Shown piece after piece: positions 1 to 64,000 of a stretch of DNA of 64,000 bases. Below the pieces are notes generated by a model. That model was not told the DNA's origin and searched no databases. It was given only the letters and a program-made list of their open reading frames with translations. Location: the NCBI GenBank assembly GCA_032622095.1, contig CP136062.1, positions 15,653,710 through 15,717,709 of the forward strand. Direction: 5' to 3'. The DNA is from Siphonodentalium dalli. Its lineage: Eukaryota; Mollusca; Scaphopoda; Gadilida; Siphonodentaliidae. The position numbers were made by a program, and so were the translations under genes. The stretch's first letter is position 1. Each line of letters opens with the position of its first letter.

Positions 1-124
1 CCACCAGACGGGATATAGACATGTTAACTTTCACACTAGCTCATGCGTGCGACCGATTCACTTGCATGTATAAACCAATTTGCTGCCGGAATATTTAAAA
101 ATCCTTGCTAATCAGTAGAGTTAT

Positions 125-700
125 CACTTATTGTTGTACCCCGATTTTTTTTTTTTGGGGGACTATTAAAATAGTCGGTGTAAGTCCGTCCGGAAATGGT
201 TTCCGGATGATAACTTTAGTTTCAGTTATTAGATAAAAAACAAATTTCATAGTTGAGTTTATCAGACCAATATACAGGTCAAGTTCGAATATGGGTTTGC
301 TCCGCCCATTTTTGCGAGAGTTATGGCCCTTTTTTTACTTAGAATCTTGTAATTTTCTGGTTTCCGGATGATAACTTCAGTGTGATCATATCTCAACCAA
401 ATTTGGTATGTGAGTTTATCAGCCCTATATACAGGTCAAGTTCGAATATGGGTTTGCTCCGCCCATTTTTGCGAGAGTTGTGGCCCTTTTTCGACTTGGA
501 ATCCTGTCAATTTCTGGTTCCGGATGATACAGCTCGAAATACAGATCAAGTTCGAATATGGTACGATCCACCCATTTTTGTCTGGTTGCTTCGGATTTAG
601 GGTCCTTGTTATTTTTTTCAGAAAACCTGATGCCCCCAATGAAGACACTTTTTCGGGGGACACTGTGGCCGGACGGCCTTTTATTTATTATGGTTACAAT
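125..700 (-). repeat. Dispersed element with ~157-bp tandem cores
   Basis: Two to three copies of a core recur about 157 bp apart; the stretch around 271-313 is repeated almost exactly at 428-470. The cores lie next to a GTCC-type microsatellite (187-193) and a T-rich foldback (140-165). Read on the minus strand, the order is core repeats, GGAC microsatellite, terminal hairpin, the architecture of pearl/CvE-like Helentron-derived elements of bivalves. Open frames over this segment on both strands are by-products of the repeat. Confidence 0.55.
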
Positions 701-733
701 AAATTGAGGATCTCTAATGGGTCGCAATTATAT

Positions 734-827
734 ATGAAATTTATTAACGGAGTGCACTAAATTTGATTCAAGCTGAGCTTTAGCGAAGCACGAATCAAAT
801 TTAGTGAACAAGGTTAATAAATTTTGT
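734..827. repeat. Short foldback element
   Basis: Two inverted arms, CACTAAATTTGATTC at 754-768 and its complement at 792-806, are extended outward by matching AAATTTATTAAC-type sequence. This is a small inverted repeat of MITE type with no coding content. Confidence 0.6.
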
Positions 828-830
828 ATA

Positions 831-1316
831 GAATTGTGACAGATTGAGATCCATTTTTATCACATAATCACATTTTAGCAAGGAAACAAGATCTCGAAAC
901 GGCTCATGTTAAAACAGTTTATATTGATTTCCTTATCACAACCAAAGAGGAAGTAAAGACACCTTCAAGAAAAAATATATAGTTCCATCTTAAACGTGTC
1001 TTTTATACTACCACCCTTATCACACATGTTTATCAGTCAACACTAAATAACCCAATACAAATCAAATATCATAATTATATTCCAATTAACATAATCAAGT
1101 TCTGGCATTGACATCAACATCATTGCACCAAGCTCTTATAAATGTCACTGCGCGTGGCGTCAATACACGTGTGTCTTAATAAAAAAAATGAGGCTGGGTT
1201 TAGTTTCTAATTATGTGATAAAAGTCTATTTTTTTTTAAATTAGACACCATTATGTGGGAAATAAACCAGAGATAACGGGAACTACATGGTGTGCACGCA
1301 CTCCAGCCTGGGGTCG
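831..1316. other. Non-coding stretch, nothing recognised
   Basis: AT-rich sequence with stops in all frames. I see no gene, RNA or clear repeat. Confidence 0.6.
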
Positions 1317-1345
1317 CTGGAGAAATTAAACAAATTGGAGTGTAA
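1317..1345 (-). other. Orphan splice-acceptor-like segment
   Basis: On the minus strand this reads as a pyrimidine-rich tract ending in CAG (CTG at 1317-1319 on the plus strand). It resembles the intron end in front of the exon at 2138-2401 (same TTTAATTTCT core), but no zinc-finger frame follows. It is probably a relic of an exon duplication. Confidence 0.4.
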
Positions 1346-1694
1346 ATATATGGATGGATGAATTGGTGTTTGATTTGATATATTTATTGTGACCCAACAG
1401 ATACATAAAGCAGGGGCAGGAATCTACGCCATAATTTGCTTGAAAATGGCACCAAGATGTCAAACATCGAAGTTAGCATTCATCCTCTTTTTCACCTAAA
1501 TAAATAACTCATGTAAAACAGATAGCGAATAATATATGTACTAATATTTTCTAGCTCACAAATAATAATCTGAAGAAATTTCATCAAATTTGTCCAATTG
1601 TCTGAGTGTATTCAAACTGAAATATGATATGCACCACACTTGAAATAGGGTGTCATTTGCAGACATCCATCATTTGCAGACATGTCATTTGCAG

Positions 1695-2055
1695 ACACCA
1701 AATTTGCGCTCTGAGCAACTCATTCTGCTTTGGCCTCAACTGCTATGGGAGACATTGGATTAGATTTCTCCAGTTGAAGTCGGTGATGTTCACCCACTAG
1801 TAACCTCGATTATGCATTATGCATCTTCTGCAAATTAGCATATAGAAACTAAACAGAAGGGAAAAGTAACTAAAAACAATGTTAATTTGAGACTATAGAT
1901 ACTTCCCAGAAGATGAGGACTAAGCAAAATGAGGTCCCCAGAAGGTGAATGTAGTAGTGCTAGCCCGCTGTTTGGTATAGCATCACTAAATTCACCCTCT
2001 GGGGACCTCATTCTGCAAATGACAGACACACATTTCAAGGCATGGATACACATGG
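1695..2055. repeat. Family B foldback element
   Basis: The ends contain AGAATGAGGTCCCCAGA-type sequence facing its own complement (about 1929-1950 and 1983-2020), then CAAATGACAGACACA. Related copies lie at 4797-5240, 6113-6525, 12945-13440 and 16420-16562. The long internal part (CTGCTATGGGAGAC, TTCTGCAAATTAG) is shared by the larger copies. The minus-strand frame over it is not a gene. Confidence 0.7.
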
Positions 2056-2137
2056 CTTGAAATATATGATTCTGGCAGAGAATACGTTGAGACTTTTTCA
2101 GATACATGCATAAAACTCTCATCAACTACTAATCGAA

Positions 2138-2401
2138 TCAAAATTTTTCTCCTCTATGTTTTTCTCGTAAATGTGCTAACAGATCGGCATTGCGCACATA
2201 AGCGCTAACACAGTACGGGCACCGGAATCGATCATTTGTGTGAACACGCATGTGACTATTTAGTTCCCAGCTTGTGGCATACGGCTTGGAACAGACGGAG
2301 CAAGTGAAATCCTTGGGCTTATGTATGCGTTTATCGTGTAAGAGAACTGCATCCCTGCTCAAATAGTTCCGTCCACATATCGTGCACTTCCATCTCGGTC
2401 T
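2138..2401 (-). CDS. Terminal exon with three C2H2 zinc fingers (ZF-1)
   Basis: This exon encodes 87 residues and a TGA stop. It begins immediately after a TTTCTTCCAG acceptor (CTG at 2402-2404 on the plus strand) in phase 0, so the upstream ATG that could open the frame lies in intron sequence and is not used as the start. Finger 1 has C6, C9, H22, H27; finger 2 has C34, C37, H50, H54; finger 3 has C61, C64, H77, H82. All zinc ligands are present and the chain ends five residues after the last His. C2H2 fingers of this kind bind DNA in nuclear transcription factors; the target cannot be read from sequence. The exon and its intron flank resemble the exon at 3811-4077. It is the last of the series in transcription order. 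I infer an alternative 3' exon of a lola-like gene; a stand-alone retained fragment is the alternative. Confidence 0.85.
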   Translation of the reverse strand, partial: RPRWKCTICGRNYLSRDAVLLHDKRIHKPKDFTCSVCSKPYATSWELNSHMRVHTNDRFRCPYCVSAYVRNADLLAHLREKHRGEKF

Positions 2402-2498
2402 CTGGAAGAAATTAAACACAATGGGATGAGAAGTGCGCGGATAATCTAAGAGGTGGGCAGAGACTTCAAAAAGAGGGTGGGGATTCCAAAGTGGCTAT

Positions 2499-2525
2499 CT
2501 GGAAGAAATTAAACAAAATGGAGTG
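2499..2525 (-). other. Second acceptor-like copy without exon
   Basis: The minus strand repeats the intron end of the exon at 2138-2401 almost exactly (CTGGAAGAAATTAAACA on the plus strand, at 2402 and again at 2499), yet only intron-like sequence follows. It may be a decoy 3' splice site or the trace of a lost exon. Confidence 0.5.
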
Positions 2526-2531
2526 TTAATA

Positions 2532-2744
2532 CAGTAATGCCCTAAATAATCGACTCCTTAACCACAGCAGAATTATGGGTAAATTTTCAGGATTTAGTCG
2601 GAAATATGGCTTGTTGCAATTCATCGGAAAGCTCTCGCCGAGAGCTTTCCGATGAATGGCAATAAGCCATATTTCCGCCTAAATCCTGAAAAGTTACCCG
2701 TAATTCTGCTGTGGTTAAGGAGTCGATTATTTAGGGCATTACTG
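2532..2744. mobile_element. Family A MITE (pogo/Tigger-like), complete
   Basis: A near-perfect palindrome of about 213 bp has ends CAGTAATGCCCTAA and its complement, with TA directly outside both ends (2530-2531, 2745-2746). The arms meet at 2635-2642. It encodes no transposase, so it would depend on an autonomous relative. The TA target is independently supported by an empty-site comparison at 23474-23691. Confidence 0.85.
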
Positions 2745-3051
2745 TACTTCTTGTCCACGCTGGGGGCAGTTTGGAACTTTCCAACTGGTACCTCAAACTG
2801 TCCATGTGTTGGAAATTTCCAACCTGACACCGCCCCCCCCCCCCCCCCCCCCCCCCATAAGGTTGGGAAAGTTCCAACTGATGGCCATTTCAGACAAATT
2901 TGTTTGACCAAAAGTAGAAAAATATACCGATGTTGGCCCCACTAATTACTGGTTGGAAATTCCAACAATCTCATCATGTATGTGGTGTAATATTTCCAAA
3001 TAATGTGTCAGGGATGAAGTGATGATTGGGGGAGGGAATTCCTTCCATATT
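2745..3051. other. Non-coding stretch with a long C homopolymer
   Basis: Contains an uninterrupted run of about 26 C at 2830-2856, flanked by inverted GTTGGAA/TTCCAAC-like motifs. No gene is supported; the length of the C run may be inexact in the assembly. Confidence 0.55.
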
Positions 3052-3224
3052 CAGTAATGTCCTAAATAATCAACCCCTAAACCACAGCAGAATTATGGGT
3101 AATTTTTCAGGATTTAGTCGGAAATATGGCTTGTTGCCATTCTTTGGAAAGCTCTGTGAGTTCCGACTAAATCCTGAAAAATTACCAATAATTCTGCTGT
3201 GGTTAAGGAGTCGATTATTTATTG
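3052..3224. mobile_element. Family A MITE, truncated at right end
   Basis: Begins CAGTAATGTCCTAA, carries both arms, and ends in TTATTGTAC instead of the full terminal sequence. Confidence 0.75.
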
Positions 3225-3810
3225 TACACTTCCGTCTCGCATAAATAAGAGAATGCATTGGCACAGGGTTTTCACAAAAATTTAGGAAACTCCAGTCATG
3301 AAAGGGTTAACAAACACTGATTACCCAGTTAATCCATCTCTCCTTAGAGGAATCATTCCCAATCAAACTCAGTTTTTTGCTTTAACATTCAGTCGAAGGA
3401 TATATATTATGTTTGTGTGCGTTTTCACTCACATCAACGATTTTGAATGTGTGGTACTCACCAACCTCGGAACCACGTGATTCCCCACTGTGTTATCAGT
3501 GATCATTCATGCCTGTTTATCAGTGATTAACTCAAGACAAAGTCGAATGAAGGACTAAATTTTCACATTTAGTGGAGTCCTTGTTTTGTGATTTAAGAAA
3601 TGGCAGACCCCAATGTTTTTCAGCTTTTTGCCAATAATAGTTTTTAAATGTCACATTCTTCGAATCGGTGCAGGGAACAAAAAAGTTAAATATCAGTTAG
3701 TAAAATAAGGATACAATGTGGCTTTAATTTGATATCAAATTTCCACCAGGAAATATCACTCAACTCACAGGTATAAATTGCTTGTATCTCAAATAGCGAT
3801 TTGTGTTTCT
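3225..3810. other. Non-coding stretch
   Basis: No coding or RNA feature is supported. It holds one CACGTG-containing segment (3471-3490, ACCACGTGATTCCCCAC) that recurs in similar form near 38205 and 38650, so it is probably an old repeat end. Confidence 0.5.
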
Positions 3811-4077
3811 TCAAATTAAGTCTCTGTGCTTCTCACGCATGTGCCTGTTGAGTGATTGTCTCAACGGATATGTATTTTCGCAATGGGGACAAGAACAGTC
3901 TCGGCGGTTCGTGTGGCTAAGCATGTGCCTCGAGAGTTCCGATTGGACAGCGTAAGACTTATTACAAATCAAGCAACTAAATGCCTTCGAGCCGTGGAAC
4001 CGCCTCTTGTGCAAACAGAATGCTGAAATACTGGAGTACGCCCGGCCACACAGTGCACACTCCCATGATCTGAGAAT
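3811..4077 (-). CDS. Terminal exon with three C2H2 zinc fingers (ZF-2)
   Basis: An 88-residue exon follows a TTTAATTTTTTGCAG acceptor in phase 0 and ends at TGA. Ligands: finger 1 C7, C10, H23, H28; finger 2 C35, C38, H51, H55; finger 3 C63, C66, H79, H84. Finger 3 has Cys61 where most fingers have an aromatic residue two before the first ligand, a small oddity that should not break the fold. The intron end (AATTAAACAGAATGG on the plus strand, then a GAGAAGTG motif) matches that of the exon at 2138-2401, so the two are tandem duplicates whose finger sequences have since diverged, including the residues that would contact DNA. Confidence 0.85.
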   Translation of the reverse strand: MLRSWECALCGRAYSSISAFCLHKRRFHGSKAFSCLICNKSYAVQSELSRHMLSHTNRRDCSCPHCENTYPLRQSLNRHMREKHRDLI

Positions 4078-4165
4078 CTGCAAAAAATTAAACAGAATGG
4101 TGTGAGAAGTGGGTGGAGATCGCAAGCTGTGGGCGGAGACGTTTACATGGCATCTTTGTGCTATT

Positions 4166-4302
4166 TAAGAAATGAACGTAGTGGGTGCTGCGGTCGTTGG
4201 GGCACATTGTGTGAACCGCGATTCTCACTAAATGTGCCCCCAACGACCACAGTGCCGTAGTCCCTAATAATACACATAGCCACTACATGCATTTCTTTTA
4301 TT
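4166..4302. repeat. Imperfect inverted repeat
   Basis: CGGTCGTTGGGGCACAT faces ATGTGCCCCCAACGACC, with weaker outer arms (AAGAAATG / CATTTCTT). It is a foldback relic of unknown family. Confidence 0.6.
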
Positions 4303-4796
4303 TATATAGCCTTTTGATGATTTATTAACATAAAAAAGCTGAGTGTGTTCTTATTTCACAAAATCTGCCAGGAATTTGATACTAGCCCATACAGCACATT
4401 ACATCAGCCCAATATAAGATTTCCAAGCACTTAGAAATGATAATGTGATCTATATAAATAACTGGCTTCAGATGCAATTTAGCTGAACATTTCTGAACTA
4501 TTCTGCTGACCGCTTTTAGTAATTAGGTCAGATTAGATCAACATTTTGTGACATTGTGAACGTGCTATGGTCCGTGTGTTATTGAGGTAGGAAACGGGTG
4601 ACCCAATTGGCAGTAGACCAATCATCGAACAGGATTAAGTATAACACAGATGGGCTATGAAAATAGTAATATATATTGTGGACATATTTCAGTGAATAAA
4701 ACTGATCCATTAGTACCAAAATACTTTCTCCACTGGAAGAATATAACAATAAATTAGATTGTCGTAAATTCTGATCACATAGAAAGCCTGAGTTTA

Positions 4797-5240
4797 GTGT
4801 GTCTGTCATTTGTAGAATGAGGTCTCCAGAGGGTGAATTTAGTGACGCTATCCCACATAGCGGGCTAGCATCACCAAATTCACCTTCTGGAGACCTCATT
4901 CTACATGGTCTCATATGCTATGGGAGACATAGTCTCAGATTGAAGTTATCAAATGGTGAATATTGTGATGTACACCTATTGGGAAACTTGTTTTATGCAT
5001 TTTATCTTCTCCAAATTAGGTGATATAGAAAATTCCCAGAAGGGAAACAGTAACTAAAACAATGCTTGCAAATATGAGACTATAGATACTTCCCAGAAGA
5101 TGAGGCCTAAGCAGAATGAGGTCCCCAGAGGTGCATTTGGTGATGCTACCCCTGCTATGTGGGTTAGCATCACTAAATTCACCCTCTGGGGGACCTCAAT
5201 CTGCAAATAACAGACACACTAAACTCAGGCTTGTCACATA
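4797..5240. repeat. Two adjoining family B foldback copies
   Basis: 4797-4912 is a compact palindrome (TCTGTCATTTGTAGAATGAG facing its complement). 4913-5240 carries the longer internal part and a second palindromic end. Copies of the same family lie at 1695-2055 and 6113-6525. Confidence 0.65.
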
Positions 5241-5308
5241 GAACATGCCATTTCAAAGAACACGTCTGAACTATGCACAAATGTAAATATTTACTCCTTT
5301 ATTTGGGA

Positions 5309-5375
5309 TGTAATATTGGCCGATAAACATACATGTACCGTACATGTACTAGTATGTTTATCGGCCAATATTACA
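5309..5375. repeat. Perfect 24-bp-arm hairpin
   Basis: TGTAATATTGGCCGATAAAC and four further bases at 5309-5332 are matched exactly by the complement at 5352-5375. A short CATGTAC-rich loop separates the arms. Confidence 0.8.
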
Positions 5376-5449
5376 TGATGTACTGTAAGACAATGATTCC
5401 GCCAACAATATTCACTGTTTTCTGCCTACTTGGATATATAAATTATATG

Positions 5450-5850
5450 TGGAGCTCTGTGGTCCAGTGGTTAACATGTCGGAATTGTATTCGCTGTAAA
5501 CACAGCAATGCGAGTTCGTAGCTCATTGCTGGTCTGTTGTGAGTCTTCACACAGCAGTGGCTTGGCTGCTTTGAGCAACGTGCATTTGTCAGATTGTTCG
5601 CTGTGCAAATCCTGCGCAAAGTTGTGACCCTTGAGCAAGGTCGCTTGTACTGTGTCGGCTTCACACCACTCATGCATTAAACGAGTACCAGTCAGCTTGT
5701 CATACTGTTGAGTATCAGAGCATGTTCTGATCTGATGGTTCATTGGTTGGCTTGTATAAATGACTTGGGTAATATTGTTATGTTTAAAAGCATGTTACAG
5801 CAAGTAATTGGTTAATCGCTATATAAAACTGTCCTTGTTATTATTAAATT
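5450..5850 (+). mobile_element. tRNA-derived SINE
   Basis: The head has an A-box-like TGGTCCAGTGGTTAA and a weak B-box-like GAGTTCGTAGCTC. The 3' part ends with TAATCGCTATATAAAACTG and a TTATTATTA tail, typical of animal tRNA-derived SINEs. Its middle (GTTGTGACCCTTGAGCAAGG) is shared with the SINE at 11535-12420. Frames on the minus strand here are not genes. Confidence 0.65.
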
Positions 5851-6112
5851 AAAACAGCTTGGGCAAGATTATTTGCTACTCAGTTATGGACACATTAATT
5901 TAACTCTTACGGATACTAAATGGGTGGGCGGGTATTCCAAAGTGAGCAGAGTCTAAAGAGAGGTGGATCAAATGCAGTGAATATATTCTGCAAACAAAGT
6001 GCATGAGTACATAATTAAGCCATATTCAAACCAGAAGTTTGTCCGACATGTTTATGACGTCTTTTCTCTCAGGACAAAATATGACAATGGCACCTCAACG
6101 CAGGCCTTGAAA

Positions 6113-6525
6113 TAGTATGTCTGTCATTTGCAGAATGAGGTCCCCAGAGGGTGAATATAGTGATACTATCCCAAAAGCCACATTGCAGGCTAGCATCACC
6201 AAATTCACCCTCTGGGAGACCTCAATCTGCTTAGGCCTCATCTTCTGGGAAATATCTATAGTCTCAAATTAACATTGTTTTAGTTGCTTTTTCCATTCTG
6301 TTCAGTTTCTATATCCCCTAATTTGCAGAAGATAAAATGCATAATCAACTGGGGTACTTCAATCTGATCCGACATGTAGGTCTCCCATAGCAGTTGAGGT
6401 TTAAGCAGAATGAGGTTCCTAGATGATTAATTTGGTGATGCTAGCCCACCATGCGGGATAGCATCACTAAATTCACCCTCTGGGGACCTCATTCTGCAAT
6501 TGACAAACACACTATTTCAAGGCTT
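6113..6525. repeat. Family B foldback element, long copy
   Basis: Both ends carry AGAATGAGGT...GGTGAAT motifs in inverted arrangement, and the CTTCTGGGAAATATC / TTTGCAGAAGATAAAATGC core lies in reverse orientation relative to the copy at 1695-2055. Confidence 0.7.
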
Positions 6526-6805
6526 GAATATTTGGTATTTTCTCAAGGGTACCTGCAGTGATCTTCACACATGACATGAGTGGGGCACCACATCACTAAA
6601 TGACAACTCAACAACAAGACAGAGTCAGACAGACTTACATACAATTTATTCCTCCATCATCGGAGAAGTGATAAAAAAAAAAATACAATATCAAGTACTG
6701 GTGTTACATAAGATATATCATATTAACACGTTATGGATATAAGCATCAAGTGTCATCTGATCTATAAATCTGAATGTGTGTCTCTGACTCACTCTCTCTC
6801 TATGC

Positions 6806-7240
6806 ATGTTCCTCATAGCTGTCCACATTTCTGCACCGATTGCGATGAAATTTGGCAAGGATATGTATTTTGGCACTCCGGTAACATGGTCTGGGTCCCG
6901 TATCTGTACAATGCCCCGTTTTGTCATTATGTCATATCCACACAGGCAAACTGGTTTCTCGGGGACTAATGGGGGGAATCGCACTGAATTAAGGGCGTGT
7001 ATTTTGGCCCTCTGGGTAACGTGGGATGGGTCCGAACTCCGCCCGACATCCCCTTTTAACGTTATATCCATGCGAGAAAAACAGTTTTATGTCGACTACT
7101 AGCCCGATCGCACTGAAATTTAGTACGGGTGTGTATTTCGGCTCTTTGCGTAACATGGGACTGGCCCAGACTCCACCCGACATGACGTCATATCTGCAAG
7201 GGCAAAACTTTCTCGGGAACTAATGGCAGGTTCGCACTGA
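6806..7240. repeat. Degenerate ~130-bp tandem repeat, three units
   Basis: Motifs such as CGCACTGAAATT, GTGTATTT(T/C)GGC, GTAACATGG and TTCTCGGG(G/A)ACTAATGG recur three times. The overlapping frames on both strands are products of this repeat. It looks like the tandem core of a dispersed element. Confidence 0.6.
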
Positions 7241-7243
7241 AAT

Positions 7244-7364
7244 ATGAGTTTGACAGGAAGACTGCCTGTATTGGCCATGCCACCGCTGGATACGTAAATT
7301 TGTATACATATATGTACCACTGATGTATTGTATAAATGTGCAAATAAACATTCAAACATTTGGT
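7244..7364 (+). repeat. Retrotransposon-like 3' tail
   Basis: The last part (GTATAAATGTGCAAATAAAC and the following bases) is also found directly beside the stop codon of the exon at 38941-39210. It contains AATAAA and looks like the end of a non-LTR element, family not determined. Confidence 0.45.
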
Positions 7365-7412
7365 ATGGTTGTGAATTTCGGGCGACCGTAGATATGGGTG
7401 TGGCACCATTAA

Positions 7413-7782
7413 CCCTTTACCCAACAAACCGGCCAAAAACGCCCAAATAAAGCTTCCAACAGCCTAAAATATCTTCGGTCTGTCTCAATAACACCATACA
7501 AATATGGATATCATTGGAACCGTCTCCTTGACCACATTGTGATAGTTAGTTATGCCCTGTGCCAATGCATTCTCTTATATATGCGAGTCGACCATAGGTT
7601 GCCTCGCATATATAAGAGAATGCATTGGCCTAAAAAAATCATTTTTAACACTTTTTACCATGTATTCTTACATTCTTTAACAATTTTATAATTTTTTCTT
7701 ACATTTTTAAACAATTTTTATAATATTTTTCTACATTCTTTGACAATTTTATCAGCACAGGGCCGTTCTGTTGGGTAAAGGG
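7413..7782 (-). mobile_element. piggyBac-like MITE
   Basis: TTAA lies on both sides (7409-7412, 7783-7786) and the ends are CCCTTTACCCAACA and complement. It contains a ~68-bp palindrome built on GCCAATGCATTCTCTTATAT. Its orientation is opposite to the copies at 11795 and 24030. No transposase. Confidence 0.8.
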
Positions 7783-8437
7783 TTAACCATTTGAGCTTTG
7801 TATATTAGAGTTTGTTAGGTGGCATACATGTTTGTTTGATTGTGTCCATAATGATAATGGTATTTAAAATGTGCTTACACCTTTCCCTTGCAGGTTTCAC
7901 ATTTGAAAGCATTTTAGGGTAAATAATAAAATTAAATGAAGATATTCGACAATATTGTGTCACTAATGAATAGACATGTAACTTATATACTCATGATACA
8001 TATAAGTTTTTTCAGATAAACATGTATGAACAATAAATAAATGAAGGTTGTTGCATATAATTTATACGTAAGGCCAATAAAAAAGAAATTGCTTGATTTA
8101 CATCCCCACCCAAACCTATTTTAGTCCCCTCCTCAATTTGTTTTTATTTGGAAATCTTTTATGTAAACTTTTTCTCATGCCTTAACCATCAAATTACATT
8201 TCAATGACTCTATTTTGATCAAATTGGAAAATCCAAATCAACTTGTACTATATAAGATAGGATACTGCTTCAATATCAAGAACTGTCCATGACAATTTAT
8301 GTCAGGAAGAATAAAATATAAAAAATAAAATACACCCTCCTGCCCCATTATTCTGAAAGAGTTGGATGTAAATCTAGCAATTTATCTATTTGGGCCTAAG
8401 AATAAAGTTGTGTGCTGTCAATTTGGATGTACAATTC

Positions 8438-8612
8438 GTAGAGAGTAATCAATTGGTTTCAATGTTTACGTGACATTATTCACGAGGGGAGTCGAGCCTG
8501 GTAAAACCTGAGTGAGCTGAGCGAATGAGGGTTTTACCAATAGTTAATTAGTTAATTAACGTTAATTATGTCACGTAATAAACAAAACCAATTGACTATT
8601 CTGTTTATTACA
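8438..8612. repeat. Family D foldback element
   Basis: The arms read GAGAGTAATCAATTGGTTT and AAACCAATTGACTATTC, with inner TTACGTGACAT / TGTCACGTAA. A related copy lies at 21757-21940. Confidence 0.55.
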
Positions 8613-9152
8613 CACTTTCAACCACTAAAAGTCGCTAATTCTAAAGAGAAGATGTGATAAAAATTAAACACAGATCAGCTGATTCTCCCATTTTAACCCC
8701 AATGTACAGTTGCACATGCAGTTGTACGAATGGACACATAATTTAAATAATTGTGACGTAACGATTCAGATTGATCTCATTATTTTGATTCACTGTGGTG
8801 CGATTCATTTTTTAGTTTCGGAAATTACAGGATATTTTCTGTCAAAATTGTGTTTATTCTGACCGAACAAGCATGGCATTTGGAACAAGATATTGTGAAG
8901 ATTCTGATTATGTGCTGAACAGAAAAGAGCGTTCCGTGTTAGCGTTTTTTTCTTCACTTTTGTGCGAAAAATTTGAAACAGCTGAAAAATGACTGACCAC
9001 TGGTGACCATGGAAAATATTTTTCAGAGCATAAGACGCCAGCCAGTATAAAAAAAAATTGTGTATTTATCAACCTATATGTTATAGAGAATTAGGTAGCT
9101 TGAATGAGCCATGTCCATTTAATTTAAAGAAAATCTCTTGATTCTTCAAGCT

Positions 9153-9413
9153 TCAGTTGCTAACACAGTCCAAGTGACTGCTGCGAATGTGGTGCGTGAG
9201 ACTAATTTTCGATGAGTACTTCCGGTCGCATATCGTGCAGACGAACGGTTTATCATCGAGGTGTGTGTTCTGGTGGCGAACTCTCTCGAAGTTTGTTGCG
9301 AACGACTTGTGGCAGACTTCACAGCTGAACTGATGTGGTCGATGAAATCGCTTTAAATGTGCGGCGAACGCTTCCTTCCACTGATAAGTCCTCCCGCATT
9401 CAGCACAAAAGTT
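9153..9413 (-). CDS. Terminal exon with three C2H2 zinc fingers, no start codon (ZF-3)
   Basis: This exon was read directly by translating the minus strand. It has no ATG, GTG or TTG codon in frame, so start-codon-based ORF searches miss it. It encodes 86 residues after an acceptor ending CTCTCCACAG (CTG at 9414-9416 on the plus strand), phase 0, and stops at TGA (9153-9155). Finger 1: C3, C6, H19, H24. Finger 2: C31, C34, H47, H51. Finger 3: C59, C62, H75, H80. The finger 2-3 linker is LDDKPF, close to the canonical TGEKPF. The frame can only be used by splicing, which supports its being a true exon. Closest in layout to the exon at 12651-12917 (shared FATN motif in finger 2). Confidence 0.88.
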   Translation of the reverse strand, partial: NFCAECGRTYQWKEAFAAHLKRFHRPHQFSCEVCHKSFATNFERVRHQNTHLDDKPFVCTICDRKYSSKISLTHHIRSSHLDCVSN

Positions 9414-9482
9414 CTGTGGAGAGATAGGTTACAAGGGTGTAAATATGTTTTCCATAAGCCTCGATATGATAGTTTCAATATA

Positions 9483-9591
9483 CAGTAATGCCCTAAATAA
9501 TCGACTCCTTAACCACAGCAGAATTATGGGTGACTTTTCAGGATTTAGACGGAAATATGGCTTGCTGCCATTCATTGTAAAGCTCTCACTG
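9483..9591. mobile_element. Family A MITE, left half only
   Basis: One arm is present from CAGTAATGCCCTAA to the centre (AAAGCTCTCAC); the second arm is missing. Confidence 0.75.
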
Positions 9592-11011
9592 AGTTATGTG
9601 TTTCGTATCTGGTTTGGGCCAGCTCTATATGGTACTCCACTGGAAAAGAGCATGATTTCTCTCACTTTAAAACAGTTGTCTGCACTTCCAAGATAAAATT
9701 TTAAAATTGATAGGATAAGTTTTATCTATTAATTAATATATCTTACTTCTATCTGGGTTCTATCAGCTCATAAGGTGATTATAGACTGACATTCGCTCTG
9801 CCATGGTTACCTATGGGACCAAAGTTGGCCAAAAACGGTTAAAAATGCAGGTATTGCAGACAATCCAAGGGAGATAATTCAACTTGTGATGTGACAATCA
9901 TGTCAAAGTGCAAACAAGTTAATGGTTCGTCCATTTCTGTATCTTGTAACCAAGCATTCATGTGCTGTTTATCAATGACATTGGCGCAGAAGAAGGTTGT
10001 AGTACAGTACCCCCCCTCAAAATTGTGAAAATGGCCAGAAATTGTGGCTTGCTACCTGAGCAGTCAGCAATGCAGACTTCTTATTATTGTGTAACTCTTT
10101 CTTAACTAAATAGATTCTCACATAAAAGTATACATTGGCCGGAACGGTCTAATCATCTGTTCAGGAAATACAAGCAGACGACATGCAGAAGAGCAGATAA
10201 TACATATGCAGCGGGAATCCTAATTAGTGTGCAAAATGTTCAGATCATAAGTACAGATGTGCACATTTCTGGATATTCAGAGATCTAAGAACAGTTTTAT
10301 AATAATAGCTCTCTAAGAGCAACTGATCCCCTCCAATAACCCATGAAGAGTAAACAGTGTGTACTTTGTTCATGAAAGGGAGGTGTCTATGATCAATTTG
10401 AGAGATAACTCCATCATGCAGGGCCCTAATTAGGCTAATGAACCATAATAGTAATAGGGGAATGATATATTGAGGAACGCTGACAGATTGCCAGAAGACA
10501 TGGATGAGGCAGCAGCTCACTGGATGTAGCAGAAATCCAACAACATGCAGAATATGCTGACCAGGCATGCAAGTCGTGACCCTAACCAGAACTATGAGAA
10601 ACATTGTTTACCCCCCCCCCCCCACCCACCCCTGAATCTTTGGAATACTAGTATTTTGAGACCTGACTTTGGATGAACTCAAATCCATACAGTAAATAGT
10701 CATTTCTCAAAGGCAATATGGCACTATGGCCTAAGACTTTATTGCAAACCAAGAATTTTAATGTCCCAGCTTCCAACTAAATGCTAGAACAAAGCTGTGA
10801 CTTATTTTAAATAGCATTAGGCATTTTAAAACAACTCAAATCTCAGGTTTGGCTAGGAAATCTGAGATTTAATTATCTATAATTTTTTTGTAAAATAAAC
10901 TACTTTAGAAGATGGTCCCAGGTTCTCTGAGGTTAATCCCAAATCTAAAATCCTGGAATTATCCTAGGACATACAAAGACTTGTAACAGGTTATAAAAGT
11001 ACCAGCTTTAA
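9592..11011. other. Long stretch without a supported gene
   Basis: A minus-strand frame at 10245-10604 has no recognisable domain and no splice or homology support, so I do not call it. A C homopolymer lies at 10610-10622. The rest appears to be unique intron or intergenic sequence. Confidence 0.5.
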
Positions 11012-11343
11012 CCCTTTACCCAATAGAAGGGCCCTGTGCCAATGCATTCTCTTATATATGCGAGTCGACCATAGGTCGCCTCGCATATATAAGAGAATGC
11101 ATTGGCTTAACACATTAAAAATTATAAAATTGTTAAAGAATGTAAGAAAAAATGGTAAAAAGTGTTAAAAAAAGATTTTTTTTAGGCCAATGCATTCTCT
11201 TATATATACGAGGCGACCTATGGTCGACTCGCATATATAAGAGAATGCATTGGCACAGGGCATAACTGTAACTATCACAATGTGGTCAAGGAGCCGGTTC
11301 CAATGATATCCATATTTGTATGGTTCTATTGAGACAGACCGAA
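11012..11343 (+). mobile_element. piggyBac-like MITE, right end lost
   Basis: TTAA (11008-11011) precedes the CCCTTTACCCAA end, and both internal palindromes are present. Sequence leaves the consensus after GACAGACCGAAG, so the right terminus and its TTAA are missing. Confidence 0.75.
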
Positions 11344-11562
11344 GAACGTTTGTATTATAATTCATGTCTATATATTTTTTGTGCTTTTGTTCCATTTAGC
11401 TCAAAATAATTACACCCACTTAGTTTTATATACATGTACATGTATATATAGTATTTTGCCATTTTGTCATGACAACATGCGATGTTGCGGCAATGTCACA
11501 CTAAACTGCCCTATTTTTAATGATATATCCAAAGTGTAAGTGGTATCCCAGTGGTTAGAGTG

Positions 11563-11697
11563 GGGACGGCAGGTAGACAACCTTCTTGGTTATGCTGTCT
11601 CCGATAGCTCATTGAATGTTATACTGTTACACTGTGTATATAATTGTATATATCATATGAATGAGTTATGAATAAATAATCATAGTCATAGTCATAG
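11563..11697 (+). mobile_element. Short retrotransposon tail inserted in the SINE
   Basis: A 135-bp segment ends in a CATAGT tandem tail and is bounded by perfect 8-bp duplications TTAGAGTG (11555-11562 and 11698-11705). This suits a 5'-truncated LINE-type insertion, class not determined. Confidence 0.65.
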
Positions 11698-11794
11698 TTA
11701 GAGTGTTGGACTTGTAATGGTGTCAACGCAACGGCATGAGTTCGCACCCTCCTGGTGGACTATCGTCTCCACAACAATGGCTTGGCCGGATTAA

Positions 11795-12187
11795 CCCTTT
11801 ACCCAACAGAAGGGCCCTGTGCCAATGCATTCTCTTATATATGCGAGTCGACCATAGGTCGCCTCGCATATATAAGAGAATGCATTGGCTTAACACATTA
11901 AAAATTATAAAATTGTTAAAGAATGTAAGAAAAAATGGTAAAAAGTGTTAAAAAAAAGATTTTTTTTAGGCCAATGCATTCTCTTATATATGCGAGGCGA
12001 CCTATGGTCGACTCGCATATATAAGAGAATGCATTGGCACAGGGCATAACTGTAACTATCACAATGTGGTCAAGGAGCCGGTTCCAATGATATCCATATT
12101 TGTATGGTTCTATTGAGACAGACCGAAGATATTTTAGGCTGTTGATGCTTTATTTGGCCGGTTTTGGCCGGTTTGTTGGGTAAAGGG
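11795..12187 (+). mobile_element. piggyBac-like MITE, complete, inside SINE
   Basis: A 393-bp element with ends CCCTTTACCCAACA / TGTTGGGTAAAGGG is flanked by TTAA at 11791-11794 and 12188-12191. It carries two copies of the CGCATATATAAGAGAATGCA palindrome and an A-rich middle. TTAA duplication plus CCC-starting ends are the piggyBac hallmark. No coding capacity. Confidence 0.88.
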
Positions 12188-12423
12188 TTAAGCGGTGAGT
12201 GTGCTATTATAACCACATGCTGTTTCAAATCTCCCACCAGGTTGTGACCCTTGGACAAGGTCACTTGTACTGTTCTCGCTTTGTCGTACTTAGACGAGAA
12301 ATAGGGACCTGGTTGTTGGGTATGTGTAAAGCAGCTCTTGTGAAACGCCTATAAAAATGCATAGCTGCATGCAGAAGACTCGGCATTACTTAACAGCTGG
12401 GGTAATAATGTGAAGCGCTTAGG

Positions 12424-12650
12424 GTATCACTTGAGTATTCAAGAAATTTGTCAGTATTACCACTTGTTTTTAGAGTTATCCATGTTTCGCATGTTTCTGG
12501 GCCACAAACAAATGAAATAACAAACTTCAAAAATTTATATCTGATCACTCTGAGCTTTGATGGGTGGGTTCCTCGACTCAAATCATATATTTTTTACCCC
12601 CGAAGCCAAAGAAATAGTAATTTAGGAGCGTCTGATCGGATTGAGTACCT
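12424..12650. mobile_element. Right part of TTAA-AGGTAC element
   Basis: Shares ATCACTCTGAGCTTTGATGG and TATTTTTTACCCCCGAAGCC with the elements at 26964-27353 and 39771-40469, and ends GATTGAGTACC followed by TTTAA. The left end is missing. The terminal TTAA (12651-12654) overlaps the stop codon of the next zinc-finger exon. Confidence 0.7.
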
Positions 12651-12917
12651 TTAACATAATATGTTGCCCAGATGATGAATGGTTATGTGTTTGGATAATG
12701 ATTCTGACGAGCAGTAAGTTTTTCCACACAATTGACACTTGAAGGAATCGGTCGCGCCGTGAACACTCATGTGCCTCAGTCGTTCATAGTTTGTTGCGAA
12801 CGTCTTGGAACACACTGTGCATGCGTGCTCATGTAACTTGTGGAACCTCCGAAAGTGATTCTTGTAAGTTTCCTTTGTGTGGTAAATACGGCCGCACAGT
12901 CGACATTCTCTCGGTTT
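12651..12917 (-). CDS. Terminal exon with three C2H2 zinc fingers (ZF-4)
   Basis: An 88-residue exon follows a TTTTCCTTCAG acceptor (CTG at 12918-12920 on the plus strand) in phase 0. Finger 1: C5, C8, H21, H26. Finger 2: C33, C36, H49, H53, with the FATN motif also found in the exon at 9153-9413. Finger 3: C61, C64, H77 and H81 or H82. The TAA stop lies exactly in the TTAA edge of the transposon fragment ending at 12650, so the present C-terminus appears to have been set by that insertion, six residues after the last ligand. All fingers stay complete. Confidence 0.86.
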   Translation of the reverse strand, partial: KPRECRLCGRIYHTKETYKNHFRRFHKLHEHACTVCSKTFATNYERLRHMSVHGATDSFKCQLCGKTYCSSESLSKHITIHHLGNILC

Positions 12918-12944
12918 CTGAAGGAAAATGAGAAACAAGCTTTG

Positions 12945-13440
12945 AAATAGTGTGTCTCTCATTTGAAGAATGAGGTCCCAGAGGGTGATTTTAGTGACAC
13001 AACAGTAATGCTCTAATTAATCGACTCCTTAACCACAGCAGAATTATGGGTAACTTTTCAGGATTTAGTCGGAAATATGGCTTGTTGCCATTCATCGGAA
13101 AGCTCTCAACGAGAGCTTTCCGATGAATGGCAACAAGCTATATTTCCGACTAAATCCTGAAAAGTTGCCCATAATTCTGCTGTGGTTAAGGAGTCGATTA
13201 ATTAGAGCATTACTGTATCATGCATGGTGGGCTAGCTTCACCATATTCACCCCCTGGGAACCTCATTCTGCTGAGCCATCAACAGTTATGGGAGACCTAG
13301 GAACAGATTGAAGTTCCCTAGTTGAAGTTGGTGATGTTCACCCATTTATAGTCACTTCAATTATGCACTTTATCTTCTGCAAATTAGGGGATATAGAAAC
13401 TTAGGGGATTAGGGGAAAAAGTAACTAAAAAGAATACTAA
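12945..13440. repeat. Family B foldback element, interrupted
   Basis: Starts with the GAATGAGGTCCCAGAGGGTG end, is broken by a family A MITE, then continues with GGTGGGCTAGCTTCACC and the ATTATGCACTTTATCTTCTG core. Confidence 0.6.
13003..13214. mobile_element. Family A MITE nested in family B
   Basis: Complete palindrome, CAGTAATGCTCTAA to its complement, followed by TA (13215-13216). It sits within the family B copy and is therefore the younger insertion. Confidence 0.82.
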
Positions 13441-13459
13441 AGATACATAATCCAATTTA

Positions 13460-13850
13460 ACGCCCTAAATTAATATTTCTTCAGGCTGGTGCGGGCTGGC
13501 TCGGGGGTAATAAGTATAAGAATTGAGTTGAGTAACCCACCCATCAAAGCTCAGAGTTAATAAATTTCGTTTTTTTAAATCTGTTATTTTACACCACCTG
13601 AAATATGTGCGCCCTGGCCAAAATCAGCTGACTTCCTACAGAAATAGCACATACAGTAATACCCTAATTAATCGACTCCATAATCACAGCAGAATTGTGG
13701 GTAACTTGTGGGTAACTTATTGCCCATCAAAGCTCAGAGTGATCAGATTACAGTTTTTGAAGTTTGCTATTTCTCGAGATCTGCAGTAATAAGTGGCCTA
13801 GAATCAAGTGGTTATTATTGCCACTTTAGAGTTATATTCATCTTCATCTG
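13460..13850. repeat. Patchwork of repeat fragments
   Basis: Fragments of the TTAA-AGGTAC element (CCCATCAAAGCTCAGAGT occurs twice) surround a damaged family A MITE piece at 13654-13722. No gene. Confidence 0.5.
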
Positions 13851-13921
13851 CAAGACTGCCCGTTTGACCATGTGTTTCTGTGCCACTTATTACTGCAGAT
13901 CTCAAGGAAATAACAAACTTA

Positions 13922-14537
13922 AACAAGAGGTGTGCACTCGAGTGCTAGCATACCCCCACCGTGGCAAATTCAACCCGCATTATCCGTAAACCCACCAAAA
14001 AAGATTTTTAAACTTTAAAGAAAAATTCGGACTAATAATATCGATATGGTGTCACAAGAAGCTTGTACAGAAAAAATTATTCAAATTGGTTCATATTTGT
14101 TAAAGTTATTAAGTCGGACAGAATTTTCTAAGTCAAAATAAGTCAAAAATGAAGTGTAATATTACGAAAAACAGTCTGAGCCAATCCCTAGCCACATCAT
14201 GTTGAGAGGGTATTGTGAGAAGCATGTATACCAATAATTATTGAAATCGGTTCATATTTATTAAAGTTATTAAGTCGGACAGAATTTTCTAAGTCAAAAT
14301 AAGTCGAAAATGAGGCGTAACTTATAAATAAAAAGTCGGACCGAACCGCAATTAGCATCATGCGGAGAGGCAGTCCTAAGGAGATTGCATACAAAAAATT
14401 ATTGAAATCGGTTCATAGTTGTTCGAGTTATGAGGTCCGATGGACGGACGGAAGGACACACGGAGGGAGAAAGCGTGACTGACGGACAGACGCAGTCAAT
14501 CCAGTATACCCCCATTTTCTTCGAAAGTGGGGGTATA
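13922..14537 (+). mobile_element. Helentron-type non-autonomous element (pearl-like)
   Basis: Begins near AACAAGAGGTGTGC. It has three ~150-bp core repeats (GGTTCATA(T/G)TTGTT recurs at 14089, 14249 and 14409), then a GGAC/GGAG microsatellite (14451-14470) and a terminal hairpin made of ATACCCCCATTTTC and GAAAGTGGGGGTAT. The left arm, core repeats, microsatellite, hairpin order is that described for bivalve pearl/CvE elements. No coding sequence. Confidence 0.6.
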
Positions 14538-14788
14538 AAAATTGATATCTGATGACTGATCACTATGAGCAAAATTTGTTTTTATATAAAGGTATTTGTC
14601 AATACTACCAGCAAATCTTCAATTATTATGAGCTACATGCAAGTCTGGTAAAAAGAAATATTATACAGGTCATTTCTATAAGAAGTGCCTTTTGCAGTAA
14701 ATAATCTTGTGTGGCCAGTTTTCAAGGCATGCTACAAATTTCAGGTAAAATATCTGAGAATCTATACTACTTAACATCTTCGCTGCTA

Positions 14789-14991
14789 CAGTAATGCCCT
14801 AATTATCGACTCCTTAACCTAAGCAGAGTTATGGGTAAGATTTAGTCGGAAATATGGCTTATTGCCATTCATCAGAAAGTTCTCAGTGAGAGCTTTCCGA
14901 TGAATGGCAACAAGCCATATTTCCGACTAAATCCTGAAAAATTACCATAATTCTGCTGTTGTTAAGGAGTCGACTAGTTAGGGCATTTCTG
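14789..14991. mobile_element. Family A MITE, complete
   Basis: Ends CAGTAATGCCCTAA and GGCATTTCTG, with TA outside both. Arms of about 100 bp. Confidence 0.8.
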
Positions 14992-15194
14992 TAAATGACA
15001 TTACGATGTCTTGTGCTGAGCTGTTGACGATAATTGCCATTTTCCAGTATAAAATATAACGGGAATATCACAAGAACCATAAAACTGACTCGGTTGAAAG
15101 GCTATTATCACTCACAATTGTGGAACATCATAGACTGTTTGAAACTTTGAGATACAGTTATTCCGATGCAACAATCTCTGAGTCCAGTTATATA

Positions 15195-15377
15195 CAGTAA
15201 TGCTCTAAGTAAACGACTCCTTAACCACACCAGAATTAGGGGTAACTTTTCAGGATTTAGTCGGGAAATATGGATTGTTGCCATTCATCGGAAAGCCATA
15301 ATAATTTCCGACTAAATCCTGAAAAGTTACCCATAATTCTGCTGTGGTTAAGGAGTCGATTACTTAGAGCATTACTG
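15195..15377. mobile_element. Family A MITE with shortened centre
   Basis: Both terminal sequences and flanking TA are present; the central part around 15294-15305 is deleted. Confidence 0.8.
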
Positions 15378-15817
15378 TATAATGGCCTACTGCTTGTGTG
15401 CTGAAGTAGGTTTGTAGCGCACGATGTGCAATTTTACATCCGTAATAGTTACGGATGTCGTAGCAGTGAAGAGGTTAATGGACTTACACTTTACCCATCC
15501 TGTCAAGTGTTAATACATCCTTGATCCCACGAATAGTGTAAATCGAGAATAGAATATGGAGACTATATATATATATGATACAATTTAATTGTACAGTATC
15601 TACATTTGTGTATGTCATTCAAAATATATAAATAGCAGACTTTACGCTCAGATCCAGTGGAAGGATTTTTCGTCAATTTTAATCGATCAGAAATCAATAC
15701 AAAATGCAACATTTACCTTAATCAGTGATATCTTACAGTCATAATGATGTACAATTCACAGTGGGTGAATTTGGTGATGCATGCCCGCTGTATAATCAAA
15801 CTCTTGTGTAAATTTAA

Positions 15818-16010
15818 CCCTTTCAGTGCCAAGTCCGATTTTTGTATCAACCCATATACCCTGTGCCGATGCATTCTCTTATATATGCCAGTCAACCATA
15901 GGTCGCCTCGCATATATAAGAGAATGCATTGGCCTAACAATTTTTCATCATTTGTTATTATTTTTTACAATTTTAATAATTTTTTCTTATATTCTTTAAC
16001 TCTTTCAGTG
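15818..16010 (+). mobile_element. TTAA-flanked MITE, CCCTTTCAGTGCC-ended type, partial
   Basis: TTAA (15814-15817) precedes CCCTTTCAGTGCCAAG. The interior contains the GCATTCTCTTATATATGC palindrome shared with the CCCTTTACCC-ended MITEs. The right end is not a clean inverted copy. Confidence 0.6.
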
Positions 16011-16419
16011 CCAGACTTATTTTGTAGGTTTAGTGCTAGGGAATCTTACGTTTTTCATGGGCATCAAAATTATTACTATGAATACTTAGTTTTGAGTTAT
16101 AACATGCCCCTAAGGTTTTATCCAGTTTGTTTTTAAATTCGCTATAGCATGCTTAAGCATACCCAAAATAAATTCAACCTAAAAAAAAAAAGAAAAAAAA
16201 AAGTAACATTAGATCTGTGTTTTTTTTTACATATGCTCATACTATGACACGAACTGTTACAAAGTCGAATTGTCACAGTCGTGAGGCAGATGAGTTTGTA
16301 CTTTTTTGTAACTGAGTTTGTATTCTTTTTAAATTATGTAAACATTGTGATAAAATAGTTTTCGCATTAAATTACTATTTTCAGTGGAAATATCTTATGG
16401 AGCTCAGAACCAAGCCTTG

Positions 16420-16562
16420 AAATAGCATCACCAAATTCACCCTCTGGGGACCTCATTCTGCTTACACCTCAGCAGAATGAGGTTCCCAGAGGGTGAATTT
16501 GGTGATGCTAGCCTGCTATGACCTCATTCTGCAAATGACAGACACACTATTTCAAGGCTTGC
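16420..16562. repeat. Family B foldback, compact copy
   Basis: ATCACCAAATTCACCCTCTG faces its complement, with GCAAATGACAGACACAC and TTTCAAGGCTTG at the end. Confidence 0.65.
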
Positions 16563-17334
16563 TTACTTTCACAATTGCAAAACTTTATTATCGTCATTTG
16601 GTGATTTTAGATGAGCAGGTGATTTACACTTAACGTCCGCGATAGAAAGGTAAGACAATTTTAACTGTTCTTTGACATAAACCAGTATTATCCCTATCCA
16701 TTTCATGAGCTGGTTTAGGCAAGAGAATTTATATTTATTGTTTTACGGATTTGCCATACCAAATTTTTTTTTTTTTAAACTGAAAAACATAAAATTGTTA
16801 AAATATATTTTCCCGCTGACTATTAAAATTGACAAAGGAAATAAAATATTAAAGTTGTATTTTCTGTCAGAAAGAAGTGGAGCGACTCAGTCATGAACAT
16901 CAATAGAACATCGCAAAATGTCAACAATAGCCTGGAAAAGAACTGCGATGCGTTATAATTAAAGTACACAAAACGATATAAATGGGAACGACAACTCTGT
17001 ATGCTTCCGGTTAGCAACATATAAATAAATTGTTAAAATTATAAAATGTCAATTAAAACATGTCATGTATTAAAATGTCAACATCCTTTCTAGATAACCA
17101 CCTACCACCGGTACTTATATGTTCATATTTGTTCTATAAAGGGGAAGACTTTTTATCCAACTTCAATGTGGATATTTTTTTCTCCTTCCAAATTTTCCAA
17201 TGGGAATGAATAAAACAAATTGGTAAGCCCTATGTTATTTTATCCCTCCTCCGACACAATTTCTCCATAGAAAAATCTGTAAACCAAAAAATTAAAAAAC
17301 ACTGGCCTTACGTCGATGAACACTTGGAGCAGAC
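16563..17334. other. AT-rich non-coding stretch
   Basis: No gene, RNA or repeat recognised. Ends at the first unit of the 58-bp satellite. Confidence 0.5.
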
Positions 17335-19425
17335 TATAATGGACAGATCGTATGTATCCCAATAATCTGGTCGGCCACATTATGGTATATTCTATAACGG
17401 ACAGATCGTATGTATCCCAATAATCGGGTCGGCCACATTATGGTATATTCTATAATGGACAGATCGTATGTATCCCAATAATCTGGTCGGCCACATTATG
17501 GTATATTCTATAATGGACAGATCGTATGTATCCCAATAATCGGGTCGGCCACAGTATGGTATATTCTATAATGGACAGATCGTATGTATCCCAATAATCT
17601 GGTCGGCCACATTATGGTATATTCTATAATGGACAGATCGTATGTATCCCAATAATCTGGTCGGCCACAGTATGGTATATTCTATAACGGACAGATCGTA
17701 TGTATCCCAATAATCGGGTCGGCCACATTATGGTATATTCTATAAAGGACAGATCGTATGTATCCCAATAATCTGGTCAGCCACATTATGGTATATTCTA
17801 TAACGGACAGATCGTATGTATCCCAATAATCGGGTCGGCCACATTATGGTATATTCTATAAAGGACAGATCGTATGTATCCCAATAATCTGGTCAGCCAC
17901 ATTATGGTATATTCTATAACGGACAGATCGTATGTATCCCAATAATCGGGTCGGCCACATTATGGTATATTCTATAAAGGACAGATCGTATGTATCCCAA
18001 TAATCTGGTCAGCCACATTATGGTATATTCTATAACGGACAGATCGTATGTATCCCAATAATCTGGTCAGCCACATTATGGTATATTCTATAATGGACAG
18101 ATCGTATGTATCCCAATAATCTGGTCGGCCACATTATGGTATATTCTATAACGGACAGATCGTATGTATCCCAATAATCTGGTCAGCCACATTATGGTAT
18201 ATTCTATAATGGACAGATCGTATGTATCCCAATAATCGGGTCGGCCACATTATGGTATATTCTATAATGGACAGATCGTATGTATCCCAATAATCGGGTC
18301 GGCCACAGTATGGTATATTCTATAATGGACAGATCGTATGTATCCCAATAATCTGGTCGGCCACATTATGGTATATTCTATAATGGACAGATCATATGTA
18401 TCCCAATAATCTGGTCGGCCACATTATGGTATATTCTATAATGGACAGATCGTATGTATCCCAATAATCTGGTCGGCCACATTATGGTATATTCTATAAT
18501 GGACAGATCATATGTATCCCAATAATCTGGTCGGCCACATTATGGTATATTCTATAATGGACAGATCGTATGTATCCCAATAATCTGGTCGGCCACATTA
18601 TGGTATATTCTATAATGGACAGATCATATGTATCCCAATAATCTGGTCGGCCACATTATGGTATATTCTATAATGGACAGATCATATGTATCCCAATAAT
18701 CTGGTCGGCCACATTATGGTATATTCTATAATGGACAGATCGTATGTATCCCAATAATCGGGTCGGCCACATTATGGTATATTCTATAACGGACAGATCG
18801 TATGTATCCCAATAATCTGGTCAGCCACATTATGGTATATTCTATAATGGACAGATCGTATGTATCCCAATAATCGGGTCGGCCACATTATGGTATATTC
18901 TATAATGGACAGATCGTATGTATCCCAATAATCGGGTCAGCCACAGTATGGTATATTCTATAATGGACAGATCGTATGTATCCCAATAATCTGGTCGGCC
19001 ACATTATGGTATATTCTATAATGGACAGATCATATGTATCCCAATAATCTGGTCGGCCACATTATGGTATATTCTATAATGGACAGATCGTATGTATCCC
19101 AATAATCTGGTCGGCCACATTATGGTATATTCTATAATGGACAGATCGTATGTATCCCAATAATCTGGTCGGCCACATTATGGTATATTCTATAATGGAC
19201 AGATCGTACGTATCCCAATAATCTGGTCAGCCACATTATGGTATATTCTATAACGGACAGATCATATGTATCCCAATAATCTGGTCGGCCACATTATGGT
19301 ATATTCTATAATGGACAGATCGTATGTATCCCAATAATCGGGTCGGCCACATTATGGTATATTCTATAACGGACAGATCGTATGTATCCCAATAATCGGG
19401 TCGGCCACATTATGGTATATTCTAT
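17335..19425. repeat. 58-bp satellite, about 36 units
   Basis: Units contain GGACAGATCGTATGTATCCC, a variable ATC(T/G)GGTC(G/A)GCC and TTATGGTATATTC. Units are 58 bp long throughout, with recurrent single-base variants (T/C, T/G, G/A) that alternate in places and suggest multi-unit amplification. The right-most units lie inside the coding part of the zinc-finger exon at 19364-19657, whose reading frame uses the minus strand of the repeat. Confidence 0.93.
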
Positions 19426-19657
19426 TATGATCCTCTAATCTGAACTTTGAACTGTACTGCTTGTTGCATATGACACAACTGAACGGTTTGTTGGCAAGGT
19501 GGACGTTGAGGTGTCGCCGATACTCCCAGCCATGAGGGAATGTTTTCGAGCACACGCTACATCGATACTTGTGAGGTTGGTGGCGTCTCATGTTATGGGA
19601 TATTAGACTTCTCTGCTGGTAGTACCCCTGTCCGCAGATGTCACATCGATGTGGTCT
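19364..19657 (-). CDS. Terminal exon with three C2H2 zinc fingers, tail made of satellite (ZF-5)
   Basis: A 97-residue exon starts after a TTTTTCCCCAG acceptor in phase 0 and stops at TAG (19364-19366). Finger 1: C5, C8, H21, H26. Finger 2: C33, C36, H49, H53. Finger 3: C61, C64, H77, H82. From about residue 79 to the end the sequence is encoded by the 58-bp satellite: the codon of His82, the last zinc ligand (19412-19414), lies within the repeat unit, and the following 15 residues are translated satellite. Finger 1 is nearly identical to that of the exon at 23125-23418, and both exons have 97 codons before the stop, so they are a recent duplicate pair. Either the satellite grew from this exon's own 3' end, or it replaced the end and happened to keep the finger. 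Confidence 0.86.
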   Translation of the reverse strand, partial: RPHRCDICGQGYYQQRSLISHNMRRHQPHKYRCSVCSKTFPHGWEYRRHLNVHLANKPFSCVICNKQYSSKFRLEDHNRIYHNVADPIIGIHTICPL

Positions 19658-19727
19658 CTGGGGAAAAAGAAAACAACAATCAGCTTCGGGAATCGGCATT
19701 TTAGACCAAATACAATGTCGTCTACAA

Positions 19728-20135
19728 AGTTAAGTAATGGTTAGAGCACAAGAATTGTTCTTTACCAGAATCAATCGAGTCGGAGACGAGATTTATTCTG
19801 GTAAAGAACAATTCGCGTGCTCTGACCGACTTAGAGCACAATTGATCACACATAATGCAATAAACTGGAAATGTGCCGTGCGCTGGCCACGATTGGACAC
19901 AATAGCTGGTTAGCCACGCCCAAAAACGTGATTAACATGAACTGAATGTAAATAGATATGTCCGAAACAACACGGACTGTTCCCACTTTGAAGCGCCCGT
20001 GCGATTTGTTTGTTATGAGTTGCGGGTGCCTAACAATGGGATAATCACTGAACTATTCCTTCGCCAACCTTGGGAATCGGTGTGCTTTACCAAAAATCAG
20101 GGAACGATTGTAACAATAGGATTGTGCTCTAAAGA
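19728..20135. mobile_element. Foldback insertion with TTAGAGCAC ends
   Basis: GGTTAGAGCACAAGAATTG and the TTGTGCTCTAA end are inverted. Inside, TTCTTTACCAGAATC faces its complement. The related flank of the exon at 23125-23418 lacks this block (AAAGTTAAAGACATGTTATG is continuous there), so it is an insertion after the exon duplication. Confidence 0.65.
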
Positions 20136-20534
20136 TATGTTATGGACTTAATTCAGTGAATACAACTGATAGGTTAGTAACCAAACACTAAGAGTCTAGC
20201 AATGAACTAAGATTATCAAAAGGTCCAACATCGACTGTGCCATTGCATTGGTACCCCTACGGAGGACAGATTGTGATTTTATGGTGGTGGATTTTTAACT
20301 TTTTTAGCGCTTTATATCAATTTTAAACCAATTGTACGTGTTTTTAATCATCAGAAACTCTCTTTCATGAAAGATAATTCAAATCTGGCCAATTTTGACT
20401 GAGACAGATAGGTCCAAAACTGTTACGGACACGCAGACTCACAGAACATATTTCTGTGCACTTCGTTGCCTGGAGATAATTATGCCCACAAGTGTATATT
20501 GTTTTGGTTTTGAAATTCAAAACAGATAAATTGT

Positions 20535-21325
20535 AATATATTTATTGAAACTATGTTTTCAGCATATCAAATATATTATCGTGCTTCAAGTGGAATAATA
20601 TTCAAACAAAATGTTGAACATGAACAAGTTAACATAATAATCTAATAGTAAGCATCTGTGAATATTTCAAACATGCGTCTATACAACAGGAAAATACATA
20701 ACATTAATCAGTAACCTACACCCTAAATAATCGACTCCTTAACCACAGCATCAGTGAGAGCTTTCCGATGAGAGCCAACTAGCCATATTTCCAGTGAGAG
20801 CTTTCTGATGAATGGCAACAAGCCATATTTCCGACTAAATCCTGAAAAGTTACCCATAATTCTGCTGCAGTTAAGCAGTCGATTAATTAGGGCATTACTG
20901 TGTATTTATTGAAATATATCGCGCTTCATGTGGAATAATGTTCAATCAAAATGTTGAACATGAACAAGTTAACATAATAATCTAATAGTAAGAATCTGTG
21001 AATATTGCAAACATGCGTCTATACAACAGGAAAATACATAACATTAATCAGTAACCTACACCCTAAATAATCGACTCCTTAACCACAGCATAATTATGGG
21101 TAAATTTAGTCGGAAATATGGCTTGTTGCCATTCATCGGAAAGCTCTCAGTGATGAATGTCAACAAGCCATATTTCCGACTAAATCCTGAAAAATTACCA
21201 ATAATTCTGCTGTGGTTAAGGAGTCGATTATTTCTAGCACTACTGTAGTAAGCATCTGTGAATATTGCAAACATAAGTCTATATAACAGGAAAATATATA
21301 ACATTAACCAGTAACCTAGCATTAA
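20535..21325. repeat. ~345-bp tandem duplication containing a family A MITE
   Basis: The segment from GTTGAACATGAACAAGTTAA through the MITE is present twice (about 20535-20900 and 20903-21245), with a third start at 21246-21325. The MITE copies at 20709-20900 and 21049-21245 are both degraded. The duplication therefore came after the MITE insertion. Confidence 0.75.
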
Positions 21326-21756
21326 AGATCGATTATATCTTCCTACATGCATTTTTTATAGTTACCAGGGTACAAAATAATAGATATGAGTCGAAGACAC
21401 CTTTCGGAAAACGCTTTTATCAATTAATTTTGATTTTATATCAATATTTTCTTTGATACTGCGGTAATCAATCGGGACAATTTTTTTTTAGTATTTTTAG
21501 AACATAACCGTAACGAAACTATCAGGAAGTCTCAGATAGAGATAGAGTTCTCCTGCTTGCTATGATCTGACCGCTTCGGCAGGCCGCAACATGTCCCAAA
21601 TTGATTGCACGTATTATACCAGAAAATTTTAAATAAAATCAATATTAATTGATAGAAGCAATTCCGGACAGGGGTCTTCCATTCATATTTATTAGTTTAT
21701 ATCCCGGAACCCAGGAAACTAAAAAAAACCTGTTGGGAAGAGATAATCCAATGTGT
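21326..21756. other. Non-coding stretch
   Basis: No supported gene. The plus-strand frame at 21649-21885 overlaps the foldback element that follows and has no domain. Confidence 0.5.
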
Positions 21757-21940
21757 TATATAGAGAGTACTCAATTGGTTCCGAGAATTACGTTAAATAT
21801 TTCACGAGAGGCAAGAGACGTCGGCAAGAAACGAGTGTGCATTAGCACACAAGTTTCTTACCCAAACATCTCTGGACTCGAGTGAATTATTGAACGTAAT
21901 TCTCGGAACTAATTGATTACTCTATTTATTACTCTTCTGC
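21757..21940. repeat. Family D foldback element
   Basis: AGAGAGTACTCAATTGGTTCC faces GGAACTAATTGATTACTCT, with inner GAGAATTACGTT / AACGTAATTCTC. Counterpart of 8438-8612. Confidence 0.6.
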
Positions 21941-22467
21941 ATCAATTTGGTTCGCCAAATATGATTAAAACACACAGAATTAATGCATGAAAGTCCTGAT
22001 GTGGAGAAATATCAACCATCAAAAATTCAGTCTAGATCAGTATGCAACGTAATGTAATGCCAATGATGTCATGGGGAAATGACATAATTCACTAGTGACA
22101 TCACCATTTTTAATTAACAGCGTTTTCAATGGAAATTGCGCATAGGAGTGTAATAAAATCTGATATTGGTGTTGGGATCTATTGTCACCCTTATATTGTG
22201 GGACTACCAAATTTGTGGTTTCTACATAAGCTTCTCAGTGCAAATTGGCTTTTTGATAAAATATCTAAATATTAACATGTCCTTACTTTTTGCAATAAAA
22301 TTATAATGTGATTGAATATATCAATCATTTTGCATTTATCAGTTATTTGGTGATGTCCAGTTTGTCTGGCGGAAATGTGACTTGTGTTCAAAAAAGCAAA
22401 ATTTTCACACACAGACATAATTCTAGCAGGTTTTATGCGTTTCGAGACAGAAGTTGCAGTACATGTA
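21941..22467. other. Non-coding stretch
   Basis: Nothing recognised beyond AT-rich unique sequence. Confidence 0.5.
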
Positions 22468-22814
22468 CAGTAATGCCCTAAATATCGATTCCTTAACCAC
22501 AGCAGAATTATCGGTAATTTTTCAGGATTTAGTCGGAAATATGGCTTGTTGCCATTCACCGGAAAGCTCTCACTTTCCAATGAATGGCAACAAGCCATAT
22601 TTCCGACTAAATCCTGAAAAATTACCCATAATTCTGCTGTGGTTAAGGAGTCAATTATTTAGGATTTAGTCGGAAATATGGCTTGTTGCGATTCACCGGA
22701 AAGCTCTCAGTGAGAGTTTTCCGATGAATGGCAACAAGCCATATTTCCTACTAAATCCTGAAAAATTACCCATAATTCTGATGTGGTTAAGGAGTTGATT
22801 ATTTAGGGCATTAC
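22468..22814. mobile_element. Two fused family A MITE copies
   Basis: A complete palindrome (22468-22658) runs directly into a second copy lacking its left terminus (22659-22814). This suggests recombination between copies or insertion followed by deletion. Confidence 0.75.
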
Positions 22815-22849
22815 TATGTATGTTCAGGAATGGTGTTGATCAAGCCTTG

Positions 22850-23045
22850 TAATAGAATGTCGGCCTGTTTTCCTAATGCAGAATTATTCTAGAATAATGA
22901 AGGAAACAATTCCTAGAATATCCATGGATGTTAAATGGCACCAGGAATATACTAGGAATATACTAGGAATATTCTAGAATATCCAAGGATTATCCCTGGG
23001 GACCTCATTCTGCAAATGACAGACACACTATTTCAAGGCTTGCCA
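22850..23045. repeat. Family B remnant with short TAGGAATAT tandem
   Basis: ATACTAGGAATATAC repeats lie at 22940-22985. CCTGGGGACCTCATTCTGCA and the CAGACACACTATTTCAAGGC end are family B sequence. Confidence 0.5.
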
Positions 23046-23124
23046 TTGATTTAGCCATATTTCCAAAGTTGAACCAGAGTTGAGGGTTAGATATGCCAAA
23101 CCAGCCCAAATCACCATGTCCTCG

Positions 23125-23418
23125 TCAACCAGCATCATAAGATGCCGACTGATCGTCCATTGATTGTCCCGGATGAGTCTGCCGAAAATGTTCTTCCATA
23201 GCATATTTGGAGCTATATTGCCTGCTGCAAATCAGGCACTTGAACGGTTTATAAATCATGTGAACATTTTGATGACGTTTGTATTCCCAGCTGAGGGGAA
23301 ACGTTTTATAGCAGGTTTCACACTTATACTTGTGAGGCTGGTGGCGTCTCATGTTATGGGATAAAAGGCTTCTCTGCTGGTAGTACCCCTGTCCGCAGAT
23401 GTCACATCGATGTGGTTT
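23125..23418 (-). CDS. Terminal exon with three C2H2 zinc fingers (ZF-6)
   Basis: A 97-residue exon follows the same TTTTTCCCCAG acceptor as its paralogue at 19364-19657, phase 0, and ends at TGA. Ligands: C5, C8, H21, H26; C33, C36, H49, H53; C61, C64, H77, H82. Finger 1 is almost unchanged from the paralogue while fingers 2 and 3 differ at many positions, so DNA specificity has probably moved mainly through those fingers. Its C-terminal tail after His82 is polar and acidic (PGQSMDDQSASYDAG) and owes nothing to the 58-bp satellite; it may preserve the older tail. The upstream intron flank is shared with the paralogue, apart from a MITE here and a foldback insertion there. Confidence 0.88.
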   Translation of the reverse strand, partial: KPHRCDICGQGYYQQRSLLSHNMRRHQPHKYKCETCYKTFPLSWEYKRHQNVHMIYKPFKCLICSRQYSSKYAMEEHFRQTHPGQSMDDQSASYDAG

Positions 23419-23473
23419 CTGGGGAAAAAGAAAACAACAATCAGCTTCGGGAATCGACATTTTTGACCAAATA

Positions 23474-23691
23474 CAGTAATGCCCTAATTAATCGACTCCT
23501 TAACCACAGCAGAATTACGGATAATTTTTCAGGATTTAGTCCGAAATATGGCTTGTTGCCATTCATCGGAAAGCTCTCACTGAGCTGAGAGCTTTCCGAT
23601 GAATGGCAACAAGCCATATTTCCGACTAAATCCTGAAAAATTACCCATAATTCTGCTGTGGTTAAGTAGTCGATTAATTAGGGCATTACTG
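23474..23691. mobile_element. Family A MITE, complete, with identifiable empty site
   Basis: Comparison with the paralogous flank at 19680-19720 gives the uninserted sequence ACCAAATACAATGTCG. Here the MITE sits between ACCAAATA and TACAATGTCG, so TA was duplicated. Ends CAGTAATGCCCTAA and complement. Confidence 0.9.
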
Positions 23692-23834
23692 TACAATGTC
23701 GTCTACAAAGTTAAAGACATGTTATGGACTTGCATGTACTTCAGTGAATAAATCCGGTAAGTCAGATGCTGTTCTTAGATAAAACAGGCTTTGCATACCA
23801 ACATAAGGATGTTCAAACCAAATACCCAAAGCTA

Positions 23835-24451
23835 CAGTAATGCTGTAAATAATCGACTCCTTAACCACAGCAGAATTATGGGTAATTTTCAGGATTTAGT
23901 CGGAAATATGGCTTGTTGCCATTCATCGCAAAAGCTCTCACAGAGATCTTTCCGATGAATGGCAGCAAGCCATATTTCAGACTAAATCCTGAAAAGTTAG
24001 CCATAATTCTGCTCTGGTTATTAACTTAACCCTTTACCCAACAGAACGGCCCTGTGCCAATGCATTCTCTTATATATGCGAGTCGACCATAGGTCGCTTC
24101 GCATATATAAGAGAATGCATTGGCTTAACACATTAAAAATTATAAAATTGTTAAAGAATGTAAGAAAAAATGGTAAAAAGTGTTAAAAAAAGATTTTTTT
24201 TAGGCCAATGCATTCTCTTATATATGCGAGGCGACCTATGGTCGACTCGCATATATAAGAGAATGCATTGGCATAGGGCATAACTGTAACTATCACAATG
24301 TGGTCAAGGAGCCGGTTCCAATGATATCCATATTTGTATGGTTCTATTGAGACAGACCGAAGATATTTTAGGCTGTTGAAGCTTTATTTGGCCGGTTGTG
24401 GCCGGTTTGTTGGGTAAAGGGTTAAGGAGTCAATTATTTAGGACATTACTG
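23835..24451. mobile_element. Family A MITE interrupted by a piggyBac-like MITE
   Basis: Left arm from CAGTAATGCTGTAA. The right arm is broken at its GGTTAAGGAG motif and resumes at 24426 to GGACATTACTG. Confidence 0.85.
24030..24421 (+). mobile_element. piggyBac-like MITE, complete, nested
   Basis: Flanked by TTAA (24026-24029 and 24422-24425), ends CCCTTTACCCAACA / complement. Nearly identical to the copy at 11795-12187, so both are recent. The target is the TTAA inside the family A right arm. Confidence 0.88.
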
Positions 24452-25154
24452 TATATGATTGTGATTTTTTTTTTTAAGTCGTATCTAGCTTATAATCACA
24501 GGTCCACAGGTTCTCATAGTGCTAAATAATTTAATCATAAGCGGTCAATCCATGTACTACTGTGAAACAATTGGCTGTTACAAACTTTGCGAGTTAGGTT
24601 ATTTCTCGATAACCTAAATTTCTTGATTACTTTCCCCACTACAAAAATTACAGCAGTGTCGAGTGACCAAGCCTATACCCATGTGCCTAAAAAGTGTACC
24701 TGGAAACTCTTCAATACATCCTACAATTTAACATGAAATTTCGGTGCTGCATCATAATTCCTTCACGTATGACTGTATTGAAAATAACAATACTAGATGG
24801 TAATATTCAATGCGCAAGTAACCAGACAAATCAACAAGATTTGACATTGCAAAGAAATGAACACAGAAATTAAAACCAACACGGATTGTGTCACTGTGGT
24901 TGAATATGTCAATCCCACGTGCATGTTGCAGCTGCCCGGTGGCACGCGATCCATGATCAATTGCGACTAGCCAATCAAAAACGCTGATTCGATGACACGA
25001 TTTCATCACTCGATGAACACCAGTTTTGAGTGTCTCTTTCAACTTAACGTGTCTTCTTTTTTTTTTGTCGGAAATAGTCTCAATGTTATACACTCGTTAT
25101 ACTTATAACTTATACTTGTTGGTGGTTCTCCTGTGAAATGACGGATTAAATTAT
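24452..25154. other. Non-coding stretch
   Basis: A minus-strand frame at 24752-25093 has no recognisable domain. Nothing else supported. Confidence 0.5.
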
Positions 25155-25580
25155 AAGAAGTACTCTTGTTTCGATTAAGGTTACGAGTTATAACTGAACA
25201 AAATCTCTATAAGTGCACTACGACGTTATAGAATTATATAACTCCATAACCTTAAACGAAACAAGAGTTGTTTCTTAAATAACTGTGCCATGTTCCAACT
25301 AATTTGGTGGAAATGTAGGAATACAAGCCCCAACAAACTTCTAAATGGAAAACTCTACTAAAAGAAAATAGGACAGACCTCATAATCAACCACAGGCGTA
25401 CAGGTTCCCATGGTACTAAATATCTGGGCAAAGGTTAAAAAAATTGACTGAAAAATGTAGGAATACAAGCTCAGACCAAGTTGCGCCCATGAAAGGATGG
25501 CTTGATGGATGGATGTACAGATAGATGGACAAGCGGATTCCTATATACCTCCCGTAACTTTGTTACGTTGGGTATAAATG
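25155..25580 (+). repeat. Foldback followed by Helentron-like tail
   Basis: CTCTTGTTTCG(A/T)TTAAGGTTA arms lie at about 25166 and 25245. Further right, a GATGGATGGATG microsatellite and a hairpin with TATACCTCCCGTAAC-type arms end near 25577, resembling the tail of the element at 13922-14537. Confidence 0.5.
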
Positions 25581-25716
25581 GTCATGGAATGATTGAATAA
25601 AGCGAAAGCCAGAGTAAGATGTAATATTTTTGTTATTTTATTAAACCAGATACCTATCTATGGTTAAACTGACAATGTAAGAAACAATTGATATGTACAT
25701 GTATATACATCAAATA

Positions 25717-25892
25717 AGTAATGCCCTAAATAATTGACTCCTTAACCACTGCAGAATTGTGGGTAACTTTTCAGGATTTAGTCGGAAATATGGCTTGTTG
25801 CCATTAATCGTAAAGCTCTCAGTATGTCCGACTAAATCCTGAAAAGTTACCCATAATTCTACTGTGGTTAAGGAGTCGATTATTTAGGTCAT
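25717..25892. mobile_element. Family A MITE, degraded
   Basis: AGTAATGCCCTAAATAATTG through to GATTATTTAGGTCATTTA; the centre is shortened and both tips are mutated. Confidence 0.7.
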
Positions 25893-25959
25893 TTATACCT
25901 CAAACATTTATTAATTAGAAAATAGCTTTATATCCCTTACATGACTGGAGCTTCTTGAG

Positions 25960-26200
25960 GGAAATCCCTTTGCCAATGCATTCCCTTATAGATGAGAGTC
26001 TCCCATAGGGAGCCTCGCATATATAAGAAATACATTGGTCCAACATTATTTACCTTGACCTTGTAAGCCAGTTAATTCTCTTATATGTGAGGCTGGACCC
26101 TATGGGAAACTCGCATTTATACAATGTAAGAGAATTAACTGACACAATATCTTTAATGCTGCACCAGCTTGGGTCCGGTCATGAAACGGTTAATTAACTC
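25960..26200. repeat. Divergent palindrome-bearing TTAA-type element
   Basis: Two degenerate versions of the GCCAATGCATTCTCTTATAT palindrome, in which AGTCTCCCATAGGG replaces the usual centre, then GAAACGGTTAATTAA. Probably an old relative of the piggyBac-like MITEs. Confidence 0.5.
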
Positions 26201-26275
26201 TAAGGTGATATTTAAAGTTTAATGATTGGGTTTAACCCACAGGGAGCTTCACACAGATGGAAGCACTATGGAGCA

Positions 26276-27035
26276 TCATCTGCTATAGTCTACATGTATG
26301 TGGGGCTCTTTATGGGTCATTAAAGGGTTAAACATCAAATAAGTACAGAGTGAAGGAACATAATTATCAGATAAGGCACATCCTGACTTCAAAGGTACAC
26401 AATCCGATTTGATGCCCATATTATCAGATTCCAACAACAAGAATATTTCTTGAAATACCGCTACTGCCACATAAGTAATAGGTATAAGTATCTTATGTGC
26501 CGCAGGCGCCCCTCGATCATTAGAGTATAGAGGTTAGTTACCCACCCACCTCTCCATCCCGCCACCCATAGTATATTATGCGCCGCAGGAGCCCCTATAG
26601 GGGCTACTGCCCACATAAATAATAGGTATAAATATCTTATGCGCCGCAGACGCCCCTCGATCATTAGAGTATAGAGGTTTAAGTTACCCACCCACCTCCC
26701 CATCCCGCCACCCATAGTATATTATGCGCCGCAGGCGCCCCTATAGAGGCTACTGCCCACATAAATAATAGGTATAAGTATCTTATGCACCGCAGGCGCC
26801 CCTCGATCATTAGAGTATAGAGGTTAGTAGACGACATTTTTTATAGTCTATGTGGGGCCATCTATGGGTCATCAAAGGGTTAAACATCAAATAATTACAG
26901 ACTGAATTTCCATCAGTATTCTGAAGGAACATAATTATCAGATCAGGCACATCCTGACTTTAAAGGTACACAATCCGATTTGATGCCCATATTATCAGAT
27001 TCCAACAACAAGAATATTTCTTGAAATACCGCTTC
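26276..27035. repeat. Direct repeats flanking a ~160-bp minisatellite
   Basis: A ~185-bp segment (GGGTCATTAAAGGGTTAAAC to TTTCTTGAAATACCGCT) occurs at 26276-26460 and again at 26848-27035. Between them, GCGCCGCAGGCGCCCCT-bearing units of about 160 bp repeat two and a half times. Confidence 0.7.
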
Positions 27036-27353
27036 AGTTATCAGAATTGATTAATTGACCAAAAATAATACTAACCGCTGTCAACTATTGCATAAAATTG
27101 CAAAAAAAGTGTTATATATCAGCATTTTGATCAACGCAATTTGGAATCAAGAGTATGTCGGTCGGCAAATGTCAAATATTTGGCAAGCCGCCATATATTC
27201 CAGGTAGTGAAAAATAACGTATTTCAAAAATCGATATCTGATCACTCTTGAGCTTTGATGTGTGGGTTCCTCGTCTCTAATCAAATATTTTTTACCCCCG
27301 AAGCCCAAAAAAAAAGTAAATTAGGATTAATTCGGATTGTGCATCTTTAACTA
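26964..27353. mobile_element. TTAA-AGGTAC element
   Basis: Inverted ends TTAAAGGTACACAATCCGAT and ATTCGGATTGTGCATCTTTAA. The interior shares TCACTCTTGAGCTTTGATG and TTTTTTACCCCCGAAGCCC with copies at 12424-12650 and 39771-40469. Confidence 0.7.
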
Positions 27354-27681
27354 TTATAGTTAAATATGGATATTTTCACTTTGTGAAGTTGATACAAGAG
27401 GCATAACCCAACATAAAATTACACAAAACATCCAAAAACAGTGTCATACTAAATCGGTACCTCATGTTTGTTTTTTGTGTCGAAATAACATGTCTCGTTC
27501 TGTGCAAATGATTAAATCATGATGGCGCATGATAAGGTAGCCAACTAACATCAATTTGTCTAAATATTGTTGTGAAGGATCGATTTAGAGATCATGTTAA
27601 TGTCATTTAGAAAGACCTCCTTGTGTCATTATAATGTTGTTTAGAATGGCATATTTGGGACATTATTATGAAGTTATTATA

Positions 27682-27817
27682 CAATGTTGTGTACAGTATG
27701 TGTTTTTCTTGTACGAGTCCAGGTTGTGGTGAAAAGTCATATTGGACGAGACATGCCAGTGTCGAGTCCAATATGACTTTTCACCACAACCTGGACGAGT
27801 ACAAGAAAAACACAACA
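27682..27817. repeat. Long near-perfect hairpin
   Basis: The arm containing TTCTTGTACGAGTCCAGG and AAAGTCATATTGGAC is matched by its complement across a ~15-base loop near 27752-27765. The total stem is about 55 bp, with a short internal mismatch block in the left arm. Part of it (GAGTCCAATATGACTTT) recurs twice at 34615-34650. Confidence 0.8.
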
Positions 27818-28189
27818 TTGTATAATGACATTTTTATTATCCATCTGTATGTTTATCCAAATTTTGGGAATAAAACTTTTGTGGTTATTTTTGGTATTTT
27901 TCGACACTTAATTTTCTATAAAAGCCTGTATTTTTATCATCAGAAAGCATGATTTGAAAAAGTAAACACGGAAGTGAGAAAAAACACTCAATGCGGAAGT
28001 GAAACGTCTGCTAAAATCCATCAGTGTTGCACGCGGATCACAATTTCACCGTTTCATTTCGCAATAGAGTTAATTCGTGATGTCACGGAGTCCCAATAAT
28101 GAAAGTGTCAATGACACTGTAGCTCAACTTGGAAAGGGAATAATTTAATATATTACAGTCAATGGAGCGATTAGGAATGTGGAAAGTTG

Positions 28190-31100
28190 AATGTCTAATA
28201 CTAGTTTATAGACATGAAGAGAAAAGTAAAATCCAAGATGGCTGCTGGCGGCCATGTTTTCGGCCGAATGACCCCAAAATGAGTCGTTCCCATCTACATG
28301 TCATCGTTAACATCAATGACAAATTTTATGACGATCAGACTAAAGGTACGACCTGTAGCCCATGCTAAAGAATTTAGTCATACAAAGAGTAAAATCCAAG
28401 ATGGCTGCTGGCGGCCATGTTTTTTGGCCGATTGACCCCCAAAATGACTCGTTCCAATCTACATGTCATTGTTAACATCCATGACAAATTTTATGATGAT
28501 CAGACTAAAGGTACGACCTGTAGCCCGTGCTAAAGAATTTAGTCATACAAAGAGTAAAATCCAAGATGGCTGCTGGCGGCCAGGTTTTTTCGCCAAATGA
28601 CCCCAAAATTACTCGTTCCCATCTACATTTCAACATTAACATCCAGGACAAATTCATGATGATCAGACGAATAGTACGACCTGTGGCCCGTGCTAATGGA
28701 TTAAATTTTGAAATCCAAGATGGCCGCTGGCGGCCATGTTTTTTGTCCGAATGACCCCAAAATGACTCGTTCCCATTAACATTCCAATTTCAACAGCCAT
28801 GAAAATTTTTATGATGATCAGACTAAAGGTACGACCTGTAGCCCGTGCTAAAGGATTTAGTCATACAAAGAGTAAAATCCAAGATGGCTGCTGGCGGCCA
28901 TCTTTTTTGGCCGAATGACCCCAAAATGACTCGTTCCCATCTACATGTCATTATTAACATTCATGAAAATTTTTATGATGATCAGACTAAAGATACAACC
29001 TGTAGCCCGTGCTAAAGGATTTAGTCATACAAAGAGTAAAATCCAAGATGGCTGCTGGCGACCATGTTTTTTGGCCGATTGACCCCAAAATTACTCGTTC
29101 CCATCTACATGTCATTGTTAACATCCATGATAAATTTTATGATGATCAGACTAAAGGTACGACCTGCAGCCCGTGATAAAGAATTTAGTCATACAAAGAG
29201 TAAAATCCAAGACGGCTGCTGGTGGCCATGTTTTTTGGCCGATTGACCCCAAAATGACTCGTTCCCATCTACATATCAACATTAACATCCAGGACAAATT
29301 TCATGATGATCAGACGAATAGTACGACCTGTGGCCCGTGCTAATGGATTAAATTTTGAAATCCAAGATGGCCACTGGCGGCCATGTTTTTTGTCCGAATG
29401 ACCCCAAAATGACTCGTTCCCATTTGCATTCCAATTTCAACAGCCATGAAAATTTTTATGATGATCAGACTAAAGGTACGACCTGTAGCCCGTGCTAAAG
29501 GATTTAGTCATACAAAGAGTAAAATCCAAGATGGCTGCTGGTGGCCATCTTTTTTGGCCGAATGACCCCAAAATGACTCATTCCCATCTACATGTCATTG
29601 TTAACATCCATGACCAATTTTATGATGATCAGACTAAAGGTAGGACCTGCAGCCCGTGATAAAGAATTTAGTCATACAAAGAGTAAAATCTAAGATGGCT
29701 GCTGGTGGCCATGTTTTTTGGCCGAATGACCCCAAAATTACTCGTTCCCATCTACATGTAAATATTATCATCCATGACAAATTTCATGATGATCAGACAA
29801 TCAGTACGACCTGTGGCCCATGCTAATGGATTAAATTTTGAAATCCAAGATGGCCGCTGGCGGCCATGTTTTTTGTCCGAATGACCCCAAAATGACTCGT
29901 TCCCATCTACATTCCAATATCAACAGCCAAGACAAATTTTATAATGATCAGACTAAAGGTACGACCTGTAGCCCGTGCTAAAGGATTTAGTCATACAAAG
30001 AGTAAAATCCAAGATGGCTGCTGACGGCCATGTTTTTTGGCCGAATGACCCCAAAATGACTCGTTCCCATCTACATGTGATTATTAACATTCTTGACAAA
30101 TTTTATGATGATCAGACGAAAAGTAGGACCTGTAGCCCGTGCTAAAGGATTTAGTCATGCAAAGAGTAAAATCCAAGACGGCTGCTGGCGGCCATGTTTT
30201 TTGGCCGATTGACCCCAAAATGACTCGTTCCAATCTACATGTCATTGTTAACATCCATGACAAATGTTATGATGATCAGACTAAAGGTACGACCTGTAGC
30301 CCGTGCTAAAGAATTTAGTCATACAAAGAGTAAAATCCAAGATGGCTGCTGGCGGCCATGTTTTTGGGCCGAATGACCCCAAAATTACTCTTTTCCATCT
30401 ACATGTCAATATTAACATCCATGACAAATTTCATGATGATCAGACGAACAGTGCGACCTGTGGCCCGTGCTAATGGATTGAATTTTGAAAACAAAGATGG
30501 CCACTGGCGGCCATGTTTTTTGTCCGAATGACCCCAAAATGACTCGTTCCCATCTACATTCCAATTTCAACAGCCATGATAAATTTCATGATTATCAGAC
30601 TAAAGGTACGACCTGTAGCCTGTGCTAAGGATTTAGTCATACAAAGAGTAAAATCCAAGATGGCTGCTGGCGGCCATGTTTTTTGCCCGAATAACCCAAA
30701 AATGACTCGTTCCCATCTACATGTCATTGTTAACATCCATGACAAATTTTATGACGATCTGACTAAAGGTACGACCTGTAGCCTGTGCTAAAGGATTTAG
30801 TCATGCAAAGAGTAAAATCCAAGATGGCTGCTGGCGGCCATGTTTTTTGCCCGAATAACCCAAAAATGACTCGTTCCCATCTACATGTCAATATTAACAT
30901 CCATAACAAATTTCATGACGATCAGATGAACAGTACGGCCTGTAGCCCGTGCTAATGGATTGAATTTTGAAATCTAAGATGGCCACTGGCGGCCATATTT
31001 TTTTTCTGTATGACCCCAAAATGAATCATTCCGGTACAAATGTTGATGTCAACAGCTATGACAAATTTCATAATGATCCGATCAAAGGTACGTCCTGTAG

Positions 31101-34100
31101 CCTCTATTGTTGACGCCGCCCGTACACACGCACACACGCACACACGGACGACGGACGACAAAGCCATGGCAATAGCTCAAACTTTACAAAGTAAAGTTGA
31201 GCTAATAAAAATACGACCTGTAGCCCGTGCTAAAGAATTTAGTCATACAAAGAGTAAAATCCAAGATGGCTGCTGGCGGCCATGTTTTTGGACCGAATGA
31301 CCCCAAAATTACTCGTTCCCATCTGCATGTCATTGTTAATATCCATGACAAATTTTGTGATGATCAGACTAAAGGTACGACCTGCAGCCCGTGCTAAAGA
31401 ATTTAGTCATACCAAGAGTAAAATCCAAGATGGCTGCTGGCGGCCATGATTTTTGGCCGAATGACCCCAAAATTACTCGTTCCCATCTGCATGTCATTGT
31501 TAATATCCATGACAAATTTTGTGATGATCAGACTAAAGGTACGACCTGCAGCCCGTGCTAAAGAATTTAGTCATACAAAGAGTAAAATCCAAGATGGCTG
31601 CTGGCGGCCATGTTTTTGGACCGAATAACCCCAAAATTACTCGTTCCCATCTACATGTCAATATTAACATCCATGACAAATTTCATGATGATCAGACAAA
31701 CAGTACGGCCTGTAGCCCGTGCTAATGGATTGAATTTTGAAATCAAAGATGGCTGCTGGCGGCCATGTTTTTTTTCCGTATGACCCCAAAATTAATCATT
31801 CTGGTCTAAATGTTGATGTCAACAGCTATGACAAATTTCATAATGATCCGACCAAAGGTACGACCTGTAGCCTGCATTGTTGACGCCTTACGTACACACG
31901 TACACACGCGCACACGTACACACGGATGACGGACGACAAAGCCATGGCAATAGCTCAAACTTTACAAAGTAAAGTTGAGCTAAAAATGACTCGTTCCCAT
32001 CTACATGTCATTGTTAACATCCATGACAAATTTTATGACGATCTGACTAAAGGTACGAGCTGTAGCCCGTGCTAAAGAATTTAGTCATACAAAGAGTAAA
32101 ATCCAAGATGGCTGCTGGCGGCCATGTTTTTTGGCCGAATGACCCCAAAATTACTCGTTCCCATCTATATGTCAATATTAATATCCATGACAAATTTCAT
32201 GATGATCAGACGAACAGTACGACATGTGGCCTGTGATAATGGATTAAATTTTGAAATCCAAGATGGCCACTGGCGGCCATGTTTTTTTATTCAAATGACC
32301 CCAAAATGACTCGTTCCCATCTATATTCCAATTTCAACAGCCATGACAAATTTTATGATGATCAGACTAAAGGTACGACATGTAGCCCGTGCTAAAGGAT
32401 TTAGTCATACAAAGAGTAAAATCAAAGATGGCTGCTGGCGGCCATATTTTTTGGCCGAATGACCCCAAAACGACTCGTTCCGATCTACATGTCATTATTA
32501 ACATTCATGACAAATTTCATGATGATCAGACGAACAGTACGACCTGTGGCCCGTGCTAATGGATTAAATTTTGAAATCCAAGATGGCCACTGGCGGCCAT
32601 GTTTTTTGTCCGAGTGACCCCAAAATGACTCGTTCCCATCTACATTCCAATTTCAACAGCCATGACAAATTTTATGATGATCAGACTAAAGGTACGACCT
32701 GTAGCCCGTGCTAAAGGATTTAGTCATACAAAGAGTAAAATCAAAGATGGCTGCAGGCGGCCATGTTTTTTGGCCGAATGACCCCAAAATGACTCGTTCC
32801 CATCTACATGTCATTATTAACATTCATGACAAATTTTATGATGATCAGACTAAAAGTAGGACCTGTAGCCCGTGCTAAAGGATTTAGTCATACAAAGAGT
32901 AAAATCCAAGATGGCTGCTGGCGACCATGTTTTTTGGCCGAATAACCCCAAAATTACTCGTTCCCATCTGCATGTCATTGTTAATATCCATGACAAATTT
33001 TGTGATGATCAGACTAAAGGTACGACCTGCAGCCCGTGCTAAAGAATTTAGTCATACAAAGAGTAAAATCCAAGATGGCTGCTGGCGGCCATGATTTTTG
33101 GCCGAATGACCCCAAAATTACTCGTTCCCATCTACATGTCAATATTATCATCCATGACAAATTTCATGATGATCAGACGAATAGTACGACCTGTGGCCCG
33201 TGCTAATGTATTAAATTTTGAAATCCAAGATGGCCGCTGGCGGCCATGTTTTTTGTCCGAGTACCCCCAAAATGACTCGTTCCCATCTACATTCCAATTT
33301 CAACAGCCATGACAAATTTTATGATGATCAGACTAAAGGTACGACCTGTAGCCCGTGCTAAAGGATTTAGTCATACAAAGAGTAAAATTCAAGATGGCTG
33401 CTGGCGGCCATGTTTTTTGGCCGAATGACCCCAAAATGACTCGTTCCCATCTACATGTCATTATTAACATTCTTGACAAATTTTATGATGATCAGAATAA
33501 AAATACGACATGTAGCCCGTGCTAAAGAATTTAGTCATACAAAGAGTAAAATCCAAGATGGCTGCTGGCGGCCATGTTTTTGGACCGAATGACCCCAAAA
33601 TTACTCGTTCCCATCTGCATGTCATTGTTAATATCCATGACAAATTTTGTGATGATCAGACTAAAGGTACGACCTGCAGCCCGTGCTAAAGAATTTAGTC
33701 ATACAAAGAGTAAAATCCAAGATGGCTGCTGGCGGCCATGATTTTTGGCCGAATGACCCCAAAATTACTCGTTCCCATCTACATGTCAATATTATCATCC
33801 ATGACAAATTTCATGATGATCAGACGAATAGTACGACCTGTGGCCCGTGCTAATGGATTAAATTTTGAAATCCAAGATGGCCGCTGGCGGCCATGTTTTT
33901 TGTCCGAGTGCCCCCAAAATGACTCGTTCCCATCTACATTCCAATTTCAACAGCCATGACAAATTTTATGATGATCAGACTAAAGGTACGACCTGTAGCC
34001 CGTGCTAAAGGATTTAGTCATACAAAGAGTAAAATTCAAGATGGCTGCTGGCGGGCATGTTTTTTGGCCGAATGACCCCAAAATGACTCGTTCCCATCTA

Positions 34101-34595
34101 CATGTCATTATTAACATTCTTGACAAATTTTATGATGATCAGAATAAAAATACGACCTGTAGCCCGTGCTAAAGAATTTAGTCATACAAAGAGTAAAATC
34201 CAAGATGGCTGCTGGCGGCCATGTTTTTGGACCGAATGACCCCAAAATTACTCGTTCCCATCTACATGTCAATATTAACATCCATGACAAATTTCATGAT
34301 GATCAGACAAACAGTACGGCCTGTAGCCCGTGCTAATGGATTGAATTTTGAAATCAAAGATGGCTGCTGGCGGCCATGTTTTTTTTCCGTATGACCCCAA
34401 AATTAATCATTCTGGTCTAAATGTTGATGTCAACAGCTATGACAAATTTCATAATGATCCGACCAAAGGTACGACCTGTAGCCTGCATTGTTGACGCCTT
34501 ACGTACACACGTACACACGCGCACACGTACACACGGACGACGGACGACAAAGCCATGGCAATAGCTCAAACTTTACAAAGTAAAGTTGAGCTAAA
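28190..34595 (+). repeat. ~165-bp tandem array, about 38 units, pearl/CvE-like
   Basis: Each unit holds AAGATGGC(T/C)GCTGGCGGCCA, GACCCCAAAATGACTCGTTCC, a CATGACAAATTTTATGATGA segment and ATCAGACTAAAGGTACGACC. Two alternating subtypes can be seen (TTTAGTCATACAAAGAGT versus TTAAATTTTGAAATCCAAGA). Three times (31110-31205, 31880-31985, 34490-34595) the cores run into a CACACG microsatellite, then CCATGGCAATAGCTC and a hairpin of ACTTTAC/GTAAAGT. Core repeats, microsatellite and hairpin tail match the published layout of bivalve pearl elements. Short plus-strand frames here are repeat by-products. Confidence 0.85.
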
Positions 34596-34733
34596 AAGTG
34601 ATATTGTACAGTCTGGAGTCCAATATGACTTTCGGGAGTCCAATATGACTTTTTCCAGGACTATCACGTGACGGCTTTTGCCCCAATCAGAAATAGTGTT
34701 AGTTAAGGGATGGATATTGGTATTTAATATTAA

Positions 34734-34926
34734 CCCTTTCAGTGCCAAGGTCAGATTTTTGTATCAACCCATATTTCCTTGATCATTTTTCAAATTTATT
34801 GATTATAATAAAATATACTCTAAGAGCTCTTTCCATCAATGTATCACATTATTATAATCAATAAAATTTGAAAAATGATCAAGGAAATATAGGTTGATAC
34901 AAAAATCGGACTTGGCACTGAAAGGG
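34734..34926. mobile_element. Palindromic TTAA-flanked MITE
   Basis: TTAA at 34730-34733 and 34927-34930, ends CCCTTTCAGTGCCAAG and complement; almost the whole 193 bp is one inverted repeat with arms of about 85 bp. Confidence 0.85.
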
Positions 34927-34930
34927 TTAA

Positions 34931-35704
34931 AACAAGCCGGCACAAAAGGTTGTAAAACAAATTTTATCATGAGAATGTTCATTTGCTGTAATGTTGCTAT
35001 GAGTGCACTTAAATTGATGTTAAACACTCCGGTGGGGGGTGATCAAATATAAATTGAAAATAATCGTGCTCAAAGTAGTTATTTTTACAAATATTAATCC
35101 AAATTGACAACACACACCGTCATTCTGATATATTAATTAAATCCAATGACTCTCGATGGCGAAATCATTTGTGTTTATCGCGGATAGTTGTATCCCGAAT
35201 CGAGATGTAAATATTTACAATTGAGCATGTGTTCTATGGAGTGGTATGGTCACTTTCTTTGAAATTTTCAGCTATGTTAGTAGAATGCTACATTATCCAG
35301 GTTGGCATAATGCCTGACTACTAACTAATCAGTTTCACACACCCGAATCAATTACATAATATGTCCTTAATTAGGATAATAGTTCAAATGAGGATGTTCC
35401 TGACCTGATGATGTACACATCAACAAGTATTTTTAGTGAGGGGTTTGATTTTGTTCACATATCATCTAACACTACCGTGGAGCACAAAATGTGGTCAACA
35501 ATTATCTGTGTTTTTTTAACACTTGGAAATAGATTATAAAGTCTTATGTGTGGCACCAAATGCATAAATGCATAATTATAACCAGTGTGGGCATGTGCAG
35601 AAGATATTTTTGGCTGATACACAATGCAATTAAGAACCCAATGTTGTTTTTGTCAAATCTGATGTGCTGCCTCTATGAGTCAAGGATAGGGTGGTTCTGC
35701 ATCA
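34931..35704. other. Non-coding stretch
   Basis: AT-rich sequence; no gene or known repeat recognised. Confidence 0.5.
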
Positions 35705-35914
35705 ATGTAATGCCCTTAATAATTGACTCCTTAACCACAGCAGAATTACAGGTAAATTTTCAGGATTTAGTCGGAAATATGGCTTGTTGCTATTCATCGG
35801 AAAACTCTGAGAGCTTTCCGATGAATGGCAACAAGCCATATTTCCGACTAAATCCTGAAAAGTTACCCATAATTCTGCTGTAGTTAAGGAGTCGATTATT
35901 TAGGGTCATTACTG
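35705..35914. mobile_element. Family A MITE
   Basis: A slightly damaged left tip (TGTAATGCCCTTAA) and an intact right tip followed by TA. It ends 19 bp downstream of the stop codon of the single-finger exon at 35934-36158. Confidence 0.78.
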
Positions 35915-35933
35915 TACAATTCTGGGGCTGTCT

Positions 35934-36158
35934 TCACAAGGAAGAATACAATATCTTCGCTTCATATATATCAAAAGGTTTGAGGTAGGTTTCTGTGTCA
36001 ACTATCTCAGATCGAGTAATCCCATGCTTGTTTTCTAGATGACGATATATATTTTTAGAGTAGCCAAATTTCACACCACATAATCGACAGCTGAAATGTT
36101 TCTCTTTTTTTCTCCCAACAAGCCAATTCTCATATTCGAGCTGAGTGTCCATCAAACT
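35934..36158 (-). CDS. Terminal exon with one C2H2 zinc finger (ZF-7)
   Basis: A 74-residue exon follows a TTTATCTTCAG acceptor (CTG at 36159-36161 on the plus strand), phase 0, ending at TGA. Unlike the other exons it has a 23-residue lead that is charged and basic near GRKKEKHF, one finger (C24, C27, H40, H45) and a 29-residue tail of mixed acidic and hydrophobic character with no further Cys pair. One finger rarely gives strong DNA specificity alone, so the product may depend on the basic lead, on partners or on the shared N-terminal part. The ATG at its third codon is not needed if it is spliced. It could instead be a shortened descendant of a three-finger exon. Confidence 0.72.
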   Translation of the reverse strand, partial: SLMDTQLEYENWLVGRKKEKHFSCRLCGVKFGYSKNIYRHLENKHGITRSEIVDTETYLKPFDIYEAKILYSSL

Positions 36159-36276
36159 CTGAAGATAAATGAAGTGGGGAAGAAATTAGATTTCTGGAAT
36201 CTCGGGATTGTTTGAAGCTCTTTATGAAATTATGATATTATATGTCAAACAAGATGAGTTTATCAAAATTTCTCTT

Positions 36277-36386
36277 ACTGAGATGTTTCCGATAAATGGC
36301 AACAAGCCATATTTCCGACTAAATCCGGAAAAAATTACCCATAATTCTGATGTGGTTAAGAAGTTGATTATTTTAGGGCATTACTG
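36277..36386. mobile_element. Family A MITE, right half
   Basis: From GAGATGTTTCCGATAAATGG to TTAGGGCATTACTG followed by TA. The left arm is absent. Confidence 0.75.
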
Positions 36387-37548
36387 TATGATGTCCATAA
36401 GTGCTTATTGGTGTAATTTCAATGGCAAATATGTACTTGGCAGCCATTTTGATAACACAGTGTCCCAAAAAAACAGTGGCTTCATGGTAGCTGGGGCTTT
36501 TGTAGAATAACTGAGCACTGTAAAAATGGGCAGACCCGAACCTGAATTAGAACTTGTTCTTTATTTTCATATGAGAAATCTGTATGCTGCATTCAAAAAC
36601 AAACATAACAATAACTAAAGGTATCACCCAGAAACCAAAATAATCATAAAATTATAAAGGTCAACAAGGACTATAACTCCGGTAAAAAAGCTACATGTAT
36701 GAGTGCTATGTGAAAAGATATTTTTGTTACATTTTTTCAAATAAAATTAGAGAAAGCTCGGACAACATTACGTTCACAGATGGACAAACTGATTCCACTA
36801 TAATATCACGCAACCCCCCCCCCCCCCCCATAACTTCATCACAAAAGTAGTCGCTGGGTTCATAAACATACTAATTAATCAGTGACCCCACCCCTACTTA
36901 AGAAACAAAATTAATATCCACTGACAGATTTGCACAATAAGATGTTTTTTTTAATTCTAAATAGATTAGATAGATATATAGTTTATTGGTCAGAATGCTC
37001 TTCAGATTAAATAATGTTACAAATATAGATATATATATATAGATATTGGCATCCTGCCAGGATTGACATGGCCTTTGTTTAAGGCCGTCTTCCTGTCAAC
37101 CCTCCAACGAATAGTATGTATGTGTGTCTTGCCGATAAGCATGTCGCTGGTATTGTGCATAGATTATTAATGTATGTCTTATGGTGTGCGAAAATTGATA
37201 TATTTAACTGCCGACTCCTGATAATTATCTTTTTGGATCAGACGTGTCATGTTAAGTTGTTTGGAACCGACAATTATATTATATATACCTTATAATATAT
37301 ATCGAGAGATGCAGGCACCCGCTTAACCGAATTGAATTTTATAAGAACAATGGTTATAGAATGAAGTGGTTATAATATGAAGTGGTTATAATATAAAGTT
37401 TTCTATGGACGTGGTTGTCGACATGAATTATTGTTTGAATGTTGTACATGATGGATATTTGAGGCTCACAATTTTGACAGTCGAAATCCGGCACAACCCC
37501 TAAAGATATCTTCATGAGTTGGGGAGTCCTTAATACATCTATTTTCAC
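36387..37548. other. Non-coding stretch
   Basis: A C homopolymer at 36816-36829, short TATATA microsatellites (37027-37045) and a weak retrotransposon-like piece (37060-37110). No gene supported. Confidence 0.5.
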
Positions 37549-37655
37549 GGAGTTTCATGTTTTGTCTTGATATACATGTACATGTATATATCGCCAGTTT
37601 GTCTCGTCTAGTAGCTGTGGTGACACTCTTCACATGGCAGAGTCAGATGTGAAAT
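37549..37655 (-). pseudogene. Deletion fossil of a zinc-finger exon
   Basis: The left part (GAGTTTCATGTTTTGTCTTGA, GTTTGTCTCGTCT) matches the 3' end of the exon at 37722-37981. The right part (GTGACACTCTTCACATGG, then TCAGATGTGAAAT) matches that exon's 5' end and acceptor. About 150 bp of finger sequence between them is missing. It therefore cannot encode a finger. It probably arose as a tandem duplicate of its neighbour and then lost its middle between short similar GTCTCGT/GTCTTGT sequences. Confidence 0.7.
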
Positions 37656-37721
37656 TAAAAAAACAAGAGGCCGATCACGATTGGCAGAAGCTTAACCTCA
37701 TTTTGAGGTCTTTATATATTT

Positions 37722-37981
37722 TCATTGAGTTTCATGTTTTGTCCTGATGTGCATCGCCAGGTTGGTCTCGTCTCGTATATGGTTTATTACAATACTCGCA
37801 GGCATAAGGCTTAAGCCCTGGAGTATGTGTGTAGATATGAGCATTCAGGTTACTCCGCTTCCCGAACGAGCCGATTACAGACATGACACGTGAAGTTTTT
37901 CGTGGAGTGATGATATGAGAAATGATCCAGATAACTCGCCCGGGTCTTGTATCTGCGGTGGCACTCTTCACATGTCAAAGT
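37722..37981 (-). pseudogene. Three-finger C2H2 exon broken by two frameshifts (ZF-8)
   Basis: Starts after a CCATTTCACTTCAG acceptor in phase 0. Finger 1 is intact (C4, C7, H20, H25). Finger 2 opens with C32 and C35, then one extra base near 37868-37873 throws the frame into TAG/TAA. Beyond it the next frame resumes a clear finger 2 (KRSNL...H...H) and the linker THTPGLKP. A second extra base near 37770-37775 interrupts finger 3, after which MHIRTKH and a stop at 37722-37724 can be read in the third frame. Total length is 260 bp, a multiple of three plus two. Sister to the intact exon at 38941-39210. As spliced it would give a one-finger truncated product. Sequencing error is possible but would have to occur twice. 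Confidence 0.8.
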
Positions 37982-38149
37982 CTGAAGTGAAATGGAAAAA
38001 AAAAAACTTATCAGACTTTGACATGAATAAGAGCATGGCCGCAAGAAAGAGAATGTGGCTAATCGACATGCCATGTTTGAGCTTCCAATTCATGATTTGG
38101 GAGAAAGGATAATATGACATAGTAAATATATAATAACACTGGTAGGACC

Positions 38150-38700
38150 ATGCGAGTGTTGGAATAATGCAAAACTACAATCTATCTAGGACCCACATTC
38201 ACGGTGGGGGAATCACGTGGTTTTGAGTGGATGAATATCAAGCATCCAAAATGGCCGAGGCGATCGCATACATGATCATAAATGAGGAAAAAGGTAATAC
38301 ACTAGGATAATGATATATTATATAGTATTTTGGCAGTTGCGAGCATATGCTGCCTATTTTTCTAACAAGCTGTATACCGCATTTGTATCCCAACTCACAG
38401 TTGTTTACTCTAACATTGTGAACAAAGTTGTCAGTCAAAAGATTCTCCTACATGTAGAAATATGGCGCATTCCACGAAACTTACGATTAGAAACTTTGGT
38501 CATAATGTTATAGAAAAATACTGAGTATTTCCGAACAAATAAGGTATCAACTTGTTTTAAAAATAAACTAGTATATCCTCTTAACAGTCATAATGTTATG
38601 TTTTGTGCCAGTTTCTCATATATTTGCACATTTTGAACTTGTTGTATTCTCGAAACCACGCTATTCCCCACGGTCACTGACATTTACAACATCAAAGTGT
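38150..38700. repeat. Region bounded by an inverted CACGTG-like segment
   Basis: GGGGGAATCACGTGGTTTTGAG (38207-38228) faces CTCGAAACCACGCTATTCCCC near 38643-38668. The arms are about 25 bp with mismatches. Weak frames in between are not supported as genes. Confidence 0.4.
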
Positions 38701-38879
38701 GAAATAGGAACAAGTACGGCACAGGGAAACCTGGATGATTCCACAAATGAACAGAATCAGTTTACAATTTATAAGAAGATTTCTCTTTGATAAACCCTTC
38801 AACGCTCATCCTTGTTGTGAATAGTCATTTTACACCTATGAATGCCATCTTAACTATACATGTAATGTTATATTACAGG

Positions 38880-38942
38880 GGTGGCAGGAAGATGGCATGT
38901 AAATTTGTATTGTATAAATGTGCAAATAAACATTCAAACATT
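38880..38942 (+). repeat. Retrotransposon-like tail abutting an exon
   Basis: TGTATTGTATAAATGTGCAA and the following AATAAACATTCAAACATT match 7325-7362. The shared sequence ends at the stop codon of the exon at 38941-39210. Confidence 0.55.
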
Positions 38943-39210
38943 AAACATCAAGCCCGGGGTGCTGAGTCCTAATGTGTGTCACTAGTTGGTTCGGGCGTGT
39001 ATATTGCTTTCCACATGTCTGACACACATGTTTGTAACACTTCAGCCCCGGGGTGTGGGTATATATGTGCTCCTTAAGGTTGCTTCGTTTCTTGAATGTC
39101 CGGTTACATATGTGACAAGTATAATCCCTCGGTGTGTGATGGTAGCTGAAGTGATCCATAAAACTCCCCCGGTTCTTGTAGGTACGCCCACATTCGTCAC
39201 ATGTCAAAGT
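38941..39210 (-). CDS. Terminal exon with three C2H2 zinc fingers (ZF-9)
   Basis: An 89-residue exon after an ATTATCTCGCTTCAG acceptor (CTG at 39211-39213 on the plus strand), phase 0, ending in TAA (38941-38943). Finger 1: C4, C7, H20, H25; finger 2: C32, C35, H48, H52; finger 3: C63, C66, H79, H84. The finger 2-3 linker is unusually long (THTPGLKCYKH), which spaces finger 3 away from a canonical tandem array. First in the series in transcription order (nearest to the presumed 5' end) and sister of the frameshifted exon at 37722-37981, with shared FSYHH and HIYTHTPGLK motifs. The stop codon touches a dispersed repeat end, so the tail may have been shortened. Confidence 0.86.
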   Translation of the reverse strand, partial: TLTCDECGRTYKNRGSFMDHFSYHHTPRDYTCHICNRTFKKRSNLKEHIYTHTPGLKCYKHVCQTCGKQYTRPNQLVTHIRTQHPGLDV

Positions 39211-39268
39211 CTGAAGCGAGATAATAAAACTGAGTCAGACTTCAACATGAAAGAAATATAGGCAGCTA

Positions 39269-39480
39269 CAGTAATGCTCTAAGTAATCGACTTCTTAACC
39301 ACTACAGAATTATGGGTAACTTTTCAGGATTTAGTCGGAAATATGGCTTGTTGCCATTTATCAGAAAGCTCTCCCCGAGAGCTTTCCGATGAATGGCAAC
39401 AAGCCATATTTCCGACTAAATCCTGAAAAGTTACCCATAATTCTGCTGTGGTTAAGAAGTCGATTATTTAGGGCATTCTA
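39269..39480. mobile_element. Family A MITE, right tip altered
   Basis: Left end CAGTAATGCTCTAAG; right arm reaches TTAGGGCATT and then joins the 113-bp module at 39481-39591. A stray tip TTAGAGCATTACTG follows at 39592-39605. Confidence 0.75.
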
Positions 39481-39591
39481 CTACGGTGTCATTTCTTGTC
39501 ACAATATATTTATATAAGCAGACTGACGAACAGATAATACAAGGGGAAAGATATTCGCGATAAATAAATGTTCCATATGGATATCCCCCAT
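39481..39591. repeat. 113-bp module travelling with family A MITEs (copy 1)
   Basis: ACGGTGTCATTTCTTGTCAC to TTCCATATGGATATCCCCC. Further copies at 41733-41848 and 42122-42245, each next to a family A MITE. Confidence 0.65.
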
Positions 39592-39770
39592 TAGAGCATT
39601 ACTGTACATACACGCCAGGATATATCGCAGGGCCTATTATGACAAATACAATGTGACTTGGAATTTGGGAAATTTAGAAGTTAACTTTGAATCATCATGA
39701 AAACATTTGAAGAACTAAGAAAATACATTTGAATACAGAAGAACATTCAAATTAGTGTTAGGTCAAACAC

Positions 39771-40469
39771 TTAAAGGTACTCAATCTGATTAGATGGTCA
39801 CCATATAATCAGATTCCAACAACAACAACATTTTTAGAAATGCTGCTTCAGTTATCAGAATCGATTAATTGCCCAAAAATAATGCTAACAACTGTCAACT
39901 ATAGTAATGTGTTATTTATCAACATGTTGTTCGATGAAATTTGACCTTATTTTCAACACAAAGCCTCTTGATTTTAGAGTTATCCATCTTCATCCGTAAT
40001 TTGATCCGAGACCGTCGGCTCGTTGTCTTTTTACTGGGCCACTAATAAGTCTCGATGGTGAAAAATTATAGATTTCAAAAATCGATATCTAATAACTCTG
40101 ACCTTTGATAGGTGGGCTCCTCGAGGAGACTCTAATCAAATATTTTTTACCCCCGAAACCAAATAAATAGTAATTGAAGGGTGCTTAACCCTTTGAGTGC
40201 CAGGTCCGATTTTTGTATGAACCCATATACCCTGTGCCAATGCATTCTCTAATATATGCGAGTCGACCATAGGTCGCCTCGCATATATAAGAGAATGCAT
40301 TGGCCTAACAATTTTTCATCATTTGTTATTATTTTTTACAATTTTTTACAATTTTAATAATTTTTTAAAAATCTAAAAAAAAAAAAGGCCCGATTTTACA
40401 GACCGTAAATTAGGGCCGATGAGATCGGCCCCTGGCACTGAAAGGGTTAATCGGATTATGCATCTTTAA
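39771..40469. mobile_element. TTAA-AGGTAC element with nested MITE
   Basis: TTAAAGGTACTCAATCTGAT at the left and AATCGGATTATGCATCTTTAA at the right form inverted ends. The interior matches 26964-27353 and is split by a TTAA-flanked MITE at 40189-40446. Confidence 0.75.
40189..40446 (+). mobile_element. TTAA-flanked MITE nested in the preceding element
   Basis: TTAA at 40185-40188 and 40447-40450; ends CCCTTTGAGTGCCAGG and CCTGGCACTGAAAGGG. Contains the CGCATATATAAGAGAATGCA palindrome. Confidence 0.82.
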
Positions 40470-40523
40470 TTATGAAACACATAATGGTGGAAATCAACTC
40501 ATAAACAAACATTCCATACATTA

Positions 40524-40593
40524 GATCATGTCATGAATCTCTACTCTGGCTATTAAACGCCCGTTAGTCAGAGTAGAGATTCATGGCATGGTC
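40524..40593. repeat. Hairpin, 25-bp arms
   Basis: ATGAATCTCTACTCTG faces CAGAGTAGAGATTCAT, with one mismatch in the outer part of the arms. Confidence 0.75.
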
Positions 40594-40825
40594 TTTTCAC
40601 ACCTTTGCTATTGATTTCATCACAACGACCCAAGTGTTTGAGTTGATATGTATGAAACATGGCTTTAACTTGCTATAATTAAAGTATTAAACACTGACTG
40701 CAGAATACCTTATGATACATGTATGGATGTATATTTGGATAAATTAAATAGTGCAGTGCTATCAACAGAGGATTCGAGAGGACGTTTGTGCAATTGAGTA
40801 AGATGTTAATTATAACATTTCATGG

Positions 40826-41131
40826 TTGATTGATTGATTGGGGTTTTTATTGTCGCTTTAGCAACTAAGGCCATATCACGACATTACCAGTTTTAGTGGT
40901 GGAGGAAATCCACACACTTGCGACTAATCTGACAGTGATTTCAATGGCTGATAAACTCGTACCAAGGAACCATGTGCGGCAAACCACCGGCCATCGGCGA
41001 GTAACTGGTAACGATTTCGAGTTACAAAGTCCACGATGGAAACATGTGGATTTGAACCCTAATCGCTAGCGCTGGAGGGCGAAACGGCTTGGAGTCGTAC
41101 CCCTAACCGATTGAGCCCACCGAGGCCCCAT
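40826..41131 (-). mobile_element. tRNA-derived SINE with 11-bp target duplication
   Basis: On the minus strand, A-box-like GGGCTCAATCGGTTA and a perfect B box GGTTCAAATCC; the 3' end is a CAAT tandem tail. ACATTTCATGG is duplicated exactly at 40815-40825 and 41132-41142. Confidence 0.85.
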
Positions 41132-41132
41132 A

Positions 41133-41238
41133 CATTTCATGGAGTGTGGATGCAAGTTGGACTGACATTTTTGTGGGATACGAATGCGTTCCACACATAA
41201 AAATGTCTGACCAATGTGTATCTATACTCCATGAAATG
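41133..41238. repeat. Foldback element targeted by the SINE
   Basis: CATTTCATGGAGT (41133-41145) faces ACTCCATGAAATG (41226-41238), with inner TGACATTTTT / AAAAATGTC. The SINE inserted in its left arm. Confidence 0.6.
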
Positions 41239-41493
41239 CAACGATATCAATGATATTCTGGTATCGCGTTGCAAGCTGTGTCCATACAAATGTGAAAAGT
41301 TAAAAACAAGTTTGATACATCACATGACGTGATTTAAACCAATCAATATCCTACATTTAAGTTTCACAGCGCGAATGTAGAAGAATACATATACTAGTAT
41401 GTACGTGAAGCAATCAAGCCTTGTTATCGAAATGGTCACGTTATGATTGGAATGGCACATTCAGATGTCCCTCAACTCAAATGAAAACAGGTA

Positions 41494-42245
41494 CAGTAAT
41501 GCCCTAAATAATCGACTCCTTAACCACAGCAGAATTATGGGTAACTTTTCAGGATTTAGTCGGAAATAGGCTTGTTGCCATTCATCGGAAAACTCTCACT
41601 GAGAGCTTTCCGATGAATGGTAACAAGCTCACTGAGAGCTTTCCGATGAATGACAACAAGCCATATTTCCGACTAAATCCTGAAAAGTTACCCATAATTC
41701 TGCTGTGGTTAAGGAGTCGATTAGTTAGGGCATTCTACTACGGTGTCATTTCTTGTCACAATATATTTACATAAGCAGACTGACAAACAGATAATACAAG
41801 GGGAAAGATATTCGCGATAAATAAATGTTCCATATGGATATCCCCCCCTGGTGATTCGTAATGCCCTAAATAATCGACTCCTTAACCAGAGAAGAATTAT
41901 GGGTAACTTTTCACAGTTTAGTCGGAAATATGGCTTGTCATTCATCAGAAAGCTGTCAGTGAGAGCTTGACTATGAATGGCAACAAGTCACATTTCCGAC
42001 TAAAACCTGAAAAATTACCCATAATTCTGCTGTGGTTAAGGAGTCGATTATTTAGGGCATTATTGTATACCAGAATAGCTCAGTATGTGTTTATTGCTTT
42101 ATATGCATGTGTACAAACTTACGTACAGTGTCATTTCTTGTCACAATATATTTATATAAGCAGAGTAGCTTAGCAGACTGACGAACAGATAATACAAGGG
42201 GATAGATATTCGCCATAAATAAATGTTCTATATGGATATCCCTCC
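41494..42245. repeat. Two family A MITEs alternating with two 113-bp modules
   Basis: MITE at 41494-41731 (with an internal duplication of GAGCTTTCCGATGAATG), module at 41733-41848, MITE at 41857-42065, module at 42122-42245. The arrangement suggests tandem duplication of a MITE-plus-module unit that also exists at 39269-39605. Confidence 0.7.
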
Positions 42246-42376
42246 CCATGGTGGTTCATAAGCCTACCAAAGATAATTAAAATCTGATATATAATGACTG
42301 ATAGAAAGCTTGCAAACTCTATACATACAGGATAACTACTTGTCAATGAGTACTTGGGCCATAGCAATTTTATTAA

Positions 42377-42988
42377 TTAACCTTGAGTGCCAAGTCCGAT
42401 TTTTTGTATCAACCCATATATATAGGACTAGAAGGTGACCCGACTTCGTCCGGGCTATTCAAAAACCAAATTTCAAGTCGATTGCTCCACCCGTTTCCTA
42501 GATCTGGTCTGCGCATGCGCGAAGCTGGTGTCGCACGTGCTCGGCGACCCGATAAAATTGGTATCCGGGGCAAGATACATTCACATACAAAATTTCAAGT
42601 CGATAGCTACACCCGTTTCCAAGATATATAGCCCAATGTCATTTGCGGATACCTCGGCCGGTGATGAGTTAACGCGACACAGTCAAATGCATCGGCAGGG
42701 TGAGAGTTAACGTAATCTAACTTTATGACCTCTGACGACGTCATAGAAGTTACGCATTGATTTTAACCTGATAAAAGATCGCACCACTTGTACCTAATAA
42801 TTGAGGCAGATAACTAAAACGGATACATACATATTATATATCGTTGGAAAGATGAAGCCACACAGATTCTAACCGTGCAAATTATATGACTGGCAATTTA
42901 TTATTCGCGCTATATCGTATCGATTTGTGAGCACCGAACTGAAATATATTAGCGCAAAACGGCGTAAAAACAGATTTGACCTCCGCAC
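42377..42988 (+). repeat. Dispersed repeat fragments
   Basis: A broken TTAA-type MITE end (TTGAGTGCCAAGTCCGAT, 42382-42425) is followed by an element with two spaced AATTTCAAGTCGAT copies (42470, 42592) and CACCCGTTTCC motifs. It continues at 44308 on the other side of the hAT-like insertion. The plus-strand frames are not genes. Confidence 0.55.
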
Positions 42989-44307
42989 CAGGGACCAGCC
43001 GAGAGGGCGACGTGGGCGAAGAAGTCGCCCTATCGCCGTCCACTTCGCCTTATTTTTGCAGTCGGGCGAAGTTTAAGTCGCCCTCCAATTTTGAGTTTTT
43101 TTTGTTTTTTTTTAATTTTTTTTTTTTAATTTTTCAATTTTGAGAAGTCGCCTAACAAAAATGGCTAAGTTACTAGCAAACACTGTCTGCAGTAGTATCT
43201 CAGTGGTGTCCATTTGAAGTACCAACACCTCTAACATCAATCACAACGCACCACTCACATATGATCATTGGCACGCGGCGTATTATATGAAACACGTGGC
43301 TTCAATTTAAACACCCATTTTGAGCCCCAGTCATTCTTTATTAATACGTCGATAATACGTATTTTCTACTTTCTAATGTTCATCAACAGTATAGCACGTG
43401 GTTTTAAACACGCATCGATTATATGAAACACGTGGCTTCAATTTAAACACCCATTTTGAGCCCCAGTCATTACGTCGATAAAACGTATTTTTCTACAATC
43501 TGTTTATCAACAATATAGCACGTGGTTTTAAAACACCCACGATGAGCCCCACGCATTCTTTATCACAGTGTCGTGACGACATGAAAACAAACGAGCATAT
43601 TTCCCCCCCCCCCCCCCGTTGGAACCTCCTAATCTCTTGCCACAATGTCTCATTGTCTGTATCTGCTTTGTGCACTTGCTTTGTTATTTTAGCGGATTAA
43701 TGACGGTGAATTCTTTTGATAACTTTATGACTTCAGACAATAAATTGCCCTAATTAAACCACACCTTGCAATGAAAATTAAAACTCACACCTCTCACAAT
43801 GTGTCAATTCATCACTCCATCTATGGAGTTTGGTTAAAGAAATTTTAAAACAAATTCTTTGTGAAGCATATTAAAATTTCAAACGGGATTACTAACAGAG
43901 CGCAGTAAAAGTGTTCATGATTTCGTTTCGTTTCGGTTTGATAAATATTGTTGGCATTTTTTAAAACCCGAAAAATATGAAATAAAATCCTGTCATTCTC
44001 CGGAATTTCTCCCACAATTACGATATAAAATGCTGCTATCCTCTCACAATTATGTTTGGGTATTATTAATAGTTATTAGGGTCATGAAGTGAACATAATG
44101 ACTCCATATTTCAACCATTGTTTCATAAGTTTAATTGACATATTTCATCTCTCCTATTTTCGTTCTATACTATAGCGACTCCTGTCGTAGTAATGATCAA
44201 TTTAAATTTTGTAGACTCACTTCGCCCTATAGAACGGCCACTTCGCCTTATTTTTATAGTAGGGCGAAGTCATTTCGCCCTGAAAATCGGGTCTAGGCTG
44301 GTCCCTG
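42989..44307. mobile_element. hAT-like non-autonomous element, 1.3 kb
   Basis: Terminal inverted repeats CAGGGACCAGCC / GGCTGGTCCCTG, flanked by a perfect 8-bp target duplication CTCCGCAC (42981-42988 and 44308-44315), the hAT signature. Subterminal GGGCGAAGT motifs occur in both orientations at each end. A ~140-bp internal direct duplication (about 43281-43422 and 43424-43560) carries repeated ACACGTGG motifs. No transposase frame. Confidence 0.85.
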
Positions 44308-44429
44308 CTCCGCACGTGAAAAGTTGACCTCGCACGGACAAATAAATATGCCTATGTTCGTCTCCGGCCGAAAACACATCCAAATACCAAATTTCATTGA
44401 AATTGGCTTAGTCGTTTTCGAGTCCATCG
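44308..44429 (+). repeat. Continuation of the dispersed repeat
   Basis: CCAAATTTCATTGAAATTGG and GTCGTTTTCGAGTCC are typical of the core of tandem-core dispersed elements. Cut off by the assembly gap. Confidence 0.5.
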
Positions 44430-44529
44430 NNNNNNNNNNNNNNNNNNNNNNNNNNNNNNNNNNNNNNNNNNNNNNNNNNNNNNNNNNNNNNNNNNNNNNN
44501 NNNNNNNNNNNNNNNNNNNNNNNNNNNNN
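44430..44529. other. Assembly gap of 100 N
   Basis: Exactly 100 unknown bases, a conventional gap placeholder, so the left boundary of the 45-bp satellite is not seen and its true distance from 44429 is unknown. Confidence 0.98.
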
Positions 44530-44544
44530 GCTGGTAAGTAAGTC

Positions 44545-47500
44545 ATGATTACAGTTATAAGTTATATATGTTACGCTGGTATGTACGTCATGGTTACAGT
44601 TAGAAGCTATATATGTCACGCTGGTACGTACGTCATGGATACAGTTAGAAGCAATATATGTTACGCTGGTAAGTACGTCATGGATACAGTTAGAAGGTAT
44701 ATAGGTTACGCTGGTAAGTACGTCATGGTTACAGTTAGAAGTTATATATGTTACGCTAGTACGTACGTCATGGATACAGTTAGAAGCTATATATGTTACG
44801 CTGGTAAGTACGTCATGGTTACAGTTAGAAGCTATATATGTTACGCTGGTAAGTACGTCATGGTTACAGTTGGAAGCTATATATGTTACGCTGGTAAGTA
44901 CGTCATGAATACAGTTAGAAGTTATATATGTTACGCTCGTAAGTACGTCATGATTACAGTCAGAAGCTATATATGTTACGCTGGTAAGTACGTCGTGGAT
45001 ACAGTTAGAAGCTATATATGTTACGCTGGTAAGTACGTCATGGATGCAGTTAGAAGCTATATATGTTACACTGGTAAGTACGTCATGGATACAGTTAGAA
45101 GCTATATATGTTACGCTGGTATGTACGTAATTGTTTCAGTTATAAGTTATATATGTTACGCTGGTAAGTACGTCATGGTTACAGTTAGAAGCTATATATG
45201 TTACGCTGGTAAGTACGTCATGGTTACAGTTAGAAGCTATATATATTAAGCTGGTAAGTACGTCATGAATACAGTAATAAGTGATATATGTTACGCTTGT
45301 AAGTACGTCGTGGATACAGTTATAAGTTATATATGTTACGTTGGTAAGTACGTCATGGATACAGTTAGAAGATATGTGTGTTACGCTGGTAAGTACGTCT
45401 TGATTACAATTATAAGTTATATATTTTACGCTGGTAAGTACGTCATGGTTACAGTTAGAAGCTATATATGTTACGCAGGCAAGTACGTCATGGTTACAGT
45501 TAGAAGCTATATATGTTACGCTGGTAAGTACGTCATGAATACAGTTAGAAGTTATATATGTTACGCTCGTAAGTACGTCATGATTACAATCAGAAGCTAT
45601 ATATGTTACGCTGGTAAGTACGTCATGGATACAGCTAGAAGCTATATATGTTACGCTGGTAAGTACGTCATGGATGCAGTTAGAAGCTATATATGTTACG
45701 GTGGTAAGTACGTCATGGATACAGTTAGAAGCTATATATGTTACGCTGGTAGGTACGTAATGGTTACAGTTATAAGTTATATATGTTTCGCTGGTAAGTA
45801 CGTCTTGGTTACAGTTAGAAGTTTTATATGTTACGCTGGTAAGTACGTCATGGTTACAGATATAAGTTATACATGTTACGCTAGTAAATACGTCATGGTT
45901 ACAGTTAGAAGCTATATATGTTACGCTGGTAAGTACGTCATGGTTGCAGTTATAAGCTATATATGTTACGCTGGTAAGCACGTCATGGTTACAGTTAGAA
46001 GCTATATATATTACGATGGTAAGTACGTCATGGTTACCTTTAGAAGCTATATATGTTACGCTGGTAAGTACGTCATGGATACAGTTAGAAGTTATATATG
46101 TTACGCTGGTAAGTACGTCATGTATACAGTTAGAAGTTATATATGTTACGCTGGTAAGTACGTCATGGTTACAGTTATAAGTTATATATGTTACGCTGGT
46201 AAGTACGTCATGGTTACAGTTAGAAGCTATATGTGTTACGCTGGTATGTACGTCATTGTTACAGTTATAAGTTATATATGTTTCGCTGGTAAGTACGTCA
46301 TGGTTACAGTTAGAAGCTATATATGTTACGCTGGTAAGTACGTCATGGTTACAGTTAGAAGCTATATATGTTAAGTTGGTAAGTACGTCATGAATACAGT
46401 TATAAGATATATATGTTACGCTTGTAAGTACGTCATGGATACAGTTATAAGTTATATATGTTACGTTGGTAAGTACGTCATGGATAGAGTTAGAAGATAT
46501 GTGTGTTACGCTGGTAAGTACGTTTTGATTACAGTTATAAGTTATATATGTTACGCTGGAAAGTACGTCATGGTTAGAGTTAGAAGCAATATATGTTACG
46601 CTGGTAAGTACGTCATGGTTACATTTAGAAGCTATATATGTTACGCTGGCAAGTTCGTCATGAATACAGTTAGAAGTTATATATGTTACGCTCGTAAGTA
46701 CGTCATGATTACAGTTAGAAGTTATATATGTTACGCTGGTAAGTACGTCATGGATACAGTTAGAAGCTATATATGTTACGCTGGTAAGTACGTCATGGGT
46801 GCAGTTAGAAGCTATATATGTTACGCTGGTAAGTACGTCATGGATACAGTTAGAAGCTATATATGTTACGCTGGTAAGTACGTAATGGATACAGTTATAA
46901 GTTATATATGTTACGCTGGTAAGTACGTCATGGTTACAGTTATAAGTTATATATGTTACGCTAGTAAATACGTCATGGTTACAGTTAGAAGCTATATATG
47001 TTACGCTGGTAAGTACGTCATGGTTGCAGTTAGAAGCTATATATGTTACGCTGGTTAGCACGTCATGGTTACAGTTAGAAGCTATATATGTTACGCTGGT
47101 AAGTACGTCATGGATACAGTTAGAAGCTATATATGTTACGCTGGTAAGTACGTCATGGTCACAGTTAGAAGTTATATATGTTACGCTGGTAAGTACGTCA
47201 AGGTTACAGTCAGAAGTTATATATGTTACGCTGGTAGGTACGTCATGGTTACAGTCAGAAGCTATATATGTTACGTTGGTAAGTTCGTCATGAATACAGT
47301 TATAAGTTATATATGTTACGCTCGTAAGTACGTCATGATTACAGTTAGAAGCTATATATGTTACGCTGGTAAGTACGTCATGGATACAGTTAGAAGCTAT
47401 ATATGTTTCGCTGGTAAGTACGTCATGGGTGCAGTTAGAAGCTATATATGTTACGCTGGTAAGTACGTCATGGATACAGTTAGAAGCTATATATGTTACG

Positions 47501-50500
47501 CTGGTAAGTACGTAATGGTTACAGTTATAAGTTATATATGTTACGCTGGTAAGTAGGTCATGGTTACAGTTATAAGTTATATATGTTACGCTAGTAAATA
47601 CGTCATGGTTACAGTTAGAAGCTATATATGTTACGCTGGAAAGTACGTCATGGTTGCAGTTAGAAGCTATATATGTTACGCTGGTAAGCACGTCATGGTT
47701 ACAGTTAGAAGCTATATATGTTACGCTGGTAAGTACGTCATGGTTACAGTTAGAATCTATATATGTTACGCTGGTAAGTACGTCATGGTTACAGTTAGAA
47801 GCTATATATGTTACGCTGGTAAGTACGTCATGGATACAGTTAGAAGCTATATATGTTACGCTGGTAAGTATGTCATGGATGCCGTTAGAAGGTATATAGG
47901 TTACGCTAGTAAGTACGGCATGGATACATTTAGAAGTTATATATGTTACGCTGGTAAGTACGTCATGGTTACAGTTAGAAGTTATATATGTTACGCTAGT
48001 AAGTACGTCATGGATACAGTTAGAAGGTGTAAATGTTACGCTGGTAAGTACGTCATGTATACAGTTAGACGTTATACATGTTACGCTGGTATGTACGTAA
48101 TTGTTTCAGTTATAAGTTATATATGTTACGCTGGTAAGTACGTCATGGTTACAGTTAGAAGCTATATATGTTACGCTGGTAAGTACGTCATGGTTACAGT
48201 TAGAAGCTATATATGTTAAGCTGGTAAGTACGTCATGAATACAGTAATAAGTGATATATGTTACGCTTGTAAGTACGTCGTGGATACAGTTATAAGTTAT
48301 ATATGTTACGTTGGTAAGTACGTCATGGATACAGTTAGAAGATATGTGTGTTACGCTGGTAAGTACGTCTTGATTACAATTATAAGTTATATATTTTACG
48401 CTGGTAAGTACGTCATGGTTACAGTTAGAAGCTATATATGTTACGCAGGCAAGTACGTCATGGTTAAAGTTAGAATTTATATATGTTACGCTGGTAAGTA
48501 AGTCATGATTACAGTTATAAGTTATATATGTTACGCTGGTATGTACGTCATGGTTACAGTTAGAAGCTATATATGTCACGCTGGTACGTACGTCATGGAT
48601 ACAGTTAGAAGCAATATATGTTACGCTGGTAAGTACGTCATGGATACAGTTAGAAGGTATATAGGTTACGCTGGTAAGTACGTCATGGTTACAGTTAGAA
48701 GTTATATATGTTACGCTAGTACGTACGTCATGGATACAGTTAGAAGCTATATATGTTACGCTGGTAAGTACGTCATGGTTACAGTTAGAAGCTATATATG
48801 TTACGCTGGTAAGTACGTCATGGTTACAGTTGGAAGCTATATATGTTACGCTGGTAAGTACGTCATGAATACAGTTAGAAGTTATATATGTTACGCTCGT
48901 AAGTACGTCATGATTACAGTCAGAAGCTATATATGTTACGCTGGTAAGTACGTCGTGGATACAGTTAGAAGCTATATATGTTACGCTGGTAAGTACGTCA
49001 TGGATGCAGTTAGAAGCTATATATGTTACACTGGTAAGTACGTCATGGATACAGTTAGAAGCTATATATGTTACGCTGGTATGTACGTAATTGTTTCAGT
49101 TATAAGTTATATATGTTACGCTGGTAAGTACGTCATGGTTACAGTTAGAAGCTATATATGTTACGCTGGTAAGTACGTCATGGTTACAGTTAGAAGCTAT
49201 ATATATTAAGCTGGTAAGTACGTCATGAATACAGTAATAAGTGATATATGTTACGCTTGTAAGTACGTCGTGGATACAGTTATAAGTTATATATGTTACG
49301 TTGGTAAGTACGTCATGGATACAGTTAGAAGATATGTGTGTTACGCTGGTAAGTACGTCTTGATTACAATTATAAGTTATATATTTTACGCTGGTAAGTA
49401 CGTCATGGTTACAGTTAGAAGCTATATATGTTACGCAGGCAAGTACGTCATGGTTACAGTTAGAAGCTATATATGTTACGCTGGTAAGTACGTCATGAAT
49501 ACAGTTAGAAGTTATATATGTTACGCTCGTAAGTACGTCATGATTACAATCAGAAGCTATATATGTTACGCTGGTAAGTACGTCATGGATACAGCTAGAA
49601 GCTATATATGTTACGCTGGTAAGTACGTCATGGATGCAGTTAGAAGCTATATATGTTACGGTGGTAAGTACGTCATGGATACAGTTAGAAGCTATATATG
49701 TTACGCTGGTAGGTACGTAATGGTTACAGTTATAAGTTATATATGTTTCGCTGGTAAGTACGTCTTGGTTACAGTTAGAAGTTTTATATGTTACGCTGGT
49801 AAGTACGTCATGGTTACAGATATAAGTTATACATGTTACGCTAGTAAATACGTCATGGTTACAGTTAGAAGCTATATATGTTACGCTGGTAAGTACGTCA
49901 TGGTTGCAGTTATAAGCTATATATGTTACGCTGGTAAGCACGTCATGGTTACAGTTAGAAGCTATATATATTACGATGGTAAGTACGTCATGGTTACCTT
50001 TAGAAGCTATATATGTTACGCTGGTAAGTACGTCATGGATACAGTTAGAAGTTATATATGTTACGCTGGTAAGTACGTCATGTATACAGTTAGAAGTTAT
50101 ATATGTTACGCTGGTAAGTACGTCATGGTTACAGTTATAAGTTATATATGTTACGCTGGTAAGTACGTCATGGTTACAGTTAGAAGTTATATGTGTTACG
50201 CTGGTATGTACGTCATTGTTACAGTTATAAGTTATATATGTTTCGCTGGTAAGTACGTCATGGTTACAGTTAGAAGCTATATATGTTACGCTGGTAAGTA
50301 CGTCATGGTTACAGTTAGAAGCTATATATGTTAAGTTGGTAAGTACGTCATGAATACAGTTATAAGATATATATGTTACGCTTGTAAGTACGTCATGGAT
50401 ACAGTTATAAGTTATATATGTTACGTTGGTAAGTACGTCATGGATAGAGTTAGAAGATATGTGTGTTACGCTGGTAAGTACGTTTTGATTACAGTTATAA

Positions 50501-51590
50501 GTAATATATGTTACGCTGGAAAGTACGTCATGGTTAGAGTTAGAAGCAATATATGTTACGCTGGTAAGTACGTCATGGTTACATTTAGAAGCTATATATG
50601 TTATGCTGGTAAGTTCGTCATGAATACAGTTAGAAGTTATATATGTTACGCTCGTAAGTACGTCATGATTACAGTTAGAAGTTATATATGTTACGCTGGT
50701 AAGTACGTCATGGATACAGTTAGAAGCTATATATGTTACGCTGGTAAGTACGTCATGGGTGCAGTTAGAAGCTATATATGTTACGCTGGTAAGTACGTCA
50801 TGGATACAGTTAGAAGCTATATATGTTACGCTGGTAAGTACGTAATGGTTACAGTTATAAGTTATATATGTTACGCTGGTAAGTACGTCATGGTTACAGT
50901 TATAAGTTATATATGTTACGCTAGTAAATACGTCATGGTTACAGTTAGAAGCTATATATGTTACGCTGGTAAGTACGTCATGGTTGCAGTTAGAAGATAT
51001 ATATGTTACGCTGGTTAGCACGTCATGGTTACAGTTAGAAGCTATATATGTTACGCTGGTAAGTACGTCATGGATACAGTTAGAAGCTATATATGTTACG
51101 CTGGTAAGTACGTCATGGTCACAGTTAGAAGTTATATATGTTACGCTGGTAAGTACGTCAAGGTTACAGTCAGAAGTTATATATGTTACGCTGGTAGGTA
51201 CGTCATGGTTACAGTCAGAAGCTATATATGTTACGCTGGTAAGTTCGTCATGAATACAGTTATAAGTTATATATGTTACGCTCGTAAGTACGTCATGATT
51301 ACAGTTAGAAGCTATATATGTTACGCTGGTAAGTACGTCATGGATACAGTTAGAAGCTATATATGTTACGCTGGTAAGTACGTCATGGGTGCAGTTAGAA
51401 GCTATATATGTTACGCTGGTAAGTACGTCATGGATACAGTTAGAAGCTATATATGTTACGCTGGTAAGTACGTAATGGTTACAGTTATAAGTTATATATG
51501 TTACGCTGGTAAGTAGGTCATGGTTACAGTTATAAGTTATATATGTTACGCTAGTAAATACGTCATGGTTACAGTTAGAAGCTATATATG
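44545..51590. repeat. Higher-order repeat of 88 units (3960 bp)
   Basis: The variant pattern from 44545 to about 47620 recurs from 48505 to about 51580, 3960 bp apart. Rare marker variants (for example TATATATTAAGC at 45241 and 49201, and AAGTAGGTC at 47552 and 51512) keep their spacing. Confidence 0.85.
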
Positions 51591-53886
51591 TTACGTTGGT
51601 AAGTACGTCATGGATACAGTTAGAAGATATGTGTGTTACGCTGGTAAGTACGTCTTGATTACAATTATAAGTTATATATTTTACGCTGGTAAGTACGTCA
51701 TGGTTACAGTTAGAAGCTATATATGTTACGCAGGCAAGTACGTCATGGTTACAGTTAGAAGCTATATATGTTACGCTGGTAAGTACGTCATGAATACAGT
51801 TAGAAGTTATATATGTTACGCTCGTAAGTACGTCATGATTACAATCAGAAGCTATATATGTTACGCTGGTAAGTACGTCATGGATACAGCTAGAAGCTAT
51901 ATATGTTACGCTGGTAAGTACGTCATGGATGCAGTTAGAAGCTATATATGTTACGGTGGTAAGTACGTCATGGATACAGTTAGAAGCTATATATGTTACG
52001 CTGGTAGGTACGTAATGGTTACAGTTATAAGTTATATATGTTTCGCTGGTAAGTACGTCTTGGTTACAGTTAGAAGTTTTATATGTTACGCTGGTAAGTA
52101 CGTCATGGTTACAGATATAAGTTATACATGTTACGCTAGTAAATACGTCATGGTTACAGTTAGAAGCTATATATGTTACGCTGGTAAGTACGTCATGGTT
52201 GCAGTTATAAGCTATATATGTTACGCTGGTAAGCACGTCATGGTTACAGTTAGAAGCTATATATATTACGATGGTAAGTACGTCATGGTTACCTTTAGAA
52301 GCTATATATGTTACGCTGGTAAGTACGTCATGGATACAGTTAGAAGTTATATATGTTACGCTGGTAAGTACGTCATGTATACAGTTAGAAGTTATATATG
52401 TTACGCTGGTAAGTACGTCATGGTTACAGTTATAAGTTATATATGTTACGCTGGTAAGTACGTCATGGTTACAGTTAGAAGTTATATGTGTTACGCTGGT
52501 ATGTACGTCATTGTTACAGTTATAAGTTATATATGTTTCGCTGGTAAGTACGTCATGGTTACAGTTAGAAGCTATATATGTTACGCTGGTAAGTACGTCA
52601 TGGTTACAGTTAGAAGCTATATATGTTAAGTTGGTAAGTACGTCATGAATACAGTTATAAGATATATATGTTACGCTTGTAAGTACGTCATGGATACAGT
52701 TATAAGTTATATATGTTACGTTGGTAAGTACGTCATGGATAGAGTTAGAAGATATGTGTGTTACGCTGGTAAGTACGTTTTGATTACAGTTATAAGTAAT
52801 ATATGTTACGCTGGAAAGTACGTCATGGTTAGAGTTAGAAGCAATATATGTTACGCTGGTAAGTACGTCATGGTTACATTTAGAAGCTATATATGTTATG
52901 CTGGTAAGTTCGTCATGAATACAGTTAGAAGTTATATATGTTACGCTCGTAAGTACGTCATGATTACAGTTAGAAGTTATATATGTTACGCTGGTAAGTA
53001 CGTCATGGATACAGTTAGAAGCTATATATGTTACGCTGGTAAGTACGTCATGGGTGCAGTTAGAAGCTATATATGTTACGCTGGTAAGTACGTCATGGAT
53101 ACAGTTAGAAGCTATATATGTTACGCTGGTAAGTACGTAATGGTTACAGTTATAAGTTATATATGTTACGCTGGTAAGTACGTCATGGTTACAGTTATAA
53201 GTTATATATGTTACGCTAGTAAATACGTCATGGTTACAGTTAGAAGCTATATATGTTACGCTGGTAAGTACGTCATGGTTGCAGTTAGAAGATATATATG
53301 TTACGCTGGTTAGCACGTCATGGTTACAGTTAGAAGCTATATATGTTACGCTGGTAAGTACGTCATGGATACAGTTAGAAGCTATATATGTTACGCTGGT
53401 AAGTACGTCATGGTCACAGTTAGAAGTTATATATGTTACGCTGGTAAGTACGTCAAGGTTACAGTCAGAAGTTATATATGTTACGCTGGTAGGTACGTCA
53501 TGGTTACAGTCAGAAGCTATATATGTTACGCTGGTAAGTTCGTCATGAATACAGTTATAAGTTATATATGTTACGCTCGTAAGTACGTCATGATTACAGT
53601 TAGAAGCTATATATGTTACGCTGGTAAGTACGTCATGGATACAGTTAGAAGCTATATATGTTACGCTGGTAAGTACGTCATGGGTGCAGTTAGAAGCTAT
53701 ATATGTTACGCTGGTAAGTACGTCATGGATACAGTTAGAAGCTATATATGTTACGCTGGTAAGTACGTAATGGTTACAGTTATAAGTTATATATGTTACG
53801 CTGGTAAGTAGGTCATGGTTACAGTTATAAGTTATATATGTTACGCTAGTAAATACGTCATGGTTACAGTTAGAAGCTATATATGT
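49297..53886. repeat. Tandem duplication of 51 units (2295 bp)
   Basis: 49297-51591 is followed directly by its copy 51592-53886. The junction is visible where GTTACGTTGGTAAGTACG follows the GTAAATACGTCATGG unit. Confidence 0.82.
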
Positions 53887-56800
53887 TACGCTGGAAAGTA
53901 CGTCATGGTTGCAGTTAGAAGCTATATATGTTACGCTGGTAAGCACGTCATGGTTACAGTTAGAAGCTATATATGTTACGCTGGTAAGTACGTCATGGTT
54001 ACAGTTAGAAGCTATTTATGTTACGCTGGTAAGTACGTCATGGTCACAGTTAGAAGTGATATATGTTACGCTGGTAAGTACGTCAAGGTTACAGTCAGAA
54101 GATATATATGTTACGCTCGTAAGTACGTCATGGTTACAGTTAGAAGTTATATATGTTACCATAGTAAGTACTTCATGGATACAGTCAGAAGCTATATATG
54201 TTACGCTGGTAAGTACGTCATGGTTACAGTTAGAAGTTATATATGTTACGCTGGTAAGTACGTCATGGTTACAGTTAGAAGTTATATATGTTACGATGGT
54301 AAGTACGTCGTGGTTACAGTTAGAAGTTATATATGTTAAGCTAGTAAGTACGTCATGGTTACTGTTAGAAGTTATATATGTTACGCTGGTAAGTACGTCA
54401 TGGTTACAGTCAGAAGTTATATATGTTACGCTCGTAAGTACGTCATGGTTACAGTTAGAAGTTATATATGTTACGCTGGTAGGTACGCCATGAATACAGT
54501 CAGAAGCTATATATGTTACGCTGGCAAATACGTCGTGGATACAGTTAGAAGCAATATATGTTACGCTGGTAAGTACGTCATGGTTACAGTTATAAGTTAT
54601 ATATGTTACGCTAGTAAGTACGTCATGGTTAAAGTTAGAAGTTATATATGTTACGCTGGTAAGTACGTAATGGTTACAGTTAGAAGCTATATATGTTACG
54701 CTGGTAAGTACGTCATGGATACAGTTAGAATCTATATATGTTACGCTGGTAGGTTCGTCATGGTTACAGTTTGAAGTTAACAATGTTACGCTGGTAAGTA
54801 CGTCATGGTTACAGTTAGAAGCTATACATGTTACGCTAGTAAGTACGTCATGGTTACAGTTAGAAGTTATATATGTTGCGCTGGTAAGAACGTCATGGAT
54901 ACAGTTAGAAGTTATATATGTTACGCTGGTAAGTTCGTCACGGTTTCAGTTAGAAGCTATATATGTTACGCTAGTAAGTACGTCATGGTTACAGTTAGAA
55001 GCTATATATGTTACGCTGGTAAGTACGTCTTGGTTACAGTTAGAAGTTTTATATTTTACGCTGGTAAGTACGTCATGGTTACAGTTATAAGTTATATTTG
55101 TTACGCTAGTAAATATGTCATGGTTACAGTTATAAGTTATATATGTTACGCTGGTAAGTACGTCATGGTTACGGTTATAATTTATATATGTTACGGTGGT
55201 AAGTACGCCATGAATACAGTTAGAAGCTATATCTGTTACGCTGGTAAGTACGCCATGGTTACAGTTAGAAGCTATATATGTTACGCTGGCAAGTACGTCA
55301 TGGTTACAGTTATAAGTTATATATGTTACGCTGGTAAGTACGCCATGAATACAGTTAGAAGCTATATATGTTACGCTGGTAAGTACGTCATGGTTACAGT
55401 TAGCCGTTATATATGTTACGCTAGTAAGTACGTCATGGTTACAGTTAGAATTTATATATGTTACGCTGGTAAGTACGTCATGGTTATAGTTAGAAGTTAT
55501 ATCTGTTACGCTAGTAAGTGCGTCATGAATACAGTTAGAAGCTATATATGTTACGCTGGTAAGTACGTCATGGTTATAGTTAAAAGTTATATCTGTTACG
55601 CGTGTAAGTACGTCGTGGTTACAGATAGAAGATATATATGTTACGCTAGTAAGTACGTCATGGTTACAGTTAGAAGCTATATATGTTACGCTGGTAAGTA
55701 GGTCATGGTTGCAGTTAGAACCTATATATGTTACGCTAGTAAGTACGTCATGGATACAGTTAGAAGCTATATATGTTACGCTAGTAAGTACGTCATGGAT
55801 ACAGTTAGAAGCTATATATGTTACGCTGTTAAGTACTTCATGATTACAGTTAGAAGCTATATATGTTACGCTGGTAAGTACGTCAGGGTTACAGTTAGAA
55901 GCTATATATGTTACGCTGGTAAGTACGTCATGGTTACCGTTAGAAGCTATTTATGTTACGCTGGTAAGTACGTCATTGTCACAGTTAGAAGTTATATATG
56001 TTACGCTGGTAAGTACGTCAAGGTTACAGTCAGAAGTTATATATGTTACGCTCGTAAGTACGTCATGGTTACAGTTAAAAGTTATATATGTTACCATAGT
56101 AAGTACTTCATGGTTACAGTCAGAAGCTATATATGTTACGATGGTAAGTACGTCATGGTTACAGTTAGAAGTTATATATGTTACGCTGGTAAGTACGTCA
56201 TGGTTACAGTTAGAAGTTATATATGTTACGATGGTAAGTACGTCGTGGTTACAGTTAGAAGTTATATATGTTAAGCTAGTAATTACGTCATGGTTACTGT
56301 TAGAAGTTATATATGTTACGCTGGTAAGTACGTCATGGTTACAGTCAGAAGTTATATATGTTACGCTCGTAAGTACGTCATGGTTACAGTTAGAAATTAA
56401 ATATGTTACGCTGGTAGGTACGCCATGAATACAGTCAGAAGCTATATATGTTACGCTGGCAAGTACGTCGTGGATACAGTTAGAAGCTATATATGTTACG
56501 CTGGTAAGTACGTCATGGTTACAGTTACAAGTTATATATGTTACGCTAGTAAGTACGTCATGGTTAAAGTTAGAAGTTATATATGTTACGCTGGTAAGTA
56601 CGTAATGGTTACAGTTAGAAGCTATATATGTTACGCTGGTAAGTACGTCATGGATACAGTTAGAATCTATATATGTTACGCTGGTAAGTTCGTCATGGTT
56701 ACAGTTAGAAGTTAACTATGTTACGCTGGTAAGTACGTCATGGGTACAGTTAGAAGCTATACATGTTACGCTAGTAAGTACGTCATGGTTACAGTTAGAA

Positions 56801-59800
56801 GTTATATATGTTGCGCTGGTAAGAACGTCATGGATACAGTTAGAAGTTATATATGTTACGCTGGTAAGTACGTCACGGTTTCAGTTAGAAGCTATATATG
56901 TTACGCTAGTAAGTACGTCATGGTTACAGTTAGAAGCTATATATGTTACGCTGGTAAGTACGTCTTGGTTACAGTTAGAAGTTTTATATTTTACGCTGGT
57001 AAGTACGTCATGGTTACTGTTATAAGTTATATTTGTTACGCTAGTAAATATGTCATGGTTACAGTTAGAAGTTATATATGTTACGCTGGTAAGTACGTCA
57101 TGGTTACGGTTATAATTTATATATGTTACGCTGGTAAGTACGCCATGAATACAGTTAGAAGCTATATATGTTACGCTGGTAAGTACGTCATGGTTACAGT
57201 TAGAAGCTATATATGTTACGCTGGCAAGTACGTCATGGTTACAGTTATAAGTTATATATGTTACGCTGGTAAGTACGCCATGAATACAGTTAGAAGCTAT
57301 ATATGTTACGCTGGTAAGTACGTCATGGTTACAGTTAGCCGTTATATATGTTACGCTAGTAAGTACGTCATGGTTACAGTTAGAATTTATATATGTTACG
57401 CTGGTAAGTACGTCATGGTTACAGTTAGAAGCTATATATGTTACGCTGGTAAGTACGTCATGGTTACAGTTGGAAGCTATATATGTTACGCTGGTAAGTA
57501 CGTCATGAATACAGTTAGAAGTTATATATGTTACGCTCGTAAGTACGTCATGATTACAGTCAGAAGCTATATATGTTACGCTGGTAAGTACGTCGTGGAT
57601 ACAGTTAGAAGCTATATATGTTACGCTGGTAAGTACGTCATGGATGCAGTTAGAAGCTATATATGTTACACTGGTAAGTACGTCATGGATACAGTTAGAA
57701 GCTATATATGTTACGCTGGTATGTACGTAATTGTTTCAGTTATAAGTTATATATGTTACGCTGGTAAGTACGTCATGGTTACAGTTAGAAGCTATATATG
57801 TTACGCTGGTAAGTACGTCATGGTTACAGTTAGAAGCTATATATATTAAGCTGGTAAGTACGTCATGAATACAGTAATAAGTGATATATGTTACGCTTGT
57901 AAGTACGTCGTGGATACAGTTATAAGTTATATATGTTACGTTGGTAAGTACGTCATGGATACAGTTAGAAGATATGTGTGTTACGCTGGTAAGTACGTCT
58001 TGATTACAATTATAAGTTATATATTTTACGCTGGTAAGTACGTCATGGTTACAGTTAGAAGCTATATATGTTACGCAGGCAAGTACGTCATGGTTACAGT
58101 TAGAAGCTATATATGTTACGCTGGTAAGTACGTCATGAATACAGTTAGAAGTTATATATGTTACGCTCGTAAGTACGTCATGATTACAATCAGAAGCTAT
58201 ATATGTTACGCTGGTAAGTACGTCATGGATACAGCTAGAAGCTATATATGTTACGCTGGTAAGTACGTCATGGATGCAGTTAGAAGCTATATATGTTACG
58301 GTGGTAAGTACGTCATGGATACAGTTAGAAGCTATATATGTTACGCTGGTAGGTACGTAATGGTTACAGTTATAAGTTATATATGTTTCGCTGGTAAGTA
58401 CGTCTTGGTTACAGTTAGAAGTTTTATATGTTACGCTGGTAAGTACGTCATGGTTACAGATATAAGTTATACATGTTACGCTAGTAAATACGTCATGGTT
58501 ACAGTTAGAAGCTATATATGTTACGCTGGTAAGTACGTCATGGTTGCAGTTATAAGCTATATATGTTACGCTGGTAAGCACGTCATGGTTACAGTTAGAA
58601 GCTATATATATTACGATGGTAAGTACGTCATGGTTACCTTTAGAAGCTATATATGTTACGCTGGTAAGTACGTCATGGATACAGTTAGAAGTTATATATG
58701 TTACGCTGGTAAGTACGTCATGTATACAGTTAGAAGTTATATATGTTACGCTGGTAAGTACGTCATGGTTACAGTTATAAGTTATATATGTTACGCTGGT
58801 AAGTACGTCATGGTTACAGTTAGAAGTTATATGTGTTACGCTGGTATGTACGTCATTGTTACAGTTATAAGTTATATATGTTTCGCTGGTAAGTACGTCA
58901 TGGTTACAGTTAGAAGCTATATATGTTACGCTGGTAAGTACGTCATGGTTACAGTTAGAAGCTATATATGTTAAGTTGGTAAGTACGTCATGAATACAGT
59001 TATAAGATATATATGTTACGCTTGTAAGTACGTCATGGATACAGTTATAAGTTATATATGTTACGTTGGTAAGTACGTCATGGATAGAGTTAGAAGATAT
59101 GTGTGTTACGCTGGTAAGTACGTTTTGATTACAGTTATAAGTAATATATGTTACGCTGGAAAGTACGTCATGGTTAGAGTTAGAAGCAATATATGTTACG
59201 CTGGTAAGTACGTCATGGTTACATTTAGAAGCTATATATGTTATGCTGGTAAGTTCGTCATGAATACAGTTAGAAGTTATATATGTTACGCTCGTAAGTA
59301 CGTCATGATTACAGTTAGAAGTTATATATGTTACGCTGGTAAGTACGTCATGGATACAGTTAGAAGCTATATATGTTACGCTGGTAAGTACGTCATGGGT
59401 GCAGTTAGAAGCTATATATGTTACGCTGGTAAGTACGTCATGGATACAGTTAGAAGCTATATATGTTACGCTGGTAAGTACGTAATGGTTACAGTTATAA
59501 GTTATATATGTTACGCTGGTAAGTACGTCATGGTTACAGTTATAAGTTATATATGTTACGCTAGTAAATACGTCATGGTTACAGTTAGAAGCTATATATG
59601 TTACGCTGGTAAGTACGTCATGGTTGCAGTTAGAAGATATATATGTTACGCTGGTTAGCACGTCATGGTTACAGTTAGAAGCTATATATGTTACGCTGGT
59701 AAGTACGTCATGGATACAGTTAGAAGCTATATATGTTACGCTGGTAAGTACGTCATGGTCACAGTTAGAAGTTATATATGTTACGCTGGTAAGTACGTCA

Positions 59801-62800
59801 AGGTTACAGTCAGAAGTTATATATGTTACGCTGGTAGGTACGTCATGGTTACAGTCAGAAGCTATATATGTTACGCTGGTAAGTTCGTCATGAATACAGT
59901 TATAAGTTATATATGTTACGCTCGTAAGTACGTCATGATTACAGTTAGAAGCTATATATGTTACGCTGGTAAGTACGTCATGGATACAGTTAGAAGCTAT
60001 ATATGTTACGCTGGTAAGTACGTCATGGGTGCAGTTAGAAGCTATATATGTTACGCTGGTAAGTACGTCATGGATACAGTTAGAAGCTATATATGTTACG
60101 CTGGTAAGTACGTAATGGTTACAGTTATAAGTTATATATGTTACGCTGGTAAGTAGGTCATGGTTACAGTTATAAGTTATATATGTTACGCTAGTAAATA
60201 CGTCATGGTTACAGTTAGAAGCTATATATGTTACGCTGGAAAGTACGTCATGGTTGCAGTTAGAAGCTATATATGTTACGCTGGTAAGCACGTCATGGTT
60301 ACAGTTAGAAGCTATATATGTTACGCTGGTAAGTACGTCATGGTTACAGTTAGAAGCTATTTATGTTACGCTGGTAAGTACGTCATGGTCACAGTTAGAA
60401 GTGATATATGTTACGCTGGTAAGTACGTCAAGGTTACAGTCAGAAGTTATATATGTTACGCTCGTAAGTACGTCATGGTTACAGTTAGAAGTTATATATG
60501 TTACCATAGTAAGTACTTCATGGATACAGTCAGAAGCTATATATGTTACGCTGGTAAGTACGTCATGGTTACAGTTAGAAGTTATATATGTTACGCTGGT
60601 AAGTACGTCATGGTTACAGTTAGAAGTTATATATGTTACGATGGTAAGTACGTCGTGGTTACAGTTAGAAGTTATATATGTTAAGCTAGTAAGTACGTCA
60701 TGGTTACTGTTAGAAGTTATATATGTTACGCTGGTAAGTACGTCATGGTTACAGTCAGAAGTTATATATGTTACGCTCGTAAGTACGTCATGGTTACAGT
60801 TAGAAGTTATATATGTTACGCTGGTAGGTACGCCATGAATACAGTCAGAAGCTATATATGTTACGCTGGCAAATACGTCGTGGATACAGTTAGAAGCAAT
60901 ATATGTTACGCTGGTAAGTACGTCATGGTTACAGTTATAAGTTATATATGTTACGCTAGTAAGTACGTCATGGTTAAAGTTAGAAGTTATATATGTTACG
61001 CTGGTAAGTACGTAATGGTTACAGTTAGAAGCTATATATGTTACGCTGGTAAGTACGTCATGGATACAGTTAGAATCTATATATGTTACGCTGGTAGGTT
61101 CGTCATGGTTACAGTTTGAAGTTAACAATGTTACGCTGGTAAGTACGTCATGGTTACAGTTAGAAGCTATACATGTTACGCTAGTAAGTACGTCATGGTT
61201 ACAGTTAGAAGTTATATATGTTGCGCTGGTAAGAACGTCATGGATACAGTTAGAAGTTATATATGTTACGCTGGTAAGTTCGTCACGGTTTCAGTTAGAA
61301 GCTATATATGTTACGCTAGTAAGTACGTCATGGTTACAGTTAGAAGCTATATATGTTACGCTGGTAAGTACGTCTTGGTTACAGTTAGAAGTTTTATATT
61401 TTACGCTGGTAAGTACGTCATGGTTACAGTTATAAGTTATATTTGTTACGCTAGTAAATATGTCATGGTTACAGTTATAAGTTATATATGTTACGCTGGT
61501 AAGTACGTCATGGTTACGGTTATAATTTATATATGTTACGGTGGTAAGTACGCCATGAATACAGTTAGAAGCTATATCTGTTACGCTGGTAAGTACGCCA
61601 TGGTTACAGTTAGAAGCTATATATGTTACGCTGGCAAGTACGTCATGGTTACAGTTATAAGTTATATATGTTACGCTGGTAAGTACGCCATGAATACAGT
61701 TAGAAGCTATATATGTTACGCTGGTAAGTACGTCATGGTTACAGTTAGCCGTTATATATGTTACGCTAGTAAGTACGTCATGGTTACAGTTAGAATTTAT
61801 ATATGTTACGCTGGTAAGTACGTCATGGTTATAGTTAGAAGTTATATCTGTTACGCTAGTAAGTGCGTCATGAATACAGTTAGAAGCTATATATGTTACG
61901 CTGGTAAGTACGTCATGGTTATAGTTAAAAGTTATATCTGTTACGCGTGTAAGTACGTCGTGGTTACAGATAGAAGATATATATGTTACGCTAGTAAGTA
62001 CGTCATGGTTACAGTTAGAAGCTATATATGTTACGCTGGTAAGTAGGTCATGGTTGCAGTTAGAACCTATATATGTTACGCTAGTAAGTACGTCATGGAT
62101 ACAGTTAGAAGCTATATATGTTACGCTAGTAAGTACGTCATGGATACAGTTAGAAGCTATATATGTTACGCTGTTAAGTACTTCATGATTACAGTTAGAA
62201 GCTATATATGTTACGCTGGTAAGTACGTCAGGGTTACAGTTAGAAGCTATATATGTTACGCTGGTAAGTACGTCATGGTTACCGTTAGAAGCTATTTATG
62301 TTACGCTGGTAAGTACGTCATTGTCACAGTTAGAAGTTATATATGTTACGCTGGTAAGTACGTCAAGGTTACAGTCAGAAGTTATATATGTTACGCTCGT
62401 AAGTACGTCATGGTTACAGTTAAAAGTTATATATGTTACCATAGTAAGTACTTCATGGTTACAGTCAGAAGCTATATATGTTACGATGGTAAGTACGTCA
62501 TGGTTACAGTTAGAAGTTATATATGTTACGCTGGTAAGTACGTCATGGTTACAGTTAGAAGTTATATATGTTACGATGGTAAGTACGTCGTGGTTACAGT
62601 TAGAAGTTATATATGTTAAGCTAGTAATTACGTCATGGTTACTGTTAGAAGTTATATATGTTACGCTGGTAAGTACGTCATGGTTACAGTCAGAAGTTAT
62701 ATATGTTACGCTCGTAAGTACGTCATGGTTACAGTTAGAAATTAAATATGTTACGCTGGTAGGTACGCCATGAATACAGTCAGAAGCTATATATGTTACG

Positions 62801-63759
62801 CTGGCAAGTACGTCGTGGATACAGTTAGAAGCTATATATGTTACGCTGGTAAGTACGTCATGGTTACAGTTACAAGTTATATATGTTACGCTAGTAAGTA
62901 CGTCATGGTTAAAGTTAGAAGTTATATATGTTACGCTGGTAAGTACGTAATGGTTACAGTTAGAAGCTATATATGTTACGCTGGTAAGTACGTCATGGAT
63001 ACAGTTAGAATCTATATATGTTACGCTGGTAAGTTCGTCATGGTTACAGTTAGAAGTTAACTATGTTACGCTGGTAAGTACGTCATGGGTACAGTTAGAA
63101 GCTATACATGTTACGCTAGTAAGTACGTCATGGTTACAGTTAGAAGTTATATATGTTGCGCTGGTAAGAACGTCATGGATACAGTTAGAAGTTATATATG
63201 TTACGCTGGTAAGTACGTCACGGTTTCAGTTAGAAGCTATATATGTTACGCTAGTAAGTACGTCATGGTTACAGTTAGAAGCTATATATGTTACGCTGGT
63301 AAGTACGTCTTGGTTACAGTTAGAAGTTTTATATTTTACGCTGGTAAGTACGTCATGGTTACTGTTATAAGTTATATTTGTTACGCTAGTAAATATGTCA
63401 TGGTTACAGTTAGAAGTTATATATGTTACGCTGGTAAGTACGTCATGGTTACGGTTATAATTTATATATGTTACGCTGGTAAGTACGCCATGAATACAGT
63501 TAGAAGCTATATATGTTACGCTGGTAAGTACGTCATGGTTACAGTTAGAAGCTATATATGTTACGCTGGCAAGTACGTCATGGTTACAGTTATAAGTTAT
63601 ATATGTTACGCTGGTAAGTACGCCATGAATACAGTTAGAAGCTATATATGTTACGCTGGTAAGTACGTCATGGTTACAGTTAGCCGTTATATATGTTACG
63701 CTAGTAAGTACGTCATGGTTACAGTTAGAATTTATATATGTTACGCTGGTAAGTACGTC
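51592..63759. repeat. Duplication of a ~5.8-kb block, offset 6345 bp (141 units)
   Basis: 51592-57414 matches 57937-63759 unit by unit, including rare variants such as TTTGAAGTTAACAATG (54769 and 61114). Within each block a 43-unit (1935-bp) offset also occurs, for example 54805 with 56740. Confidence 0.85.
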
Positions 63760-64000
63760 ATGATTACAGTTAGCCGTTATATATGTTACGCTAGTAAGTG
63801 CGTCATGAATACAGTTAGAAGCTATATATGTTACGCTGGTAAGTACGTCATGGTTATAGTTAAAAGTTATATCTGTTACGCTAGTAAGTACGTCATGGAA
63901 ACAGTTAGAAGCTATATATGTTACGCTGTTAAGTACGTCATGGTTACAGTTAGAAGCTATATATGTTACGCTGGTAAGTACGTCATGGTTACAGTTAGAA

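Follow-up and report, generated by a model that had tools for sequence, protein, structure and literature searches.

The window, a stretch of 64,000 nucleotides of Siphonodentalium dalli DNA carried by contig C2, contains seven intact C2H2 exons with three fingers each. With a probability of roughly 0.8, the zinc-finger exons of the window serve as the variable 3' ends of a gene for a BTB zinc-finger transcription factor, and the constant part of this gene is located on contig C6. In the proposed model, the phase-0 donor of a linker exon would be joined, in each transcript, to a single terminal exon out of roughly a dozen, and every such exon would contribute a stop of its own and a distinct DNA-binding end with three fingers; a single BTB handle would be paired in this way with many DNA-reading heads, in a lola-like manner. 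The model is built on the sequence, order, strand and phases of the exons, on the selection acting on them and on the relations among their copies; from these we infer joining at the RNA level, cis and mutually exclusive use of the terminal exons, and binding of DNA by the resulting proteins.

The arrangement proposed in a preliminary description of the window, a BTB-bearing 5' part followed by many alternative 3' zinc-finger exons, is present on C6, with order, strand and phase all as required. The constant part lies upstream of the zinc-finger array, on the same strand, and is made up of three exons: exon 1, containing the ATG (C6:59658174-59658299), the BTB exon (C6:59659702-59660342), ending at a phase-2 donor as the BTB exons do, and the linker exon (C6:59667090-59667534), which leads from phase 2 to phase 0 and includes the conserved stretch RTMTPSLNQIRAQQSIKRSIQSSQSAARKARN. 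Together they span 1212 nt, corresponding to 404 aa, and their sequence allows an in-frame join to exon 2138 of the window. When the constant exons of each of two C6 genes are joined, Pfam model PF00651 matches the products with 45.7 and 52.8 bits (cut-off 20.5), and Pfam likewise confirmed the fingers in the window exons. The linker was discovered by comparing two paralogous C4 loci and then found at four further ones, being thus identified at six loci; the matches listed by a tblastn comparison of a C4 against a C6 locus were repeats and zinc-finger exons, with no linker among them. Exon 1 was identified at two loci only, a search for its pattern having found nothing in the 1.5-2 kb upstream at the others. 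A point against the model is the distance by which the linker precedes the array, 63 kb in the C6 gene, compared with 17 and 22 kb in the two C4 genes.

The shared 5' part was correctly expected to lie outside the window; it was found on C6, not adjoining the window. The further expectation, a BTB exon on the right-hand side of the window, is not supported: the C2 matches listed include none nearby, and the right end of the window consists of a gap and a satellite. The gap (44430-44529) is a 100-N scaffold gap, which ends the contig carrying the array, and is followed by about 433 copies of a 45-bp satellite unit (44530-64000). The long open frames found within the satellite are due to the length of this unit. 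Those located at 45136-54015 were considered as genes and rejected, given the 45-bp unit and the lack of any Pfam family in the two tested.

The seven intact exons are all located on the minus strand, as are all 23 canonical C2H2 matches detected by scanning the window, and each of them features, as originally described, a CAG acceptor directly upstream, phase 0 and its own stop, the three fingers being followed by the stop in frames of 91-121 aa. Exon 2138-2401, with acceptor TTCTTCCAG and a TGA stop, differs by two amino acids from its C6 copy, located near 59762459. The proteins encoded by exons 3811-4077, 9153-9413, 12651-12917 and 23125-23418 are identical to those of their C6 copies, found for the last three at C6:59755290 (three synonymous changes), C6:59751423 (100% aa identity) and C6:59738812, respectively. 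Exon 19364-19657, of which 23125-23418 is a duplicate, shows two amino-acid differences from C6:59742904; the edge of a 58-bp tandem array covers its last 66 bases together with the stop. The seventh exon, 38941-39210, is intact in the window and frameshifted in the C6 copy.

Eight intact exons had been initially counted, but the eighth, 35934-36158, which is likewise on the minus strand, preceded by an acceptor in phase 0 and closed by a stop, contains only one weak C2H2-like finger (Pfam E 0.0067). It differs from its C6 counterpart by five bases and three amino acids, and on both grounds is probably a relic. Two broken exons had also been reported. One is confirmed as a frameshifted minus-strand copy (37722-37990), open in its C6 counterpart; for the second, given without coordinates, the only trace is a possible decayed acceptor with the remnant of an exon start at about 1312-1338, on the minus strand, which matches the start of exon 2138 over 28 columns (E 1e-4). 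Poly(A) signals proved uninformative, an AATAAA being found within 1 kb of the stop in only four of eight window exons, at a density not above background.

The array of the window is colinear with the C6 array, with 94-99% identity in the pieces compared. In the six exons with no break in either copy, 4 non-synonymous and 11 synonymous changes separate C2 from C6, and this substitution pattern (pN/pS 0.09, Fisher p 1e-5) shows purifying selection on the exons; in the flanks, 127 of 3775 sites are different. Most likely, the window copy represents the other allele of the C6 array, misplaced during scaffolding. In favour of this reading are the 100-N gap, the failure of the C6 BTB exon and linker, used as queries, to match C2, and the presence on C7 of another piece of the same region, with 96.7% identity, which meets the C2 piece near C6:59.788 Mb. 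Among the 150 of 226 candidate BTB matches that were scored, the nearest listed on C2 is about 29 Mb away. The right end of the window, sought by extrapolation at C6:59713000-59719000, gave short repeat-like matches only in that interval; its counterpart lies near C6:59727800-59731234.

A genuine segmental duplication, in which the C6 array reached C2 but its 5' part did not, leaving an orphan either decaying or kept as a reservoir, is unlikely, yet retains an appreciable probability because the 10 kb to the left of C2:15640199, at the left of the C2 block, are free of gaps and still colinear with C6. Colinearity extends over about 60 kb wherever sampled, and the breakage of exon 37722 on C2 would also fit an orphan copy. 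However, about 22 non-synonymous changes would be predicted for an unconstrained copy, against the 4 observed (P 3e-6; P 0.0017 in a stricter conditional test). Moreover, on C6 the break is found in 38941, the partner of 37722, so that decay is not confined to C2, and the further piece on C7 fits scattered pieces of a haplotype. Under the allelic reading, the opposite breaks in near-identical copies suggest that the repertoire of ends may vary between alleles.

Loci composed of a BTB exon followed by zinc-finger exons of this kind number at least eight, on C4 and C6. The sets of DNA-contact residues are all distinct in the 33 exons having three canonical fingers. A collection of 53 listed short-frame exon matches was used to evaluate placement; its rows derive from one search, complete to E 1e-9, and from three others, selected by hand. 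For every one of the 39 listed matches on C4 and C6, a BTB exon of this type is found upstream, no more than 220 kb away and on the same strand, whereas a strand-flipped control gives none for any of the 53. The 14 listed matches without such a BTB exon are located on C2 (11), C7, C1 and C3 (one each). Against the model, for 18 of the 26 listed BTB exons no array was found in the searches, C6:59348483, close by on C6, being one of them.

Each zinc-finger exon might instead form a separate small gene, having a promoter or a 5' exon to itself and unrelated to the BTB gene upstream, and neighbouring exons are indeed up to about 90 kb apart among those listed. This reading, to which we assign a low probability, was rejected on the evidence of strand, shared by BTB and zinc-finger exons in the 39 listed C4 and C6 cases, and of phase. 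All 39 exons read begin in phase 0 at the acceptor, the same phase as the linker donor: 35 of 38 were so assigned by a script choosing acceptors regardless of phase, for which one third would be expected, while the other three, together with one missed by the script, were read as phase 0 by eye.

It is very improbable that the C2 and C7 arrays are real and separate, and under selection because transcripts from C6 reach them by interchromosomal trans-splicing; were this true, zinc-finger ends would be drawn from dispersed exon banks, and the exons preserved would vary from bank to bank (37722 on C6, 38941 on C2). That the window exons are ordinary pieces of long C2H2 genes is least credible of all and was rejected by frame length: C2H2 matches are indeed many on C3 and C1, but 42 of the 50 with E up to 1e-9 belong to the array type, 41 of them in short frames and one in a long frame, the other eight, on C1 or C3, all lie in frames of 282-1132 aa, and each window exon has a stop behind its third finger and its own acceptor in front. 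A few C1 and C3 matches are also found in short frames.

The standard cases in which many alternative ends share one BTB part are the genes lola and mod(mdg4), and trans-splicing has been reported for lola. Fruitless and Broad-Complex are BTB genes with few alternative zinc-finger ends, and vertebrate ZBTB factors have one finger set and are not known to possess an array of interchangeable terminal exons. With the latter, such as ZBTB17 and BCL6, the gene proposed here shares an N-terminal BTB, to which the predicted join would add C-terminal C2H2 fingers. It resembles lola in having a single constant BTB part upstream, on the same strand, and many alternative C2H2 ends in compatible phase; it differs in the type of BTB, in the mostly uniform three-finger modules of its ends and in the repetition of the layout in at least eight loci. 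Like mod(mdg4), it would be a BTB gene with many ends, here C2H2 triplets instead of mostly FLYWCH domains.

According to passages of one report, C2H2 fingers are present at the alternative C-terminal ends of 17 of 20 lola isoforms, and the BTB gene mod(mdg4) gives rise by trans-splicing to at least 30 isoforms, most of them with FLYWCH domains (PMC11426971). The same passages assign lola, mod(mdg4) and Broad-Complex to the TTK type of BTB, which they tie to arthropods, calling it Arthropoda-specific and reporting that none was found in databases of Annelida or Mollusca (PMC11426971). The best PDB matches of the BTB described here are ZBTB17, KLHL26 and BACH1, the nearest by sequence being ZBTB17; the TTK structure 8rc6 is matched with E 1e-4, over residues 41-115 only. 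A genome search for a TTK-type BTB, using an approximate TTK fragment as query and scoring 40 candidates, gave none convincing: four matches were obtained, the best with E 1e-5 (40% over 50 residues) and another with 46% over 37 residues, and none begins before query residue 6. Mollusc haemocyanin (PF14830) was also looked for and gave no hit, a negative that does not demonstrate its absence. Despite its lola-like layout, the gene, judged by its BTB domain, is not a member of the lola family, since this domain is not of the TTK type, and a lola counterpart by descent is not supported.

If the model is true, at least eight loci following the logic of lola on a non-TTK BTB would imply an independent origin, followed by multiplication. 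Should transcripts confirm it, the family would lend itself to a natural comparison of the ways in which a single DNA-binding end is chosen by a cell out of a dozen. Earlier descriptions of a non-arthropod lola-like locus were sought in open-access titles and abstract openings, where none was found, a weak negative result.

Growth of the family is best explained by duplication of loci combined with tandem duplication of exons. The latter, already proposed for the window, is borne out by the comparison of 36 exons, 24 of which have their nearest relative within the same locus (mean 7.3, maximum 17 after shuffling). As to the pairs originally put forward, 19364 and 23125 are reciprocal best matches, with saturated synonymous sites, and the partner of 38941 is the C6 counterpart of 37722 (63% aa identity). 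For 2138 and 3811 the identity is only 45%; among the 36 exons, the closest relative of 2138 is C2:15651432, which sits to the left of the window.

Between positions 2138 and 39210 the window contains seven intact three-finger C2H2 exons, all on the minus strand, each immediately preceded by a CAG acceptor, read in a phase 0 open frame and closed by its own stop. These positions and features agree with the preliminary description, which had however counted eight intact exons: the one at 35934-36158 holds a single weak C2H2 finger. The exon at 37722-37990 is frameshifted. From 44430 a 100-base gap is found, followed by a 45-bp satellite up to the window end, where long open frames occur because the repeat unit is 45 bases.

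A search of the 2.23 Gb assembly (nine contigs, C1-C9, the window being C2:15653710-15717709) with exon 12651 revealed that C6 carries the same exons, their order kept and their orientation reversed, within a larger array. Comparison of sampled pieces of the block of about 60 kb, not base by base, gave an identity of 94-98% near the exons, reaching 99% in some others; left of the window the match extends to about C2:15630815, against C6:59787357-59788460, at 97-98%. Upstream of the C6 array, and sharing its strand, a BTB search located BTB exons. The preliminary description had called for a search for a BTB exon to the right of the window, whose right end is taken up by the gap and satellite; neither the C6 BTB exon nor a linker exon (see below), used as genome queries, matched C2. 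The BTB exon retrieved itself and three sites on C6 and C4, at 68-70%.

On C4 and C6 eight BTB exons were examined. Six run into a phase 2 donor of GTAAG or GTGAG type, just past which the frame closes, and a ninth exon (segment L025) does likewise; in the remaining two (L007, L008) the GT sites are less canonical and, read by eye, again in phase 2. Since the finger exons are in phase 0, a bridging exon is required. Comparison of two related C4 loci revealed such a linker, with a phase 2 acceptor and a phase 0 donor, and a relative was located at C6:198874393. Used as a query, the latter detected C6:167504353, C6:59667109 (E 6.5e-30) and C6:59496751, so that the linker search yielded four sites, all on C6, and the linker is present at six loci when the two on C4 are included. 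The first coding exon was identified at two loci. In the C6 gene matching the window the three exons measure 126, 641 and 445 nt, i.e. 1212 nt or 404 aa; joined in silico to window exon 2138, they give an in-frame product of 491 aa with a single terminal stop. In the predicted joined C6 protein Pfam recognizes a BTB domain (45.7 bits).

In all, 39 finger exons from eight loci were read, counting those of the C2 and C7 copies; exon and locus numbers are lower bounds, since the genome protein searches score no more than 150 candidates. A script selecting acceptors without regard to phase placed 35 of 38 in phase 0; for its exceptions (L040, L044 and window exon 2138), as for L053, which it missed, a phase 0 acceptor directly 5' was read by eye. 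Three canonical fingers are present in 33 of the 35 exons compared, and the residue sets at helix positions -1, 2, 3 and 6, the usual DNA-contact positions, differ among all 33. In the exon list the two largest arrays count 13 exons, one of them broken, and 9. Of 36 exons, 24 have their nearest relative within their own locus (7.3 on average and at most 17 after shuffling); some relationships cross loci, exon 9153 pairing with an exon of the neighbouring C6 gene. This pattern fits a history in which loci were duplicated first and exons then multiplied locally.

Placement was evaluated on the complete set of 50 matches of the exon search with E up to 1e-9, along with hand-picked BTB matches (26 of 144) and hand-picked matches of further exon searches. 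All 39 short-frame exon matches on C4 and C6, out of 53 listed overall, have a BTB exon of this type no more than 220 kb upstream on their own strand; the remaining 14 have none (11 on C2 and one each on C7, C1 and C3), and flipping the strand left 0 of 53. For 18 of the 26 BTB exons the searches made turned up no finger array, so other ends may be in use or the family may extend further.

C7 carries a piece covering C6:59867000, at 96.7% identity. It meets the C2 piece near C6:59.788 Mb, although a high-copy repeat is present where they overlap. The simplest account of these matches is one second haplotype that was broken and assigned to two scaffolds where it does not belong; a genuine duplication would be a less likely reading of the C2 copy. 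Each copy retains the member of the pair 37722/38941 lost by the other (counterparts C6:59730570 and 59731788): 37722-37990 is shifted on C2 and open on C6, 38941-39210 open on C2 and shifted on C6. Between the copies, the six exons that are intact in each show 15 changes, of which 4 are non-synonymous and 11 synonymous (pN/pS 0.09, Fisher p 1e-5); in the flanks 127 of 3775 sites differ, about the synonymous rate. If one of the copies had escaped constraint after the split, some 22 non-synonymous changes should have accumulated (P(<=4) 3e-6; 0.0017 in a stricter conditional test); the C2 copy is therefore not an old dead orphan.

The proposal of a lola-like gene stands as to layout: as in lola, a constant BTB part accompanies many terminal C2H2 ends sharing one phase, the joins being here predicted. 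It does not extend to the domain, since the BTB proved not to be of the TTK type that marks lola, and the gene is thus not classed as lola. Among PDB entries, this BTB lies closest to ZBTB17, KLHL26 and BACH1. A TTK fragment probe, of approximate sequence, gave four genome matches among the best 40 candidates (the best at E 1e-5 with 40% identity across 50 residues, a second with 46% across 37), none beginning before probe residue 6. This outcome speaks weakly against an arthropod; a Pfam search for mollusc haemocyanin (PF14830) had no hit, which says little about its absence. Passages of one study term the TTK type Arthropoda-specific, report no example from the databases for Annelida, Mollusca and further phyla, count 17 zinc-finger isoforms among the 20 of lola, and state that isoforms arise by trans-splicing at lola and mod(mdg4) (PMC11426971). 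Among the titles and abstract openings listed by literature searches, none revealed a similar locus outside arthropods.

Some further features were observed. In the 26 BTB exons (C4, C6, C7, C8) alignment to the model starts at about position 10-24, as though all were split at one place. At least six pairs of equal-score BTB matches, among those listed, lie 0.3-7 Mb apart on the same contig (C1, C3, C5, C6, C8, C9), as would be expected for unpurged haplotype copies or local duplications. C2H2 matches are very numerous on C3 and C1, there in long open frames and separate from the short exons of the arrays. The C6:198.88 gene has a long minisatellite between its BTB and its finger exons (L013, L014; C6:198849600-198869599), translatable as a repeated LADLAMMLVG peptide. 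Within the window, a 58-bp tandem array (17334-19429, 36 copies, 96% matches) covers the 3'-terminal 66 bases of exon 19364-19657, stop included, and may have grown from there. A 164-bp satellite occupies two stretches of 28225-34483, with additional periods of 319 and 483 bases. The 1.3-kb repeat at 42989-44308, adjoining the scaffold gap, recurs almost in full at 20 other sites, at 97-99% identity, among the best 40 candidates and is probably a young mobile element.
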